From: Gordius sp. MW1
Taxonomy: Eukaryota > Nematomorpha > Gordioida > Gordea > Gordiidae
NCBI GenBank assembly: GCA_964036665.1
Contig: OZ038529.1
Span: 18,484,060 to 18,548,059, forward strand
DNA: 64,000 bases
Direction of reading: 5' to 3'
Shown: in pieces, positions 1 through 64,000 of the stretch
How positions within the stretch are numbered: position 1 is the first letter of the stretch
How the letters are laid out: the number at the start of each line of letters is the position of its first letter
Position numbers and translations under genes: made by a program
Notes under the pieces: generated by a model
What the model was told of the DNA's origin: nothing
What the model saw: the letters and a program-made list of their open reading frames with translations, nothing else
Database searches by the model: none

Positions 1-54
1 TGAATTCGACGAGTTGATAGGGCACGATATTTACAGGTTGACGACATTATTTGC

Positions 55-366
55 GACCAATGTTACACGATCCAAATTCTTGTGCTGTATAAGCGATCTG
101 ACATTCTATTTTCTTATTCGATCCAAAAAATAACGAAGCGTCGATTTCGGTTTTTCGCATTCGGAAAAACACAAATCGTAAGAAATAAACAAAATTTCTT
201 ACTCACGTTTTCATATTGTGATTTCGGTCTCGCAAGGGCAGGTTTTGTAGGGTTAGGGTTAAGTCATTTAGGTTCAAGATACATAATTACTATTTTTGGA
301 TTGAATAAGAAAATGGAATGTCAGATCGCTTATACAGTACAAGAATTTGGATCGTGTAACATTGGC
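55..366. mobile_element. Mutator-type MITE, promoter copy 1
   Basis: Terminal inverted repeats of about 75 bp (55-130 and 293-366, outer motif CCAATGTTACACGATCC) are flanked by a perfect 10-bp direct repeat CATTATTTGC at 45-54 and 367-376. Target duplications of 9-10 bp are typical of Mutator-like elements, which is why I assign it there; there is no coding capacity. The half nearest the gene holds the telomere-like GGGTTAGGGTTA. The element ends 92 bp before the IFT57 start codon. A second copy is at 27337-27658. Confidence 0.85.
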
Positions 367-458
367 CATTATTTGCTGCAGACGACAAAATTTATATGTT
401 TTAAAATAATATACGAGTTTGATGTAATTTGTTGGGATGAAAGAAAAGAATTATAATT

Positions 459-1811
459 ATGGACAAACTTTATAATAGTTTGATTGTTTTGAACTATGGC
501 ACAAAATTTTGCAGGAAATATGGCTTAAATCCAATTGATAGGTAGTGATAATTAAGCATATTAAATAGTTTCGAATAATTACCTTAGCAAGTATTTTTTG
601 CAAAACTCAAATACTGGAGAACATGTTTATATGTTTGTCTCTTTAGCATGTTGGATCATAAAACATATTGATCAAAGTTACAAAATATCCATGCCAAAAG
701 ATTCTGATGATTTAGCTCCAATTATATTAAATATATTAAAATTTTTGCCAAATGATCAGTTTGCAAAGTTTTCAATTAATAGATTGAAATTAGGCTATGG
801 GGAACAAGTTTAAAATATATGTATGGTAACTATAATTGTAAGGTGATTTTGCTTCTCAATATTTTAATTGATATGTGGATATCTAACCAAAATATTGATT
901 GGAACCAATTGAATTTGAATAAAATTGGAGATTTAGGAAAAGATCTTATAATTGACCAGGAAGCTATTCACCATAATTCTATGTCATCCAATTCTGTAAT
1001 TATTAAAATTATTAAATTATATGTAATAATTGATTAATGTTCCATCATTTTTAGTCAGAGTATGAAGATAAAAATGAAACAGAAATAGTTGAAAATAGTG
1101 GTGTTACAGAGCATCAAGCTAATGTTGATAGAAATGAAGACTTTGATGCAGTCATACCCAACTTAAAAACTATTGTTTTTAGTGATGTGGTATAAATTTA
1201 TAATTTATATGCAATTATTTTATATGAATATACATTTCAGAATGGCCTACATGATATTAAAGTGGTAAAAAATTTGTATGAAAATATTACCAATACTTTT
1301 GGTAATTTTGAACATTCATTAATTTCTCTACTATCTAAACACTCAAGTTCATTGGATAATCTTAAAGACAAGGAAAAGTTATCAATATTTTAATAATGAA
1401 ATTAGAATTTAGTGATAATTTTGCTTTTTAGTTAAAATTTTATTTCTATAATTTAGAAAATTGAATATATTGGTTGACACAAATTTTGGAGAGGTAAAAG
1501 ATGCATATCAAAAATATAAGACAGTATTGGCTAATTATGAAATTGTGGATAAAGCATTACAGAATAAGCATCAAACTTTGGATAAAGTAATTTTTTATAA
1601 TATCATTTTTAATGTTATAATGTATAATTTTACATTATTATAGTTGACATTAAATGTCAATGATATAAGAATTGAAATAAAGAAAAGAGTGGATGGCATG
1701 ACTGATACATCTGAATTAGAGAAATCTACCCTCTTGCTGCACCAATTGCAGGAAGAAATATTTGATATGGATATAAAAATCAAATTTTTAACTTCTCTAA
1801 AAGAGCATTAA
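459..1811 (+). CDS. IFT57: IFT57 intraflagellar transport protein, 7 exons
   Basis: Exons 459-541, 588-807, 843-995, 1055-1189, 1241-1377, 1457-1586 and 1644-1811 all have GT/AG borders, keep phase and give 341 residues (human IFT57 is about 429). IFT57 (Che-13/Hippi) is an IFT-B component needed to build cilia. The N-terminal part (about 1-130) has the family signature YMFVSLACWIIK and the later KLGYGEQ, comparable to the family YMF...LAAWLI and LKxGYGEHV. Residues about 195-335 are a charged coiled coil that ends in the family motif region GMTDTSELEK and IFDMDIKIKFL. The ATG at 459 is the first in frame after a stop at 438; a longer N-terminus from an upstream exon cannot be excluded. Introns are 46, 35, 59, 51, 79 and 57 nt. 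Recognition is from the ordered match along the whole protein; sequence identity is low. Confidence 0.85.
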
Positions 1812-1887
1812 ACTTGTAAATTGGCATAATCCCATTAGCCATAACTTTGTTAAAATTATCTGTGTATCTAAAATTATGATTGTACCT

Positions 1888-1893
1888 AATAAA
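1888..1893 (+). terminator. AATAAA polyadenylation signal of IFT57
   Basis: First canonical AATAAA after the IFT57 stop codon, 77 bases downstream, in an AT-rich 3' flank. Context only; the cleavage site is not visible. Confidence 0.45.
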
Positions 1894-2483
1894 ACTATGT
1901 CCAGTATTTTTGTTTTTTGTACATATATTATTACAAAGTGTTGATATTCATATTAAAAAAAGGTCAAGTTTTGTATTAAAAGTGTTTAGGTTTTTATTAT
2001 TAAAAAGTTTTTAGTTTTTTGTGCTAGGATTTTTAATAAAACTAAGGTTTTTGTTAAATTTTATTTTAAAAAGCTAATTCTTAGTTAAATAAAACAAAAC
2101 TTTAAAATTTTTATCATAGTTTACCTTGGTTATCATAAAAAATTGGACTTATATTTGTATGAATGGTAATAATCTCTACTTACTTTTACTGCCTCTTTTT
2201 TAACTTGTCGTATATTTTTTGCCTTTTAAATTTAAATAATAAAATTTAACTACCTTTTAAGATAGTTAAAATTAACTAACTCTTATTCTACAATCACCAC
2301 TATTTTATAACATATAAAATCGATTAAATATTGCTCTTACTGACAAACTTTAAAACTTAATTATAAAAAGATCTTTAAAATTAGCCAGAAATATCGAATG
2401 TCATTTCCTTCTAATCATTATAAACCTTACCGCTTTTGGGTCAAGAATCGGCAAAAGTTTTGAAATTGTAAATATCATATTAA

Positions 2484-3985
2484 CCCTTCATTCACCTTTC
2501 ATTTTTACATCATTCGTTCGGATTTTTGGGTCTATATGACCCATAACTTTAAATCGCTACAATTTCTAAAGTACTAGGAGTTAAAATTTAAAATTTTAGA
2601 CATATATTAAATGATCTTTTGCCAATAATTTGAGCTCTTAAATTTATATTTTTGTTCATAACTTTTTATTTTATCGCTAATTATAACCGACCCGGTAAAA
2701 TTTTAAATTATTTTTCACTGTGTATACTAAATTTTACTTTAACAAAAATCTATCCAATATTTTTAGATATTTTTTACATATTTTTAAAATATAGACTTGA
2801 AGCAAAAAAAAACAAAAAAAAATTATTTAAAATAAATAATGCGAAATATAGATATTTCGGTTTAAATACCATCAACATTAAATTTACATATTTTTTCATC
2901 AAAATATTGGCTAAGTTTAAATTTATATATTTTTGAAAATAATTTAATTTAAGATATAATTTTTTTTTCATTGATTAATATAATTTTCCTCTTTAATTTA
3001 AACCATTAATATAGTTTCTAGCCCTCTTAGTTTTTGTTTTATAAAGTTTTAATGGGGCGCAATTTTTTTGAAGAATTTTTAACAGTGTAACACTTAATTT
3101 TCAATAAAGCCCTAAAAGCAATTTTTAAAAATTAAACTTTTATATTATTTGGAAGTTGCACACAATTAATTTTACAATTTATTGTTTATTCAATAATATT
3201 ATCAGCGTCCTTACAATGCAAACATGTCAGATACATATGAGTTTTACAAATATATTTTTTACAAATAGCGCAATAAGTGCTATGTTTGTTGTGATTTTGA
3301 CATAATTTGCAACGACCTCTAGCTTTTTGGGGGGGCTTATATATCATGTCTAAATACCATAATAATATTTTCCCCCGCCTAAACTTGGCTCTCCTTCATC
3401 TAACTCCGATTCAGATTCACAACTACTAATAGATAAACAGTCATCAGTATCACTTTCTGAGCTACCTAAAAATCTTAAAAACCAAAAAAAAATGTTACTT
3501 CCCCAATCAGAATCTTCAAAAATATCCGAAATTTTAAAAGATTCCATGTGAAAAGAAAAAAAGAAATACGCGGGAACAAATCAGCTGCTAAATATTGGCA
3601 TGGATAAATTCCAGAGGAAACAAAAAGTCAAATTTAAAATCGTCATAATTTACAAAATATATGAGCTAGAGAAAAATTTATTTTTTCGATATCATTTGGG
3701 TATTAGTTTTTATCATTTTAAGCAAAAAAAAAATTTTTTTTTGAAAAAAAAAATATCCTCCGTTCGCTTTAGGGGTCAATATGACTTAAGACGTTCAAAA
3801 AACCATGATATATTTAGAACCAATGGGTGAAAACTAACCAAAATTTGCAGAGTTGTAATATGATAAAATTTGTTAAGCTACTGAAAAATCTGAAGCTCTA
3901 TGTTCATTACTTTTTTTTTCTTGCATGTTTTTAGAAAGGCTTGGGTCATATTGACCCAAAAAGCGTACGGAGGGAGAAGATATTT
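2484..3985. mobile_element. piggyBac-like element, internally deleted
   Basis: The left edge follows TTAA (2480-2483) with a CCCTTCATTC start, as piggyBac elements do. Inside both ends lies the motif TTTGGGTC..ATATGACCC (about 2525-2545, 3947-3962), with a related copy at about 3771-3785. Between them are transposase remnants on the - strand (see 3190-3547). The right edge near 3985 is uncertain, since the outermost bases do not mirror the left end well. The rest of the interval is very AT-rich without genes. Confidence 0.55.
3190..3547 (-). pseudogene. piggyBac transposase remnant: acidic N-terminus joined to Cys-rich C-terminus
   Basis: Reading the - strand, 3547-3350 encodes an acidic Ser/Asp/Glu-rich start (MESFKISDIFEDSDWG..., SSESDTDD) typical of piggyBac N-termini. 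Directly after it, in another frame, 3330-3190 encodes a Cys-rich tail RCKLCQNHNKHSTYCAICKK followed by C.THMYLTCLHC. This has the spacing of the piggyBac C-terminal zinc-binding domain. The catalytic core between the two is missing. It was probably a DDD transposase before collapse. Confidence 0.65.
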
Positions 3986-4034
3986 AAAATATATCTTACA
4001 TAGACTCATAAAACTTAAAATACACGTTTAATTA

Positions 4035-4281
4035 GAATCGGGGTCAAAGTCGCAGAAAAAAAGCAGCAGAATGGGTCAGAACTGGTCAGATCGATTTTAG
4101 ATAATCAATATATTACAATTAAATCTCAAATGGGGAAGGAATTTAATGTGCATCTAACCCTAACCCGAACCTAAAACGCTGACCTAAAACACTAACCCTA
4201 GCCCTAACCCTCCTGACCAATCTTGATCTGACCAGTTCTGACCAATTCTGCTGCTTTTTTTCTGCGACTTTGACCGGTTCC
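4035..4281. mobile_element. Mutator-type MITE with telomere-like core
   Basis: Inverted repeats of about 60 bp (outer motif GGTCAAAGTCGCAG) flank the element. Both sides carry a perfect 10-bp direct repeat CGTTTAATTA at 4025-4034 and 4282-4291. The centre (about 4150-4215) holds degenerate telomere-like CTAACCCTAACCC and TAGCCCTAACCCTCC. Its ends differ from the 55-366 family. Confidence 0.85.
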
Positions 4282-4705
4282 CGTTTAATTATAAGAGGTA
4301 TCATTCCGTTGATGTATTACTATGCTTTATATATACATTTTTTCAGGGACGTAGGCAGGATTGCCTAAAGGAGGGAAGGGGTTTTAAAAAAATTAAAAAT
4401 CAATACTATTAAACAAATTATTACGATTATATATAGACTACCCAATTAAGAAGGGGGGGGGGGTTAATTGTAGTCTAAAAATTTTAGATTAAATAAAAAT
4501 TATATTAATTTAATATCTAGGATGGGTTTTTGGTGAAAAATGCATTAATAATATCTTCAAGGACGCAAATTGCAAAGTACTCTTTATGTTTATGCTATTA
4601 ATTGTTTGAACTAAACACATGCATAAGTCCTTTAGGCTTAATTTGCCCACCAGTACCAAAAATTGATCTGGCCCGAGACCGTTAAAACAAAATTGTAGGC
4701 CCGCC

Positions 4706-5806
4706 TAGTGTTTCGATCTCGTCTCGGTCTCGAAAACAAAATCTCGTCTCGTCTCGGGAGCGATTAGGAAAATCTCGATCTCGTCTCGGTCTAGAAAAAT
4801 CTCGGTCTCGTCTCGTCTCGACTTTAAAAAAAAAATATATACGGAATAAAAATTTCTCCTATTTTATTAAAAATATAAATAAGTGTTCAAAAATCCAAAT
4901 GGCAAATTTTATATTTTTGGAAAAACTTTAATACACAAACTTTTTAAAGATTTAGCGGGACACGACATCTTATTGACAATATAAAGATATGAATTAACTC
5001 ATAAAGATAACATTTTCTATAAAAAGTGCAGACTAAAAAAACTATAAATAAATTTGAAATATAAAAGATTAAATTTTATTGTTCTAGCAAATTATAATAT
5101 TTGTATCAAATTCACTGTGTCTGTCAACTATAAATGGACTTCGAAAATTATAATTTCGCTTATAGTTGATATAGTTGCATAAGTGAGCAAAATGAGACCC
5201 TTTATTAACCTTTGCTAATGATTCAAAGTAGACCTTAACATATTTAAGGCAAATGTTTAAGTCCATTAATATAACCATCATCATTTATAGCCCATAGTGT
5301 TTATTGCATGTTTATGCGAGTGACATTTAATGATGTTATTATTATTTACAGAATTGATAACTAGTTGCAGAAATTAAAACGTTGTAAAACAACAATAAAA
5401 GCAGCATTATTATAGAATTAAGAACATAAGGTTTTAAACTTTAAATTAAAGAGTACGTATTTAAATGTATGACAAAAATCAACACTTAGGTAAATGATTG
5501 CCAAATTTTATTTTTTTTACAAAAATATATAACATTTACTACACTTGGGAATTTTTTTAATATTAAATATATTCCATACATATTGATTTACATTTAATAC
5601 CTTAAATGTAAATTAAAATACACAATAATTTACTAAAATCTAACGATCAATAAAAAGTTGAGATCTCGCCGAGAAACTCTCGTATCGTCTCGTCTCGACA
5701 TCAAAATTCTCGTCTCGATCTCGACTCCATTTTTCAAATTCTCGTCTCGTCTCGTCTCGGTTTTCGAGACGAGACCGAGATTTTTCTCGGTTTTTCCGCA
5801 TCACTA
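4706..5806. mobile_element. hAT element with TCTCG subterminal arrays
   Basis: Ends are TAGTG...CACTA; the flanking 8-mers are GGCCCGCC (4698-4705) and AGCCCGCC (5807-5814), a hAT-size duplication with one change. Both ends carry dense arrays of CTCGTCTCG (4718-4825 and about 5660-5790), the likely transposase-binding subterminal region. The AT-rich interior (4830-5650) has no recognisable transposase, so it is non-autonomous or decayed. Confidence 0.8.
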
Positions 5807-5814
5807 AGCCCGCC

Positions 5815-8131
5815 ACCCCCGCTAATTTTTTTGCAAAGCACGATCATAGCCTACACCCTTCCCGAAAAAGTTAATATATATTCTGCGGCTTTTTAAATAT
5901 TTCAAGACAATACTAAAACAATCATTTATTTATATGTTGAAGATGTTAAATAATCAGTTTCAAGGCTTTTGTTTCTTCTGACAAGCTATGCGCCGTTAAA
6001 ATTTCACTTGTAGCATTAGAAGCTGCATAAAAAAACCATTCTTGATAATTAAATATGCAAGGTTAATTTTTTAAATTAAAATTACCTATTTTGTTAATTT
6101 TTCACCATCCCCTCATTAAAATATAAAAACTCTTGTAATCCACTTATATAAAATACCCAAGTTCTATGAATAAATAACGAACAAAAATTAATATTGATTT
6201 TATTACATTGAGAAGTTAAATAATAAAATCTGATAAACTTAATAAAAAACACCATTTTGCGTATTGTATATTAGAATGCAAAAATAAAAAGATTATTAAA
6301 ATAATTCTGGTGGTCGAAGCCCGAGGCCCGTCCTGAGCTAGTTTTATTACTATAACGATCTTCCAATCCCGGCCCGCTAATTTTTTTAACAAAAAGCCCA
6401 TCGACGCACGGCTTTGGCGATCCCAGCTATATTTGCTTTAATAAAGATAACTATATCATGAACATCAAAAATTAGACTTTAAAAAATCATTCTACTAAAC
6501 CACGAGGAATATTAAGAAATCATCACATCATTTTCGTAGAATTAGCAGGCTCGATTTCTAAAAAAAGAGACAGTATGTTCAAAAATGAAGCATGCATGAA
6601 TGAAATGTACAAAATGCTGTGTAAAATTATCATTTACAGTGAGTATTAATTATTATTTGTCTCTAGTAGTATAAAACCCGCAATTTCTAAAAACAAGGAA
6701 TCTAATTTAAGTCATATTAAAAACTTAGAAAAATAAAATTATTAAAACTAAAATTAGGCGTGTATTAGCACCTTCCTCGTCAATTTTAAAAGTTGAGATA
6801 GTTATTTAGAGAAAAAATTAAGAAATAAATCTATTCTTATAAAAATATCTTTTCAGAACATTAATTATAAAGCAATCCAATTTCTTTGTTTAATATTTCT
6901 AATATGCTATTCATATTATATGTACGCAGGCATGTGTAGTTGGGAACCGATCAAAGTAGCACAGAAATCATCAAACTTCGTCAAATTCATCAAAATTCAC
7001 CAGAATTAATCAGAATAACATATGTTTAGTGATATGGTAAAATTACATAAGCAGTAATATTCGATATGCATACAAGTAACAATGTACCTATGAAATTATG
7101 TTTTTAGATTATCCTTATGTTTTCGACATACGCATTTTAGTATGCAACCGTATACAGAACAGTGCCGTAGCTTGCAACATTTCGCTTGAAGGGCCGAACT
7201 TAAATTTCACACCAGTGGGGATGAATCAATGGCGATCTTAAAAAAATTTCCATAGCCATTATTCAAAATTAATAACCATCTATTCCTTTGTGATTTGTTT
7301 TTTTTCAAAATTCACTTGAACTTGTACCTTTTTAGATCCTTAAGATCTTCCCTTTTTACCTTTGACTTGCACATGAGCATGCGAAATTATAGACCTGCAA
7401 CGGGCCTCTCTAGGTCAATCAGCACGTCTGTTACAAATTATAAACCCCGGGCCGGATCCGAGCCCATTAAGATAATAAATGATAGACCCGGCACGCTAAT
7501 TTTTTCCAAAGCCCGGGACCTTATACAAAAGCTTTTATTTTGCATCTTTTAATATTTTATTTTTATTCTTTTATTGAATAAACAATATATATGTGTTAAA
7601 GGTGTTATGTAATAATCATTATGTAAAAAATTGTATTTATTTAAATAATAAATTAGCCTAGTCTAAAGTTTATAGAATTTTAGAGTGTATGATTGGATTG
7701 GACCAAGTCTATATATAGTATCTAATTAACACTTATCAATTTGGAATGCGCGTTGAGAAGTTTATGAATAAATAAGTAATGTGAAAAATATAATTTTAAC
7801 TTAATTTAGCAAGCTTTAAATAGTTGTAGTTTAATAGAAAATATTATAAAACACCTTAGTTTATAATTTATAATACACAAAAATTAGTTTCAGCAGGTCT
7901 TACTTATATCTTTGCATGGCCCACGCCCGCTAGGTTAAATTACGTTCCTTCCCCAGCCCATTGTTTCCTTTAAAGCAAAAGCTTGCGGGTAATTTTGCTT
8001 AACTATATGCCTCACTTAGATAGATGATTGATGTCCCATATAGAAAATTTAGTACCAAAAACCAGGAATATAATAGTAATTACCTCTATTAAAATATACT
8101 CGAGAATGTTTATTTGCGTCAAAATCCTGCT
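5815..8131. other. Gene-free, GC-motif hAT relics in AT-rich DNA
   Basis: Islands of GGCCCG/GGGCC motifs at about 6310-6410, 7390-7520 and 7910-7990 resemble the GC-rich subterminal arrays of the intact hAT at 47643-48792. At 7390 the string TAGACCTGCAACGGGCC is close to that element's end. I could not pair ends or find target duplications. The rest is AT-rich without supported genes. Confidence 0.45.
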
Positions 8132-8283
8132 CATGGGCGTAGCCAAGGGAAGGTCGGAAGGAGCGGCTGCCCAGTTCTTTAAATTTGAATAAAATTATAG
8201 TTAGATTTACAAAAAGCTATGATTTTGCTACACCCTAAACATTATTGCCCCCCCCCCTTATTCCTATATTGCCTACGTTCATG
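8132..8283. mobile_element. Short hAT MITE, CATGGGCGTAGCC family, copy 1
   Basis: Starts CATGGGCGTAGCC and ends with the complement form TGCCTACGTTCATG, with a C-run near the right end. The flanking 8-mers ATCCTGCT and ATACTACT agree at 6 of 8 positions. Related to the copies at 8544-8692 and 28224-28391. Confidence 0.65.
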
Positions 8284-8399
8284 ATACTACTTTCATATTT
8301 GTGTAATTTTAAATTGCGTCTAACATAAATTCTATGATTAAAACAAATATACATGGTAGAGTAGGTTTAATTACAACAATGTAGATGTTGGACGATCCC

Positions 8400-9090
8400 A
8401 AGTCCGTGTGAATGGAGAGTTGGCGTCTTGTCAAAAACCGGTAAAAACGAACTCCAAAATCATGATAATTTTAAACAAAATATACGACAGAAATCCAAAG
8501 GGTTCTCTACAAACGACGCCCACTAATAGGCTAGGGTTGCTGCCATGGGCGTACCCAGGTTTTGAATTAAGGGGGGGGGGAAACGTTTAAAAGTTCATTT
8601 AGAGGGGGGCAAAACATAATTTTTTTAATTTTTCAATGTTTTTGCATTGAAATTTTTTTTTGTAAATTTTCTCTCCCCTGCGTACGCCCATGGTTGCTGC
8701 CCCACTCAGAACGAAGGCGGTAAAAGAAATTAATTGTGGAAGGAATGCGAATAACATGCTGGAATGTGGGAACATTGACGGGAGGGAGCATCAAGGTCGC
8801 ACAGATGTTAAAAATAATAACATCGCCTGCCTACAAGAGACGAGGTGGAATGGAACCAAAGATAGGAGTCAGGAGAAAGATACAAACTATTTTACAGTGC
8901 TATTATATCGTAGAAACAGGTATTGTTTTAGGCGAATCGTTCAAGGACAGGTGTTGGAAGTCAATCGTTGTTCCGACAGGTTAATATGGGTGAAGATTGC
9001 AAATCAAAGGGGCCTCGTAACCGTTACGTGCGCGTATGCTCCCCAAATTGGGGGTATGGAATCAGAGAAAGACATATTCTTCAATTAATT
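8400..9090 (+). pseudogene. RTE-type LINE, 5' region and endonuclease domain
   Basis: Two overlapping frames between about 8690 and 9088 together encode an APE-type endonuclease start. ITCWNVGTLTG comes first, then CLQETRWNGTKDR, then DRLIWVKIANQRG and TCAYAPQIGG. These match the ordered motifs of RTE-like retrotransposon endonucleases (nicking of target DNA before reverse transcription). Frame changes and stops make it a pseudogene; the reverse transcriptase part is absent after about 9090. A hAT MITE (8544-8692) splits the 5' end exactly. Confidence 0.75.
8544..8692. mobile_element. Short hAT MITE, CATGGGCGTA family, copy 2
   Basis: Ends are CATGGGCGTACCCAGG and the complement ...CGTACGCCCATG. 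A perfect 8-bp duplication GTTGCTGC flanks it (8536-8543 and 8693-8700). It contains a G-run near the left end and a T-rich middle. It lies in the 5' part of an RTE element. Confidence 0.92.
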
Positions 9091-9830
9091 GGAAAAGGAA
9101 ATACCAGGAATAGGAAAGGAAAAAGGCTAATTAATAGAATTTGAAAGCAATTTAAGAGAAAATTTTTATTTAGAGCAATTAATCATAATAAAAATAAGTT
9201 GTAGCTTAGCGATAGCGACGAGTGATACTGGAATAAAAAGGCAAATTAAGGAAGCTTTGTTAATCCAAATTTGATTTGCTACAAAAAATAAATAAAATTA
9301 GATTTAGCACTTGCATGCATTGTGTGAATTTGAGCATGATGTTTTTGTATTATGTCTAGACGGCACGTGTAAATTACGAACAATGAAAGGGTTACACAAA
9401 TTTAAATATTTCAATCCTTTCCATGAAAGTAGCTAGGGACTTGATGGAGAGGTGTTCGGGCAAAGATTAAAAAATTAATATGGGGATGGGTGGCAACATC
9501 AAGTTTCTTAATTTTTAGCATTTTCCTTCAACAATCAAATAAAAAAGTAACAAAATAATACACTATCTAAAAAACTCCCATAATCCCGAATGGTCCGAAT
9601 CTTATCATCGTGTCCGCCCAAAAATCCTCCGGCCCGTGGGCCGGGGGGGGGGGCAGGTTCAGATGGAAAGCCCTTAGGTAAATTCAAAACTTAAGGCTAA
9701 ATCTAAAAGGTTTTAGGAAACCTTAACTCAAAACCTCAGGCTTGTGTTAATGAAACCCCGGTTTTTCCACCACTAAAAGGGTCTATGATCGGTTACAATA
9801 TTAACACTTCGTCCTTGTATATATTCATTA
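9091..9830. other. Gene-free stretch with CCTTAAGG-type relic
   Basis: AT-rich to about 9590, then a GC block CCGGCCCGTGGGCCGG with a G-run (9630-9655) and repeated AACTTAAGG/CCTTAACTC motifs ending TTTTTCCACCACTA (about 9770). The same motifs recur at 12000-12755, so this looks like one end of another hAT-type relic. No target duplication found. Confidence 0.4.
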
Positions 9831-11280
9831 AGTTATTTTAACCCCTAAACCCCGCCAGCGCTTCCCGTTTAATTGTTGAATATCGACTCTCACCATCACT
9901 TAACGCTCTTGCATATGGCATCACTTTACAATTCTTTCCTCTCGCTCGTTGTTGTAAGATAGCCTTTAGACCTGAACCAGATGCGTCTACGACTAGGCCT
10001 ATTTAACAATTTCTATTAAAGTATGCTATCATGGAGGCCCTAGTAAACGCACACTTGATAGCGTCAAACCCAGCTTGTTGTTCTCCACCCCCGCGGTAAG
10101 TCACGTTTTTTTCATTTATTTTTGAATAGGGACACAATTTTGGCGTAGTTTTTAATGAACTTTGAAAAATATTATGTTAACCCAAGAAAACATTTAATTT
10201 CATTTTTATTTGTCAAATTTTCCCATCAGGTTACTAGTTCTGATTTATTAATGTTGATTTGAATGCCTTTATGCTGATTAAATATCCCAAAAATATGTCC
10301 TTAGCCCACAAGAGGCTTTTGGGCGTTTGGCACACACCCACACTTTTGTAAACTAGTACTCTGGACAGCCGCTCGTTGTGGACTTTTACATTTTCACTCG
10401 CAATTAGTATATCGTTTATTTATTTAGTCCACCTTAGCGACGGTATCATCGATACCGTATTGCCGGTATCGAAGATAAAGTAAAACAACTCATTATAAAT
10501 ATATACATCTACGGTTAACACATCTAAAGCATGGTTTAGCCTGGGAATCCTGGCCGGTTCATGCTTCTCGTCTCGCCTCTACACTCAACGCCTCTTCGGA
10601 CACGTCCTCCAAGGCGCTTAGTCTGCCATTTATCGTCTCGGCCGCTATGGCCAGCTTTCGTAAGTGGTCCCATTTGTTATCGTTTTCTGATAACTATCTT
10701 GCCTGCCGGCCTCTATTTCCTAACCTTATTATGAATTGGTCCGCGATTCTGTTTTGTAATTCTTCGTTTCCGAAGTTGCAGCTATGGCGGCGGCCTTAAG
10801 TCTATTCGCATACACTAATATCGTCCCTCAAAACTCTTGTCGAACCTCTGCGAATTCATATCTCTTTGCCATAACATATGAATTCCTATCAAGTAATTTC
10901 CTTAGCCGTTTCTTCGCTTCTTCGTATGAAATTGTAAGATCTTGAGGTCTATAGTCCTCCAACACCACCTGGAATGCCCCGTCGAGGATGCTTAATAGCA
11001 TAGCGACTTTCCTGTCATACTAAGGTGGTTTTAGTTCGCTCTTTAGGAAAAGTTCAAATTAGCTTATAAATACATCGATGTTATCATTGAGTTTATACTC
11101 ATGCATCACTGCACAGGTTATTTGCGCGTCGTGAGTAGGATTCGAACATACGTGGGAATGTACCATTTGGAATAATGGATTCCCGCCTTAATTTGGATCC
11201 TACTCACGACGCCACTGTTATGCGCCTTATAATAGTACATTCAATGTTATGAGGGGGTATAGCGATATTATGAAACCAGA
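9830..11280 (-). pseudogene. Ty3/Gypsy fragment A: LTR edge, gag, RT, RNase H
   Basis: Read on the - strand: an LTR end and primer-site region (about 11280-11210), a gag-like charged helical stretch (about 11000-10560), then reverse transcriptase remnants with DILIASENVKVHNERL (near 10420) and IFLGYLIS, then an RNase H start VVDASGSGLKAILQQ (near 9990) and SDGESRYSTI. Order and motifs are those of Gypsy pol. Many stops and a deletion of most of RT make it non-functional. The LTR edge resembles sequence at 14230-14290 next to fragment B. Confidence 0.7.
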
Positions 11281-11339
11281 GACCTTTTCATTAACTCTCC
11301 AAGTTTGTTATTTACATATCACCCGAAGCACTACCACTA

Positions 11340-11990
11340 GCTCTCTGCAATTTTAATAAAGTAACACCGGTCTTACGATGGATTTGTAAGCCTTGCTAAC
11401 CATATTTGCATTTTCTTGTCACACATTACACCGGATATACTTCGCCATTTAAGCCATTCTTTTTAAATCCGAGCGTTGACTTCTTTTGTGCAATTTCCCT
11501 CTTAATGTATCATAGAGCGGTATGTAATCCTGTCTACTTTTGGGTATTTTATATGGTCATCTAACGATAGGGTGCCTGTAACTTTCATCTCCGTGTATGA
11601 CGTTTTTTGATCGTTGACTTTTAAACCATATCCAGATAAGCGCTTTACTTTTCGGCTTTCCGAAAAATGTTTAGAGTCTCCAACTGTCGACCTACGCACA
11701 AATTAAGGACTTCATAAATATTCATAAGCCGTATAAACGCGTCAGGGATACTTTGTTCCTCAATCACCACTATATTAAATCGCGAGGGACCGTTTCGGCT
11801 TCAATAAGGTTAGACCCTTCTCGTTTTTGACTATTTAAGGGCTCCGACATCGCAACTTTTCTTCTCCCTTATCTTGGCCAATTTGTACATAAGCCTGTCA
11901 CTCCCTTTATTGTCCAGTTTATTTGCCATCTCGGTGTACGCGCCATTCATCGCTATTGCAACGGCCTTTTTCGAGGCTCTCTTGCCTCCC
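11340..11990 (-). pseudogene. RTE-type LINE fragment, linker plus RT tail
   Basis: On the - strand, 11990-11850 encodes KKAVAIAMNGAYTEMANKL followed by SDRLMYKLAKIREK, the linker seen before the RT of RTE-like LINEs. After an internal deletion, 11640-11360 encodes GYGLKVNDQKTSYTEMK, KVDRITYRS and, in shifted frame, KEWLKWRSISGVMCDKKM, the RT-tail motifs also present at 18390-18460. Inactive. Confidence 0.65.
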
Positions 11991-11999
11991 TATCAGAGA

Positions 12000-12755
12000 C
12001 CAGAATGCTCACATCTGCAAAATCCCAACCTAAAATTCTGGGTTAGGTTCAGACTCTGGCCCAAAATCTTAGGACGAAACTAATCCCAACCCCCATCCTT
12101 AAGGTTATGTTAGGTCACTTTGGGGTTTGTTTACATATGGATATGGTATAGTTTTTATATCAAAATATTGTGACAGAAGTACAGTTGCTAAGCATTTTTT
12201 ATTAGATCATTAATTATCATTCGTTTAAATTTAAAAAGATTAATAAAATATAGTATTTTTAAAATTAATATATAGAAAGTTTAATTTCAATTCAATTATC
12301 TCTATTACCTTTATTATAAATTGTTATGTTGAGATTAGCGCCATCTTTAAAAGATTTTAATTTTTGATTTTAAAATGTTATATTTTAAAAAATTTAATCA
12401 TAACAAATGCTAATTAAGAATGTAATGAAATATGTTTAGAGAGTGTAGTTCCACAATATTTTGATATAAAAGCTATATCATATGTATGCAAAGCAAACGC
12501 CAAGGTGACCTGCCCACCCTAAAGGATGAGATTTGGGATTTCTTCCAACCTAATGTTTTGGGCTGGAGTTCAAATCTAGCCCAAAAGTTTAGGTTGAGAT
12601 TTTGAAAAAACCTTAGGTGGTTGAAAAACCTAAGCCTAACCTAAAAGGATTTAGGTTCAGGTATTTTAAAACTTCAAGGTTTTTAAAAATCCTTAACTCA
12701 AACATGACCTTAGGCTATCCTAAGGTAAGCCCGACTTAAGGTTTTTCCCATCACT
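12000..12755. mobile_element. hAT-type relic with CCTAAG motifs, containing a nested inverted-repeat element
   Basis: Both flanks (12020-12110 and 12520-12745) are dense in CTTAGG/CCTAA motifs and the right edge ends CCCATCACTA, a hAT-like terminus. The matching left end is not clear. A nested element lies at 12112-12511. Confidence 0.4.
12112..12511. mobile_element. Nested 400-bp inverted-repeat element
   Basis: Arms of about 60 bp (12112-12171 and 12451-12511) pair with ends AGGTCAC/GTGACCT and share TTTATATCAAAATATTGT. No coding capacity and no clear target duplication, so the family is not assigned. Confidence 0.6.
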
Positions 12756-12829
12756 AATTTGACCAAAGAAAAAAAGGCATAAAACAGTGGTCACCACGAC
12801 TTAGATTGGCCTTCATGGTATCAGGTTAC

Positions 12830-14160
12830 ACGACAAAGTTTGTAAACAACAAGAGATTTGAAACGCGGCAGTGTACAGAAAACGAACGAACACGCATGTC
12901 ACGTTAGCGTGGAATGTCTTAAGACTCTACAAATTCATATCATCGTACTGGTGAGACAACACACATTTTACGATTCTGGGTTACATGAGTTAAAGAGTGG
13001 ATAAGAGGTAAAAGACGATTGTCACTTATGAGCTATAACGCCACTACGAAAAACACCTGCCAAAGTTATACGAATCAAAAAACAATATATTTTACAAAGG
13101 GCGACCAATATAAATCCCTGCCAAATTAATAGGAGCCGTACTCCAAAGACTACATATGGGCCACGTGGGTATCAAGCGTATGCAAGAAGTTGCATGGCAG
13201 TATATATGGTGGCCGAATCCCGACGATGACAAATTGAGAATAGAAAAAGAGTGCCGGAGTTTCGTTTGAAAGCACCGTTAATAGAGTGTCAACCTAGCCA
13301 CAGACCTTGGATTTAAGTACATATGGATACTATGGGCCATCTCAGGGGTATGATACCTAGATATTGTGGACAATAGCTCAAAATGGGTAGAAGTGTTTAA
13401 GTTAGAAGACACCACATCGATGAACTAATGAAAAAATTGCCGAAACGTTTACGATAACCCGCCTTTCTTAATATCATCAGGAGGTACAGCATTTTGCAAG
13501 ATGAGAGGGATAAATCAACGAAGGACAGCCCCTTACTATCCTGCTTCCAACGGGCTGGCAGAATGGTACGTACGATTGATCAAAGAAGCCATTATAAGAA
13601 AAGAGTCGGAAGTGAATCTTAGTAGATTTGTAGAAAACTAAAGATCTACAAAACACCCCAGAACTAATAAAAGCCCAGTCGAGGTGATGCCAAAAAGGCG
13701 AATGCAAACCGAATGAGAGGGTAAAGGAAAAGGCACCACAACAATAGATAGAAACCGGGAAACAGCTATGTTTGAAGTAGGAGACAAGGTCTGAGTGCGC
13801 ATGTTTTTGGGACAAAGCAAATGGGTAGAAGGCACTATAACAGCCAAACAGGGTAGTCGCTCATACGATGTGTGAGCTCAGGGAAGAAAGCACCACCGAC
13901 ACTTGGACCAAGTAAGAGAACGGAAAATTCTTAATTGGGCCAAGCCTGGACAAGAGAACGAGTGGACTCAAAGGATGACACCAGAAAGGGAATCGGTGGA
14001 GCAACGACAACATGGCACAAGTGCACCATGGGAACAAATTCACAACTACGTTAGGACGTCTAGAGAAAAACATAGATACCCGCAACGTAGTCGAAAACCG
14101 CCAGAATTTCTTGAATTTTGTCTGTGTAGGGGTGGGGAGCTTGTGATAGTGCCCGAATAG
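12830..14160 (+). pseudogene. Ty3/Gypsy fragment B: integrase region
   Basis: Translation with several frame breaks gives GHVGIKRMQEVAWQYIWWP (13150-13210, zinc-binding region of integrase), then RTAPYYPASNGLAEWYV (13520-13580) of the catalytic core and RYPQRSRKPPEF near the 3' end. This order is that of a Gypsy integrase and tail. It lies opposite in strand to fragment A. Confidence 0.7.
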
Positions 14161-14314
14161 TAGAGAGTTGGTGGAAAGTCCTCGAGCGATAATTAATTAC
14201 CATTAATTGGTTTTAACGTATATCATCGCAAGTGTAACACCATCATCCATCTTTAGGTTTTATAATATCGCTATAACCCCTTCTTAACGTTGATTATTAA
14301 AAGTTAAACAAAGA
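14161..14314 (+). repeat. Remnant LTR of Gypsy fragment B
   Basis: About 14240-14290 shares TAATATCGCTATA and a following C-run with the LTR edge of fragment A (11225-11285, other strand). It is cut short at about 14315 by a hAT-like relic. Confidence 0.5.
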
Positions 14315-14921
14315 TAGAGCTTTGTAAAATGGGTTTTTATCGGCCCGAGTCCGGCCGATCCCGACTGTATATTTTTTTAATTCGCCCTAGCCTGAAATGT
14401 TTTATTTTTATTTTTGGCACAACCCAAGCCCGATCAGATTTTTTAAACTTTTTTCACCATATAAATATGAAGTGAATTTGATTGTTTTCAATACTAGTTT
14501 ACAATTAGGATAAATTTGGAATCAAAAAATTTCCTACTGTGCTACAATTTATTCACCTAATAATTTTAACCGAAAAATTTAACTTAATAAATCTTATCTT
14601 AAAATAAGAAGCTTTCTGAAATATTTTATTAAACATAATACTAAAAAAAATGTAGAAATCCTCACAGAAAAGTAGTATAGAGAAGCAAGGAGCTTGAGTT
14701 TAAAAGCTATATTATGTTCGCTGTAAGAAGTTATAATTTTCATGGCGGGTTGGGTTTATTTGAATCATACATTATAATAGATTAGTTGTTGGGTTCATAT
14801 CGGGCCGGGTTCGGACCTCGAGTGCGACTGCCCCAGTAAGCCTGGCCCAGGCCCGATTAATTTTTTTAATTTTGCCTAAGCGAGCTGGGGCCAGGCGTCG
14901 AGCGGCCCGTGCAGGACTCTA
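14315..14921. mobile_element. hAT-like relic with GGCCCG arrays
   Basis: The right end GCCCGTGCAGGACTCTA mirrors the end of the intact hAT at 47643 (TAGAGACCTGCACGGGC). The left end TAGAGCTTTG is weaker. Blocks of GGCCCGAG/GGCCGGG occur near both ends. The flanking 8-mers do not match, so the left boundary may be wrong or deleted. Confidence 0.55.
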
Positions 14922-15091
14922 AACTTGGGCATTAAACACCACGGAAGAATAGCTATTACAAGCTACAGAGATGAGAATGATATGGTGGAGCTTAAGGTAT
15001 ATTAAGCTCGACCATATGAGGGATGGCTTTCTTCGGACTCAAATGGGTATTCAACGACTTGATTAACGAAAATCTGCTAAGATGGTATGGG

Positions 15092-15911
15092 TAGAGTTGT
15101 TAAATTGCTCGCGTGAGCATTGCTCTGCTCACTATGTGCTTTGGTCGAGCACGCACACTGAGCTATTTTATGCTCGTTAGCACGATGAGTGCTCGCTGTT
15201 CGGTGCAAAAGGCTGAACAGTAGCGTGTAAAAATGCTCGAGAGGCGACTCGAAGCAGCAAAATCTATTAAAGCATTTAGCAGATAGCCCGAGCAGTAAAC
15301 TCGAGCAGATAGCAGATTTAATTGCTACTTGCTATAATTTAGTAATTTACAATATTTGCTCATATTATATTTCATAGATAAATTGAGAACTTTGGGCCCC
15401 TCCCTTTTGTTGTCCCGTTGGTTTGCCCCTCCCCCTATTTTTACCCTCTTTCTCACCCAGGGAGGGGGGGGGGGTGATTTGCCCCCCCCCCTTATTTTTT
15501 ACCTTCTTTTTCACCCGGGGGGGGGGGGAGTGATTTGCCCGGGCCCCGGGTGAGAAAAGGGTAAAAAATAGGGGGGGGGGGGTGGGAAGGGGCAGACCAA
15601 CGGAACAAAAAAAGGGAGGGGGGCAAAGTTCCTAATTTATTTATGATATATAATATGAGCAAATATTGTAAGTTACTAAATTATAGCAAATAGCAATTAA
15701 ATCTGCTATCTGCTCGAGTTTACTGCTCGGACTATCTGCTCAATGCTTTAACAGATTTTGATGCTTCGACTCGCCTCTCGAGCATTTTTATATGCTACTG
15801 TTCTGCCTAGTTCACCGAACAGCGAGCACTCATTGTGCTCGAGCATATTAAACAGCTCAGTGTGCGTGCTCGCATTTGGGGTTGAAGCTAGTTAACAATT
15901 TGACACCACTA
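15092..15911. mobile_element. hAT fold-back element with TGCTCG motifs and poly-G core
   Basis: Perfect 8-bp duplication GGTATGGG (15084-15091 and 15912-15919). Ends TAGAGTTGTTAAATTG and the complement of TAGTGGTGTCAAATTG are hAT-like. The two halves (15092-15500 and 15541-15911) are long inverted repeats full of GCTCGAG/TGCTCG motifs. They meet at a poly-G/poly-C core with TTACC(C/T)TCTTT(C/T)TCACC. No transposase. Confidence 0.93.
15400..15620. repeat. Poly-G/poly-C cassette inside the hAT fold-back
   Basis: Alternating runs of 9-13 G or C separated by ATTTTTTACC(C/T)TCTTT. It is the same cassette that is amplified at 52200-53640. The palindrome centre is near CCCGGGCCCCGGG (15538-15550). 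Confidence 0.9.
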
Positions 15912-16139
15912 GGTATGGGCATATACCAAGAAGTGAGACGAATGATTTAAATCAAAAAGTATTGGACATGGAGGTACCGAGGAATAGAAGAAGAGGACCA
16001 CCTTGTGACACGTGGAAAGGGCAAGCGGACAAAGTCATTAAAAATATACAGATTAAGCAAGACATGGCCCTTACCCAATCAAGATGGAAGAAACTCATTA
16101 AAGCAAGCCTTAACCAAATACTTGATAAATAAGAAAAGG

Positions 16140-16529
16140 AAGTAGCTGTTGGTATTTTTATTACTATATATAAATTATTTAAAAATTAAATAAAACAAAA
16201 TGTTAAATTAATTTAAACAAAATTAGCACACCATCGCGCCCCCCCCCCCTCAAACTTTCATCACTCCGCTGTCCGTCCCGTTGCCTCTAGCACTCCTTTG
16301 GGGAATACAGTATCAGCTTGTTTATCAATAACCACATGCCCAAATGCGCGCAGCTTTTTAACTCTCAATAGACTAAAAACTTATTAAAAATTAGTATGTC
16401 AAAACAAATGGATGGGTATTATTTCAAAGGAAATACTGATATACAATGCTGTTCAGAAGAGAAATTTACAGTGTTTTAAAAACATGTCTACATCTAATAA
16501 CGTTATGTATTAAATTTGATTTCCTAAAC
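16140..16529. other. Gene-free AT-rich stretch
   Basis: 3' flank of the RTE copy with AATAAA-like sequence, a C-run at about 16240 and no supported gene. The last 8 bases (TCCTAAAC) are the target duplication of the next element. Confidence 0.5.
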
Positions 16530-17803
16530 CAGGGTTTCTTTCAGGGGGGAGCCCGGGGGAGTATTACCCCCCCCCCCGGAGAGTATTGATTGAAGGAAGC
16601 ATGAACTCAAGTTCCATCATGAAGTCCTAAATTATATTAATAGGCTAAAATTGAAATTCAATAAATTATTTTAATTTGTCAATAAAAAAATATAAATTTT
16701 TTACAAATCAGGTGGAAATCATTCATAGACATCATTTTTTAACATCTGTGAACCCTAATTTACAATCTTGAAAGTTACAAATTACCTTTAATTAAAAAAT
16801 ATCAATAGGTAAATGAACATAAATAAATGCTTTTAGAATTATTAAATCACTACTTTTAAAAAGATTTATTATTAATAATAGATTCTATTGTTTGTTTTTT
16901 ATTAATATAATATGCTTATTTTGAATTGCAGATGTCTGGTAAATATAAAAGTATTCTTTTACACTACTTTAGTAAAAAGGAAAAGCCTAATAAAAAAGAT
17001 GGCAAATATGATTTAATTTGGAATAATTTTAATTATGTATGGGTATTTGTGTTTATATAAAATAAGACATGAATATGTTTGTTTGTAATAGGTGATGGGA
17101 CTGAATTAAAAAAACTCTTGTTTTATCCCTAATTATAGGAAATTAAGGTAATTATTTTTAAGCATTAAATATTTAAATATATATAAGTTAAAGGCAAATA
17201 TTATTCTGCTTCCAGCAGTGAAATTTACATGAACTCTGAAAGAGGCAAGAAAGATTTTGGTTTTAATATAGAAGTATTATATATATTTTCATGTTTTAGG
17301 TCAAGATGAAAATTGTATCTGCTGGAATGAGGAAAACTGTCTCTTCTTTTTCTTATGATAAAAATGCTGGTAATTACAATTATGCAAGTTGTTTTTATTT
17401 TATAATATCTATTGATAAAGATGAGTGTATTGGCAGCTCTACTAATTGCTCAGTCTCTGAAAGTGAAAAACATGGGCAAAATTTATATCTTAAACCATCA
17501 TATAAATTTATGATTTCATGGACATCTAAATAAAAATGGCTAATTTTTGATGAAGCCTTAGGTGGGGCTTTATGCTCTGTTTGTTCTCTTTCCAACATAC
17601 TTTCTTAAAAGAACACTTGCCCGTTAAAATATTACATGTATTTATTTAATGATTATGCGTGTATGTATCTATTTATATATCACTTATATCACCAATAAAA
17701 ATCAGTAAATGTTATACAAAATGTTTAGCTATTAAAATTTTTTACCCCCCCCCCCCGGAAGTTAAAAATACCCCCCGGAGCATTTTTTCTGAAATTAACC
17801 CTG
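16530..17803 (+). mobile_element. hAT element, CAGGGTT ends, with TTF-type zinc finger remnant
   Basis: Ends CAGGGTTTCTTTCAG and CTGAAATTAACCCTG form inverted repeats, flanked by perfect 8-bp duplications TCCTAAAC (16522-16529, 17804-17811). Poly-G/poly-C runs lie just inside both ends. Inside, about 17490-17620 encodes LKPSYKFMISWTSK and, after a stop, LIFDEALGGALCSVCSL, the pattern of the TTF-type zinc finger of hAT/ZMYM transposases. The catalytic part is missing. Confidence 0.88.
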
Positions 17804-17811
17804 TCCTAAAC

Positions 17812-18890
17812 AGTGTTAGAAGATTAATGGAACGGTTTAAAGGAAGGGAAGATGATTTGCATATGTGTTTCTTCGATCTAGAAAAAGCGTTCGATAAAGT
17901 TCCTCCTACTTTAGTGTGGAAATGTCTTAAAGAAAACAATGTGCCAGAATTATACGTCAGAGCAATAAAAGATATGTACAACGGAAATAGAACGTACGTT
18001 AAAACAACGGTGGGGACTACAAAGGGCTTTGCCATTAACACTCCATCAAGGTTCAGCTCTTAGTCCCTTCCTATTTATAATGATAATGGATATTATTACC
18101 AAGGATTTGGGCGAGGAAGCTCCTTGGACAATGATCTTTGCAGACGATATAATCCTCTGTGCCAAAAGTGAACAAGAATTGGCTAATATTGCAAATAGAC
18201 GGGTAAATGCAATAGAAGAAAGTGGTCTCAGGGTAAATCGAAAGAAAATCACATGAAGACAAAGTTTAAATCATATGAAAATCAGCTAAGTGAATCTCTT
18301 ACTCTAGGCGGGTAATCAGCGTGGATTCCATCAAATATTTAGGATCAACACTTTAATCGGATGGTGGAATGGATAAAGAAATCCAATCAAGGATAAATTC
18401 CGGATGGCTCAAATGGAGGAACTTGACAGGCGTTCTGTGTGACAAAAACATTCCAATAATACTAAAAAATGCACTGTATAAATCCATCATACAGCCAACA
18501 GTCCTGTATAGCTCGGAATCATGGGCTATACGTTAAAGGGAAAAGCAGCATCTTGCGGCCATGGAGATGAGAATGGTAAGATGGGTGCTAGGTGTAAGCA
18601 AAAAGGAACATAAGCAAAATAAAGAATAAGAAGAATTTTGGGTACTACATCTATTACGACAAAGCTCATAACAAACAGACTAAGATGGTATGGCCATGTC
18701 GAAAGAAGGGACGATAGCTATGTCGGAAAGAAAATTGAGATGATTTAAAATACGGTACGATATGAAAGTGCACAAGATAAAGAAAGATCTATGTAAATAT
18801 AAAGACAAATGCAAACGAATTCTGAAAGAACTGACCACCAGCTTAGGTGACAAACAGTCATAGAAAGAAGAAGAAGAATAAATAAACGCG
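17812..18890 (+). pseudogene. RTE-type LINE, reverse transcriptase half
   Basis: Encodes MERFKGREDDLHMCFFDLEK and KAFDKVPPTLVWKCL (RT palm start), GSALSPFLFIMIMDII, the catalytic FADDIILCA (YXDD-type box as FADD) near 18140, WLKWRNLTGVLCDKN (18390-18450) and LRWYGHVERRD near 18690. This is the ordered RT core and tail of an RTE-like element. Frames shift at about 18055 and 18260, so it is inactive. The 5' side is cut by the hAT at 16530-17803. Confidence 0.82.
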
Positions 18891-19645
18891 ACCTTATGAG
18901 AAGTACCTAACTCCAAAAAACCACATTAGTAATAAAAGATTACTATATTAAATTCTATAAAATGCTAAAAGAAATGTCATCATTTAATACCAAACATTAA
19001 CATTTGTCAAATTAATTGTCAGGTCTAAAACAAAAATATTAAGTACTAAGCGTAGATTTTACGTGCTTATACGATTTTAGATTTAACATAAAAGCCCTAG
19101 TTTTACCACAAATTCTAAAAACAACGCATTTTTATTAGTTTATATTATAAATTTTGATTTTAAAAATTTATATTTAATACATTATTAATAATAAGAGTTA
19201 AGTTCGCATAAGTGATTATATTTTATAAAGTAAATGCGCATTTTCAACAATAGTCTCAACGTTTCTTCTCAATTTTTTACCAAGTTTGTTAATTGTATTC
19301 GGTTCAATAACGTATATTTCATTTTCATATTGAAGGACGGCATACTAAAAGTATAAATAGTTTTAGAAAAAATTATGAAAATTAAGTCTTTCGTTTACCA
19401 AAGAAATAATCTTTATAATAATTTATCAGGGTAGTACGTATTATATAACGATATTTTTATGATTGAGAATTAATATTGTAATAATAATTTACATTAATTT
19501 TCAAATTTTAAATTAATAACCCTTTCATTTAAAGCCAAATATTACTATATGACTCGTTTAAATCACATAATAATTATTTATGATTAATTTCAGCCTTGAA
19601 ATCATTTAAAGATATAATTTATTTTAAAATTTTTATGCCAACATT
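18891..19645. other. Gene-free AT-rich stretch
   Basis: Very AT-rich with no recognisable repeat or gene. It ends in the 3' flank of the - strand ORF at 19646-20080; AATAAA for that ORF is at 19618-19623. Confidence 0.5.
19618..19623 (-). terminator. AATAAA signal after the orphan ORF
   Basis: On the - strand, AATAAA begins 22 bases after the stop codon of the 19646-20080 ORF. Such close spacing suggests a very short 3' UTR. Confidence 0.5.
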
Positions 19646-20080
19646 TTAATCGAATGGTATAATTACCAATTGGCCTTCTGAAGAGGCATCGACTAATATG
19701 GGATAATTGATATCAGAACCTAGATTAACGTAACCTTTGGCCACATTAAGGCTTTTGTCGGGCAAATATTTGATCAATTTAGGGTAGGCCGCCTTCAGTC
19801 TATTTTTCTCTTGCTTACCTAGCGCCTCAATCGAAAGGTGTATGCACAGTTCCTTAGTTCCGTCATTCAAAGGCACAATAATGTCAGCCTTGGAGGCGTC
19901 ATTATTAAATAAACTGAAATCTATCATGTTGACAGGCTTGATCCCAGCACCTCCTTTCAATTGCAAGCTCGACAAATGCTCTATTACACGCACCCACTCG
20001 GGATAAATTAAATCCCGTTTGGCCGTTAATCCATCTGAAATAGTGTAATAATGCTTAAATTCTACACACTCGCCACTCAT
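19646..20080 (-). CDS. Orphan intronless 144-residue protein
   Basis: Complete ORF starting MSGECVEFKHYY and ending GQLVIIPFD with TAA. I do not recognise a family. The protein is mixed alpha/beta in appearance, without a signal peptide, membrane span, cysteine cluster or low complexity. Its codons are clearly more GC-rich than the flanks, which argues for selection or recent arrival and against a chance ORF. The internal segment DIIVPLNDGTKELCIHLS and the end NYPILVDASSEGQLVIIPF look like beta strands. It has no neighbours within 2 kb that form a unit, and AATAAA lies just after the stop. It could be a small lineage-specific gene, a retrocopy, or a fragment captured from an unrecognised element or virus. 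Confidence 0.55.
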   Translation of the reverse strand: MSGECVEFKHYYTISDGLTAKRDLIYPEWVRVIEHLSSLQLKGGAGIKPVNMIDFSLFNNDASKADIIVPLNDGTKELCIHLSIEALGKQEKNRLKAAYPKLIKYLPDKSLNVAKGYVNLGSDINYPILVDASSEGQLVIIPFD

Positions 20081-21836
20081 GATAATTTGAGATTAATTTT
20101 ATAATAGATTTCATGGGCGTTGTCGAATCTGGTGCAGTTATAATTTTATTACATTTTGATCATTATTTTATTAGATTTTAAAAATTTAAGGATTAAGGGA
20201 AAGTGCCTCCCCCTGGGCTAAGCTTAGGAGCAAAGTAATAATTTTTATATGTAAATCGGATATTACTCATGGTGAAAATACAATTATTATAAGTTTTCTA
20301 ATAAATTTAATACACTTAATCCAAATTAAATGTTGAATTTTATTGAGTTTCTAAAATAAATCATTAAACCTTTATTTAATCAAAAAAGTGACGTAATTTT
20401 GTATAAAACCGGTGCCTTTTAAAAATAAAATGAGCTTTTTACAATTAAAGTTGGACAAAGTAAAGAATCCAATGATTATTTCTATGAATTTAAAGTTTTA
20501 TTTAAATACATGATTCATAGTTTTTCATCAAGTAGCATTAGAATTTTTTTTTGTCAAACAATATTACTCGATTATCAGCTTTTAGTATTATATTTAGAAT
20601 ATTATCTTAAACTGGGTTTTAATATTTACACAATTAAAAAATACACATATACTAATTATACCATAAAACAAAGCCTTACCGCAACGGATGTAGTTACAGA
20701 ATAAAGTCACCGTTAAAATAAGAAATAATAATTTCGACATGTGAATTATTTGATACAAGCTTGTTCAAAGGTGTGTCCTGAAAAAAGGATAAACAATATT
20801 GACCTAAGCGTCCACGGTCCACCCAAGGTATACAAATATGTTAACTATAGACACGCCAATTACAATCCAAAAATATAATAATCTTAAAATAGGACATTTC
20901 ATTTTGGCTCTATAAAAGGGTGGCTCTAAATAATTTTTCGCAGTTTCACAGGTATACTGATTTCAAAATAAACATAATTATATTAAGGGCATTATGATAT
21001 TTATATGTGCATAGTATTTATACATAATGTATCTCAGGGGTATTTCGAAAAAAATAATATTTATTTTTTTTTTTGGGGGGGGGGGGGGTTAAATTATTTC
21101 TATTCATGAAATTAGGTGTCAATCCGAGAATACTACTTTGCCGCTCGCTCGAACCACTATTTTTGATAATCCTATTTTTGTTTAGGAAAAAATATGATTG
21201 CATTTGCAACGTACTAAATATGCAAAGCGTAATGGATGTGATTTCCTAAGCTAATAATAAATTAATACAGTTTGTTATAATCAAATATTATATTTGTGTT
21301 TCCAGGTAATCTAATTAATAGCTAATATCTATTTGCAAATCAAGTTAAATAGATTGAATTTTGGATGAAAATCACTTTTTTCAACCCGAACCGGAAAGCT
21401 TTTGAAATTTTTAACCCGAAACCGACTAGAAAGGGTTTTAAATATTTCAGCTCTACCTTCACCCGTAAGTGAAAAATGCGAATTGAGTTTCAAGAAACTA
21501 CTTGATGCCCTATAATTTGATAAAATATTTATTATAATTATGTATAAATCCACAATTTCGGGGGGCGCAAATTCACCCTTCTCTCTTTTATAATTCGCCC
21601 AGCAGTTGAAAACGATCTCACGTTACTCGAAAAAGTAGGGAGGGCCAGAAAATTGCAAGCTAAAGCGATAAAGTGGGATATTTACAAGAATAGACTCTCC
21701 ACCATTTTCAAATATATTAAATTCTAAAAATTTGAATTAATTAGCTCCACACCTCTCAATATTTATTTACTATTGCATATAAAACTTAGCTTAAACTATC
21801 TAATAGAATGTATTTATGTACTATCAATCCATTATA
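20081..21836. other. Gene-free AT-rich stretch with decayed repeats
   Basis: No supported gene. Features seen: a T-run followed by a G-run (about 21061-21090), AACCCGAA motifs at 21380-21430 also found at 22330-22390 and inverted at 57840-57930, and a TTCGCCCAGCAG segment near 21595. These look like decayed transposon ends. Confidence 0.45.
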
Positions 21837-22061
21837 ATTTATAAAATTAGTTTCCAATAATGGTAGTTTAGGATTGATAAAATGCGAGGGTGGAAATGGC
21901 ACCTTCTCGTTCATTGGTAATTCACATCACTTGTAAGTTACCTTTTTTTTTCTTTTTTTTTATTGATAATGGTCGCTGGACGACCGAAATATCTAAACCC
22001 ATTTCCACCCTCGCATTTTATCAATCCTAAACTATTATTATTGGAAACTAATTTTATAAAT
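21837..22061. mobile_element. Small fold-back MITE
   Basis: Two arms of about 62 bp (21837-21899 and 21999-22061) are near-perfect inverted copies, containing GATAAAATGCGAGGGTGG, around a 100-bp spacer with GTCGCTGGACGACCG. No coding capacity; no clear target duplication, so the superfamily is open. Confidence 0.75.
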
Positions 22062-22585
22062 ATCTATTAGAAGTTAAGTGAGTTTTACTTTCTTATTAGC
22101 ATTAAAATATTACCTTGTTGATACATTTTACCTTTCTTAAGTCGCTGGGGTCAAATTTAAATTTGAAAATTGACATCGAAACAATTAGATATAAATGAAT
22201 AAAAGAAATTATTTAACATAAATTTCGATATTAATTTTAAAAGATATTAGATTAAAAATATATCGTTCTGATTCTGAATTTGTAAAAGTTGCTGTAAAAA
22301 TCATAATCTGATCGGATGCAACATTAAAAAATTTTCACCCCGAACCCGACTCAAAGCCATTTAAAAATTTTAACCCGAACTTGACCTGACCTTGATTAGT
22401 GGGGTCACCCCTGCAATCCACTAATAATAATAGTGTAGCTTAGCAAAATAAAGATCGACCAAATCCTCCTTTTATTTGTCCTTTTAATTTAATCTAATAT
22501 TATTATTTAATTACACGTGCATAAATATATAGATGGGGAAAAATAAGTTTAAAACTTGATAACATTTTTCTACATTATTTCACAA
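22062..22585. other. 3' flank of the NKRF-like gene
   Basis: AT-rich, with an AACCCGAACCCGACTC-like block at 22338-22400. No gene seen. Confidence 0.45.
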
Positions 22586-25500
22586 TTAATCATTAATATG
22601 ACCATCATGGTTGTTGCGTTGTATTTTTCCTGATTTTCTTTTTCTTGGACTTTTTTTGATAGAAATGACACATTGGGAAACCTGTTGTGGTGGCGTGGCA
22701 TTGCGCTTTCGTTTAGATTTTTCAGAATTATCCATGTGAAATTTGTAAGCAGATTTTTTGAGTTTGAAAGTTTTAGGGACCGGCAATTTTGGTTCGCAGC
22801 CTATAAAAATAACGAGTGGCGGAAATACATTCAGGCATAATATAATTTAAAAAGTGAAGATTTAGATAAGGGATAATTATAAAAATTATCCCCTAATAAA
22901 AAATCTGACAAGTTAATTGCTGTTATCAAAACAATATAGAAAAGTTTATAGGGTATCCATTCAATATTCTTTTAGGAAATTTTAAATTCTACGTGCCCTC
23001 ACTTAAATTTTATACATCCCATCCTCGCGTTGGTGTATACTTAAAAATATATTAAATTAAGTTTTAAGCTTCTAAGAGGGAAATCGCTAAGGCACTATCT
23101 GAAAGTTGGTCGTTAATGTTTGAGTTATAGATAGTTATAAAAATGGCTTTTACAGGAAAATTTATATGTGAGGTGATAATTTCTCATATTTTATTGAAAT
23201 AAACTCAAAGTTATATTTTGTAATGATGTTGCTATATTTAATATCACGCAAAAAGACTTATAAAAATTATACACATCCGTGAATCTATGAATGTGATCTA
23301 AAAATGATTAACAGCTTAGAGCAAATGAACAATAAATTTAGCTGAATATTCGCGTAAAGCAATTTTAAAAGACAACAAAAAATTTAAATGAAGGTAGTTT
23401 TAATCAAAAATCACCAATATGTTATCCAGGCAAAAAAGTAAATTAGAAATTATAAGATGATTATCACTTGGAGATGTGGGCAGAGTGGGTGGTTGTTCTA
23501 TGTGTTCTGAATTCGGATTGGCTTCCGGTATTTCAAATTTATCAACAATCACATACAAAAAATCGAGATAATTTAAGTAAGGTCTTAACTGAAGTCTTCG
23601 ATGTTCGCCCTTGCCAACGCTTTTGGTCTGAAAATTAAACTTTCTGGCTATCATATGTATAACTTCCTACATGCACAACAATATAATTTATGACTATTAA
23701 CGCCAGAATTAAGAAATATAACAGTAAAACGCGCATAAAAGGGATTATAGATGTTAGGGTTTAACTAGTATTTCCAAAAACGAAATGCCAAATATTTTGA
23801 GCACGCAATGACGGGAAAAATGCATCTTATATAGCTAAAAATACTAAGGAGAGCTCACGTTGGTCAGATTAAATAAACAATAATCGGGTCTCGGTTTATA
23901 AAAACAACACAAATACTTCAATAACATCCAAACCTTTTTATTTCCCTTTCTTGTATGATTTAGAGAAATAAATTTCAAAAGTTATTCATAATGTGAATTT
24001 TACCCTTTGATTAATGTTAAATTCGTGATTGAAAATAAGGGTATCCAAATTTTTACTAAGCTTGTAACGCCACAAAAAAGTGCGTATATCTTTGGGAAAT
24101 TGCCTTTCTTCGTCGTATTCATTTTGCTTAAAATTTTGAGGATTAAAAATGTGGCAGCCCTGGCCAAATGTTTTGACACCTTGGCTAGATAAGATTTGAT
24201 CCAAAATCTCTAAAAAAAATAATGAGGCGATAAAATGTTTAAAAATCGATAAAGTCAATGCACTTAATGCTTAAACGAACAAGTATTATAATTGAAAAAA
24301 AATGATATTTCAAGATCATGTGGTAAGGGAATAAAATTTAAATTAAAAGCAGTTTTTGCAAACTTTTAGAATAAAAACTACAAACAAGCTGGGATATTTA
24401 CGAAAGTGAAGATCTTAATCAAGATAAAAAAATATAAAAACTATATTAACTCAAAAGTGTTATATACTATTCTCATTTTGGGTAAAAATATGTTAGAGTT
24501 CTTTAGAATAACTTAAACAATCAATAACCCTTTTGCACAAAAAAAAATTTCGAATCACAATTTGGCCAATAATCATTTTTTTCATTGGTCAGTAGCCAGC
24601 GGACGGTCAAAAAGTCATATTATCAATGGTATTAACAAGAACAAAATATTAATTTAATTAAAAAAAAAAAATTTGTCCTCTCCGAGTATTGAACCAGCAG
24701 GTCAGAAAGTTGGAAGACGGAGTCAGAACGTTGGAGGACGGACGGACGGACAACAAAAAGCGAGCCCATAAACGAGGTCATGCAATCTAATTGCAATATA
24801 GACTAAATGCTATCAAAGAACCCTATCATCCAATATTGTCGTGCTATTCTAAAAAACTATTTAAAAGGCACTATTTAGCGTAGAAGTTAAATAAAAGATA
24901 ATATCAAACCCAAATGTGTAATTAAAAAGAGGATTTTTAAGTATGATTCTTCTTCTACCTTGACTGTTTTTTGTTTTGGTTGGTATAACACCTTTTTTCT
25001 TGCCCACATCTCCCCCACTCCACCCCAATTTACTAAGCAATTGCAGACCTTTATTGTGTTCATCAATGCCTATTTCATGAATATCTCTTCGAGGTTTCTG
25101 TTACATTATATACCAATAATATGTAAAAACATAGAATTATCACTTATAACTTGATTATAAATCTGAAATTCTATTTTTTCATATATTAACAAAATATAGA
25201 AGTGATTCAAGAAATAGTTTTACAATGTTAAAAGACACATTTATAATTGCTTCAAGATAAGGTGGAAAGGAGGGGCAAATAAAGTACTTACTGAAGCCTG
25301 TTTTGTGGACACTGCTTTAACAGTTTCAAAGGTAATGTCTGATGTTGGCTCACACGTTTTTTCCTACAAATATTTGATTATTAGCACAATGGAATAATTT
25401 TGACAAAAGAGCATCATACCATAATTATGTAGGAAAAATCTTGCAAAATGTTTAGTAGCTGCAAAGCAACTTGACTTTTAGCATGCATCCTTGATGCTCC

Positions 25501-27242
25501 AATGCTCTCCCACCTAAAATTGTCACCTACAATTAGCTCGCAACTGAAATGTTAAGGAAACAATGGATTAGCAAGCATCTGATTGAACTAGCCATATATA
25601 TATATTAAGGCAAATATGTAAATTCCTATATTAATACTTTGTCACTTAAATAAGTTTAAAGGGTGAAAAAGTTTTCAGGTTTTTATTTGTAAATAGTTAT
25701 GTGTACGTTTTAACCTGCAATTAACTAAAAAAATTAAAATTTAAGCATTCTAACATGCTAAGTTTTGAACAAATATTGTGAAAACAAATTATAAGATTCT
25801 TGACTTTATTCTAATTTGGGGTGATCTGTGAGTTAATAATAAAGATGATACATAAGGCCATTTTTAGGGGGCCAGACCGTTCCACACCCGTTTTCAATTT
25901 TAGGCTGCCCCCAAGTAAACTGATATATTACTAAACTAATTAAGAACACCTTCATGGCCCATGGCCCAAGTTAACCTGGGACCTGAGTGTAGCCAATTTT
26001 TTAAACAAATATCCAAGTACATAGCTAGAATCAATCATGAAACCTTGAAATTTTTCTACCTTAAGTATATTACTATGGAGATTGTTAAATAAATTCAATA
26101 CAGTTTCAATATGTGGATCTATGCTGGCTCATTAATTGATATTATTATAGCATAGTAAAGTTTTTTCTCAAATAACTTGTTAATTTTGTTCTAATAAAAT
26201 GAAATTGCCAATACAATTAACAGTATATGAATAAAAATTTACTGATAAAAAATCATGTAATATCAAAGCAATATAAATAAATTTAAATACATCACATTTG
26301 ATCATAGATTAAAATTACTGTATTTGGCTATAAGGCAATTTTTTGAAAGTAAATGTGTGTTTAATTTTATTTAAAGCAAATGTTGCTTCAATTATTGGGT
26401 GTGTAGAAGTGGTACTACTATATCTAACAATAGAAAACCTGGGGTTAACTGATTTTCTAAAAAGTATTTTAAAGAATGAAGATTTAATTTTACATGTAAT
26501 TTGAGAAGGAGGATTGAGAAATTATATGATTCGGCCTAAACAGTTTAACGTGGTTATTTTCATAAAACATTACAAAATGTTCATTAGATATATGACCATT
26601 CAGCCAATCAATTCCTTTCTCATATGTAATACATGTATCATTAGTGAGTTCATTCAAATGAGGAATTTTAATAGGGTTATTTATGACTTGATTTTCTTTA
26701 TTATCTATATATAAAAAATTGTCATAAAATTGTATTAATCAAAACAAATTTATGTCCATACATAGTTTATTAAATATACATAAAATGGCTACCAAAATTG
26801 ATTATAAAAGTCATTTACAATAAATTTAAACATTCCATCAATTCTAATAAATTATGGCTATACAGATGTATCAACATAAAGATTAACGTAAGATGCATTG
26901 ATGATTGTTATTATTTCAATTTAATACGCTTTGATTTTTGCTCTAGTTAATGTCATTATTAAGGGACAAAAATGTTACTTTGAATATTATTCAATAAATA
27001 ATTTTCTGTTAGGTCTTTGACTTCTTGCGTAACCAATGGTGGATAACTAATTTAAATGAAAAAAAAAATCTAAAAAGTTACCTGCATTTTAGGAATTCAA
27101 TATTTGCATAAATTTTGGATAGGCAAATTAACCTATTCACATTATCAAATTTGCTTAATAAGGTCTCTAAGAATTGTTTTCTGTATTCCCATTCAGTGTC
27201 CGACTCATTTGACTCCCTATATTTAGAGCAGTCATGATCCAT
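22586..27242 (-). CDS. NKRF: NKRF-like protein: XTBD, dsRBD and R3H domains, 9 exons
   Basis: Exons on the - strand: 27242-27082, 27046-26979, 26704-26494, 26456-26319, 25543-25420, 25363-25292, 24207-24004, 23666-23468 and 22800-22586. All borders are GT/AG, every phase fits, and the total is 1392 nt (463 residues). Residues about 15-70 are an XTBD (XRN2-binding) domain: SDTEWEYRKQFLE, then NRLICLSKIYANIEFLKCSY. Residues about 150-225 form a double-stranded-RNA-binding domain ending SRMHAKSQVALQLLNIL. Residues about 311-360 are an R3H nucleic-acid-binding domain, REVIHMIARKFNFQTKSVGK followed by GEHRRLQL. The tail (about 395-463) is Lys/Arg-rich, nuclear-signal-like. NKRF tethers the nuclear exonuclease XRN2 and acts in RNA processing; that role here is inferred from domains. 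I see no clear G-patch, which vertebrate NKRF has. CARF also has XTBD and dsRBD but no R3H. The exon 7 acceptor must be the second AG of AGAG to keep frame. Confidence 0.82.
24545..24800 (-). repeat. GTCCGTCC-family repeat in an intron
   Basis: On the - strand this carries TTGTTGTCCGTCCGTCCGTCC, then a GAGAGGAC-type block, then CATTGATAATATGACTTTTTGACCGTCC and GGCTACTGACCAATGAAAAAAATGA. It is an inverted, shortened copy of 45440-46330. It lies in intron 6 of the NKRF-like gene. Confidence 0.8.
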
Positions 27243-27336
27243 TTTCGCCAATTCGTTGTTGAGGAGTGTTTATTTTTGCTCCGCGCCGATGTTAAACAAT
27301 CTAAAATTTGGGCTATATTAACGTATGTGTTTTTGC

Positions 27337-27658
27337 GGCCAATGTTACACGATCCAAATTCTTGTACTGTATAATATAAGCGATCTGACAATCCATTTTC
27401 TTATTCGATCCAAAAAAAGTAATTATGTATCTTGAACCAATGACTTAACCCTAACCCTAACCCTACAAAACCTGCCCTTGCGAGACCGAAATCACAATAT
27501 GAAAACGTGAGTAAGAAATTTTGTTTATTTCTTACGATTTGTGTTTTTCCGAATGCGAAAAACACAAATCGGCGCTTCGTTATTTTTTGGATCGAATAAG
27601 AAAATGGAATGTTAGATCGCTTATACAGTACAAGAATTTGGATCGTGTAACATTGGTC
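27337..27658. mobile_element. Mutator-type MITE, promoter copy 2
   Basis: Same element as 55-366, inverted in the window: ends CCAATGTTACACGATCC and its complement. Flanking 9-mers TGTTTTTGC (27328-27336) and TATTTTTGC (27659-27667) differ at one base. It contains AACCCTAACCCTAACCC (27447-27465 area). It begins 94 bp upstream of the NKRF-like start codon, with the telomere-like block on the gene side, as at IFT57. Confidence 0.85.
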
Positions 27659-27667
27659 TATTTTTGC

Positions 27668-28223
27668 CCCGAAGACGCCCAAGAGCTTAATAAGTGACTA
27701 AGGTTAAGCCCCTTCTTACGCCAAATAGCGCATAAGACCACGTTATTGCTAACGTGTGTATTATTCCTGTAACAAATGTATTTATTATGCAATGTAAATA
27801 TGTATGTGTTATATATGTGTTATATATATGATGTTGTATATGTGTTGTTGTATATTGGTATATCATTGTATACAGATTATATGATTGAATATTGTAAGCC
27901 AAAATCCGAGTTGGCAAAAAGGAACATATGTTTTTATCTACTTAATTAATTTATATTTCTTTTGTTCATATATAGTTGTCCCTCCCCCGGCCCTAGTGAT
28001 AAATAAAATGATATTATTTCTATTTCTATTATTAGTTTATTATTAGTACGGTCATCCGGATAGTATGTTAATAAGTTAATGTACCTTAAGTGTGCTTTAA
28101 GGTTAATCATTACACATTAGATTATGGGTAGGGATAAGGCCGTATTAGTGGAGGCGAGAAGTATGGGTTTCCGAGAAATTTTCTTATGATTTTCTATCAT
28201 GCATAGTAGCTTGTGACGAGGTC
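27668..28223. other. Gene-free stretch with TG/TA-rich tract
   Basis: Contains a TATATGTGTTATATATATG-type tract (27795-27870) and no supported gene. Confidence 0.45.
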
Positions 28224-28391
28224 CATGAGTAGCCAGGGAGTGGCAGGGTGAGGCGGCTGCCCCCCCCCCTAAATGGCAAAAAAAAAATTAATGCAAAAAC
28301 CCTTAAAAATTAAAAATATTACGTTTTGCCCCCCTAATTGACTTTTAAACGTTTTGCCCCCCTCCTAATCCAAAACCTGGCTATGCCCATG
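28224..28391. mobile_element. Short hAT MITE, CATGGGCATAGCC family, copy 3
   Basis: Ends CATGAGTAGCCAGG and CCTGGCTATGCCCATG with a perfect 8-bp duplication ACGAGGTC (28216-28223, 28392-28399). C-runs and GTTTTGCCCCCC occur inside. Same family as 8544-8692. Confidence 0.92.
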
Positions 28392-28529
28392 ACGAGGTCC
28401 AATCTTTACTGAGGGTTTGCATGTCGCGGAATACCTTGTACAGCCAATTATTATTGCACGTGCGACCCCTGAATAGGGGAGGACGTCAAAACAGGGAAGA
28501 CAGACAATAATTAGTTCCTTTTCTTCTTT

Positions 28530-29655
28530 CCTGATGGGTTGGAAATGTCTTATCCCTTGATACGCGTATAATTCCCCCTCCCCCCCCCCCCCTTCGATTA
28601 ATTGCAAAAGTTCATTGATTGTGAGATTTCTTAACATTGTCGGGTCTTTTGATCTTAAAACATCTGCCTATCAGAGGCATACTCACTGAGTAACCCCTGT
28701 TATTTTAGGTACTTTTCCTTTCCATTTAATTTCAGTACGTGTGTTACTTTACCCCCCCCCCCCCCCCCCGCTTATACGTATTTGTTATTTCTTCCCCTAT
28801 TGATCAACATCAATACACATCATTGATTTTTAGACACAACATATTGTATCGAGAGTTGTGGTATTTTATTCATTCATTTTTAAATCCTCGGGTATAAAAT
28901 AAATTAGGTAAGATTCCATGTAGTAAAAAAGAGTTTAATAATTTTACCCCTCTTCCTAAATGGGAAGAGGGTGTCCCCTTATTATGCAGCTCGTTCAATA
29001 TCTCCCCTTATTCATATTCCTCATATCTTAAATCCCATCCTGCACAAATATAAAGATTTCATGATTATGTTTTAAAAATAGAATAAAATTTCACATTCTT
29101 AAAGAATATGAATTAAGATAATAAAAGTTTGAAGGAAGATAAACCATCAGGGATTTATTGTAATAATTGAGGGAAGATATTGGGAGATATCGGGGCGTTC
29201 ATAAGGCATTTAAACTAAGATGAATTTACAGCTTTACAGGATGCGAGGACAGTGGACAAAACTATACTCCGCCGCCTGCACTTATTAATTAACCAATTTC
29301 GTATTATAATTAATTTATTTTCGAGAATTAAATAATGAATGAATAAAATCACACAACTCTCGATACAATATGTTGTGTATAAAAATCAATGATGCGTATT
29401 GATGTTGATCAATAGGGGAAGAAATATCAAATACGTATAAGAGCGTGGGGGGGGGGGGTAAAGTAACACACGTACTGAAATTAAATGGAAAGAAAAGTAC
29501 CTAAAGGAACAGGGGTTACTCAGTGAGTATGCCTCTGATAAGCAGATGTTATAAGATCAAAAGACCCGACAATGTTAAAAATCTCACAATCAATGAACTT
29601 TTGCAATTAATCGAACATGGGGGGGGGAATTATACACGTATCATGCGATACGACA
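28530..29655. repeat. Large inverted repeat made of two LINE 3' ends, tail to tail
   Basis: Arms of about 330 bp (about 28540-28886 and 29335-29650) pair over their whole length, including a poly-C/poly-G run and GATCAACATCAATAC/GTATTGATGTTGATC. The right arm is continuous with the 3' end of the - strand LINE (29640-31700), so the left arm is probably the 3' end of a second copy in opposite orientation. The middle (28890-29335) is AT-rich without a gene. Confidence 0.75.
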
Positions 29656-31700
29656 GGAAAGCCCCATCTGGTTGAAATAATATTCTTTATAGGAGGAATT
29701 TTGCACCGAATCCACAAGTTGTTGGATATTATGTTAGGGTAGAAAATTCTACAAACTATCCGCAGCATTTTATTCACGTTGACTTGAAGCTTTCTTAGGG
29801 TAGGTGCTTTTAAAGACCAGGATTGACAACTGTATAATAGAATTGGTAGGATCATTATTTGAAAATCCTGAGCCGTGTAGGGAGCGTCAAGTGGCGATCT
29901 CCATATGGCTGAACAAGAGTGAAATTTATTTACTCCGGCATAGATGTCTGTTGTGAGGTCTACACCTAGGTATCGGACTTTGTGGGACACATTAATAGGG
30001 TTGTTAGTATCTTGTCCTCTGAGGAAACGTTTAGTGTTATCATTGCACATTTGTCGGCGTTTATATATAGTCCAGCTTGTTTTGCCTGATCGGAGAATCT
30101 GTCCACCATAGATTGGGCCTTCTTTGTAGAGGTGGCCACCAGACATATGTCGTCAGCAAAGATGAGCGAGGATAGCATAGGCCCGTTTAACGTAATGCCA
30201 TCGGAGGCAAATATTGACCTTTTCATTATCAGGTCCATCACTATAATAAAAAGAAGGGGAGACAATGAGCAGCCATGTCTGACTCCCGTCGTCACGAGAA
30301 TTGGGCCTGATAAATGATGAAGGTGAGAGACAACTACCTTCATGTCTTCGTATATAAGAAAAATTATTCTGATTATCTTCTTTGGTTATAGGTGCTGAAC
30401 AGAGTCGAAAGCTTTGGCTAAATCTAAGAATACAAAAACAAGGGGGGTTTTGCTAGTACTGGAAATATCTATTATGTTTTTTAGTGTGATAACATGTTCC
30501 GTGGTTGTGCGGCACCTCTTGAACCCCGCTTGATTGTGTCTAAGGATATCATCTATCTGATTGTAGAGCTTATTGTATAATACTTTGATAAAGAGCTTTA
30601 ACTCAAGGTTTATAATTGTCACTCCCCGATAGTTGTTTGTATCAGAAGGGTCTCCTTTCTTAAATAGTTAAGGCGGCTTAACGACCAGGAGTTTGGCAAT
30701 TCCTCATTTTCCCAGACTTTGTAAAAAAGGTGGTATAGAAGTTTTCCGGATAGGTGAGAGTCCGCTTTAATTGCTTCAGCAGTCATCCCTAACGGATCTG
30801 CTGCTTTGTGTGATTTAAGAGCTTTGATCGTGTTAACAATCTTGGAAATAAATGGTGGAAGTGTATCAATCGGGGGCCGAGGTCCTATAAAGTTCTTGAT
30901 AAATTCTTTATAGATGTCCAATACAGGGACGGGCGAATGGGGGGATAGGATAGAACGGAAGTGGGCTTCTCAAGCTTTTGTCTGGTTTATATAATCGTTA
31001 GAGCTGTTGTCTGATTTTATGTTATAATGGGTGCGCTTAGTTAATGTATTGTATTTAAGGCTATCAATAATTGTAAACAGGCGATGGCTATTGTTCGAAC
31101 GTGCAGCTGATTCTGCCTCACTTCCTTTAGAATTGATGAATGTTATCTTGTCTAGTCGTATACTTGATTTGATACGCTTGCTAAAGGCGGACAACATGAG
31201 TGTTTGAACGGAAGATCCTTTTTGCGATGAAATATATTTGTCCTTGTCTTCAACAGATCCAGTGTCTTCTGGGAAAACCATGTTTTCATCTTGATGCGGT
31301 TTTTTTTGTTTGGGTGGGTTCGCAAATATCCTTGATAACTCAATGCTGTGTTCGTTGACTGTGAGCTTTGAGAAAACAGTGTCTTTAACTTTAGGAGAAG
31401 ATTATCTTTAAACTCAAGATTGCCTGTTATGCCTTGTGGTCTTACTATTGGGTTTATGTTTATATAGGGTACATGGGGCGGATTTTATTACTAGTTCTGC
31501 GGTCACACGGTGATCTGCATTCTCTGTAACGGGATCTTGAATTACTCGGAAGTTTTTGACAATCTTAAAATGGCGTGTCCTACAGAGTATGTGGTCAATT
31601 TGACTTGGTCGAGAGATATTTGTACCACGGAAGGTAGCCAGCTGGTCATTGGGAAGTTGCGAAAAGGTGGAAGCAATTGGCCATCGCTATATTAGCGATG
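29640..31700 (-). pseudogene. Non-LTR retrotransposon (APE-type LINE), EN end plus RT
   Basis: Read on the - strand: endonuclease end with QIDHILCRTRHFKIVKNF and ADHRVTAELVIKS (31680-31490), a linker, then RT: LKSHKAADPLGMTAEAIKA, HNQAGFKRCRTTTEHV (near 30530), FLDLAKAFDSV, TGVRHGCSLSPLLFIIVMDL, catalytic LIFADDICLVA (near 30170), and the RT tail VRYLGVDLTTDI and LPILLYSCQSWSLK. Motif order is that of APE-type LINEs. Clade not assigned. Several frameshifts, so inactive. Confidence 0.8.
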
Positions 31701-33070
31701 TTAAATTGCAATTCCTTGTTCAGTCAACAAATTACAAAGTGTTATTGTTTTTACAATCGGAAAAGGTGGTGATTCGTAATTGACAAACATTTTAGGTACA
31801 ATTTTCAAGGTGCAATAATCATTTACAATTCATAATTTTCAAAAACGATATATATGATTTTCACTTTAAAATTGCAAGGTTAATATCTCCATGGTAAATT
31901 TGTGATTTTATATACATTTTTGTAAAGCTGAGATCTGAAAAAACACATTTGAATCGTGGGATGAACTAGTGAAAGCCAAGGGAAATGCGAGAAATCCGTA
32001 TTAATGAATTATTTTATATCCATAGTTTAATATGTTTATATCAGCATACATAATAAACGTCAAAATATATGATTTAGAGACTTTATTAAATTTAGATATT
32101 CTAGAGTAACGTTTAGCTGAATTAAACAAGAAAAAAGTCTGAAAAGCTATTCCGAAGGAATCAGAATCATAGATATGGAATTAAAAAATTGAGACCAAAT
32201 ACTTTCAATTCTATAAAACTTATAATAAAAAAGAATGAACAATCATTCATTCCACTCAAAATTATTTTTAAAGTTTGCTACTATATTAAAAAAAATATAC
32301 ATTTAATTTTGAATAAGGGATTCAATATCTACTATTAACTTATAAATATTGCAATTAACAAAAATAAGTCCAAACTCTATTTAATCTCAATAAAAAACAA
32401 AGCAAACATTTAAACCTTTCAAAGTTTATTTTTAAAAATTTTATGCATTTAATTCAGAATAGCATCACAAATTTAATAGATTTAATTAATTACTTTAATA
32501 ATGCAATTAATAATTATAATGTAAGCTTATATCCAATTCTTTTAAAATTTCATAAACACAATAAAAGAATTTTCGTTTAGCCTAATGTAATTTAAAACTC
32601 ATAAATTAAAAAATATTAAAGGAACTCTTTCTCAAACAAACAATTTATTACAAACCAAAACATAAATTTGTCGGTAAATATACAGGATTCTTTTTTAAAT
32701 GTAAATAACTACCTTGAAATCTCTGATAAAACTCCCATATTTTCTATCAATGAATCAAATTTTAAACTAAATTTTATAGATTGAAGGACCACCCCAGCTC
32801 ATAACCAGAATAGATTTACTAACATATTTTAGTGTTTTAATAGGATTTTTATACGCATTTTTTTATTGGGAATATATATATATAAATATAGTTACTAACA
32901 TTCTTTTTTATTGTTGTGTGTGGCAGATTTTTTGTTCTAAGTATTAAAGATGAAGGGAGAGTTTTATTAATTATAGCGAGTAAAATCAATAGGGGTATGT
33001 AGTACATTGGCCGCTACCTAGGTAATAAAGCAATGAAAGATACGCGATATTACAACTAATGTATAAAGGG
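31701..33070. other. Gene-free, very AT-rich stretch
   Basis: Low-complexity A/T-rich DNA; no repeat family or coding signal recognised. Confidence 0.5.
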
Positions 33071-33290
33071 AGAGGGGGGGAATCGGATAAGTATATATGC
33101 GATACGGGGTATTAGTATTTCTGTGTATATGGAGAGAGGGGGGGAATCTGTATATGCGCCAACAATTTCTGTTTAGAGGGAGAGAGGGGAATCCTTAAAT
33201 ACGACCATAGGGAGAGGGGGGAAATTCGTATAAACTACTTCTGCTTAGAGGGAGAGGTGGGGAATCCGTATATACGACACCTATCAAGCA
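33070..33290. repeat. Degenerate GGGAGAGGGGGGAAT minisatellite
   Basis: Four to five diverged units, each GGGAGAGgGGGGAAT followed by CCGTATATACGA-like sequence, spaced about 40-60 bp. Confidence 0.7.
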
Positions 33291-33544
33291 TAACATTAGA
33301 TCAAGAAACAATTAACCTCCTTAACCTAGGGCCCAAATTCAGTTTTAGAAAAACAAAATTTCCCTCTAATGCAAATGATAAACAACGTCGAGAAATTATG
33401 AGAAACAATTAAACGAGAAAGTCTGAAAATAATAAAAACTTGAACAATTGAATACCCAGATAGGGTACAAACTTAATAATATTAAAATTCACAAACGTCG
33501 TATAAGGATGATATATTTACAAATTTAATAAAAAAGTTAAAATG

Positions 33545-35190
33545 AATAAGGAAAACTAGGGCATATAAAGGAGGACAAATTATTCTAATAGACATGAAGG
33601 ATTACATGGTTATGGTTAAAACGTATGTACTTAATGATAAAAAGTATTTTAACAAATTAGATAAGGACCCAACCCAGGCACGAGAAAGGGCACTTAATAA
33701 AATTTTAATCGATCTATTTCTTAAGAATCTTTCATTAAAGGAGGATTACAATTACTTAAGATCCTCAAACTCTATAACACCTTAACTATAGGGTTTACCA
33801 AAAATACACAAGCCTATCATCCCTCATCGTCCACTCATGTCAACATATAACGCCTACAATTACAATCTTTATATTTAATCAAATTTTTATCACCTCTTTC
33901 CAAAAAACAAATATTCAATCATAAACTCACTACATTTTATAACACGTCTCAAAGCACATGAATCTTCGACAAACATTCAAATGATCAGCTTTGACGTATA
34001 AAATTTATTGACTCAGATTCCCATAATAGAACCAATTAATATTTGCATAAATAAACTAAAAGAAAATGGCACCTTACCATTTTCAGAAAGTGTTTGGAGT
34101 TATTATTATTTTATACACAGAAAAATAATTTTATATGAATTATGACCAAATGGACGGTTGCGCTATGGGGATGACTAATGCTCCTGTACTCGCAAACCTA
34201 TATTTATGGCATCTAGAAAATGAATTATTAAAACTTCCCTCCTTGCCATCTTTTTGGTTTAGATATTTTGAAGACATTTTACCACTTTGAACCCAAAACC
34301 TAAATAATAATTTAGATCATTATAAACATATAAAATTCCTTTCATTTTAACATTCAATTTACATATGAACTTGAAACAAATCATTGTTTACCATTTTTGA
34401 ACGTTCTATTTACTAAAGATCGAAATATTTTTCATACTCAGGTTTATCATAAATCTACGGAATACCGTTTCAATTATGTCCATTCAATAGTTTTGCCCCT
34501 TTCACTTTTAAAGTCAATACCTTAAGTTGGCTTATAAATAGAGCAATTCATTTTTACTCATTACATTCGACATATATTAATGAAATGGTTTATTAATACG
34601 AAACATTCTGTTTCCTAGGATATCCTAATCATCTAAATAAGAATATTATAAAAAATGTTTTTTGTCTAAAAATAATCAAAAAAAAGTTTGATAACATTTT
34701 TATACATTTTCTATATCAGACATCCCAACCATTTGCATTTATCAAAAGCATTAGAAAAATTAAAAAAAAATAATATTAATAACATGACGATTGTGTAAAA
34801 ACCAACCAATCACTCCTAAACATCCTACATAATAACTATGAGTCCCATTCACAAACAACGTAATCTATAAATTAACATGTAGTGATTGCAATTAGTTTTA
34901 CATCGGGGAAACCAAAAGAGACTTAAAAGTCGTTTAAAGAGCACTTGCAGCCTTTTATCGCCCCAACGCTGTACCAACAGCATCTAACCATATTTTAAAA
35001 AAAAATCATACCTCCAAAACACTCAAATTACTTATTACAAAATCATATTTTGAAAGGAAGGCTTTGGGGTCCTTCTTTATTAGAAGACTTAACCCTACTT
35101 TAAATGAAGATATGGGAAGGATATTTTGGAAATATCAAGAATATAAGAACCAAAGGAGGTCCAATAGCCTACAAAACAGATATTTCTAAT
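33545..35190 (+). pseudogene. Penelope-like element with RT and GIY-YIG remnants
   Basis: Starts with KGGQIILIDMKDYMVMV and NDKKYFNKLDKDPTQARERA, then GLPKIHKPIIPHRPLMS in shifted frame (about 33790-33840), then QMDGCAMGMTNAPVLANLY (34147-34205) and FWFRYFEDILP (where the family has YVDD). The 3' part has YIGETKRDLK (34895-34925) and ERKALGSFFIRRLNPTLNED, a GIY-YIG endonuclease pattern. This RT plus GIY-YIG order defines Penelope-like elements. Many stops. Confidence 0.8.
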
Positions 35191-35196
35191 CCTAAT

Positions 35197-35262
35197 GATA
35201 TGCTCTGTTGTGGTGCGACACCTCCTAAGCATATCCTGATTGTGTCTAAGGTTGACGAATCA
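35197..35262 (-). pseudogene. Scrap of LINE reverse transcriptase
   Basis: About 65 bp match the RT segment at 30488-30545 (reads RRCRTTTEH on the - strand), so a small duplicate of the 29.6-31.7 kb LINE family lies after the Penelope relic. Confidence 0.6.
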
Positions 35263-35333
35263 GCATAAGTTTTATTAAAATCTCCTACCAATATACGTGC
35301 AGTTCTTCTTGCTTTTAATTTATATTAAAGACT

Positions 35334-35611
35334 TGTTGCGTCAATTACTATTTTGCTCGCGGCATATTACTTATGTCTTGAAACTTAATTGACTCATTTA
35401 CATTACCTTACTACTTCGCGACGTTAATTGACCAATCACATATACCTCGCGGATTCACCACTAAATGTAATTGATTTATTCAATTAATTCGCGATTATAT
35501 AAAGGCGTTTTAAACACTTCTTCACCACTTACTTTTCTCTCAAACGTTTGACTTATGTTGGATGTATAATGAAGTGTTTATTACTTTATTCTTTGGTATT
35601 TACCTCCCGGT
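35334..35611 (+). repeat. 5' LTR of the Gypsy element
   Basis: 278 bp, with a TATATAAAG promoter box (about 35495) and AATGAAGTG. It is followed by TTGGTTATCCACC, the place expected for the tRNA primer site; I cannot name the tRNA. Confidence 0.88.
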
Positions 35612-35843
35612 ATTGGTTATCCACCTTTGTTATACGCACCCTTCTACCCAACCCTTGTTATACGCACCTTGTAAATGGATACCAACCTATTTGATGACGC
35701 CCAAATTTAATCAGAGACGCTATGTTTTTTAAATTGCCTCCATTTAATCGTTTAAATCCCCGCTTATGGTTTGTACAAATAGAGGCCCTTTTCACGATAC
35801 GCCGAATAACATCTGAGTCTAGCAAACATAGATACGTGATTGA

Positions 35844-36320
35844 ATGCCTCCCCCAGAAGCAACAATCAAAATCCAAGACTATTTAAAAAATCTACCGTTC
35901 GAGGCTGGGTACACCACCATCCGGACAGCTATCATCGACCGCAAAAGTCGGACTCAGCACGATTCTACGACTTACTCTCCAGCGTGCAATTGGGTGATAG
36001 TATACCCCCACAACTCTAAACACACATAAAAAGCCTCCTGGATACCACTAAAATGGACGACGTCATTTTATAACAATTGTGGTTGGAAAAACTGGACAAC
36101 AATATGGCCAGCATTTTGGCAATCTGTACAAGTGACCAGACTTTAGTCAAGCTAGCTGAGCTGATAAAATCGCGGAATCGTACCATACGCCGCAAATATC
36201 CAACGTCGCCCCTGCCACACAAAGATCAAGCAATAATATCGAGATGCTCAGAGACATGGTCAATAAGCTGAGCGTGAGCATCGAGACATTGCGGCAAGAG
36301 GTCAGTCAAAAAAAACGTTT
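35844..36320 (+). pseudogene. Gag remnant of the Gypsy element
   Basis: 35844-36029 begins MPPPEATIKIQDYL. After a break, 36077-36271 encodes WLEKLDNNMASILAICTSDQ followed by TLVKLAELIKSRN, the end of the capsid domain as seen in gag of Gypsy elements (WLxxLP..VQAIL...L..LAELAD). No zinc knuckle seen. Confidence 0.6.
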
Positions 36321-36434
36321 TCAGTCGAGATGTAGGTCTACATCAAGGGGATTTTGATCCCCTTTTCAACCCCGCGCAGACGTTCCCCAAGATTGGTGTT
36401 GGTATCATCAATGATAAAAGGAAAAGGCCACTAA

Positions 36435-39110
36435 ATGCCGACAGCCTTGCAATTATACCCCGCTTTCCTCGTCAAACCCATAGGGCTGCCAGAATCCGCG
36501 ACACCAGGCCATAACACCAGTCGCTTATTTTTTATTTACGAAAAATCAACCAAATTTTGTTTCTTAATAGATACCGGCGCGGAACGAAGTGTCTACCACC
36601 CCCACGTAACCACCATCTCACCCCCTCACACATCCTCCTCCAATCTGCAAATAATAGTTACATACTTACCTATGGCCAGAAATCAATGGAATTGGACCTT
36701 AGCTTACGGAGAAGTTTTCAATGGGTTTTTACCATCGCCGAAGTTAAGACACCTGTCATCGGGGCTGATTTTTTAAATCATTAAAACCTTCTCGTTGATA
36801 TACGCCGTAAATGTTTGTTAGACCCTAAGACTACGTTAAAGTCTTATGGGCGATATATTGACTCGAACTTGTATAATTTACAACTCGCAATAAAGATCGA
36901 TTCACCGTATTTTTTAAATGTGTTGAAAGAGTTCCCCGATATATATGCCCCTCCAAATTACAGGTCACGCGTAAGCCACCAAGTAGTCCACCACATACGT
37001 ACACAAGGACCACCCGTTTATGCCAGACGTAGACGCTTAGACCCTATCAAGATAAAGATTGCTAAACAAGTTGCACACATGCTCGAACTCGGCATAATTC
37101 AACCCTCAGAAAGCCCCTGGAGTTCTCCACTGCACAGGGTTCCGAAAAAAACTCCAGGTGATTGGCGACCATGTGGAGATTACCGAGCCCTTAACGTTTT
37201 AACTATACCGGATAGTTACCCATTACCACACCTACACGATTTCTCGCTCAATCTAGCCGGCACAACCATCTATACAAAAATAGATCAGAGCTTACCATCA
37301 AATACCCGTAGCCGTGGAAGACATCGCAAAGACTGCAATAACTACACCTTTCGGTCTTTATGAATTTTTGCGAATGCCTTTTGGTTTACAAAATGCTGCT
37401 CAAACATTCTAACGCTTCATTGACCAAGCTCTCCGTGGTCTCACTTTCACCTTCGCATATATGGACGATATTTTAATCGCAAGTACATCAACTAGTGAAC
37501 ATCTAGACCACTTACGTCAGGTTTTTAAACCATTAAGAGATTTTGATATAAAAATTAACCTGGACAAGTGCCAATGGGGATGTACTTCTCTGGAATTCCT
37601 AGGACATCAGGTTTCCCCACAAGGTTTAACGCCAAAACCGGAGAAGATCTCGGCCATCAAGAATTTGGCCACCCCGACACTATGACACAACTACGTCGTT
37701 TCGTGGGAATGGTTAATTTTTACAGGCGTTTTATACCCAACTGTGCACTCCTTCTACAACCACTGACCGATCTCCTCATCGACACAAAAGGACCATTGGA
37801 CATGACGCAGAGCGCACACGGCGCATTCCACAAGATTAAAATAATGCTCGATGAAATCTCGACTCTTAATCATTTAGTGGATGGTGCCAACATCTCTATT
37901 ACAACCGACGCTTCAAACTCTGGCATCGGAGCCGTATTACATTAAATCGTAAAAGGGGAAATTAGTCCTTTATCCTTTTTCTCCCTTAAATTGAGCAAAA
38001 CACAAACTCGATATAGTACATTCGAGATGCTAGCAATTTATCTTTCAATTAAACATTACGACACATTTTAAAAGGTCGCGACTTTACAATTTTGATCACA
38101 AACCGTTAACTTAAGCTCTCACTTCTAAATCCGATAAATACCCGTGGTGCGAAATACGATAATTAGACTATATCTCACAATTTACTTCAGATATACAGTT
38201 TATTAAAGGTAAGGCGAATATAGTAGCAGACACTTTGTCCCGAATCGATATCGATTCCATACAACAACCAAACTCCAGCCAACAACCAAACACATCACTC
38301 ACAGAATAATTGCTATGACACAAAAACAAAGAGCAATATCAACTAGAAGAGCTCGAAAGCTAAACTGGAACAACGTTTAATTCCAGGTACAAATTTAACT
38401 ATTACGTGCGATACATCTACATCGACTTCGAGACCCTTAGTACCTAGGACGCTCCGTCGCATAGTTTTTAATCAGCTACATGGTCTTTCTCACCCTGCTT
38501 TACGCCCAACACTTAAACTAAGCCCAACGTTTCGTCTGGCCGGGAATGATACGCGATTGGACAAAGCAATGCATTGCATGTCAAAAATGCAAGGTAAATA
38601 GACACGTAATATCAACCCCAGGCACGTTCGCTGAACCAGACGCAAGGTTTAGCCACGTAAATGTAGATCTCGTCGGACCCTTACCACCTTCTAACGGCCA
38701 CATTTACATTTTTACTGCCGTTGATCGTTTCATCCGATGGCCGATTGCAATTCCCATTAATGACGCAACAGCCGAAACCGTTGCACGCACGTTTTTGACA
38801 CACTGGATATCCAACTTTGGTGTTCCAGCGACATTAACCACTGACCGGGGACCGCAATTCCAATCAACTCTTTTTAAACAATTATCTATATCACTACGAC
38901 AGCTTACCATCCACAAGCCAATGGGATGGTAGAGCAATTTCACCGACAGCTCAGAAGTTCAATCATGACAAAAGGTGACGTTACCCTTTGGTCCGACCTA
39001 ATTCCCCTTGTACTCCTAGGGATTCGCAACACCGTAAAGGAAGACGTCGCCTGTTCAAGCGCTGAGCTGATATACGGTACTTTTTTACGGCTCTCAGGAG
39101 ATTTTTAACA
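36435..39110 (+). pseudogene. Pol remnant: protease, RT, RNase H, integrase
   Basis: Protease FCFLIDTGAERSV (36558-36600) keeps the DTGA catalytic site. RT runs 36830-37690: [19 protein letters not shown], then FAYMDDILIAS (YMDD at about 37458-37475) and LEFLGHQVSPQGLTPKPEK. RNase H start is ITTDASNSGIGAVLH (37900-37945). Integrase (38546-39110) has QCIACQKCKVNR, NVDLVGPLPPS and TTDRGPQF. Frameshifts fall near 37300, 37410 and 37680 and stops in RNase H. The motif pattern is closest to what I know as the CsRn1-like Gypsy group, which is an inference. Confidence 0.85.
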
Positions 39111-39277
39111 ACCGTCGGATTGCGACATTAACGCTGCCGATTACATACAACGCCTTCGACAGCAGTTCGATGATGTCCGATTTTCACCTTCCAGACCATC
39201 GATAATCAAACCACAAATTTCCAATAATTATTTTCACCACTCATGTTTTTATAAGAACTGATCAGCTACGCAAAGCT

Positions 39278-39574
39278 TTGGTTCCCCCCTATGAAGGACC
39301 TTTCAAAGAGATTGAAAAGCATACTAAATTTTTTATCATAGACCACAATGGGAAAGACACTGTCTCGATTGATCGATTAAAGCCAGCTTTCCTTGAGCCT
39401 AAGGTTGATAACCCGAATTCATCAGTTGACCCAAATTCACCCAAACCAAACAATCACCCACCGAACCAAATTTTAAACCAACCTACCATTGTTTTTTCTA
39501 CAAAACAAAGCGCATCACTTCCTAACCCAACCATAGTCTGGTCGACAAGTTCATTGACCCAAAAAATTTGTTAA
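39278..39574 (+). pseudogene. C-terminal tail of the Gypsy integrase
   Basis: Encodes PPYEGPFKEIEKHTKFFII and VSIDRLKPAFLEP, the GPY/F-type module that follows Gypsy integrases. A Pro/Asn-rich tail follows, ending just before the 3' LTR. Confidence 0.7.
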
Positions 39575-39610
39575 TTTTGTATGAACTCCGTTTTTACCCA
39601 GCGGAATATT

Positions 39611-39887
39611 TGTTGCGTCAATTACTATTTTGCTCGCGGCATATTACTTATGTCTTGAAACTTAATTGACTCATTTACATTACCTTACACTTCGCGACAT
39701 TAATTGACCAATCACATAAACCTCGCGGATTTACCACTAAATGTAATTGATTTATTCAATTAATTCGCCATTATATAAAGGCGTTTAAAACACTTCTTCA
39801 CCACTTATTTTTCTCTCAAACGTTTGACTTATATTCGGTATATAATAAAGTATTTATTACTTTATTCTTTGGTATTTACCTCCCGAT
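39611..39887 (+). repeat. 3' LTR of the Gypsy element
   Basis: 277 bp; aligned with the 5' LTR it shows about a dozen substitutions and two single-base indels. It ends right before the AGACT duplication. Confidence 0.88.
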
Positions 39888-39892
39888 AGACT

Positions 39893-41621
39893 CACTTAAT
39901 TCTTATAGTTTATATTGCAAAATAGGGTTAGACTTGCACCTCACTACCCTCACACAGTGACTAAAATTTATACATAATAGTCACTGTTTTGTTTTATAAT
40001 TTTATTTGGGGGTGGGGGCACAATTAAATTTTTTGTATTAAATTTCATTTAATATTCGTCTTAGTCTATATCAACAGTTTAAATTTTTAACATAGACCAA
40101 TTAAGGCATAGTGTTATGTAATTGCCATATCATTGAGAGAAAGGGGTTGGAAGAGAGAGTAGATGATTAGTGTAGAGTAGAGAGGGAGAGAAAGGGTGAA
40201 GCGTATAGTATAGCAAAGATCATATCTTCCTAATTTTTCTGTACTTGGCTCGGTCCGATTCTTCAATTAAATTGCACACCCGTGCCCACCCAAACTCTAT
40301 TAAGTGCTCAACGACTGTGCTAGAATTATTGGAGCTGCCCAATCTGCCAAGCCCTAAGTATTAAATATGCTTGTTAGGCTTAATAAATAAGCCCCCATAA
40401 TATCACATTAATAAAAAATTGATTATAATAATGCTAGAAGTATTGTTATTTTCGTATAAATTGGGTACAAGTAGTAGCAAAACTATAGACCTGATTTATT
40501 TAACTATTATTACCTCTCTATTTACACATTTCAATAACTCCCAGTAGATCGCTTTATTATTACAACACCTTCCTATTGTTCCACCTTTTACCTTATGCGT
40601 CAACCATTTCAACTGTCAACATTCCTCTCTAAATATTGCTATTTTTGTAACAAAAGGTATTGCTTCATAGACAGTTTTTACCTATACTACATATATGCAT
40701 ATACATTATTTAGTCATATAAAGCAATAAATATGTAACATATATTAGCAATAACATAAATAAGAATAAATTAGTTTTATACAAGTGTTATATCTCCGAAA
40801 ATAAGAATATAACCGGGGTATAATATTTATTAGTCAGGGATAGTATGTCCGGTCAGGATGGAGCAAATTATTAGTCCGAACAAATGTGAACTCGTTTTAT
40901 TTTTGAGGCATTATTATTTAATTTGTTGTTGCATAATCTTAACAATTTGTTTCGAAGATTTAAGTAATATAAATTTAGGTATTAACGAAGGGGAGGGGAA
41001 TTTTAAATCCGGGAACATGTCCGCGACTTTCCACTTTTAATTTTACATCATCATGGTTTAAACATTTTTATTATATTTATCAAAAAAACCATTATGATGC
41101 ATATATATATATAGTTGATTTTCTGTGTATCAGGCAGGATGCGTTGTGCAGGCGTATACAAAATCATTGAAGCATGATGGTAAAATAATAATATACGGGG
41201 GAAGGAATAACACAACATGTGAAGAGGGTAAAAATAATATTAAAAAGCGCGGGGGGGGGGAAGGATACTACAACAAGGCAATAAATATAAGCAAACATAT
41301 ATATTTATCCTATTTAACATATAAATAAATTTAAATTACTTTGCCGTAAGGCAATAAATATAATTAAAGATTTAATAAAACTTATGTGACTTATAATATA
41401 TTAATATACATTTATAAGTATAAGGCGATAATATTAGCAAAAATTTACTATATTCTAATGTAATCTTCAACGTTTGCAATATCAAATGCTTTAATAATGA
41501 AACTATAGCAGCCTTTTAACTGTATAAAATATAATTTTGAGATGCCTATTTGGATTATTAATATTTACATTTTTAATATTAGCAGCAAATTTTAAATAAA
41601 AGACCCAAACAATATAATATA
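39893..41621. other. Gene-free AT-rich stretch
   Basis: Holds a small hairpin CAGTGACT...AGTCACTG (39955-39989), GA-rich sequence (40135-40200), an AT microsatellite (41100-41112) and a G-run (41251-41258). No gene recognised. Confidence 0.5.
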
Positions 41622-42470
41622 TTAAACTTCTGAATAAAATACTTTACTTTTTGAAAATAAAATTTGCATTTTATATAAAACTAGATGAACTTGGCAAACG
41701 TTGTTTTGCAATTTACCCGCGTTCCCGATGCTGGTTCCGTTACACAACTTAGGTGGATTTAAATTGCAAAGGATCATTATAGGTGAACCAATTTTCAGAA
41801 TCAATTTGTGAGGTGGCATTCCCGATGGTTCCAATGAATTTAGAAATTCAGTTGGATAATTCACCGCCTGATCTGCATCGATAACTGTGTCAACAGATGT
41901 GTAAGTAAATGGTTCACCGGGAATGTTCAATAGAATGCGATTATTTATTTTGTTCACGTCGTCATTCTTCGGAGCCAAGATAGCCCGTTCATAAAGCCAG
42001 TCGTGATTTGTGAAGTTAATAAGAATTTTCGGGAACACCATATTTACGACATCTTCAATTGATGACTGTATTTTGCAAAAGTGCGATTGAAATGATATTT
42101 CGTGCGTTGTATGTTCAATTGGAAATTTACCGTCTCCCAAGTCCAACAGTTAATTAGCAAATGGTTGCGCCGAATCATCTTGAAGTAAATGAACACGCAT
42201 GTGGTGGTTAGCGTGATTATCTTCACACTTCTCCAAAGATATGACGCTTTCAGGCAAGCATTAAGCTCATCTGAGGGTGTTGACTTTGGGATGACGGGCA
42301 AGGTTTGACGGAAGTCACCGGCTAGCAGCAAAAGAGCTCCTCCCATAGGACGTGCAATCTGTCTCAAATCTCGGAGTATACAATCCAGCGCCTCGAGTGC
42401 TTTTCTATGTGCCATCGTACATTCATCCCAAATGATGATTGTGCATATTTTAATCGCATTCCAGAGTGTC
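41622..42470 (-). pseudogene. Helitron helicase (PIF1-like) remnant
   Basis: On the - strand: ALLLLAGDFRQTLPVIP (helicase motif II region), SDELNACLKASYLWRSV, then after frame breaks AILAPKNDDVNKINNRIL and MILCNLNPPKLCNGT. These are the ordered SF1B motifs of Helitron RepHel proteins (unwinding during rolling-circle transposition). The protein stops matching right after LCNGT, where a sequence like a Helitron terminus starts on the other strand (GGCAAACGTTGTTTTGC at about 41692-41710). Confidence 0.85.
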
Positions 42471-42509
42471 AGGAATGAAGTGTGACATTTTGAACCAGAT
42501 CGGTCTGGT

Positions 42510-42775
42510 AGATTTCCAAAATTGTTGGCGTCTCCGATTTTTTGTAGATTGTCGGGATGGAAAAAAAGGCTCCGATTATTTGTAGATTATCGGGATGGAA
42601 AAAAAAAAATTTCGCATTCAGGAGTGTCGGGAATGAAGTGTAAAATTTTAAACCAAATAGGTCTAGGAGTTTTCCAAGATTTTTGGCGGCTCCGATTATT
42701 TGTAAATTGTCGGGATGGAAAAAAGGCTCCGATTATTTGTAGATTATCAGGATGGAAAAAAATTTACCTTTAAAA
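42510..42775 (+). repeat. Short tandem units GGCTCCGATTATTTGTAGATT
   Basis: Five copies of a roughly 40-bp unit ending TCGGGATGGAAAAAA, some separated by GGAGTGTCGGGAATGAAGTG sequence. They sit between two halves of the Helitron and resemble Helitron 3' sequence. Confidence 0.7.
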
Positions 42776-42849
42776 CAATTCTGATTATTTGTATTGTTTC
42801 TGAATAAAAATAAACATCTTATCATTATTAAATTTGATTGTTGTCACAA

Positions 42850-43075
42850 AATGACGTCATATGACGTCTTTATTAAGTGCCAAAACTTATAAAACAAAAA
42901 AAAACTTGACCTCTCGAAAACTACTGGACCGATTAGGCTGGAACAAACCTTAAAACATGCTCCGGAGTGTGGGGAATAAACTGTGAAATTTTGAGCTAAA
43001 TCGGTCTGCTAGTTTTACAAAATTGGTGGCGGCATACACACATAGTTTCATTTTTATATATAAGATATGTCAGCC
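42850..43075 (+). mobile_element. Helitron-like 3' end
   Basis: Reads CTACTGGACCGATTAGGCTG, GAGCTAAATCGGTCTGCTAG, CATACACACATAGTTTC and ends TTTTTATATATAAGAT, the common 3' layout of non-autonomous Helitrons of invertebrates. The matching 5' end was not found nearby. Confidence 0.6.
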
Positions 43076-43639
43076 ATAGAACCTAAAAAAACCCTCCTCC
43101 TTAGATGTATTTATCAAGGGAATACTGCACATTAAAACTTTCCCGCACATTGAGTATTTAATTAAATAAATTACTTTTTTGATTGCTAGCTGCGCCCGGC
43201 CAAGCGTTACTTTGGCTTAGTTCTTATTTGGCTAAATAATTGGTACCTATCAATAGGAAATAAATGAAAGAATTTGGGTCAGCTGAGAGAGAGTTTATGA
43301 TGTGAATAAATATATTTTTTTATTATGCAAATAAATATTAACTTAATAGGAAAAGGCATATTTACTAATAATTAAATAGATTTATAACACTTTTAAATAT
43401 AGCGATGTTTAGCGATAATATGCATAATTGGATGACAAAAGTGCTTATAAACCACTAATATATAAAAGTCAATGATAATGTTTGACAATGCAGAGAAAGT
43501 CGTAACCTAGGTCTACTCTTATCGAACAACGATCATCGCTGTAGGCCTAAGATTAGGAAAAAATATAGTTGTTGAACAAATTTCTTCATTGCAATAATTC
43601 CCTAAAATCGAATGGCCATCATGGCCCACACTGTAATCG

Positions 43640-44040
43640 CAACAAAAGGTATCTTTGACATACCGCGGTTCTGGTATCTCCTCTATTGTTTAACCCACAG
43701 GCCTCTGTGAAGATAGCAAACGACCCGATGGCCAAACTATAGGCGCTGGGAAAAAGGACAAATTTTAGCATGGGACTATACATGTACTGACGTATTAGCC
43801 CCATCTTATTACAACAAAGATCCCCTGTCTCCAGCCGAGTCTCGTTCGATTACTCTGAGATCAACAATACTATAATTTTTGTTCCATTGCGACAACCACT
43901 CTGACAACCTTTGGCCCACAAGCCTTACAAATTATTAAGAAAATAGGGAAACAAATCTCTTTACTATCCCTTGATAATCGCAAATCCTTTTTTATAAGAG
44001 AGAAAATCGGCATACTATCTGTAAATATAATTCATTAGCC
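43640..44040 (+). pseudogene. Transposon domain with RPDG motif, copy 1
   Basis: Frames give PTGLCEDSKRPDG (about 43690-43730) and later IATTTLTTFGPQALQIIKKI followed by SLDNRKSFFIRERI (43885-44005). The same domain is at 54173-54640, and its 3' end at 56900-57125. Function is not established; see findings. Confidence 0.65.
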
Positions 44041-44435
44041 ATAGCGGAATGTTTTCCAGAGATTTATAATTCTTTATTTATTGATAGTATCTTCGCAAAA
44101 TATGTATTTTATTAAAAAATATAATTAGTATTTTTAGTTGAAATTAGAATTAACTGGAAATAATACAAATTTCCGCGAGTTTAGTAAAAGCAAAAAGTTA
44201 TATATGATAAAAAAATAACAGCAAGCAAAATCTGATCTTAAATGGCTTTTTGTTGCAGCGTTAGCTTTGGATCAATAGATCAAACATAAGACAAAAGATC
44301 ACGCTAGTTGTAACTTTGTTCACGATTTAAGTGTACATCAAATAGAGCAGCAGCGGATCGATTTGGTGCAGGCATACCCAATTGAGTCAAAACTTTGTTT
44401 TGTTTCAATTTCTAAGCATATATCTTCAAGCATAA

Positions 44436-45156
44436 TTAATGTTTCGTTGTAGTGTTTAACAATTGATCCATGATGACTATTCCGATAAATGATTCAGTCA
44501 TGTCTACTTTATATTTATTCCATAAATTGGTGGGACATGGAGAGCAGGAGAGCAATAAAACACGAATTTGTTTTGGATGTGAATTATAGCACGCGTCACT
44601 AATTCTTTCATACCCAATATTATGCTCTAATAAATGCATGGATTGGCATGCACTGCGGAAAGTGGAATGTGCAACGCCAGTGACCACTTTTAACTGCTGG
44701 AAACACGTTTGGCCAGGGACGTCATGCGAAGAAAAAAACACTCATCTTGATTGGGATGAATAGTGTATAGTCGGCCTATCGCATGTTGCGCGAATTCCAT
44801 GTGCAATACGTAGGAACATAGCAATATTGCAGCTTTTGCGCAAAATCATCGTGCTGACATAGCTTGAAGAACACAGTTATCATTGTATAATTTAAGGCTA
44901 TTTTGTTGACATTTGCATTTGTAAAATAAACGCGTTGCCCATTTTCTGGATGTACAGCTAAGGGAACCATAGCAGGACTGCTTACATGTATAGGAAAGGA
45001 TAGAATACGCCATATAGCTTCATTGCTGCTTATATATTTTCCAGCCTGACACAAAGCGATTTCAGCGATGTGAAGACTCGCTTTATACACAGTGATATCT
45101 GGTTGAACGGTAAAAACTGTCATAACCTTTGTTAACAAAATTACAATATTCGACAT
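44436..45156 (-). pseudogene. Helitron RepHel middle region
   Basis: On the - strand: AGKYISSNEAIWRILSFPIH, LAVHPENGQRVYFTN, YVPTYCTWN (45050-44790). After a break follow PGQTCFQQLKVVTG, TFRSACQSMHLLEHN and PKQIRVLLLS, the linker between Rep and helicase domains in Helitron proteins. Interrupted and inactive. Confidence 0.85.
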
Positions 45157-45439
45157 TGATGTGTGCTTTGCATAATTTTGATAAAAGAGGACAATATGAC
45201 AGCCCAGTGGTTATCACCTCGACGCGAAGTTGAATGGGTACCATGTTACCACAATATTTTGTTAATCTTCTTTTGTAAAAATGATATCCATTAATACCGG
45301 TAATTGCATACCAAGCCTCGAGGATATCGCTTTATGCCTTTACTATATATCACGTATCCATATTTTTAACAATTTTGTAAAAATCCTTAGTTTAAGATCA
45401 GGTATTTCAGTACATATTAATTGCTATGCAATTTATGGG

Positions 45440-46330
45440 CTCGCTTTTTGTTGTCCGTTCGTTGTCCGTCCGTCCGTCCAACATGTGTCTTAAGTGTTTT
45501 CGATACCCGGAGAGGGCAAAAAATTTTTTTTAATTAAATTATTATATTGTTCTTATTAATAGCATTGATAATATGACTTTTTGACCGTGTCCTGGCTACT
45601 GACCAATGAAAAAAATGACCATTGGCCAAATTGTGATGCGAAATTTTTTTTTTCAGTTTTGAATTGGTATGTTAGGTTAACATTGATAATTACCCTATGC
45701 CCTCCCTATGCCTCTACTGATATGGGTCCCTCTGCCCCCCTCTCCCACAAAGGCTTATGCCTCTTCTGATGTGGGTTCGAATCCCGGAGAGGGCAATTTT
45801 TTTTTATTTTTATTTTTTTTTATTAATATATTGTTCTTGTTAATACCATTGATAATATGACTTTTTGACAGTGTCCTAGCTGCTGATCAATGAATAAAAT
45901 AATCATTGGCCAAAGTGTAGCAAATTTTTTTTTGTCTCTTATGTATTTATATTCTTTTTGACCGTGTCCTGGCTACTGACCAATGAAAAAAATGACCATT
46001 CGCCAAAGTGCAGCAATTTTTTTTTCTCTATATTTTAAATAAAGGCTATTTGGCCGTTTGCTGGCTACTGACCAATAAAAAAAATAACCAATGGTCAAAG
46101 TGAGATTAAGATCAGATTTTTTCTCTAGCTTATAATTATTGGCCAGTATTTGGCAGTCTGCTAGTTACTGGCCAATGGAAAAAATGACCACTGGCCAAGG
46201 TGAGATTAAAATCGATTTTTTTTTCTAGATTATAATTATAGGCAAGTTATTTGGCTGTCTGCTAACCAATAGAAAAAATGACCACAGGCCTAAGTGATGG
46301 AAAAAGTGGCTAAGGTCTGATTGGAAATTT
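45440..46330 (+). repeat. GTCCGTCC-family repeat with tandem CTGACCAATGAAAAAAATGACC units
   Basis: Starts CTTTTTGTTGTCCGTTCGTTG with a GTCCGTCCGTCC tract, then at least six units of about 90-130 bp built on TGGCTACTGACCAATGAAAA and ATGACCATTGGCCAAAGTG. It lies between two Helitron coding blocks. A short inverted copy is at 24545-24800. Confidence 0.8.
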
Positions 46331-46855
46331 TTTCGTTTTTTTAATATCTTGTTTATACTATACATATGCATGATTTGAATAGATAGTCATATCAAATTAT
46401 GGGTCCTGCACCAAATTGTTTAAATTTATACAGTATCAAAAAAACTCTAAATTGAAAGTTGCACGTTTTGGAAGGATGACTATTGGCTTTTCCAAGGTCA
46501 TATCCTCTATTTGCGTTCCTTTCGTGATTTTGATTAATTTAGAAGTTGATAAATAAGAATGAATGAAAACCTATTCCTCAAGAAATAAAGTATTAATAAG
46601 TGTTTTATAGCAGGTTTTACAAAAATTTAACTTTTTAAATATTTGTATAAATTAACTAATAATTTTGCATTTTATACCCCCTTATAGGCATTCTCGCCCC
46701 TTCCCACCTTTCTCGGCCATAAATTGCATAGCAAATGTGCCACGTTTATACGGAGTATAGATAAGTTTCGTTCCCCCTTCCCTCCTGCACCTCCCTCCCC
46801 TTCCCATCAGAGCTGAAGGCCCTGGTTATATCGTCTTTGTTTGGAGGTGATCTAG

Positions 46856-47150
46856 TTATATAGCCATATGTGTGTATGGGCATGCAGTAAATCTCTCTTT
46901 GCCATTCCACAGAGTACATTCACCAACGCACAGAGCTAAAGACCTTATGCTTAACAATGAGATTAATAAATGATTTAAGTTTCTGGCGGAAAACACGTGC
47001 TGTGATGTCATGCCTATCGACTGGTGATTGGCCATGAAATAAAAACTCATGTGCATTACGCCAAGCAGGATTGCATGCAAATGTATTAAATAGGTCTGGA
47101 CGACCGTAGTTAGGAACATACGCAATCGAATCTTGGGCATATTCATGCAT
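46856..47150 (-). pseudogene. Helitron Rep N-terminal region
   Basis: On the - strand: YVPNYGRPDLFNTFACNPAW, then SPVDRHDITARVFRQKLKSF. This matches the Helitron_like_N block (YGKPDLFITFTCNP..., PxDRPDLVARVFxxKLK) that precedes the HUH rolling-circle nuclease. With the two blocks downstream it shows a 5.5-kb Helitron on the - strand, interrupted by repeats. Confidence 0.85.
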
Positions 47151-47642
47151 ATTATATGAACGAAATGGTTAATTTCCTAACGTTAATTGTATTAGCGTCG
47201 TTAAGAGATGCATCTCGAAGCATTATTCTTTAGGAATAATAGTTAATAGCACTGCATTTTAAGTTTGTCGGTTAACCATTGTCTGTATTTATCATCTTGA
47301 CGTTAAGGTAGTGTTTTTGTACTTATAATATTTTAACCAAACTTCGTAAAAAAAATGAAAAAAAACGAAACGTGGGAATGTTAAAAAAGCGGGCATTGTT
47401 TTTATTTAAGAAAACGGTAATGTTTTAGGGTATCTAGAATATTTATTTGTCACAGGCTTATATATTGTAAAAAACGGGCGTAGTTGAGTAAAAAGTTGAG
47501 ACACAAAAGACAAAACAATAGTGGAAAAGAGTTTAAGGCAATAAATCGCATCATAACAATAATATAAAATAAATAAATATGAAAAACGTTCCGATAGATG
47601 GCGGTAAGCACTAGCAAAAAACAGGGTTAAAGCTGTCGTAGG

Positions 47643-48792
47643 TAGAGACCTGCACGGGCAGCCCAAGGCCCGGCCCGGAAAAGCCCGGGCCCGGACGGGC
47701 TCGGGCCTTAAATTTTTAGGCTTTAAAATTCCGGGCCGGGCCGGGCCTAATTTATAAATTATAGGCCCGGCCCGGAATAATTTAGAAGAGTCTAAGTAGT
47801 CTTTTATTCTGTTTTAAACAATCTTTAATATTTCAAAAAATTAATTACAAGTTATTGAATCTGTTAAACACTCATTTATTCATTTCGCGCTTATTCTAAT
47901 ATAAAAACAATTAAGTATGGAGCAAAAAAAATCTACTGCTAATAGCTGAAAATATTCAGAAAGAATTTCATAAAGTGAAAGAAAATCTTAGAGAAAAGAG
48001 TGAAGTATGGAAAAGATTATAAGAAAATAAATTTTGTTTTTTGTAAGATTTGCAGGAATGTGTTATCTTATAATTCCTGCTCATTAGGCAATATTTATGT
48101 TAGTTTTGATAATGCTTAATATGGAACACCTATCTCCAAAAACATAAATGCTGTAAAGAAGTCCAGGAAAATAAAAATTGGACAATTACCTATGCAAGCC
48201 ACTTTTAACAAAACTTACAAATCCTGCAAAAATCAAAAAAGATCTCATATCCTCAATAGCCCAATTTTGTAGAAGGGATATGGCATGAAACATCTTCTAT
48301 GAAGAAAGAGGTAGAGGAAAATGAAGTTGACACCAACACAAAGTTAAAGATCAACGAGAAAAAAAAATTATCGGATTGGTCGAAAGACCACAGTGGTCAT
48401 TTCCAGCGCTTAGCCCTCTTGTTTGTAAGATTTTTTCGAGACCTGATTTGGCCTCGAGTGAGAGGTGTTTTTCGTCAGCTGGCCGCATTTATGAAGAGCG
48501 GAAAACAAATCTAAAACACGGAATTTGATGCCTATGCTTTTTGCATCAAAATAGTTTTATTATCAATTTATAATTTTTTTTATGTGCGTTTTATTATTTA
48601 ATAAAATTTTTTACCAAAATTAAATTTGATTAAGTTTCTGCAATTACTAAAATTCCGGGCCGGGCCCGGGCCGGGCTCGGGCCTTGTTTTTAAAGATGCT
48701 TAAATACGGGCCCGGGCCGGGCCTATTTTCTCATTTTAATTCCGGGCCCGGGCCGGGCCGGGCCTTAAAAAAATTGATTTTGCAGGTCTCTA
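47643..48792 (+). mobile_element. hAT element with GGGCCGGGCC arrays
   Basis: Ends TAGAGACCTGCA and TGCAGGTCTCTA are exact inverted repeats, with a perfect 8-bp duplication GTCGTAGG (47635-47642, 48793-48800). Both ends carry dense GGGCCCGGGC/GGCCGGGCC arrays (47660-47780, 48650-48765). Inside are remnants of a BED zinc finger (NFVFCKICRNVLSYN near 48030-48075) and of the hAT dimerisation domain. Confidence 0.93.
48440..48560 (+). pseudogene. hAT transposase dimerisation domain remnant
   Basis: Encodes ASSERCFSSAGRIYEERKTN followed by LKHG and a stop, matching the hAT C-terminal signature (A/SSxxSERxFSxAGxIxxxRR/K). Confidence 0.85.
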
Positions 48793-48915
48793 GTCGTAGG
48801 TCGATAAAAAGTATATATAAACCATCTAGGATGCATTTGGTGGCAATCGGTCGAGAACTTTAAGAGTTATTAAAGGACAAAGAAAAAGGAGTTACATTCT
48901 TATATTTATAGATAA

Positions 48916-49713
48916 CTAGCTGACCCGGCAAACGTTGTTTTGCTATATACATTATTTCTAGAAAATACTAGAAGTGTATGGGTTGGTTATGAAAAATTGC
49001 ATAATTTAAATTTAAGAAGTGGGCTTAGGAAAGTTAGAATATAAGTAGATATATGTATTGTTTATTTATAAGATTAATTTAATATGATTATAAATAAATA
49101 TTAGACTTATACAATTTATATATTGAAATGGGGCACATGGATTTTATGAACCCACTATTTTTAGTATATATAATAAGACAAACCAAATGCAAATTCTGTT
49201 TTAGTCATCAAATTCGACTAAAATTAAATGTTTTTGAAAAAATTGCTGATTAATGCTTTTACTTATTATACAATAATACCATTATTTTATTTTTCTAGTT
49301 AGCTGATTTATTTGAAATACAATTTTCTTTAATATAATAAAATAATTAATTGAAGGGTGGATAATTATTAAAAATATGCTTCTATGATCGACCACGTGAT
49401 AATAATGGCAAAAATTGCATAATTTAAATTTTATTTATTTAATTTAAATAGTTTGTTAAACCCCAATAATTTTGACCGTATACTGTAACATTTTTATTAT
49501 ACTTTTAAATATCTAATTCGAGAAAACTTCAGGCTTGTATGTATGACGTCATTATTGTATATGATGCTATAAATGAAACTGGCCGGGAAATGTCCGATTT
49601 TTTAAAACGTAAATATTTTAGGAATCTGAAAAAGCTATTTTACCCCTGGCCGCTCTGGGAACCTACGGCTAAATTTTCGCGCGAATCGGGCCGGTAGTTT
49701 CAGAATTTAGCCC

Positions 49714-49744
<31 letters not shown>

Positions 49745-51870
49745 CATACATACATACATACATACATACATACATACATACATACATACATACATACATA
49801 CATACATACATACATACATACATACATACATACATACATACATACATACATACATACATACATACATACATACATACATACATACATACATACATACATA
49901 CATACATACATACATACATACATACATACATACATACATACATACATACATACATACATACATACATACATACATACATACATACATACATACATACATA
50001 CATACATACATACATACATACATACATACATACATACATACATACATACATACATACATACATACATACATACATACATACATACATACATACATACATA
50101 CATACATACATACATACATACATACATACATACATACATACATACATACATACATACATACATACATACATACATACATACATACATACATACATACATA
50201 CATACATACATACATACATACATACATACATACATACATACATACATACATACATACATACATACATACATACATACATACATACATACATACATACATA
50301 CATACATACATACATACATACATACATACATACATACATACATACATACATACATACATACATACATACATACATACATACATACATACATACATACATA
50401 CATACATACATACATACATACATACATACATACATACATACATACATACATACATACATACATACATACATACATACATACATACATACATACATACATA
50501 CATACATACATACATACATACATACATACATACATACATACATACATACATACATACATACATACATACATACATACATACATACATACATACATACATA
50601 CATACATACATACATACATACATACATACATACATACATACATACATACATACATACATACATACATACATACATACATACATACATACATACATACATA
50701 CATACATACATACATACATACATACATACATACATACATACATACATACATACATACATACATACATACATACATACATACATACATACATACATACATA
50801 CATACATACATACATACATACATACATACATACATACATACATACATACATACATACATACATACATACATACATACATACATACATACATACATACATA
50901 CATACATACATACATACATACATACATACATACATACATACATACATACATACATACATACATACATACATACATACATACATACATACATACATACATA
51001 CATACATACATACATACATACATACATACATACATACATACATACATACATACATACATACATACATACATACATACATACATACATACATACATACATA
51101 CATACATACATACATACATACATACATACATACATACATACATACATACATACATACATACATACATACATACATACATACATACATACATACATACATA
51201 CATACATACATACATACATACATACATACATACATACATACATACATACATACATACATACATACATACATACATACATACATACATACATACATACATA
51301 CATACATACATACATACATACATACATACATACATACATACATACATACATACATACATACATACATACATACATACATACATACATACATACATACATA
51401 CATACATACATACATACATACATACATACATACATACATACATACATACATACATACATACATACATACATACATACATACATACATACATACATACATA
51501 CATACATACATACATACATACATACATACATACATACATACATACATACATACATACATACATACATACATACATACATACATACATACATACATACATA
51601 CATACATACATACATACATACATACATACATACATACATACATACATACATACATACATACATACATACATACATACATACATACATACATACATACATA
51701 CATACATACATACATACATACATACATACACACATACATACATACATACATACATACATACATACATACATACATACATACATACATACATACATACATA
51801 CATACATACATACATACATACATACATACATACATACATACATACATACGTCAGTCATAAAGCTACTAGA
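48916..51870 (+). mobile_element. Helitron-like non-autonomous element with giant microsatellite
   Basis: Starts CTAGCTGACCCGGCAAACG followed by TTGTTTTGC, a widespread 5' end of Helitron-like elements of invertebrates. Near 49650 it reads GGCCGCTCTGGGAACCTACG, TTTTCGCGCGAATCGGGCC and GGTAGTTTCAGA, then the (CATA)n tract, then GTCAGTCATAAAGCTACTAG. A conserved head, central microsatellite and short tail is the layout of Helentron-associated elements. The right end is approximate. Confidence 0.7.
49715..51849. repeat. (CATA)n microsatellite, about 2.1 kb
   Basis: About 534 tetranucleotide units with one visible substitution, near 51731 (CACA for CATA). All frames are open, producing meaningless Met-Tyr-Val-Cys ORFs on the - strand. 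Confidence 0.99.
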
Positions 51871-52065
51871 ATTTTATGTGCATATTGTAAAGTAGGCCTT
51901 CTCATACATTGTTGGTTAATATTTCATAATAATTAACATATTTTATACTCATTGATTTGTTAGTTAATAAATTTTTATGTATTTTATAAAAAAAACTCAT
52001 CGTTGTTGTATACGTTATTGTAAAATTTAATAAATTCTCTATACGTGAGTATATTTGTGCTGCCC
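51871..52065. other. Short AT-rich spacer
   Basis: No gene or repeat recognised between the Helitron-like element and the fold-back. Confidence 0.4.
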
Positions 52066-53769
52066 AGTGTAACCTGTAAGTGCATAGACTAGATAGACTG
52101 CTCATTCCCTTTAAAAAAGTGATGCCAATTTTACAGCCATCTTGAACATAAGAAGCAATCAACGTTATAATGGGATTCTATATATATTCTCTATTTTTTA
52201 CCTTCTATCTCACCCGGGGAGGGGGGGGGGGGTGTTTTGCCCCCCCCCCCTAATTTTTTACCCTCTTTCTCAGCGGAGGATAGGGGGGGGGCAAGGGGGT
52301 GTTTTGCCCCCTCCCCCCAATTTTTTACCCTCTTTCTGATGAGGGGGAGAGGGGGGCAGGGGCCGGGGAGGGGTGTTGCCCCCCCCCTAATTTTTTACCC
52401 TCTTTCTGATGCGGGGGAGAGGGGGGGGGCAGGGGTTGTTTTGCCCCCCCCCCTTATTTTTTACCCTCTTTCTCACACAGGGGGGGGGGGGGGGCAGGGG
52501 GGGGCGGGGGTGTTTTGCCCCCCCCCCTAATTTTTTACCCTCTTTCTGATGCGGGGGAGAGGGGGGGGCAGAGGGGTGTTATGCCCCCCCCCCTAATTTT
52601 TTACCCTCTTTCTGATGCGGGGGAGAGGAGGGGCAGGGGGTGTTTTGCCCCCCCCCTTATTTTTTACCCTCTTTCTCACACAGGGGGGGGGGGAAGGCAG
52701 GGGGGTGTTTTGCCCCCCCCCCCTAATTTTTTACCCTCTTTCTAATGCGGAGGAGAGGGGGGCAGGGGGGTGTTTTGCCCCCCCCCCTTGATTTTTACCC
52801 TCTTTCTGATGCCGGGAAGAGGAGGGGGGGGGGGGTGATAGTCAATTTAAAAAAAAAAAAAAATTTCAATAGAAAATGTTGATTATGACATTTGTCACCA
52901 CTGTGACCGCACAAATTCACAAAAATATTATGAAAGGGTTAAAAAGGGCTTTCCGCCCCCCCCCCGGGTGACAAAGAGGGTAAAAAATAATAAGAGGGGC
53001 GAATCACCCTCCCCCCCCCCCTGGGTGAGAAAGAGGGTAAAAAATAAAGGGGGGGCAAAACACCCCCTGCCCCCTCTCCCCCCTCATCAGAAATAAGGTA
53101 AAAAATTAGGAGGGGGGGGGGCAATACACCCCCCTGCCCCCCCAACCTCTCCCCCATCAGAAAGAGGGTAAAAAATAAGGGGGGGGGGCAAAACACCCCC
53201 TGATCCCCCTCTCCCCCACATCAGAAAGAGGGTAAAAAATTAGGGGGGGGGGGCAAAACACCCCCCCCCCCCTGTGTGAGAAAGAGGGTAAAAAATGGGG
53301 GGGGGGGGGCAAAACAACCCCTACCCCCCCCCCCCCTCTCCCTTGCATTAGAAAGAGGGTAAAAAATTAGGGGGGGGGGGGGCAAAACACCCCTCTGCCC
53401 CCCCTCTCCCCCGCATCAGAAAGAGTGTAAAGAATTAGGGGGGGGGGCAAAACACCCCTCCCCGGCCCCTGCCCTCCCTCTCCCCCTCATCAGAAAGAGG
53501 GTAAAAAATTGGGGGGGGGGGGCAAAACACCCCCTTGCCTCCCCCCCCCCCCTATCCTCCGCTGAGAAAGAGGGTAAAGAATTAGGGGGGGGGCAAAACA
53601 CCCCCCCTCCCCGGGTGAGATAGAAGGTAAAAAATAGAGAATATATATAGAATCCCATTATAACGTTGATTGCTTCTTATGTTCAAGATGGCGGTAAAAT
53701 TGGCATCACTTTTTCGGTACGTGTGTACGTATAATGAGCAGTCTATCTAGTCTATGTGTAGGTGACACC
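52066..53769. mobile_element. Giant fold-back of poly-G/poly-C units
   Basis: Outer arms (52066-52200 and 53635-53769) are inverted copies including GCATAGACTAGATAGACTGC and AAGTGATGCCAATTTTAC. Each inner arm is a tandem array of 10-11 units of about 60-80 bp: TTTTGCCC(C)n, TAATTTTTTACCCTCTTTCT, then (G)n. The orientation flips near 52840-52945 around an A-run. No coding. Ends start near CAGTGTAACC/GGTGACAC, loosely hAT-like; no target duplication found. Confidence 0.85.
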
Positions 53770-54165
53770 CCTTTGTTTCTCAAAGTAAATAATTTTTTCG
53801 AAATTTTTTAATTGTTTCGCTTTATTTAGCATGTAAGAAAGTCCTGAAAAAACGGCCGAACTGGTTCTGGTACCTGTCAGGTTAATTGGACTCTTGTTAG
53901 TGTTGTGCAAAGAAACAATATATTTCCATAATTGATTTAGATAAAATTCTACAAATTTAAAACCATTTATACCATAATTTTCCCACCTGAGTGCGTGTTT
54001 TGAAATGAAAAGATTTCCCCTAAAAAACTACCTCTGTTGCTAAAATAAAGGATGAGGATATTAATGCAAGACAAATTTAGAAATCAAGTTAATAATTTAA
54101 TTTTTATAGGCGTTTTAACATGCATATTCAAACTTAAGAATTCTTTTTTGAAAAATTAACACTCC
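53770..54165. other. Gene-free flank with a dispersed repeat
   Basis: The stretch around GAGTGCGTGTTTTGAAATGAA (53991-54011) recurs at about 58098-58120 with ATTTATAC nearby, so a dispersed relic is present; no gene. Confidence 0.45.
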
Positions 54166-54172
54166 ATTGCAA

Positions 54173-54640
54173 ATACAGCAAAGGCCGCAACTCCAGGCAC
54201 ACGGCGATCAACAAAATCATCGGCCAGTACCTTAAGAAGGCTGGCTACCCAAATACCTTGGAGCCCGTCGGTTTTAGCACTACCGATGGGAAAAGACCTG
54301 ACGGGGTCACACTCATCCCATAGTCCCGTGGACTGAATCTCACCTGCGACTTTACCACGTTCGACATATTTGCCCCATCCAACTCCTCTCCCGACCTTAT
54401 AGTCAGTGCAGAGAATAGGAAGACAGCCAAATATTCTTCCCTCGCGGACACACTATTCATTCCCGTAGTGGCAACCACAATTGAAAGTTTAGGCGTTGAA
54501 GCTCTCGCTCTCCTGAAACAAATTGGAAAAGCGATCTCCAGCGTCTCTCTAGATTTGAAAGAGTTCTTTTTTATCAGGCAAAAGATCACAATGGAATCGT
54601 TAAATCCAACACGATTTCCATACATGGATCAATGCCATCC
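54173..54640 (+). pseudogene. Transposon domain with RPDG motif, copy 2
   Basis: About 150 codons in one frame with a single in-frame stop: SRHTAINKIIGQYLKKAGYP, LEPVGFSTTDGKRPDGVTLI, a TAG, LTCDFTTFDIFAPS, FIPVVATTIESLGVEALALL and SLDLKEFFFIRQKITM. The pattern RPDG followed by (W/C)D.T suggests a PD-(D/E)xK-like nuclease fold as in endonucleases of some retroelements; this is inference. The opposite-strand ORF 54245-54625 is its shadow. Confidence 0.65.
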
Positions 54641-54864
54641 GTTTAGTTATAGCGCGTTTTTATATTTTTTTAGTCGTGTATGTAATTTTTTGTATACTAT
54701 TTAAAAAAATTATTAATACTACTCTACTCATAGTTAAAAATTTGATTTAAAAGTCTACTTTTAGAAGCTGATGACATAGCCAACTTCATTGAAGCATGTA
54801 ATCGGTACAGGCAAAGTTAAATTTATAGGCGAGCTTGGACAGGTTTAAAGATAAACAAACGGGC

Positions 54865-56475
54865 TTGGGCCGGTGTCAGGTTATCATATTCACGTATTGT
54901 CAGATTCAATTGTCAATCTGACTTTGATTGACATATGTCATGATTGACAGCCATTTTTGATTTTGTAAACAAATTCAAAATTGAATTAAATGAAATATAT
55001 CAATTAAACATATAAAGCTACTTATTTATAATGAATCCTTTTTTATGGATTAGAAAAAATTAACAAATTTAAACCCCTATTTCTTAAAATGTGTATTTTA
55101 TAATTAAATTGCTCAACCAATTTATTTTTATATGATCATTCTTTAGGTTTAATTATTTATGTTTTATTATATTAAAGGGTACTAAGACAATAGTTTAAAT
55201 TGCATAATTATAATGAATCTTAATTTTTATTAATTTGTTTAAAAATTTATTTTTTGACCCTATTTTTTATATGTTATACAGCCATTTTTAATTTTTTAAA
55301 CAAATTCAAAATTGAATTAAATTAAATATATCAATTTAATATATATAGCTACTTATTTATAATGAATCCTTTTTTATGGATTAGAAAAAATTAACAAATT
55401 TTGACCCCTATTTCTTAAAATGTGTATTTTATAATTAAATTGCTCAACCAATTTATTTTTATGATATGATCTTCTTTAGGTTAGGAATTATGTTTTATTA
55501 TATTAAAGGGTATTGTTGCTTTATTTTTTATATGTTATATTATTACAAAGAGTTTATACAATTCAAACAAATGTTTATGAATTGCAAAGTAGCTTTACTA
55601 ACAATCTGGAACAAAGAAAACAATACAATATTTAAAAACAATTGTTTATAAAATAATGCTAAAACATATATCTCAAATAATGATAATTTTGAATAAGAGG
55701 GTGAATTGACAGCCCAGATATGATTGATATTGGTTGCTTGACTAAACCATTAGATTGAAAGTGATAGGCAGAGGTGAAGGTTCACCTTAATTAGTCCCTA
55801 TAAAAACAATTAACTTATAATTAATCTTTTACTTTTGGGAAGCTAAATAAACAGCAGGTCATATTAAGTTTGGGAGTCATATACAGCAATATGTGACCAC
55901 ATTGGAACAGCATGAACTAATTTAAAAAAATAGTTCATCATGACTAATTTACAACAATGCCCATTTTTTGTTTGGCCTTTCTTTTTAAATAAAATTTTTG
56001 CTGGATATCAAATTTATCAGATATGATACTAGGTGCAGGGTATTGATAAATGTCTCTGCAAAAAGACTAGGCATAACTGAATAAGAATATTATAAAAGAA
56101 ATTGTAATTAACAATAACTTTTTATTACTTTCTTAAGTGATGTTATTTTATTTGTAAAAAGTAATAAATTCTGTATGTTCCAAAATCAAATATAATAATC
56201 TGAATTTCTGAATCTTTTATAAAAGAAATTGTAACTAACAATAAATTATATTGCATGTATCAATAAATTTCTTACTTAAATTTGAATCTGGCAACACTTG
56301 TTTATTATTCTCCTAACGAGTGTTTTCTACGCGTTCAATTGTTCTGTATTAACCAATGGCGATGTGGCGAAAATCACGTGATCTTGTTTACTTTTACGCT
56401 TGTAGCCAATTAGTGCGTTCTATTACGCACTTGAATCTGACAATACTTGAATCTGACAACCCTACACCGGGCCTA
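54865..56475. mobile_element. Inverted-repeat element with TTGTCAGATTCAA ends
   Basis: Left TCAGGTTATCATATTCACG and ATTGTCAGATTCAATTG pair with the complement of ACTTGAATCTGACAATACTT and GAATCTGACAACCCTA at 56425-56467. The terminus TAGGGTTGTCAGATTC is hAT-like. No coding; no clean 8-bp duplication. The interior is AT-rich and holds a direct duplication. Confidence 0.55.
54945..55490 (+). repeat. Direct duplication of about 200 bp
   Basis: 54945-55155 and 55276-55487 are near-identical, sharing AATGAATCCTTTTTTATGG and TTGCTCAACCAATTTATTTT; the period is about 331 bp. Confidence 0.8.
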
Positions 56476-56899
56476 TCTATAAGTAGGCTTGGGTTCAACC
56501 ATCAAAATTATTTAATGTTCTTTATTTTTGAATTTTAATGCATAAGAAATTGGTGTTTTCAAAACTTTTATCAAGTTTTTTTATTATTTAATATTTACAC
56601 TAATGATTAAATCAGTTTTAATTTTCCTTCGTCATTTCTACATAGAACTTTTGATTTTTAAATAAGTGGATCCCTAAGGTTTTAATTTGTTAATAAGGTT
56701 TTAAGTTTAAAAAAAGGTTATTTTGTTAAATAAAAATAACCTTGCATATAGTTTCCAATTACATTTGAGATAAATGGATCGTTGCAGCTACAAGTGCTAG
56801 TGAAAGTGAAGGGGTTTAGAAAAAATAAAAATCGGTTAAGACTGATGATTTTTCAAAATGATTATAACTAAACATTTTCATCATATAAATTGATAAGTC

Positions 56900-57125
56900 G
56901 CTTTTTTATTTATTATATTATATTTCTTAAAATAATTGTATACAAATTTACATTAACGACTAAAAAGTATAATAAGAAAGGTATAAACGCGCGAAGACTA
57001 AACGGATGGCATCGAGCCGTGAATGGAAATCGTGTTAGATCTAACGATTTCCATTGTAATCCTTTGTCTGATGTAATACGACTCTTTCGGATCCGATGAG
57101 ACCATGGAAATTGCTCTCCCAATTT
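56900..57125 (-). pseudogene. Transposon domain with RPDG motif, copy 3 (3' end only)
   Basis: On the - strand encodes RKSRITSDKGLQWKSLDLTR and FPFTARCHPFSLRAF, matching the end of copy 2 (RQKITMESLNPTRFPY, QCHPFSYSAF). It supports a shared 3' boundary of one repeat family. Confidence 0.6.
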
Positions 57126-58430
57126 GTTTTAAGAAAGAGAGGCGTTGGAATTGATTGTTTTAATATTGACAAAAAGCAAAATAAAAGGATTTTTTAAGAA
57201 AGGTCCAGGCTGGGCCCGTGCTTTGCAAAAGGTTAGCGGTCGGACTCGCACCTATAATCTAATCTTCATGGGCCCATGCCGTGCCCTGAAGCTTAAAAGG
57301 CATTGCTAATTGCGTCCTTAGAAGAAACCAAGGCGGAATTCGGTTACAAAATTTGACTGTTATTGCTTTTTTAAGTAGAAACATAAAATGGAAGATATTA
57401 TTAATGCATTTTTTATTTTAAACCGATTGTAAATATTGATATATTAAAAAAATTGTTTAAACGTAATTTTTCGACACAAAGCTTAACCTCCACCTTGGAC
57501 GCCATGCCACCGTACATATAATGTAAATAAATTTTTGTTTTATAGTATTATTTAAAAAAAAATGAAACCCGTCCCCTTTATGCAATCCTACTAAAAACCT
57601 TGCGAAAGTATATATTTCAAATTAATGTGATTTATTGGCTTTACTAAGAATATAATTTGTATATTTACATATTATACATAACTACAATAAATCATCTATA
57701 TAAATTTAGTATTTAAAATCTGTTGTATCAATTAGTTTCATATATCGCACTCTATTTTGTCGATTAAATTTTACACACCCCAAATTTTTTAATCCCGCTT
57801 CGGATACCAAAAAATTTAAACGCTTTGGGGAGGGATTCGATTAAAAAAATTTAAACCCTTTCGGGTCGGGTTAGGTTCGAGTTGATTAAAATGCTTTCAG
57901 GTCGAGTCGGGTTGAAAAAAGTGACTAACCTACCCCCCCCCCCCATAGACACAAATTAGTGTTTTACCGATAATTTAAAAGGGTAATTATATTTTTGGGA
58001 CTCTTTAGAGTTGTGCTGATAGGGGTAATTAATTACCTTAATTTGAGATTTAAAAAATTTAATATTTTTAAGACCATTTATACAAAAAACTTTCGCCCGA
58101 GTGCGTGTTTCAAAATGAAAAAAAGTTTAGTTTTACATTCCCCTGAAAACCTACCGCAAATTTTTAAAAAAGAAACCTATAAACGTGTAAGCCTAAAAGG
58201 CCCGTGCATATTTTTCAGTCTTGTTAACGCTTCTTTTTAAAAGTAGCGACTCCCGCTCCTACCTTCTCAAAAGGAACGAACTCCCGCTCCCGCTACTACA
58301 TATTAAAAGGAGCACTCCCGCTTCAACTAATGGAGTGCCGCTCCATAACCGCTCCTTTGATTTTCATTTTTTAGAATGTACACGAAACAAAATCATATTT
58401 TTTTATCAAAACGTTTTATTTATATTATAT
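57126..58430. other. Gene-free stretch with several hAT-like relics
   Basis: Seen: GGGCCCGTGC/GGGCCCATGCC block (57205-57290), TTTCGGGTCGGGTT block with a C-run (57840-57945) related to 21380-21430, and AGGAGC/GCTCC motifs, e.g. CTCCCGCTCCCGC (58245-58360), that look like another subterminal array. No paired ends found. Confidence 0.45.
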
Positions 58431-59237
58431 AAGGTGGTATGGGCACAGAGCTGTTAAGGAGCGCGCACAGAGGTGCACGCACCAGGTGCGCGCACCGATT
58501 TTGCGGTGCAACGTGCTGGTGCGCGCACGTTTTTAAAACCAAGAGCGAGTGCGGGTGTTCGCACCTCATTCACTCGGTGCGCGTGCGAAATCTCCTATTT
58601 TGCGCACATTATGAATTTTACAATTAATATATTTGACATTATCTTATATATCGCGCATAGCATATCTCACAAATTAACATTGTAGTGAAACAACATCAAA
58701 GATACATTTATGTTCCTGGTGGAGGAGATAGCAAGGCGGGAAATTTAATTAACATCGATAGAGAATATAATTAATTAATTTATCCGCCATATTTTATATT
58801 ATTCGCCTATTTACTTTATCTTGCTTAAAACGTTTTGGTGTATCATAATTATTGCAATAGAAGTTGAAGTATAATTAGAAATACAAAAACAGACAGGTAA
58901 TTAGGATAAATAATTAACAATATCGTAATATTTCTATTCAGTGTTTTTTGGAAAACTTTTACCCCCCTGGTACTATCTTGATATTTCATTTCCAACACTT
59001 TTAAACTTCTCATCGCTATCGTAAGTTTAATCACATAATAATTTTGTTATAAAATATATTTTTAAATATTAATTTTTATGGTTGCTCTTTCATGCTAAAA
59101 TATTTTATTTATAATTGAATTGTACATCAAATATTATAAATAAATTATTATAATTTGTCTTGTTACTAAGCATATTTTTTAAACAATTTTCTTCGTTAAA
59201 AAAATTATATATAAGATATAACCATAGACTAATAATA

Positions 59238-60439
59238 AACATAGACTGCCGAACAGCTGTTTTTCTGTATCTAAATAGCTTGCGCTAAATTCAGCCAATT
59301 TTACCGCTTCGTCCGCCATTTTAAAATAGGAAACTATATCAAGTAATATAACCAATTGCAACATTGATATAAGGAATACGTCATCTAAGCTACGTCCCCC
59401 TTTTTATAACCAACTACCACCAGCCATTTTTCAAGTTAGTTACGTTTAATTAGATTTTCTCATTATATTTAACAATAATTTATCCCCATGTTTTACATAT
59501 AAATAGATGAAGCATTGCAGTCTATGCCATTTGTATATAGGATCTAGTCGAAACATAGGATTTCACAAGTGATATATTGTTTTAATATTAATTTTTAATT
59601 TAGATTTCCTGTGAAGAATAAAAATTTGGTAGAAAAAACAAGTTATGGGTCCACCTTTAAACCATTTTCAATTATTAGTAAAACCATTTTCAATTATTAG
59701 TAAAATTAATTGTAAACTACTATGTTAAAATTTTAATTTATAATTTTACCAATTTAATTAATCAAAACTTTAAAACTAACATGAGGCAAAAGTTAAATAA
59801 GGCAATTATTTTTACAGGTCAATAAAGGATATGAACCCATTCAATTAGTGTTTTAATACGATCTTATATATATTGTGCAATATTTATAAACGTTATATAC
59901 TGTATTTTTGAATAAACTTATTGTTTAATTTACAATTCAGATGTAGCAGGGACCTTTTTATTTTTTACTTTTTATGAATATAGACCTTTTTTTGCTCTAT
60001 AACAGGATCTTTTTTATTCATGTTAAAAGTTTTAAAAAAATTTAAATACGTCCCTTTCCCTTTTTTAAAATACTTCCCACAGATAAGTTCGTGAAAAAAA
60101 CTTTGCCTTAAAAATGCTCAAGCATTATCACTATAAATTTGAAATTCAAATGTAATATAGATGGCGCTAAATTTATAGTTCTATTTGTTCACATTACATA
60201 TTAAATTGTAAGTAATTAGTCTTTAAACTAAAATTTTATCTATTTTAAGCTTTTATAAATTGAAACAATTTTTGTATGTCCTAATTAACCCCCAAAAAAT
60301 TTAATTTTCTTGATTTATTTATAAATTTGAGCTCATTTCATTAGATTTATATATAGGTCGATTTGCTCTGATTATACTCTCAAGATATGGCTGCCTTCTT
60401 ACTGTCTTACAAAAAAACAGTTGTTCGGCAGTCTATGTT
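59238..60439. mobile_element. Nested TA-flanked inverted-repeat element
   Basis: Ends AACATAGACTGCCGAACAGC and the complement of CTGTTGTTCGGCAGTCTATGTT variants pair over about 30 bp; both sides are bordered by TA, as for Tc1/mariner-type elements. The interior is AT-rich, with a direct duplication of AAACCATTTTCAATTATTAG at 59657-59702, and no transposase. Confidence 0.65.
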
Positions 60440-60549
60440 TATGATTTGGGTACATCCAGTCTAATTTTGGTATGCATGAATCAAAAATTCGGATCATATG
60501 AAATATTTAATTTGTACATGTAAATATATGGATATTATAACATATTTTA

Positions 60550-60870
60550 ATTATATATTATCAAATAAATTAGATTTAATTGTTAATAATAATAATAGTT
60601 AATAATTAATGAACATGTGTTACTATCAATTGGTTTAATGTGTATATATAGTATAATTATAGTTAGAGTAAGGCTATAAAACGTTTAGTTATATAAAACA
60701 TTTCAATTACATTGTAACAAATAAACTAGATTAAACTGTTAATAATAATAATAGTTAATAAATGAACATGTGTTACTATCAATTGGTTCAATTTGTATAT
60801 ATAGCATATGAAAAGCTAAAGTAATGCTATAAAACGTTATACATTTTATATCTGTTATAATATGTATCTT
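60550..60870 (+). repeat. Diverged direct duplication
   Basis: Two copies of about 160 bp share AATAATAATAATAGTTAATA and GAACATGTGTTACTATCAAT. AT-rich; no function seen. Confidence 0.7.
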
Positions 60871-62190
60871 ATATAACTAACATATAGCAATAGTTAATGA
60901 TATATATAAAATGAATAGATATTATCACTTGTGCATATTCTATCTGTTGTAATATCTATGGGATTAAACATATAATAATAGTTATTCTATGTATTAAATA
61001 AATAAATATTATCACTAATGTGTTTAATGTACAATATAGTATAAGTAAAATAAGCTTAATACAATAAAACTTACTATTGTTACATTTAAAAATAAATAGT
61101 GTGTAAAATAATGTATGAAAGTAGTTAAAAAAGGAAAGAATTTAACCTTCTAGGTAATTTGAATAAAGCAACTCGCTCATCAGTTACCTAGGCAAAAACT
61201 TAACCTTTATTATTTGAATATATAAACTCGATCGATGGTTACCTATTCATACAACTTAACCTTTATTATTCGAGCATTCACAACCCTCACTATTCATATT
61301 CTTAACCTTATTATTTGACCACTAATTATAATTTAAACCCCGATAGTTGTGTATATAAACAAGACGTTTTAAATAAATTCATTCACTTAAATCATTTGTA
61401 GAGAACATATTTCTCTACAAAGGATAAATTTTTAATAGTTCTTGTTATGTTATGTTAGAATAGCAAGAATCAACTTAGACAATTTATTTGTATAATGTTA
61501 GCTGATATAGGAATTATTGATAATAAACATAATTATGTCCAAGTCAACTTTAATAACGTCTATTGCCACATTTATCTTTAATATCGGGAAACTTAAATGA
61601 GTATGGCTGATCTGTTAAGTATTTAAAGGTAATTAAAATTTTCTTGCGTTACTTTTATAGAACTTTCTCATATTTAAAACGTGAATATTATATATGCTAT
61701 CTTTTAATATATGCCCAGTAGTATTAAAAGATTATTTAAAGCCGTTCCAAACAATTTATATGTTGGAGCTTGTAATATCAGCAAAAGTAATTCAAATTAA
61801 TTTTGACAGGAGACATATGGGCAAAAGATTTTTTAGAGCGTGAAATTGAAACGTTTAATAATAAAGATCATTTACTATTGGCATGCAACCAATATAGTAA
61901 AGACATTCCAAAATATTTGGTGAGATGGTTTAATTTTCCTTAAATATACAATTAGGTCTAATAAATAATATAAGATGGTCTATGAGTAAATATAAAACAC
62001 ATGCAGCGCAAAATATTAACATATTTTCAAGCTTGTATTTAAAAATTTTTATTATTGTAAATCAATTTCATCATATAACGGGGCATCGTGACCTTGTAAG
62101 TGCATATAATTAGAGATGGCATCAACACATGAAAATAGGGGCATAGGGTTAAATACATTTGTATATTGAGCTATAAGACGATTTATATTA
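60871..62190 (+). other. AT-rich interior, possible spliced hAT exons
   Basis: Two short coding-like segments with good splice borders: 61733-61788 (YLKPFQTIYMLELVISA) and about 61812-61919 (DIWAKDFLEREIETFNN, then a TTTG/GTGAGA donor). LKPF and the EREIETF run vaguely resemble hAT transposase segments upstream of the dimerisation domain. This is weak; no other gene recognised. Confidence 0.3.
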
Positions 62191-62194
62191 TAAT

Positions 62195-62560
62195 TTATAG
62201 AAGCGTATTATTATTTGTTTCATACACTCTCTTGCCCTGTGAGATATGTAGCAAATCAACATTAGTTTTTTCTTGCAGGCCTTGCAGGAAATCAACAAAC
62301 ATGTATATAGTAGGGTGGATTTGTTTAAGCCCACTTCTAAGCGCATTATGAAATCCTTCCAGGTGGTTGTTGGTACGGGGCCCCTCTGCATCGAGCCTTT
62401 GCCAAATATCATAGGTGAACAAGGGGTCCCTCCCAAGCCCAATCCAGTTATTGTGGATGTACAAAAAAAAATTCTCAATTTCTCTATCGCCGCGCACATT
62501 GGGCTGGACCATGCAAAGGGTCATGACATCATGGATGTGCCTTCTCTTCACAAATGGCAA
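62195..62560 (-). CDS. MULE-type transposase C-terminal fragment, open
   Basis: 121 codons uninterrupted on the - strand. It contains DPLFTYDIWQRLDAEGPRTN, NHLEGFHNALRSGLKQIHPT and IYMFVDFLQGLQEK, the RTNNxxEGWHxxF...HPxIxxFIxxLxxEQ pattern at the end of Mutator-like (Phantom-type) transposases. The DDE core is not in the window. It lies inside the hAT element and directly next to the 244-bp tandem repeats, so it is a nested or captured piece. It may be an exon of a domesticated gene, but nothing else supports that. Confidence 0.7.
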   Translation of the reverse strand: MPFVKRRHIHDVMTLCMVQPNVRGDREIENFFLYIHNNWIGLGRDPLFTYDIWQRLDAEGPRTNNHLEGFHNALRSGLKQIHPTIYMFVDFLQGLQEKTNVDLLHISQGKRVYETNNNTLL

Positions 62561-62564
62561 AGCT

Positions 62565-63475
62565 ATAAAATTAAATATTAAGACATAATTGTAAAATAAT
62601 TAAAATGCATACTTTTAATGTAGTTAAAAATATTGTAAGTAATTTTGCCCTAAACACATTTAAAAAGAGATATTTTGATATGATAACTGAGAAACTTTGA
62701 CAGATAAACTTACAGCAGTTCAATTTGAAATCTTAAATGTATAGTAATCATAAATCAATATCCCAGAGTTTTTAAATTTGTATCATAAGCAACACAAAAA
62801 TTTAATATATAAAATTAAATATTAAGACATAATTGTAAAATAAACATAATGCATACTTTTAATGTAGTTAAAAATATCGTAAGTAATTTTGCCCTAAACA
62901 CATTTAAAAAGAGATATTTTGATATGATAACTGAGAAACTTTGACAGATAAACTTACAGCAGTTCAATTTGAAATCTTAAATGTATAGTAATCATAAATC
63001 AATATCCCAGAGTTTTTAAATTTGTATCATAAGCAACACAAAAATATAACATATAAAATTAAATATTAAGACATAATTGTAAAATAAACATAATGCATAC
63101 TTTTAATGTAGTTAAAAATATCGTAAGTAATTTTGCCCTAAACACATTTAAAAAGAGATATTTTGATATGATAACTGAGAAATTTTGACAGATAAACTTA
63201 CAGCAGTTCAATTTGAAATCTTAAATGTATAGTAATCATATATCAATATCCCAGAGTTTTTAAATTTGTATCATAAGCAACACAAAAATATAGTAAATAA
63301 AATTAAATATTAATAAGACATAATTGTAAAATAATTAAAATCCATACTTTTAATGTAGTTAAAAATATTGTAAGTAATTTTGCCCTAAACACATTTAAAA
63401 AAAGATATTTTGATTTTGATATAATAACTGAGAAATTTTAACAGATAAACTTACAGCAATTCAATTTGAAATTTG
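62565..63475 (+). repeat. 244-bp tandem repeat, about 3.7 copies
   Basis: Units start at 62565, 62809, 63053 and 63297 (exactly 244 apart) with ATAAAATTAAATATTAA and share TTTTGCCCTAAACACATTTA. The last copy is more diverged and ends before GTCGCTTCG. Confidence 0.93.
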
Positions 63476-63588
63476 TCGCTTCGAAAAAGTCTCACGAAAA
63501 AGTCTCACGATCGTGAGACTTTGACCCGAAGGGCATTATACCGGTTGCCCCAAAACGATGTTTATTAATAGTCTATGGATATAATATA

Positions 63589-63680
63589 ACACTCCGATTC
63601 CTTCGAGTGCCCCCGTGGAACGCCTCTTCAACAAAGCTAAGGCGATTTTAAGCGACAGAAGGGGTAGATGCTTTCAATGA
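63589..63680 (+). pseudogene. hAT transposase dimerisation domain remnant
   Basis: Encodes TPIPSSAPVERLFNKAKAIL followed by SDRRGR and a stop soon after: the hAT signature PxxSAPxERxFSxAxxILSxRR. It is the one piece of transposase belonging to the 58446-63926 element. Confidence 0.85.
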
Positions 63681-63926
63681 TGAATGTCAATAAAATGCTA
63701 TTTTAATTATTTTTTCTGTATCTTTATTATTTTTATAATTATAATAAATCGGCATAATAAAATTTTTAATTGAACATTCTAATATATTTAGAATTTAGAT
63801 TAAAAAATTATGGGTGCGAGTGCGCGCACCGGGTTTGCGGTGCGAGTGCGCGCACTGTTAAAATTGGTGCGAGTGCGCGCACCGAATTTTCTCAAAGTGG
63901 TTTCTTATGTGCGATTAACAGCTCTG

Positions 63927-64000
63927 TATGGGCATATACTAAGAGGAGACACGAATGACGTAAATCGAACAGTACTGGACATGGAAGTACCAGGCAAGAG
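63927..64000 (+). pseudogene. RTE-type LINE 3' part, runs off the window
   Basis: After the hAT, TATGGGCATATACTAAGAGG continues into codons VLDMEVPG (from about 63974), matching the RTE tail at 15912-16000. On the left of the hAT only about TAAGGTGGTATGGGCA (58430-58445) fits, so this RTE copy appears 5'-truncated. Confidence 0.7.

What the first reader, a model, noticed from the sequence alone, without database searches (positions are those of the whole stretch)
55..27658. Same MITE placed 92 and 94 bp upstream of the start codons of both host genes, same orientation
Copies at 55-366 (before IFT57, + strand) and 27337-27658 (before the NKRF-like gene, - strand) end 92 and 94 bp from the ATG, each with the TTAGGG-like block facing the gene. 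Both recognisable host genes carry one and no other copy is seen in 64 kb. Mutator-type elements are known to favour 5' ends of genes; a conserved distance and orientation could also mean the element supplies promoter or start-site sequence (a mobile promoter).
Basis: partly seen in the sequence, partly recalled or inferred. Interest (0 to 1): 0.72.

Follow-up and report, generated by a model that had tools for sequence, protein, structure and literature searches.

The report
Two copies of ordinary Mutator-type MITE
A small jumping-DNA element sits just in front of two genes at nearly the same distance, but sampled copies elsewhere in the genome sit in introns, behind genes and in other repeats in both orientations, so the matching positions look like coincidence and not a portable promoter.

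Summary
Two copies of one roughly 315-bp inverted-repeat element lie at 55-367 (+) and 27337-27658 (-), each with a 9-bp target duplication. They end 91 and 94 bp before the start codons of an IFT57 gene and an NKRF-like (XTBD) gene, in the same orientation; no third copy is found.

The element is a MITE of the Mutator (MULE) superfamily: terminal repeats of about 75 bp, 9-bp duplications in 64 of 81 copies (shuffled control mean 0.06), 263 central-sequence matches genome-wide, about 2% divergence. A 5.7-kb relative with similar ends carries a decayed MULE-type transposase.

The generalisation fails. Outside the window, 2 of 79 copies lie within 400 bp of a recognised start codon, at 26 and 364 bp, one in each orientation. 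Others lie in introns (SNRNP200, DCUN1D, AMDHD2) or downstream of genes (DTD, SMIM30-like). Gene-relative orientation is 9 same, 7 opposite. Coding-like ORFs point away 85 times and towards 98 times; start codons show no peak at the window distances.

Best reading: chance placement of a young MULE MITE. Promoter activity was not testable; profile hits lean mildly to the 5' side (9 to 5), so a modest 5' preference stays open.

The parts
55..367 (+). MULE-type MITE copy 1, 313 bp
46..54 (.). left target-site duplication of copy 1, ATTATTTGC
368..376 (.). right target-site duplication of copy 1, ATTATTTGC
55..130 (+). left terminal inverted repeat of copy 1
   Evidence: 57-129 pairs with 293-365 at 95.9% over 73 bp
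293..367 (-). right terminal inverted repeat of copy 1, facing IFT57
248..260 (+). TTAGGG-like block in copy 1
   Evidence: contig ends read here are TTAGGG repeats
459..541 (+). first coding exon of IFT57, start codon at 459, 91 bp from the element (exon end read by eye)
1055..1808 (+). region with further IFT57 exons
   Evidence: PF10498 2.7e-5 for 1644-1808, below its cut-off; no match for 1055-1192 alone
27337..27658 (-). MULE-type MITE copy 2, 322 bp
27328..27336 (.). target-site duplication of copy 2, TGTTTTTGC
27659..27667 (.). target-site duplication of copy 2, TATTTTTGC (8 of 9)
27445..27465 (-). TTAGGG-like block in copy 2
27081..27242 (-). first coding exon region of the NKRF-like (XTBD) gene, start codon at 27242, 94 bp from the element
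23403..25551 (-). region with further NKRF-like exons (R3H, dsRNA-binding-like; G-patch by eye only)

Best explanation
The element is a non-autonomous, internally deleted Mutator-superfamily transposon (a MULE MITE) that spread recently to some 260-280 copies, moved by the transposase of longer relatives with the same kind of ends. Insertion into a 9-bp staggered target left 9-bp duplications. The two window copies are independent insertions that happened to land about 90 bp before two start codons in the same orientation and were tolerated there. Shown: terminal repeats, duplications, copy number, low divergence, a longer relative with a decayed transposase, varied gene contexts. Inferred: that a MULE transposase mobilised it in trans, that the equal spacing is coincidence, and that the genes still use their own start-site sequences.
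For: Genome counts: 263 matches to the central pattern, 561 to a terminal pattern (two per element), 0 for the reversed controls. A 9-bp repeat with at most one mismatch at one fixed offset flanks 64 of 81 copies; with right flanks exchanged between copies the mean is 0.06 and the maximum 1 in 500 shuffles. Mean pairwise divergence is 2.05% in 79 copies, with 66 identical pairs. L103 (5.7 kb) has ends 84-96% like the MITE and a MULE-type RNaseH-like fragment; L104 has one end 77% like it and a MULE domain at 5.7e-17. Gene contexts vary in distance, side and orientation. Coding-like ORFs within 600 bp, score above 4: 85 point away from the element, 98 towards it. ATGs at right-side offsets 93 and 96, those of the window genes: 2 each against a mean of 1.49 per position; left side 0 and 2 against 1.52.
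Against: Four of 81 copies (2 of the 79 outside the window) lie within 400 bp of a recognised start codon and none within 400 bp of a certain stop codon (a sorting nexin at about 290 bp is possible). Among the ORFs within 700 bp that were scanned with Pfam, recognisable non-transposon genes pointing away outnumber those pointing towards, 9 to 5 without the window XTBD gene (143 and 147 ORFs; binomial p 0.42). Both fit a modest 5' preference. Short first exons are easily missed. The sample leans to copies most like the queries, so older copies are under-sampled; the two window copies rank 76 and 78 (from 0) of 79 in distance from the majority.
Confidence: 0.88

Rival explanations
1. The element prefers the open chromatin of promoters, so 5' flanks are over-represented without any fixed distance or orientation.
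For: Four of 81 copies lie within 400 bp upstream of recognised start codons: IFT57 91, NKRF-like 94, GLA 26, RBMX2 364. Pfam-recognised genes within 700 bp point away 9 times and towards 5 times outside the window. In yeast assays 68% of Muta1 and about 80% of Os3378 insertions fell in genes or within 1 kb of them (passages of PMC5225508).
Against: Outside the window it is 2 of 79; for an assumed 15,000 genes in 212 Mb chance gives about 2.2. ORF scores show no excess pointing away (30 to 31 for scores above 6). The 9-to-5 excess is within chance and includes several intron copies. Of 18 gene-associated copies 4 are 5', 10 intronic or probably so, 4 downstream (one of them uncertain).
Confidence: 0.25
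2. The element is a mobile promoter: its ends supply a promoter or start site at a fixed distance to the gene in front.
For: Near-equal distances and equal orientation at the two window genes. MULE terminal repeats can hold promoters (start of abstract of PMC3310237 in the listing; passage of PMC6446971). A TATAAG stretch lies in each terminal repeat, and the NKRF-like leader has no upstream ATG.
Against: No shared distance or orientation elsewhere in the sample. Three ATGs lie between copy 1 and the IFT57 start, one 22 bp before it and out of frame, a burden for a transcript that starts in the element. No expression data.
Confidence: 0.04
3. The two loci share an ancestral duplicated 5' region, so distance and orientation were copied together.
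For: Equal spacing and orientation. One other pair of loci (L085, L101) does share both flanks, so such duplication occurs in this genome.
Against: The two window leaders and following exons show only short chance matches and their duplications differ.
Confidence: 0.01

Closest known systems
Animal MULEs and their non-autonomous derivatives, e.g. Muta1 of Aedes aegypti (PMC5225508, passages read)
   Same: 8-9-bp duplications, terminal repeats shared with over 300 putative non-autonomous derivatives, no apparent target sequence preference
   Different: Here terminal repeats are about 75 bp (about 370 bp in the longer L103), the core carries a TTAGGG block, and no intact transposase was identified; sequences were not compared
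Spectre MULE of Myzus persicae (PMC6446971, passages read)
   Same: 74-bp terminal repeats and a short duplication around a MULE transposase
   Different: 8-bp duplication; sequence not compared here
MULE-like insert 0.4 kb upstream of rice PsbS1 (PMC4178011, title and start of abstract in a search listing)
   Same: a MULE sequence upstream of a gene, examined for an effect on expression
   Different: about 2.7 kb, plant, one locus
mPing of rice (recalled; title listings only)
   Same: short, young MITE known near gene 5' ends (recalled)
   Different: another superfamily, PIF/Harbinger (recalled)

Membership tests
Mutator (MULE) superfamily | 8-11-bp target-site duplication | tested here: met
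   64 of 81 copies with a 9-bp repeat, at most one mismatch, at one fixed offset; shuffled control mean 0.06, maximum 1. The 8-11-bp range is from PMC6446971
Mutator (MULE) superfamily | terminal inverted repeats, often long | tested here: met
   about 75 bp at 92-99% in the copies scored; 385-bp inverted match at 87% in L103
Mutator (MULE) superfamily | relative with the same ends that encodes a MULE (DDE, RNaseH-like) transposase | tested here: met
   Met only in decayed form. L103: ends 84-96% like the MITE and a PF21056 fragment at 2.6e-4, below its cut-off. L104: PF10551 5.7e-17 and PF21056 1.5e-27, with one end 77% like the MITE and the other not found. No intact coding copy was identified
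MITE | short, non-coding, homogeneous, many copies | tested here: met
   75 of 81 copies are 309-318 bp between CCAATG ends, too short for a transposase; 263 central matches; 2.05% mean divergence
Mobile promoter | constant distance and orientation to gene starts across copies | tested here: not met
   orientation 9 same to 7 opposite outside the window
Mobile promoter | transcription starts inside the element | not testable with these tools
   no expression data

The most novel reading that the evidence does not exclude
A few old gene-side copies, the two window copies among them, have been kept because they now provide start-site or regulatory sequence for their genes, with the telomere-like TTAGGG block as a binding site for a host factor.
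Probability: 0.05. Interest if true: 0.55.

Novelty: new member of a known kind. Interest (0 to 1): 0.17.

Why it matters
Two equal spacings in one window suggested a portable promoter; sampling the genome shows that the pattern does not hold. What remains is a young MULE MITE family with a telomere-like core, useful for annotation and perhaps as an insertion marker. Whether single copies affect their genes is a separate question that start-site data could settle.

Tried and rejected
Self-trained codon scoring of ORFs locked onto GC-rich sequence and was dropped; an amino-acid composition score, under which exons of IFT57 and the XTBD gene ranked 20 to 202 of 522, replaced it. A candidate gene start about 29 bp from the L066 copy, opposite orientation, was not counted: the ORF gave no NCBIfam match, was an unnamed member of the Pfam scan A1 with no match I could assign to it, another ORF of the locus gave no Pfam match, and two joined pieces gave at best E 0.37 in the PDB. 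If real it would be a third 5' copy outside the window. ADAM-like (L006) and annexin-like (L050) exons were read by eye without library support and are left out of the counts. L059 lies beside a decayed H2A.Z-like sequence and is left out of the 18 gene contexts, though it is one of the 9 genes pointing away in the Pfam tally. PDPR-like, EPS15-like, actin-related, TTF2-like, actin, CCAR1-like and USP copies are called probably intronic only because an internal exon is seen on one side. The right-side ATG count has its largest value, 8, at offset 242 and the left side reaches 6 at three offsets; not followed up. The exact terminal pattern gave nothing in the viral and prokaryotic collections, which may leave out records near this genome. 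No annotated or random control loci were obtained; the chance expectation rests on an assumed gene number.

Rows dropped before counts: of loci L001-L102, 14 repeat a copy already held, among them L101, which shares both 50-bp flanks with L085 at another place; 8 loci (6 copies: L009, L015/L016, L018, L019, L028/L029, L038) lack two ends by the script's rule. 80 loci give 81 copies: 48 with flanks up to about 1.5 kb, 33 with about 0.6 kb. 79 of 81 (lengths 290-330) were used for divergence. ORFs for searches were filtered by score above 2.6, length of 28 or more, distance under 700 bp, and a list of transposon-like strings chosen by eye.

Full report
With the ends fixed by the target duplications they span 55-367 (+) and 27337-27658 (-). 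The first is flanked by ATTATTTGC on both sides, the second by TGTTTTTGC and TATTTTTGC. The IFT57 start codon is at 459 and the NKRF-like start codon at 27242 on the - strand, so 91 and 94 bp separate element and start. Both genes are supported by profile matches. Blastn of both copies against the window finds no third, and the other coding-like ORFs that I looked at in the window read as transposons or repeats (by eye).

The element belongs to a large young family. The genome (211.8 Mb, 12 contigs, unnamed) holds 263 matches to a 36-base central pattern and 561 to a 37-base terminal pattern, with none for the reversed controls. I parsed 81 copies with both ends; 75 are 309-318 bp long between the CCAATG ends. 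The main length classes, 309-310 and 315-316, differ by about 6 bp, the size of one TTAGGG unit; the two contig ends that I read are TTAGGG repeats. Of the 81, 64 have a 9-bp flanking repeat with at most one mismatch at one fixed offset, against a mean of 0.06 (maximum 1 in 500) when right flanks are exchanged between copies. A looser rule that allows other lengths and offsets finds some repeat in 78 and none in 3. Mean pairwise divergence of 79 copies is 2.05%. Around 55 duplications there is a weak palindromic tendency (C three to four bases before, G-rich just after) and no strong motif.

The family is of Mutator type. L019 and L009 share the first 180 bp of the MITE and then an internal sequence that occurs at other places. 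L103, 5.7 kb, has ends 84-96% like the MITE and a 385-bp terminal inversion at 87%; inside are an ORF fragment with a ZSWIM1-3 RNaseH-like match (E 2.6e-4, below the cut-off) and a hAT-like ORF with DUF4371. L104, found through the same internal sequence, carries a MULE domain (5.7e-17) and one end 77% like the MITE. No intact transposase with these ends was identified; only two long elements were read.

Gene context, 18 copies. Within 400 bp upstream of a recognised start codon, four: IFT57 (91 bp, same orientation), NKRF-like (94, same), alpha-galactosidase A in L064 (26 bp from the terminus, opposite) and an RRM gene that I read as RBMX2 in L056 (364 bp, same; first exon by eye). In introns with exons on both sides, three: SNRNP200 in L094 (BRR2 plug 3.2e-6 on one side, the other exon by eye), DCUN1D in L080 (9.6e-7 and, below the cut-off, 0.0018), AMDHD2 in L078 (NagA 3.2e-6, below its full-length cut-off, on one side, the other by eye). 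Probably intronic, an internal exon on one side, seven: PDPR-like L073 (DAO 2.1e-4, below the cut-off), EPS15-like L014 (EH 3.5e-9) and actin-related L051 (2.8e-8), TTF2-like L012 (SNF2 8.6e-39), actin L049 (7.1e-25) and CCAR1-like L020 (S1-like 8.1e-10), USP L065 (UCH 4.9e-8). Downstream of genes, four: DTD in L046 at about 0.7 kb and a SMIM30-like gene (DUF4730; name recalled) in L030 at about 0.63 kb, a small heat-shock gene in L005 at 1.36 kb, and a sorting nexin in L072 at about 0.29 kb that could also be an intron case. Further copies lie within or beside transposon-like ORFs (L024, L058, L073 by eye). The finer gene names are my reading; the profile matches are as given.

Orientation relative to the gene in these 18 is same in 11 and opposite in 7; without the two window copies 9 and 7 (binomial p 0.80).

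Direction tests. Coding-like ORFs within 600 bp, all 81 copies: 85 point away from and 98 towards the element at scores above 4, 30 and 31 above 6. Pfam scans of 143 ORFs pointing away and 147 pointing towards, within 700 bp, gave 10 and 5 recognisable non-transposon genes; without the window XTBD gene 9 and 5, p 0.42. This leans to the 5' side but is within chance and includes introns. Start codons by distance: at the right-side offsets of the two window genes (93 and 96) 2 copies each, one of the two being the window copy, against a mean of 1.49 per position; on the left 0 and 2 against 1.52.

A 5' preference of moderate size is not excluded. Two of 79 copies outside the window lie within 400 bp of a recognised start; for an assumed 15,000 genes chance gives about 2.2, but recognition is incomplete, and a possible third case (L066) could not be identified. 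The promoter reading has little support: no shared distance or orientation elsewhere in the sample, and three ATGs between copy 1 and the IFT57 start, one 22 bp before it and out of frame, though the NKRF-like leader has none. Expression was not testable.

Literature seen: passages of PMC5225508 and PMC6446971; listings with abstract starts for the other papers named. None of those three searches looked for this family by host, which is unnamed, so I make no claim on whether it is in print.

Noticed in passing
genome: e.g. G000:C7:6519378/6524241, C1:3787309/3792158, C3:21125586/21133541, C4:7533622-7546267: In a capped list of 128 MULE-domain matches several come as pairs in opposite orientation some 2-19 kb apart, as if the transposase gene lay in both arms of larger inverted structures.
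   Followed up: no
window 248-260 and 27445-27465; L105, L106: The MITE core holds two or three TTAGGG-like units, the repeat also seen at the two contig ends read; the main length classes differ by about one unit.
   Followed up: partly
L085 (G000:C4:9647785-9649397) and L101 (G000:C6:20846298-20847815): Two MITE copies on different contigs share both 50-bp flanks, so one was carried along in a larger duplicated stretch.
   Followed up: no
window 52114-53714 and 15419-15532: Arrays of G- and C-homopolymer-rich units of about 60-70 bp that form a large inverted repeat.
   Followed up: no
window 62549-63472: Direct repeat with 244-bp spacing, copies about 94-97% alike.
   Followed up: no
window 35328-39888: ORFs that read by eye as retrotransposon polymerase and integrase between direct repeats 35328-35612 and 39605-39888 (94-98%), which look like terminal repeats.
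   Followed up: no
L054: Two MITE copies in the same orientation, 32 bp apart between CCAATG ends.
   Followed up: partly
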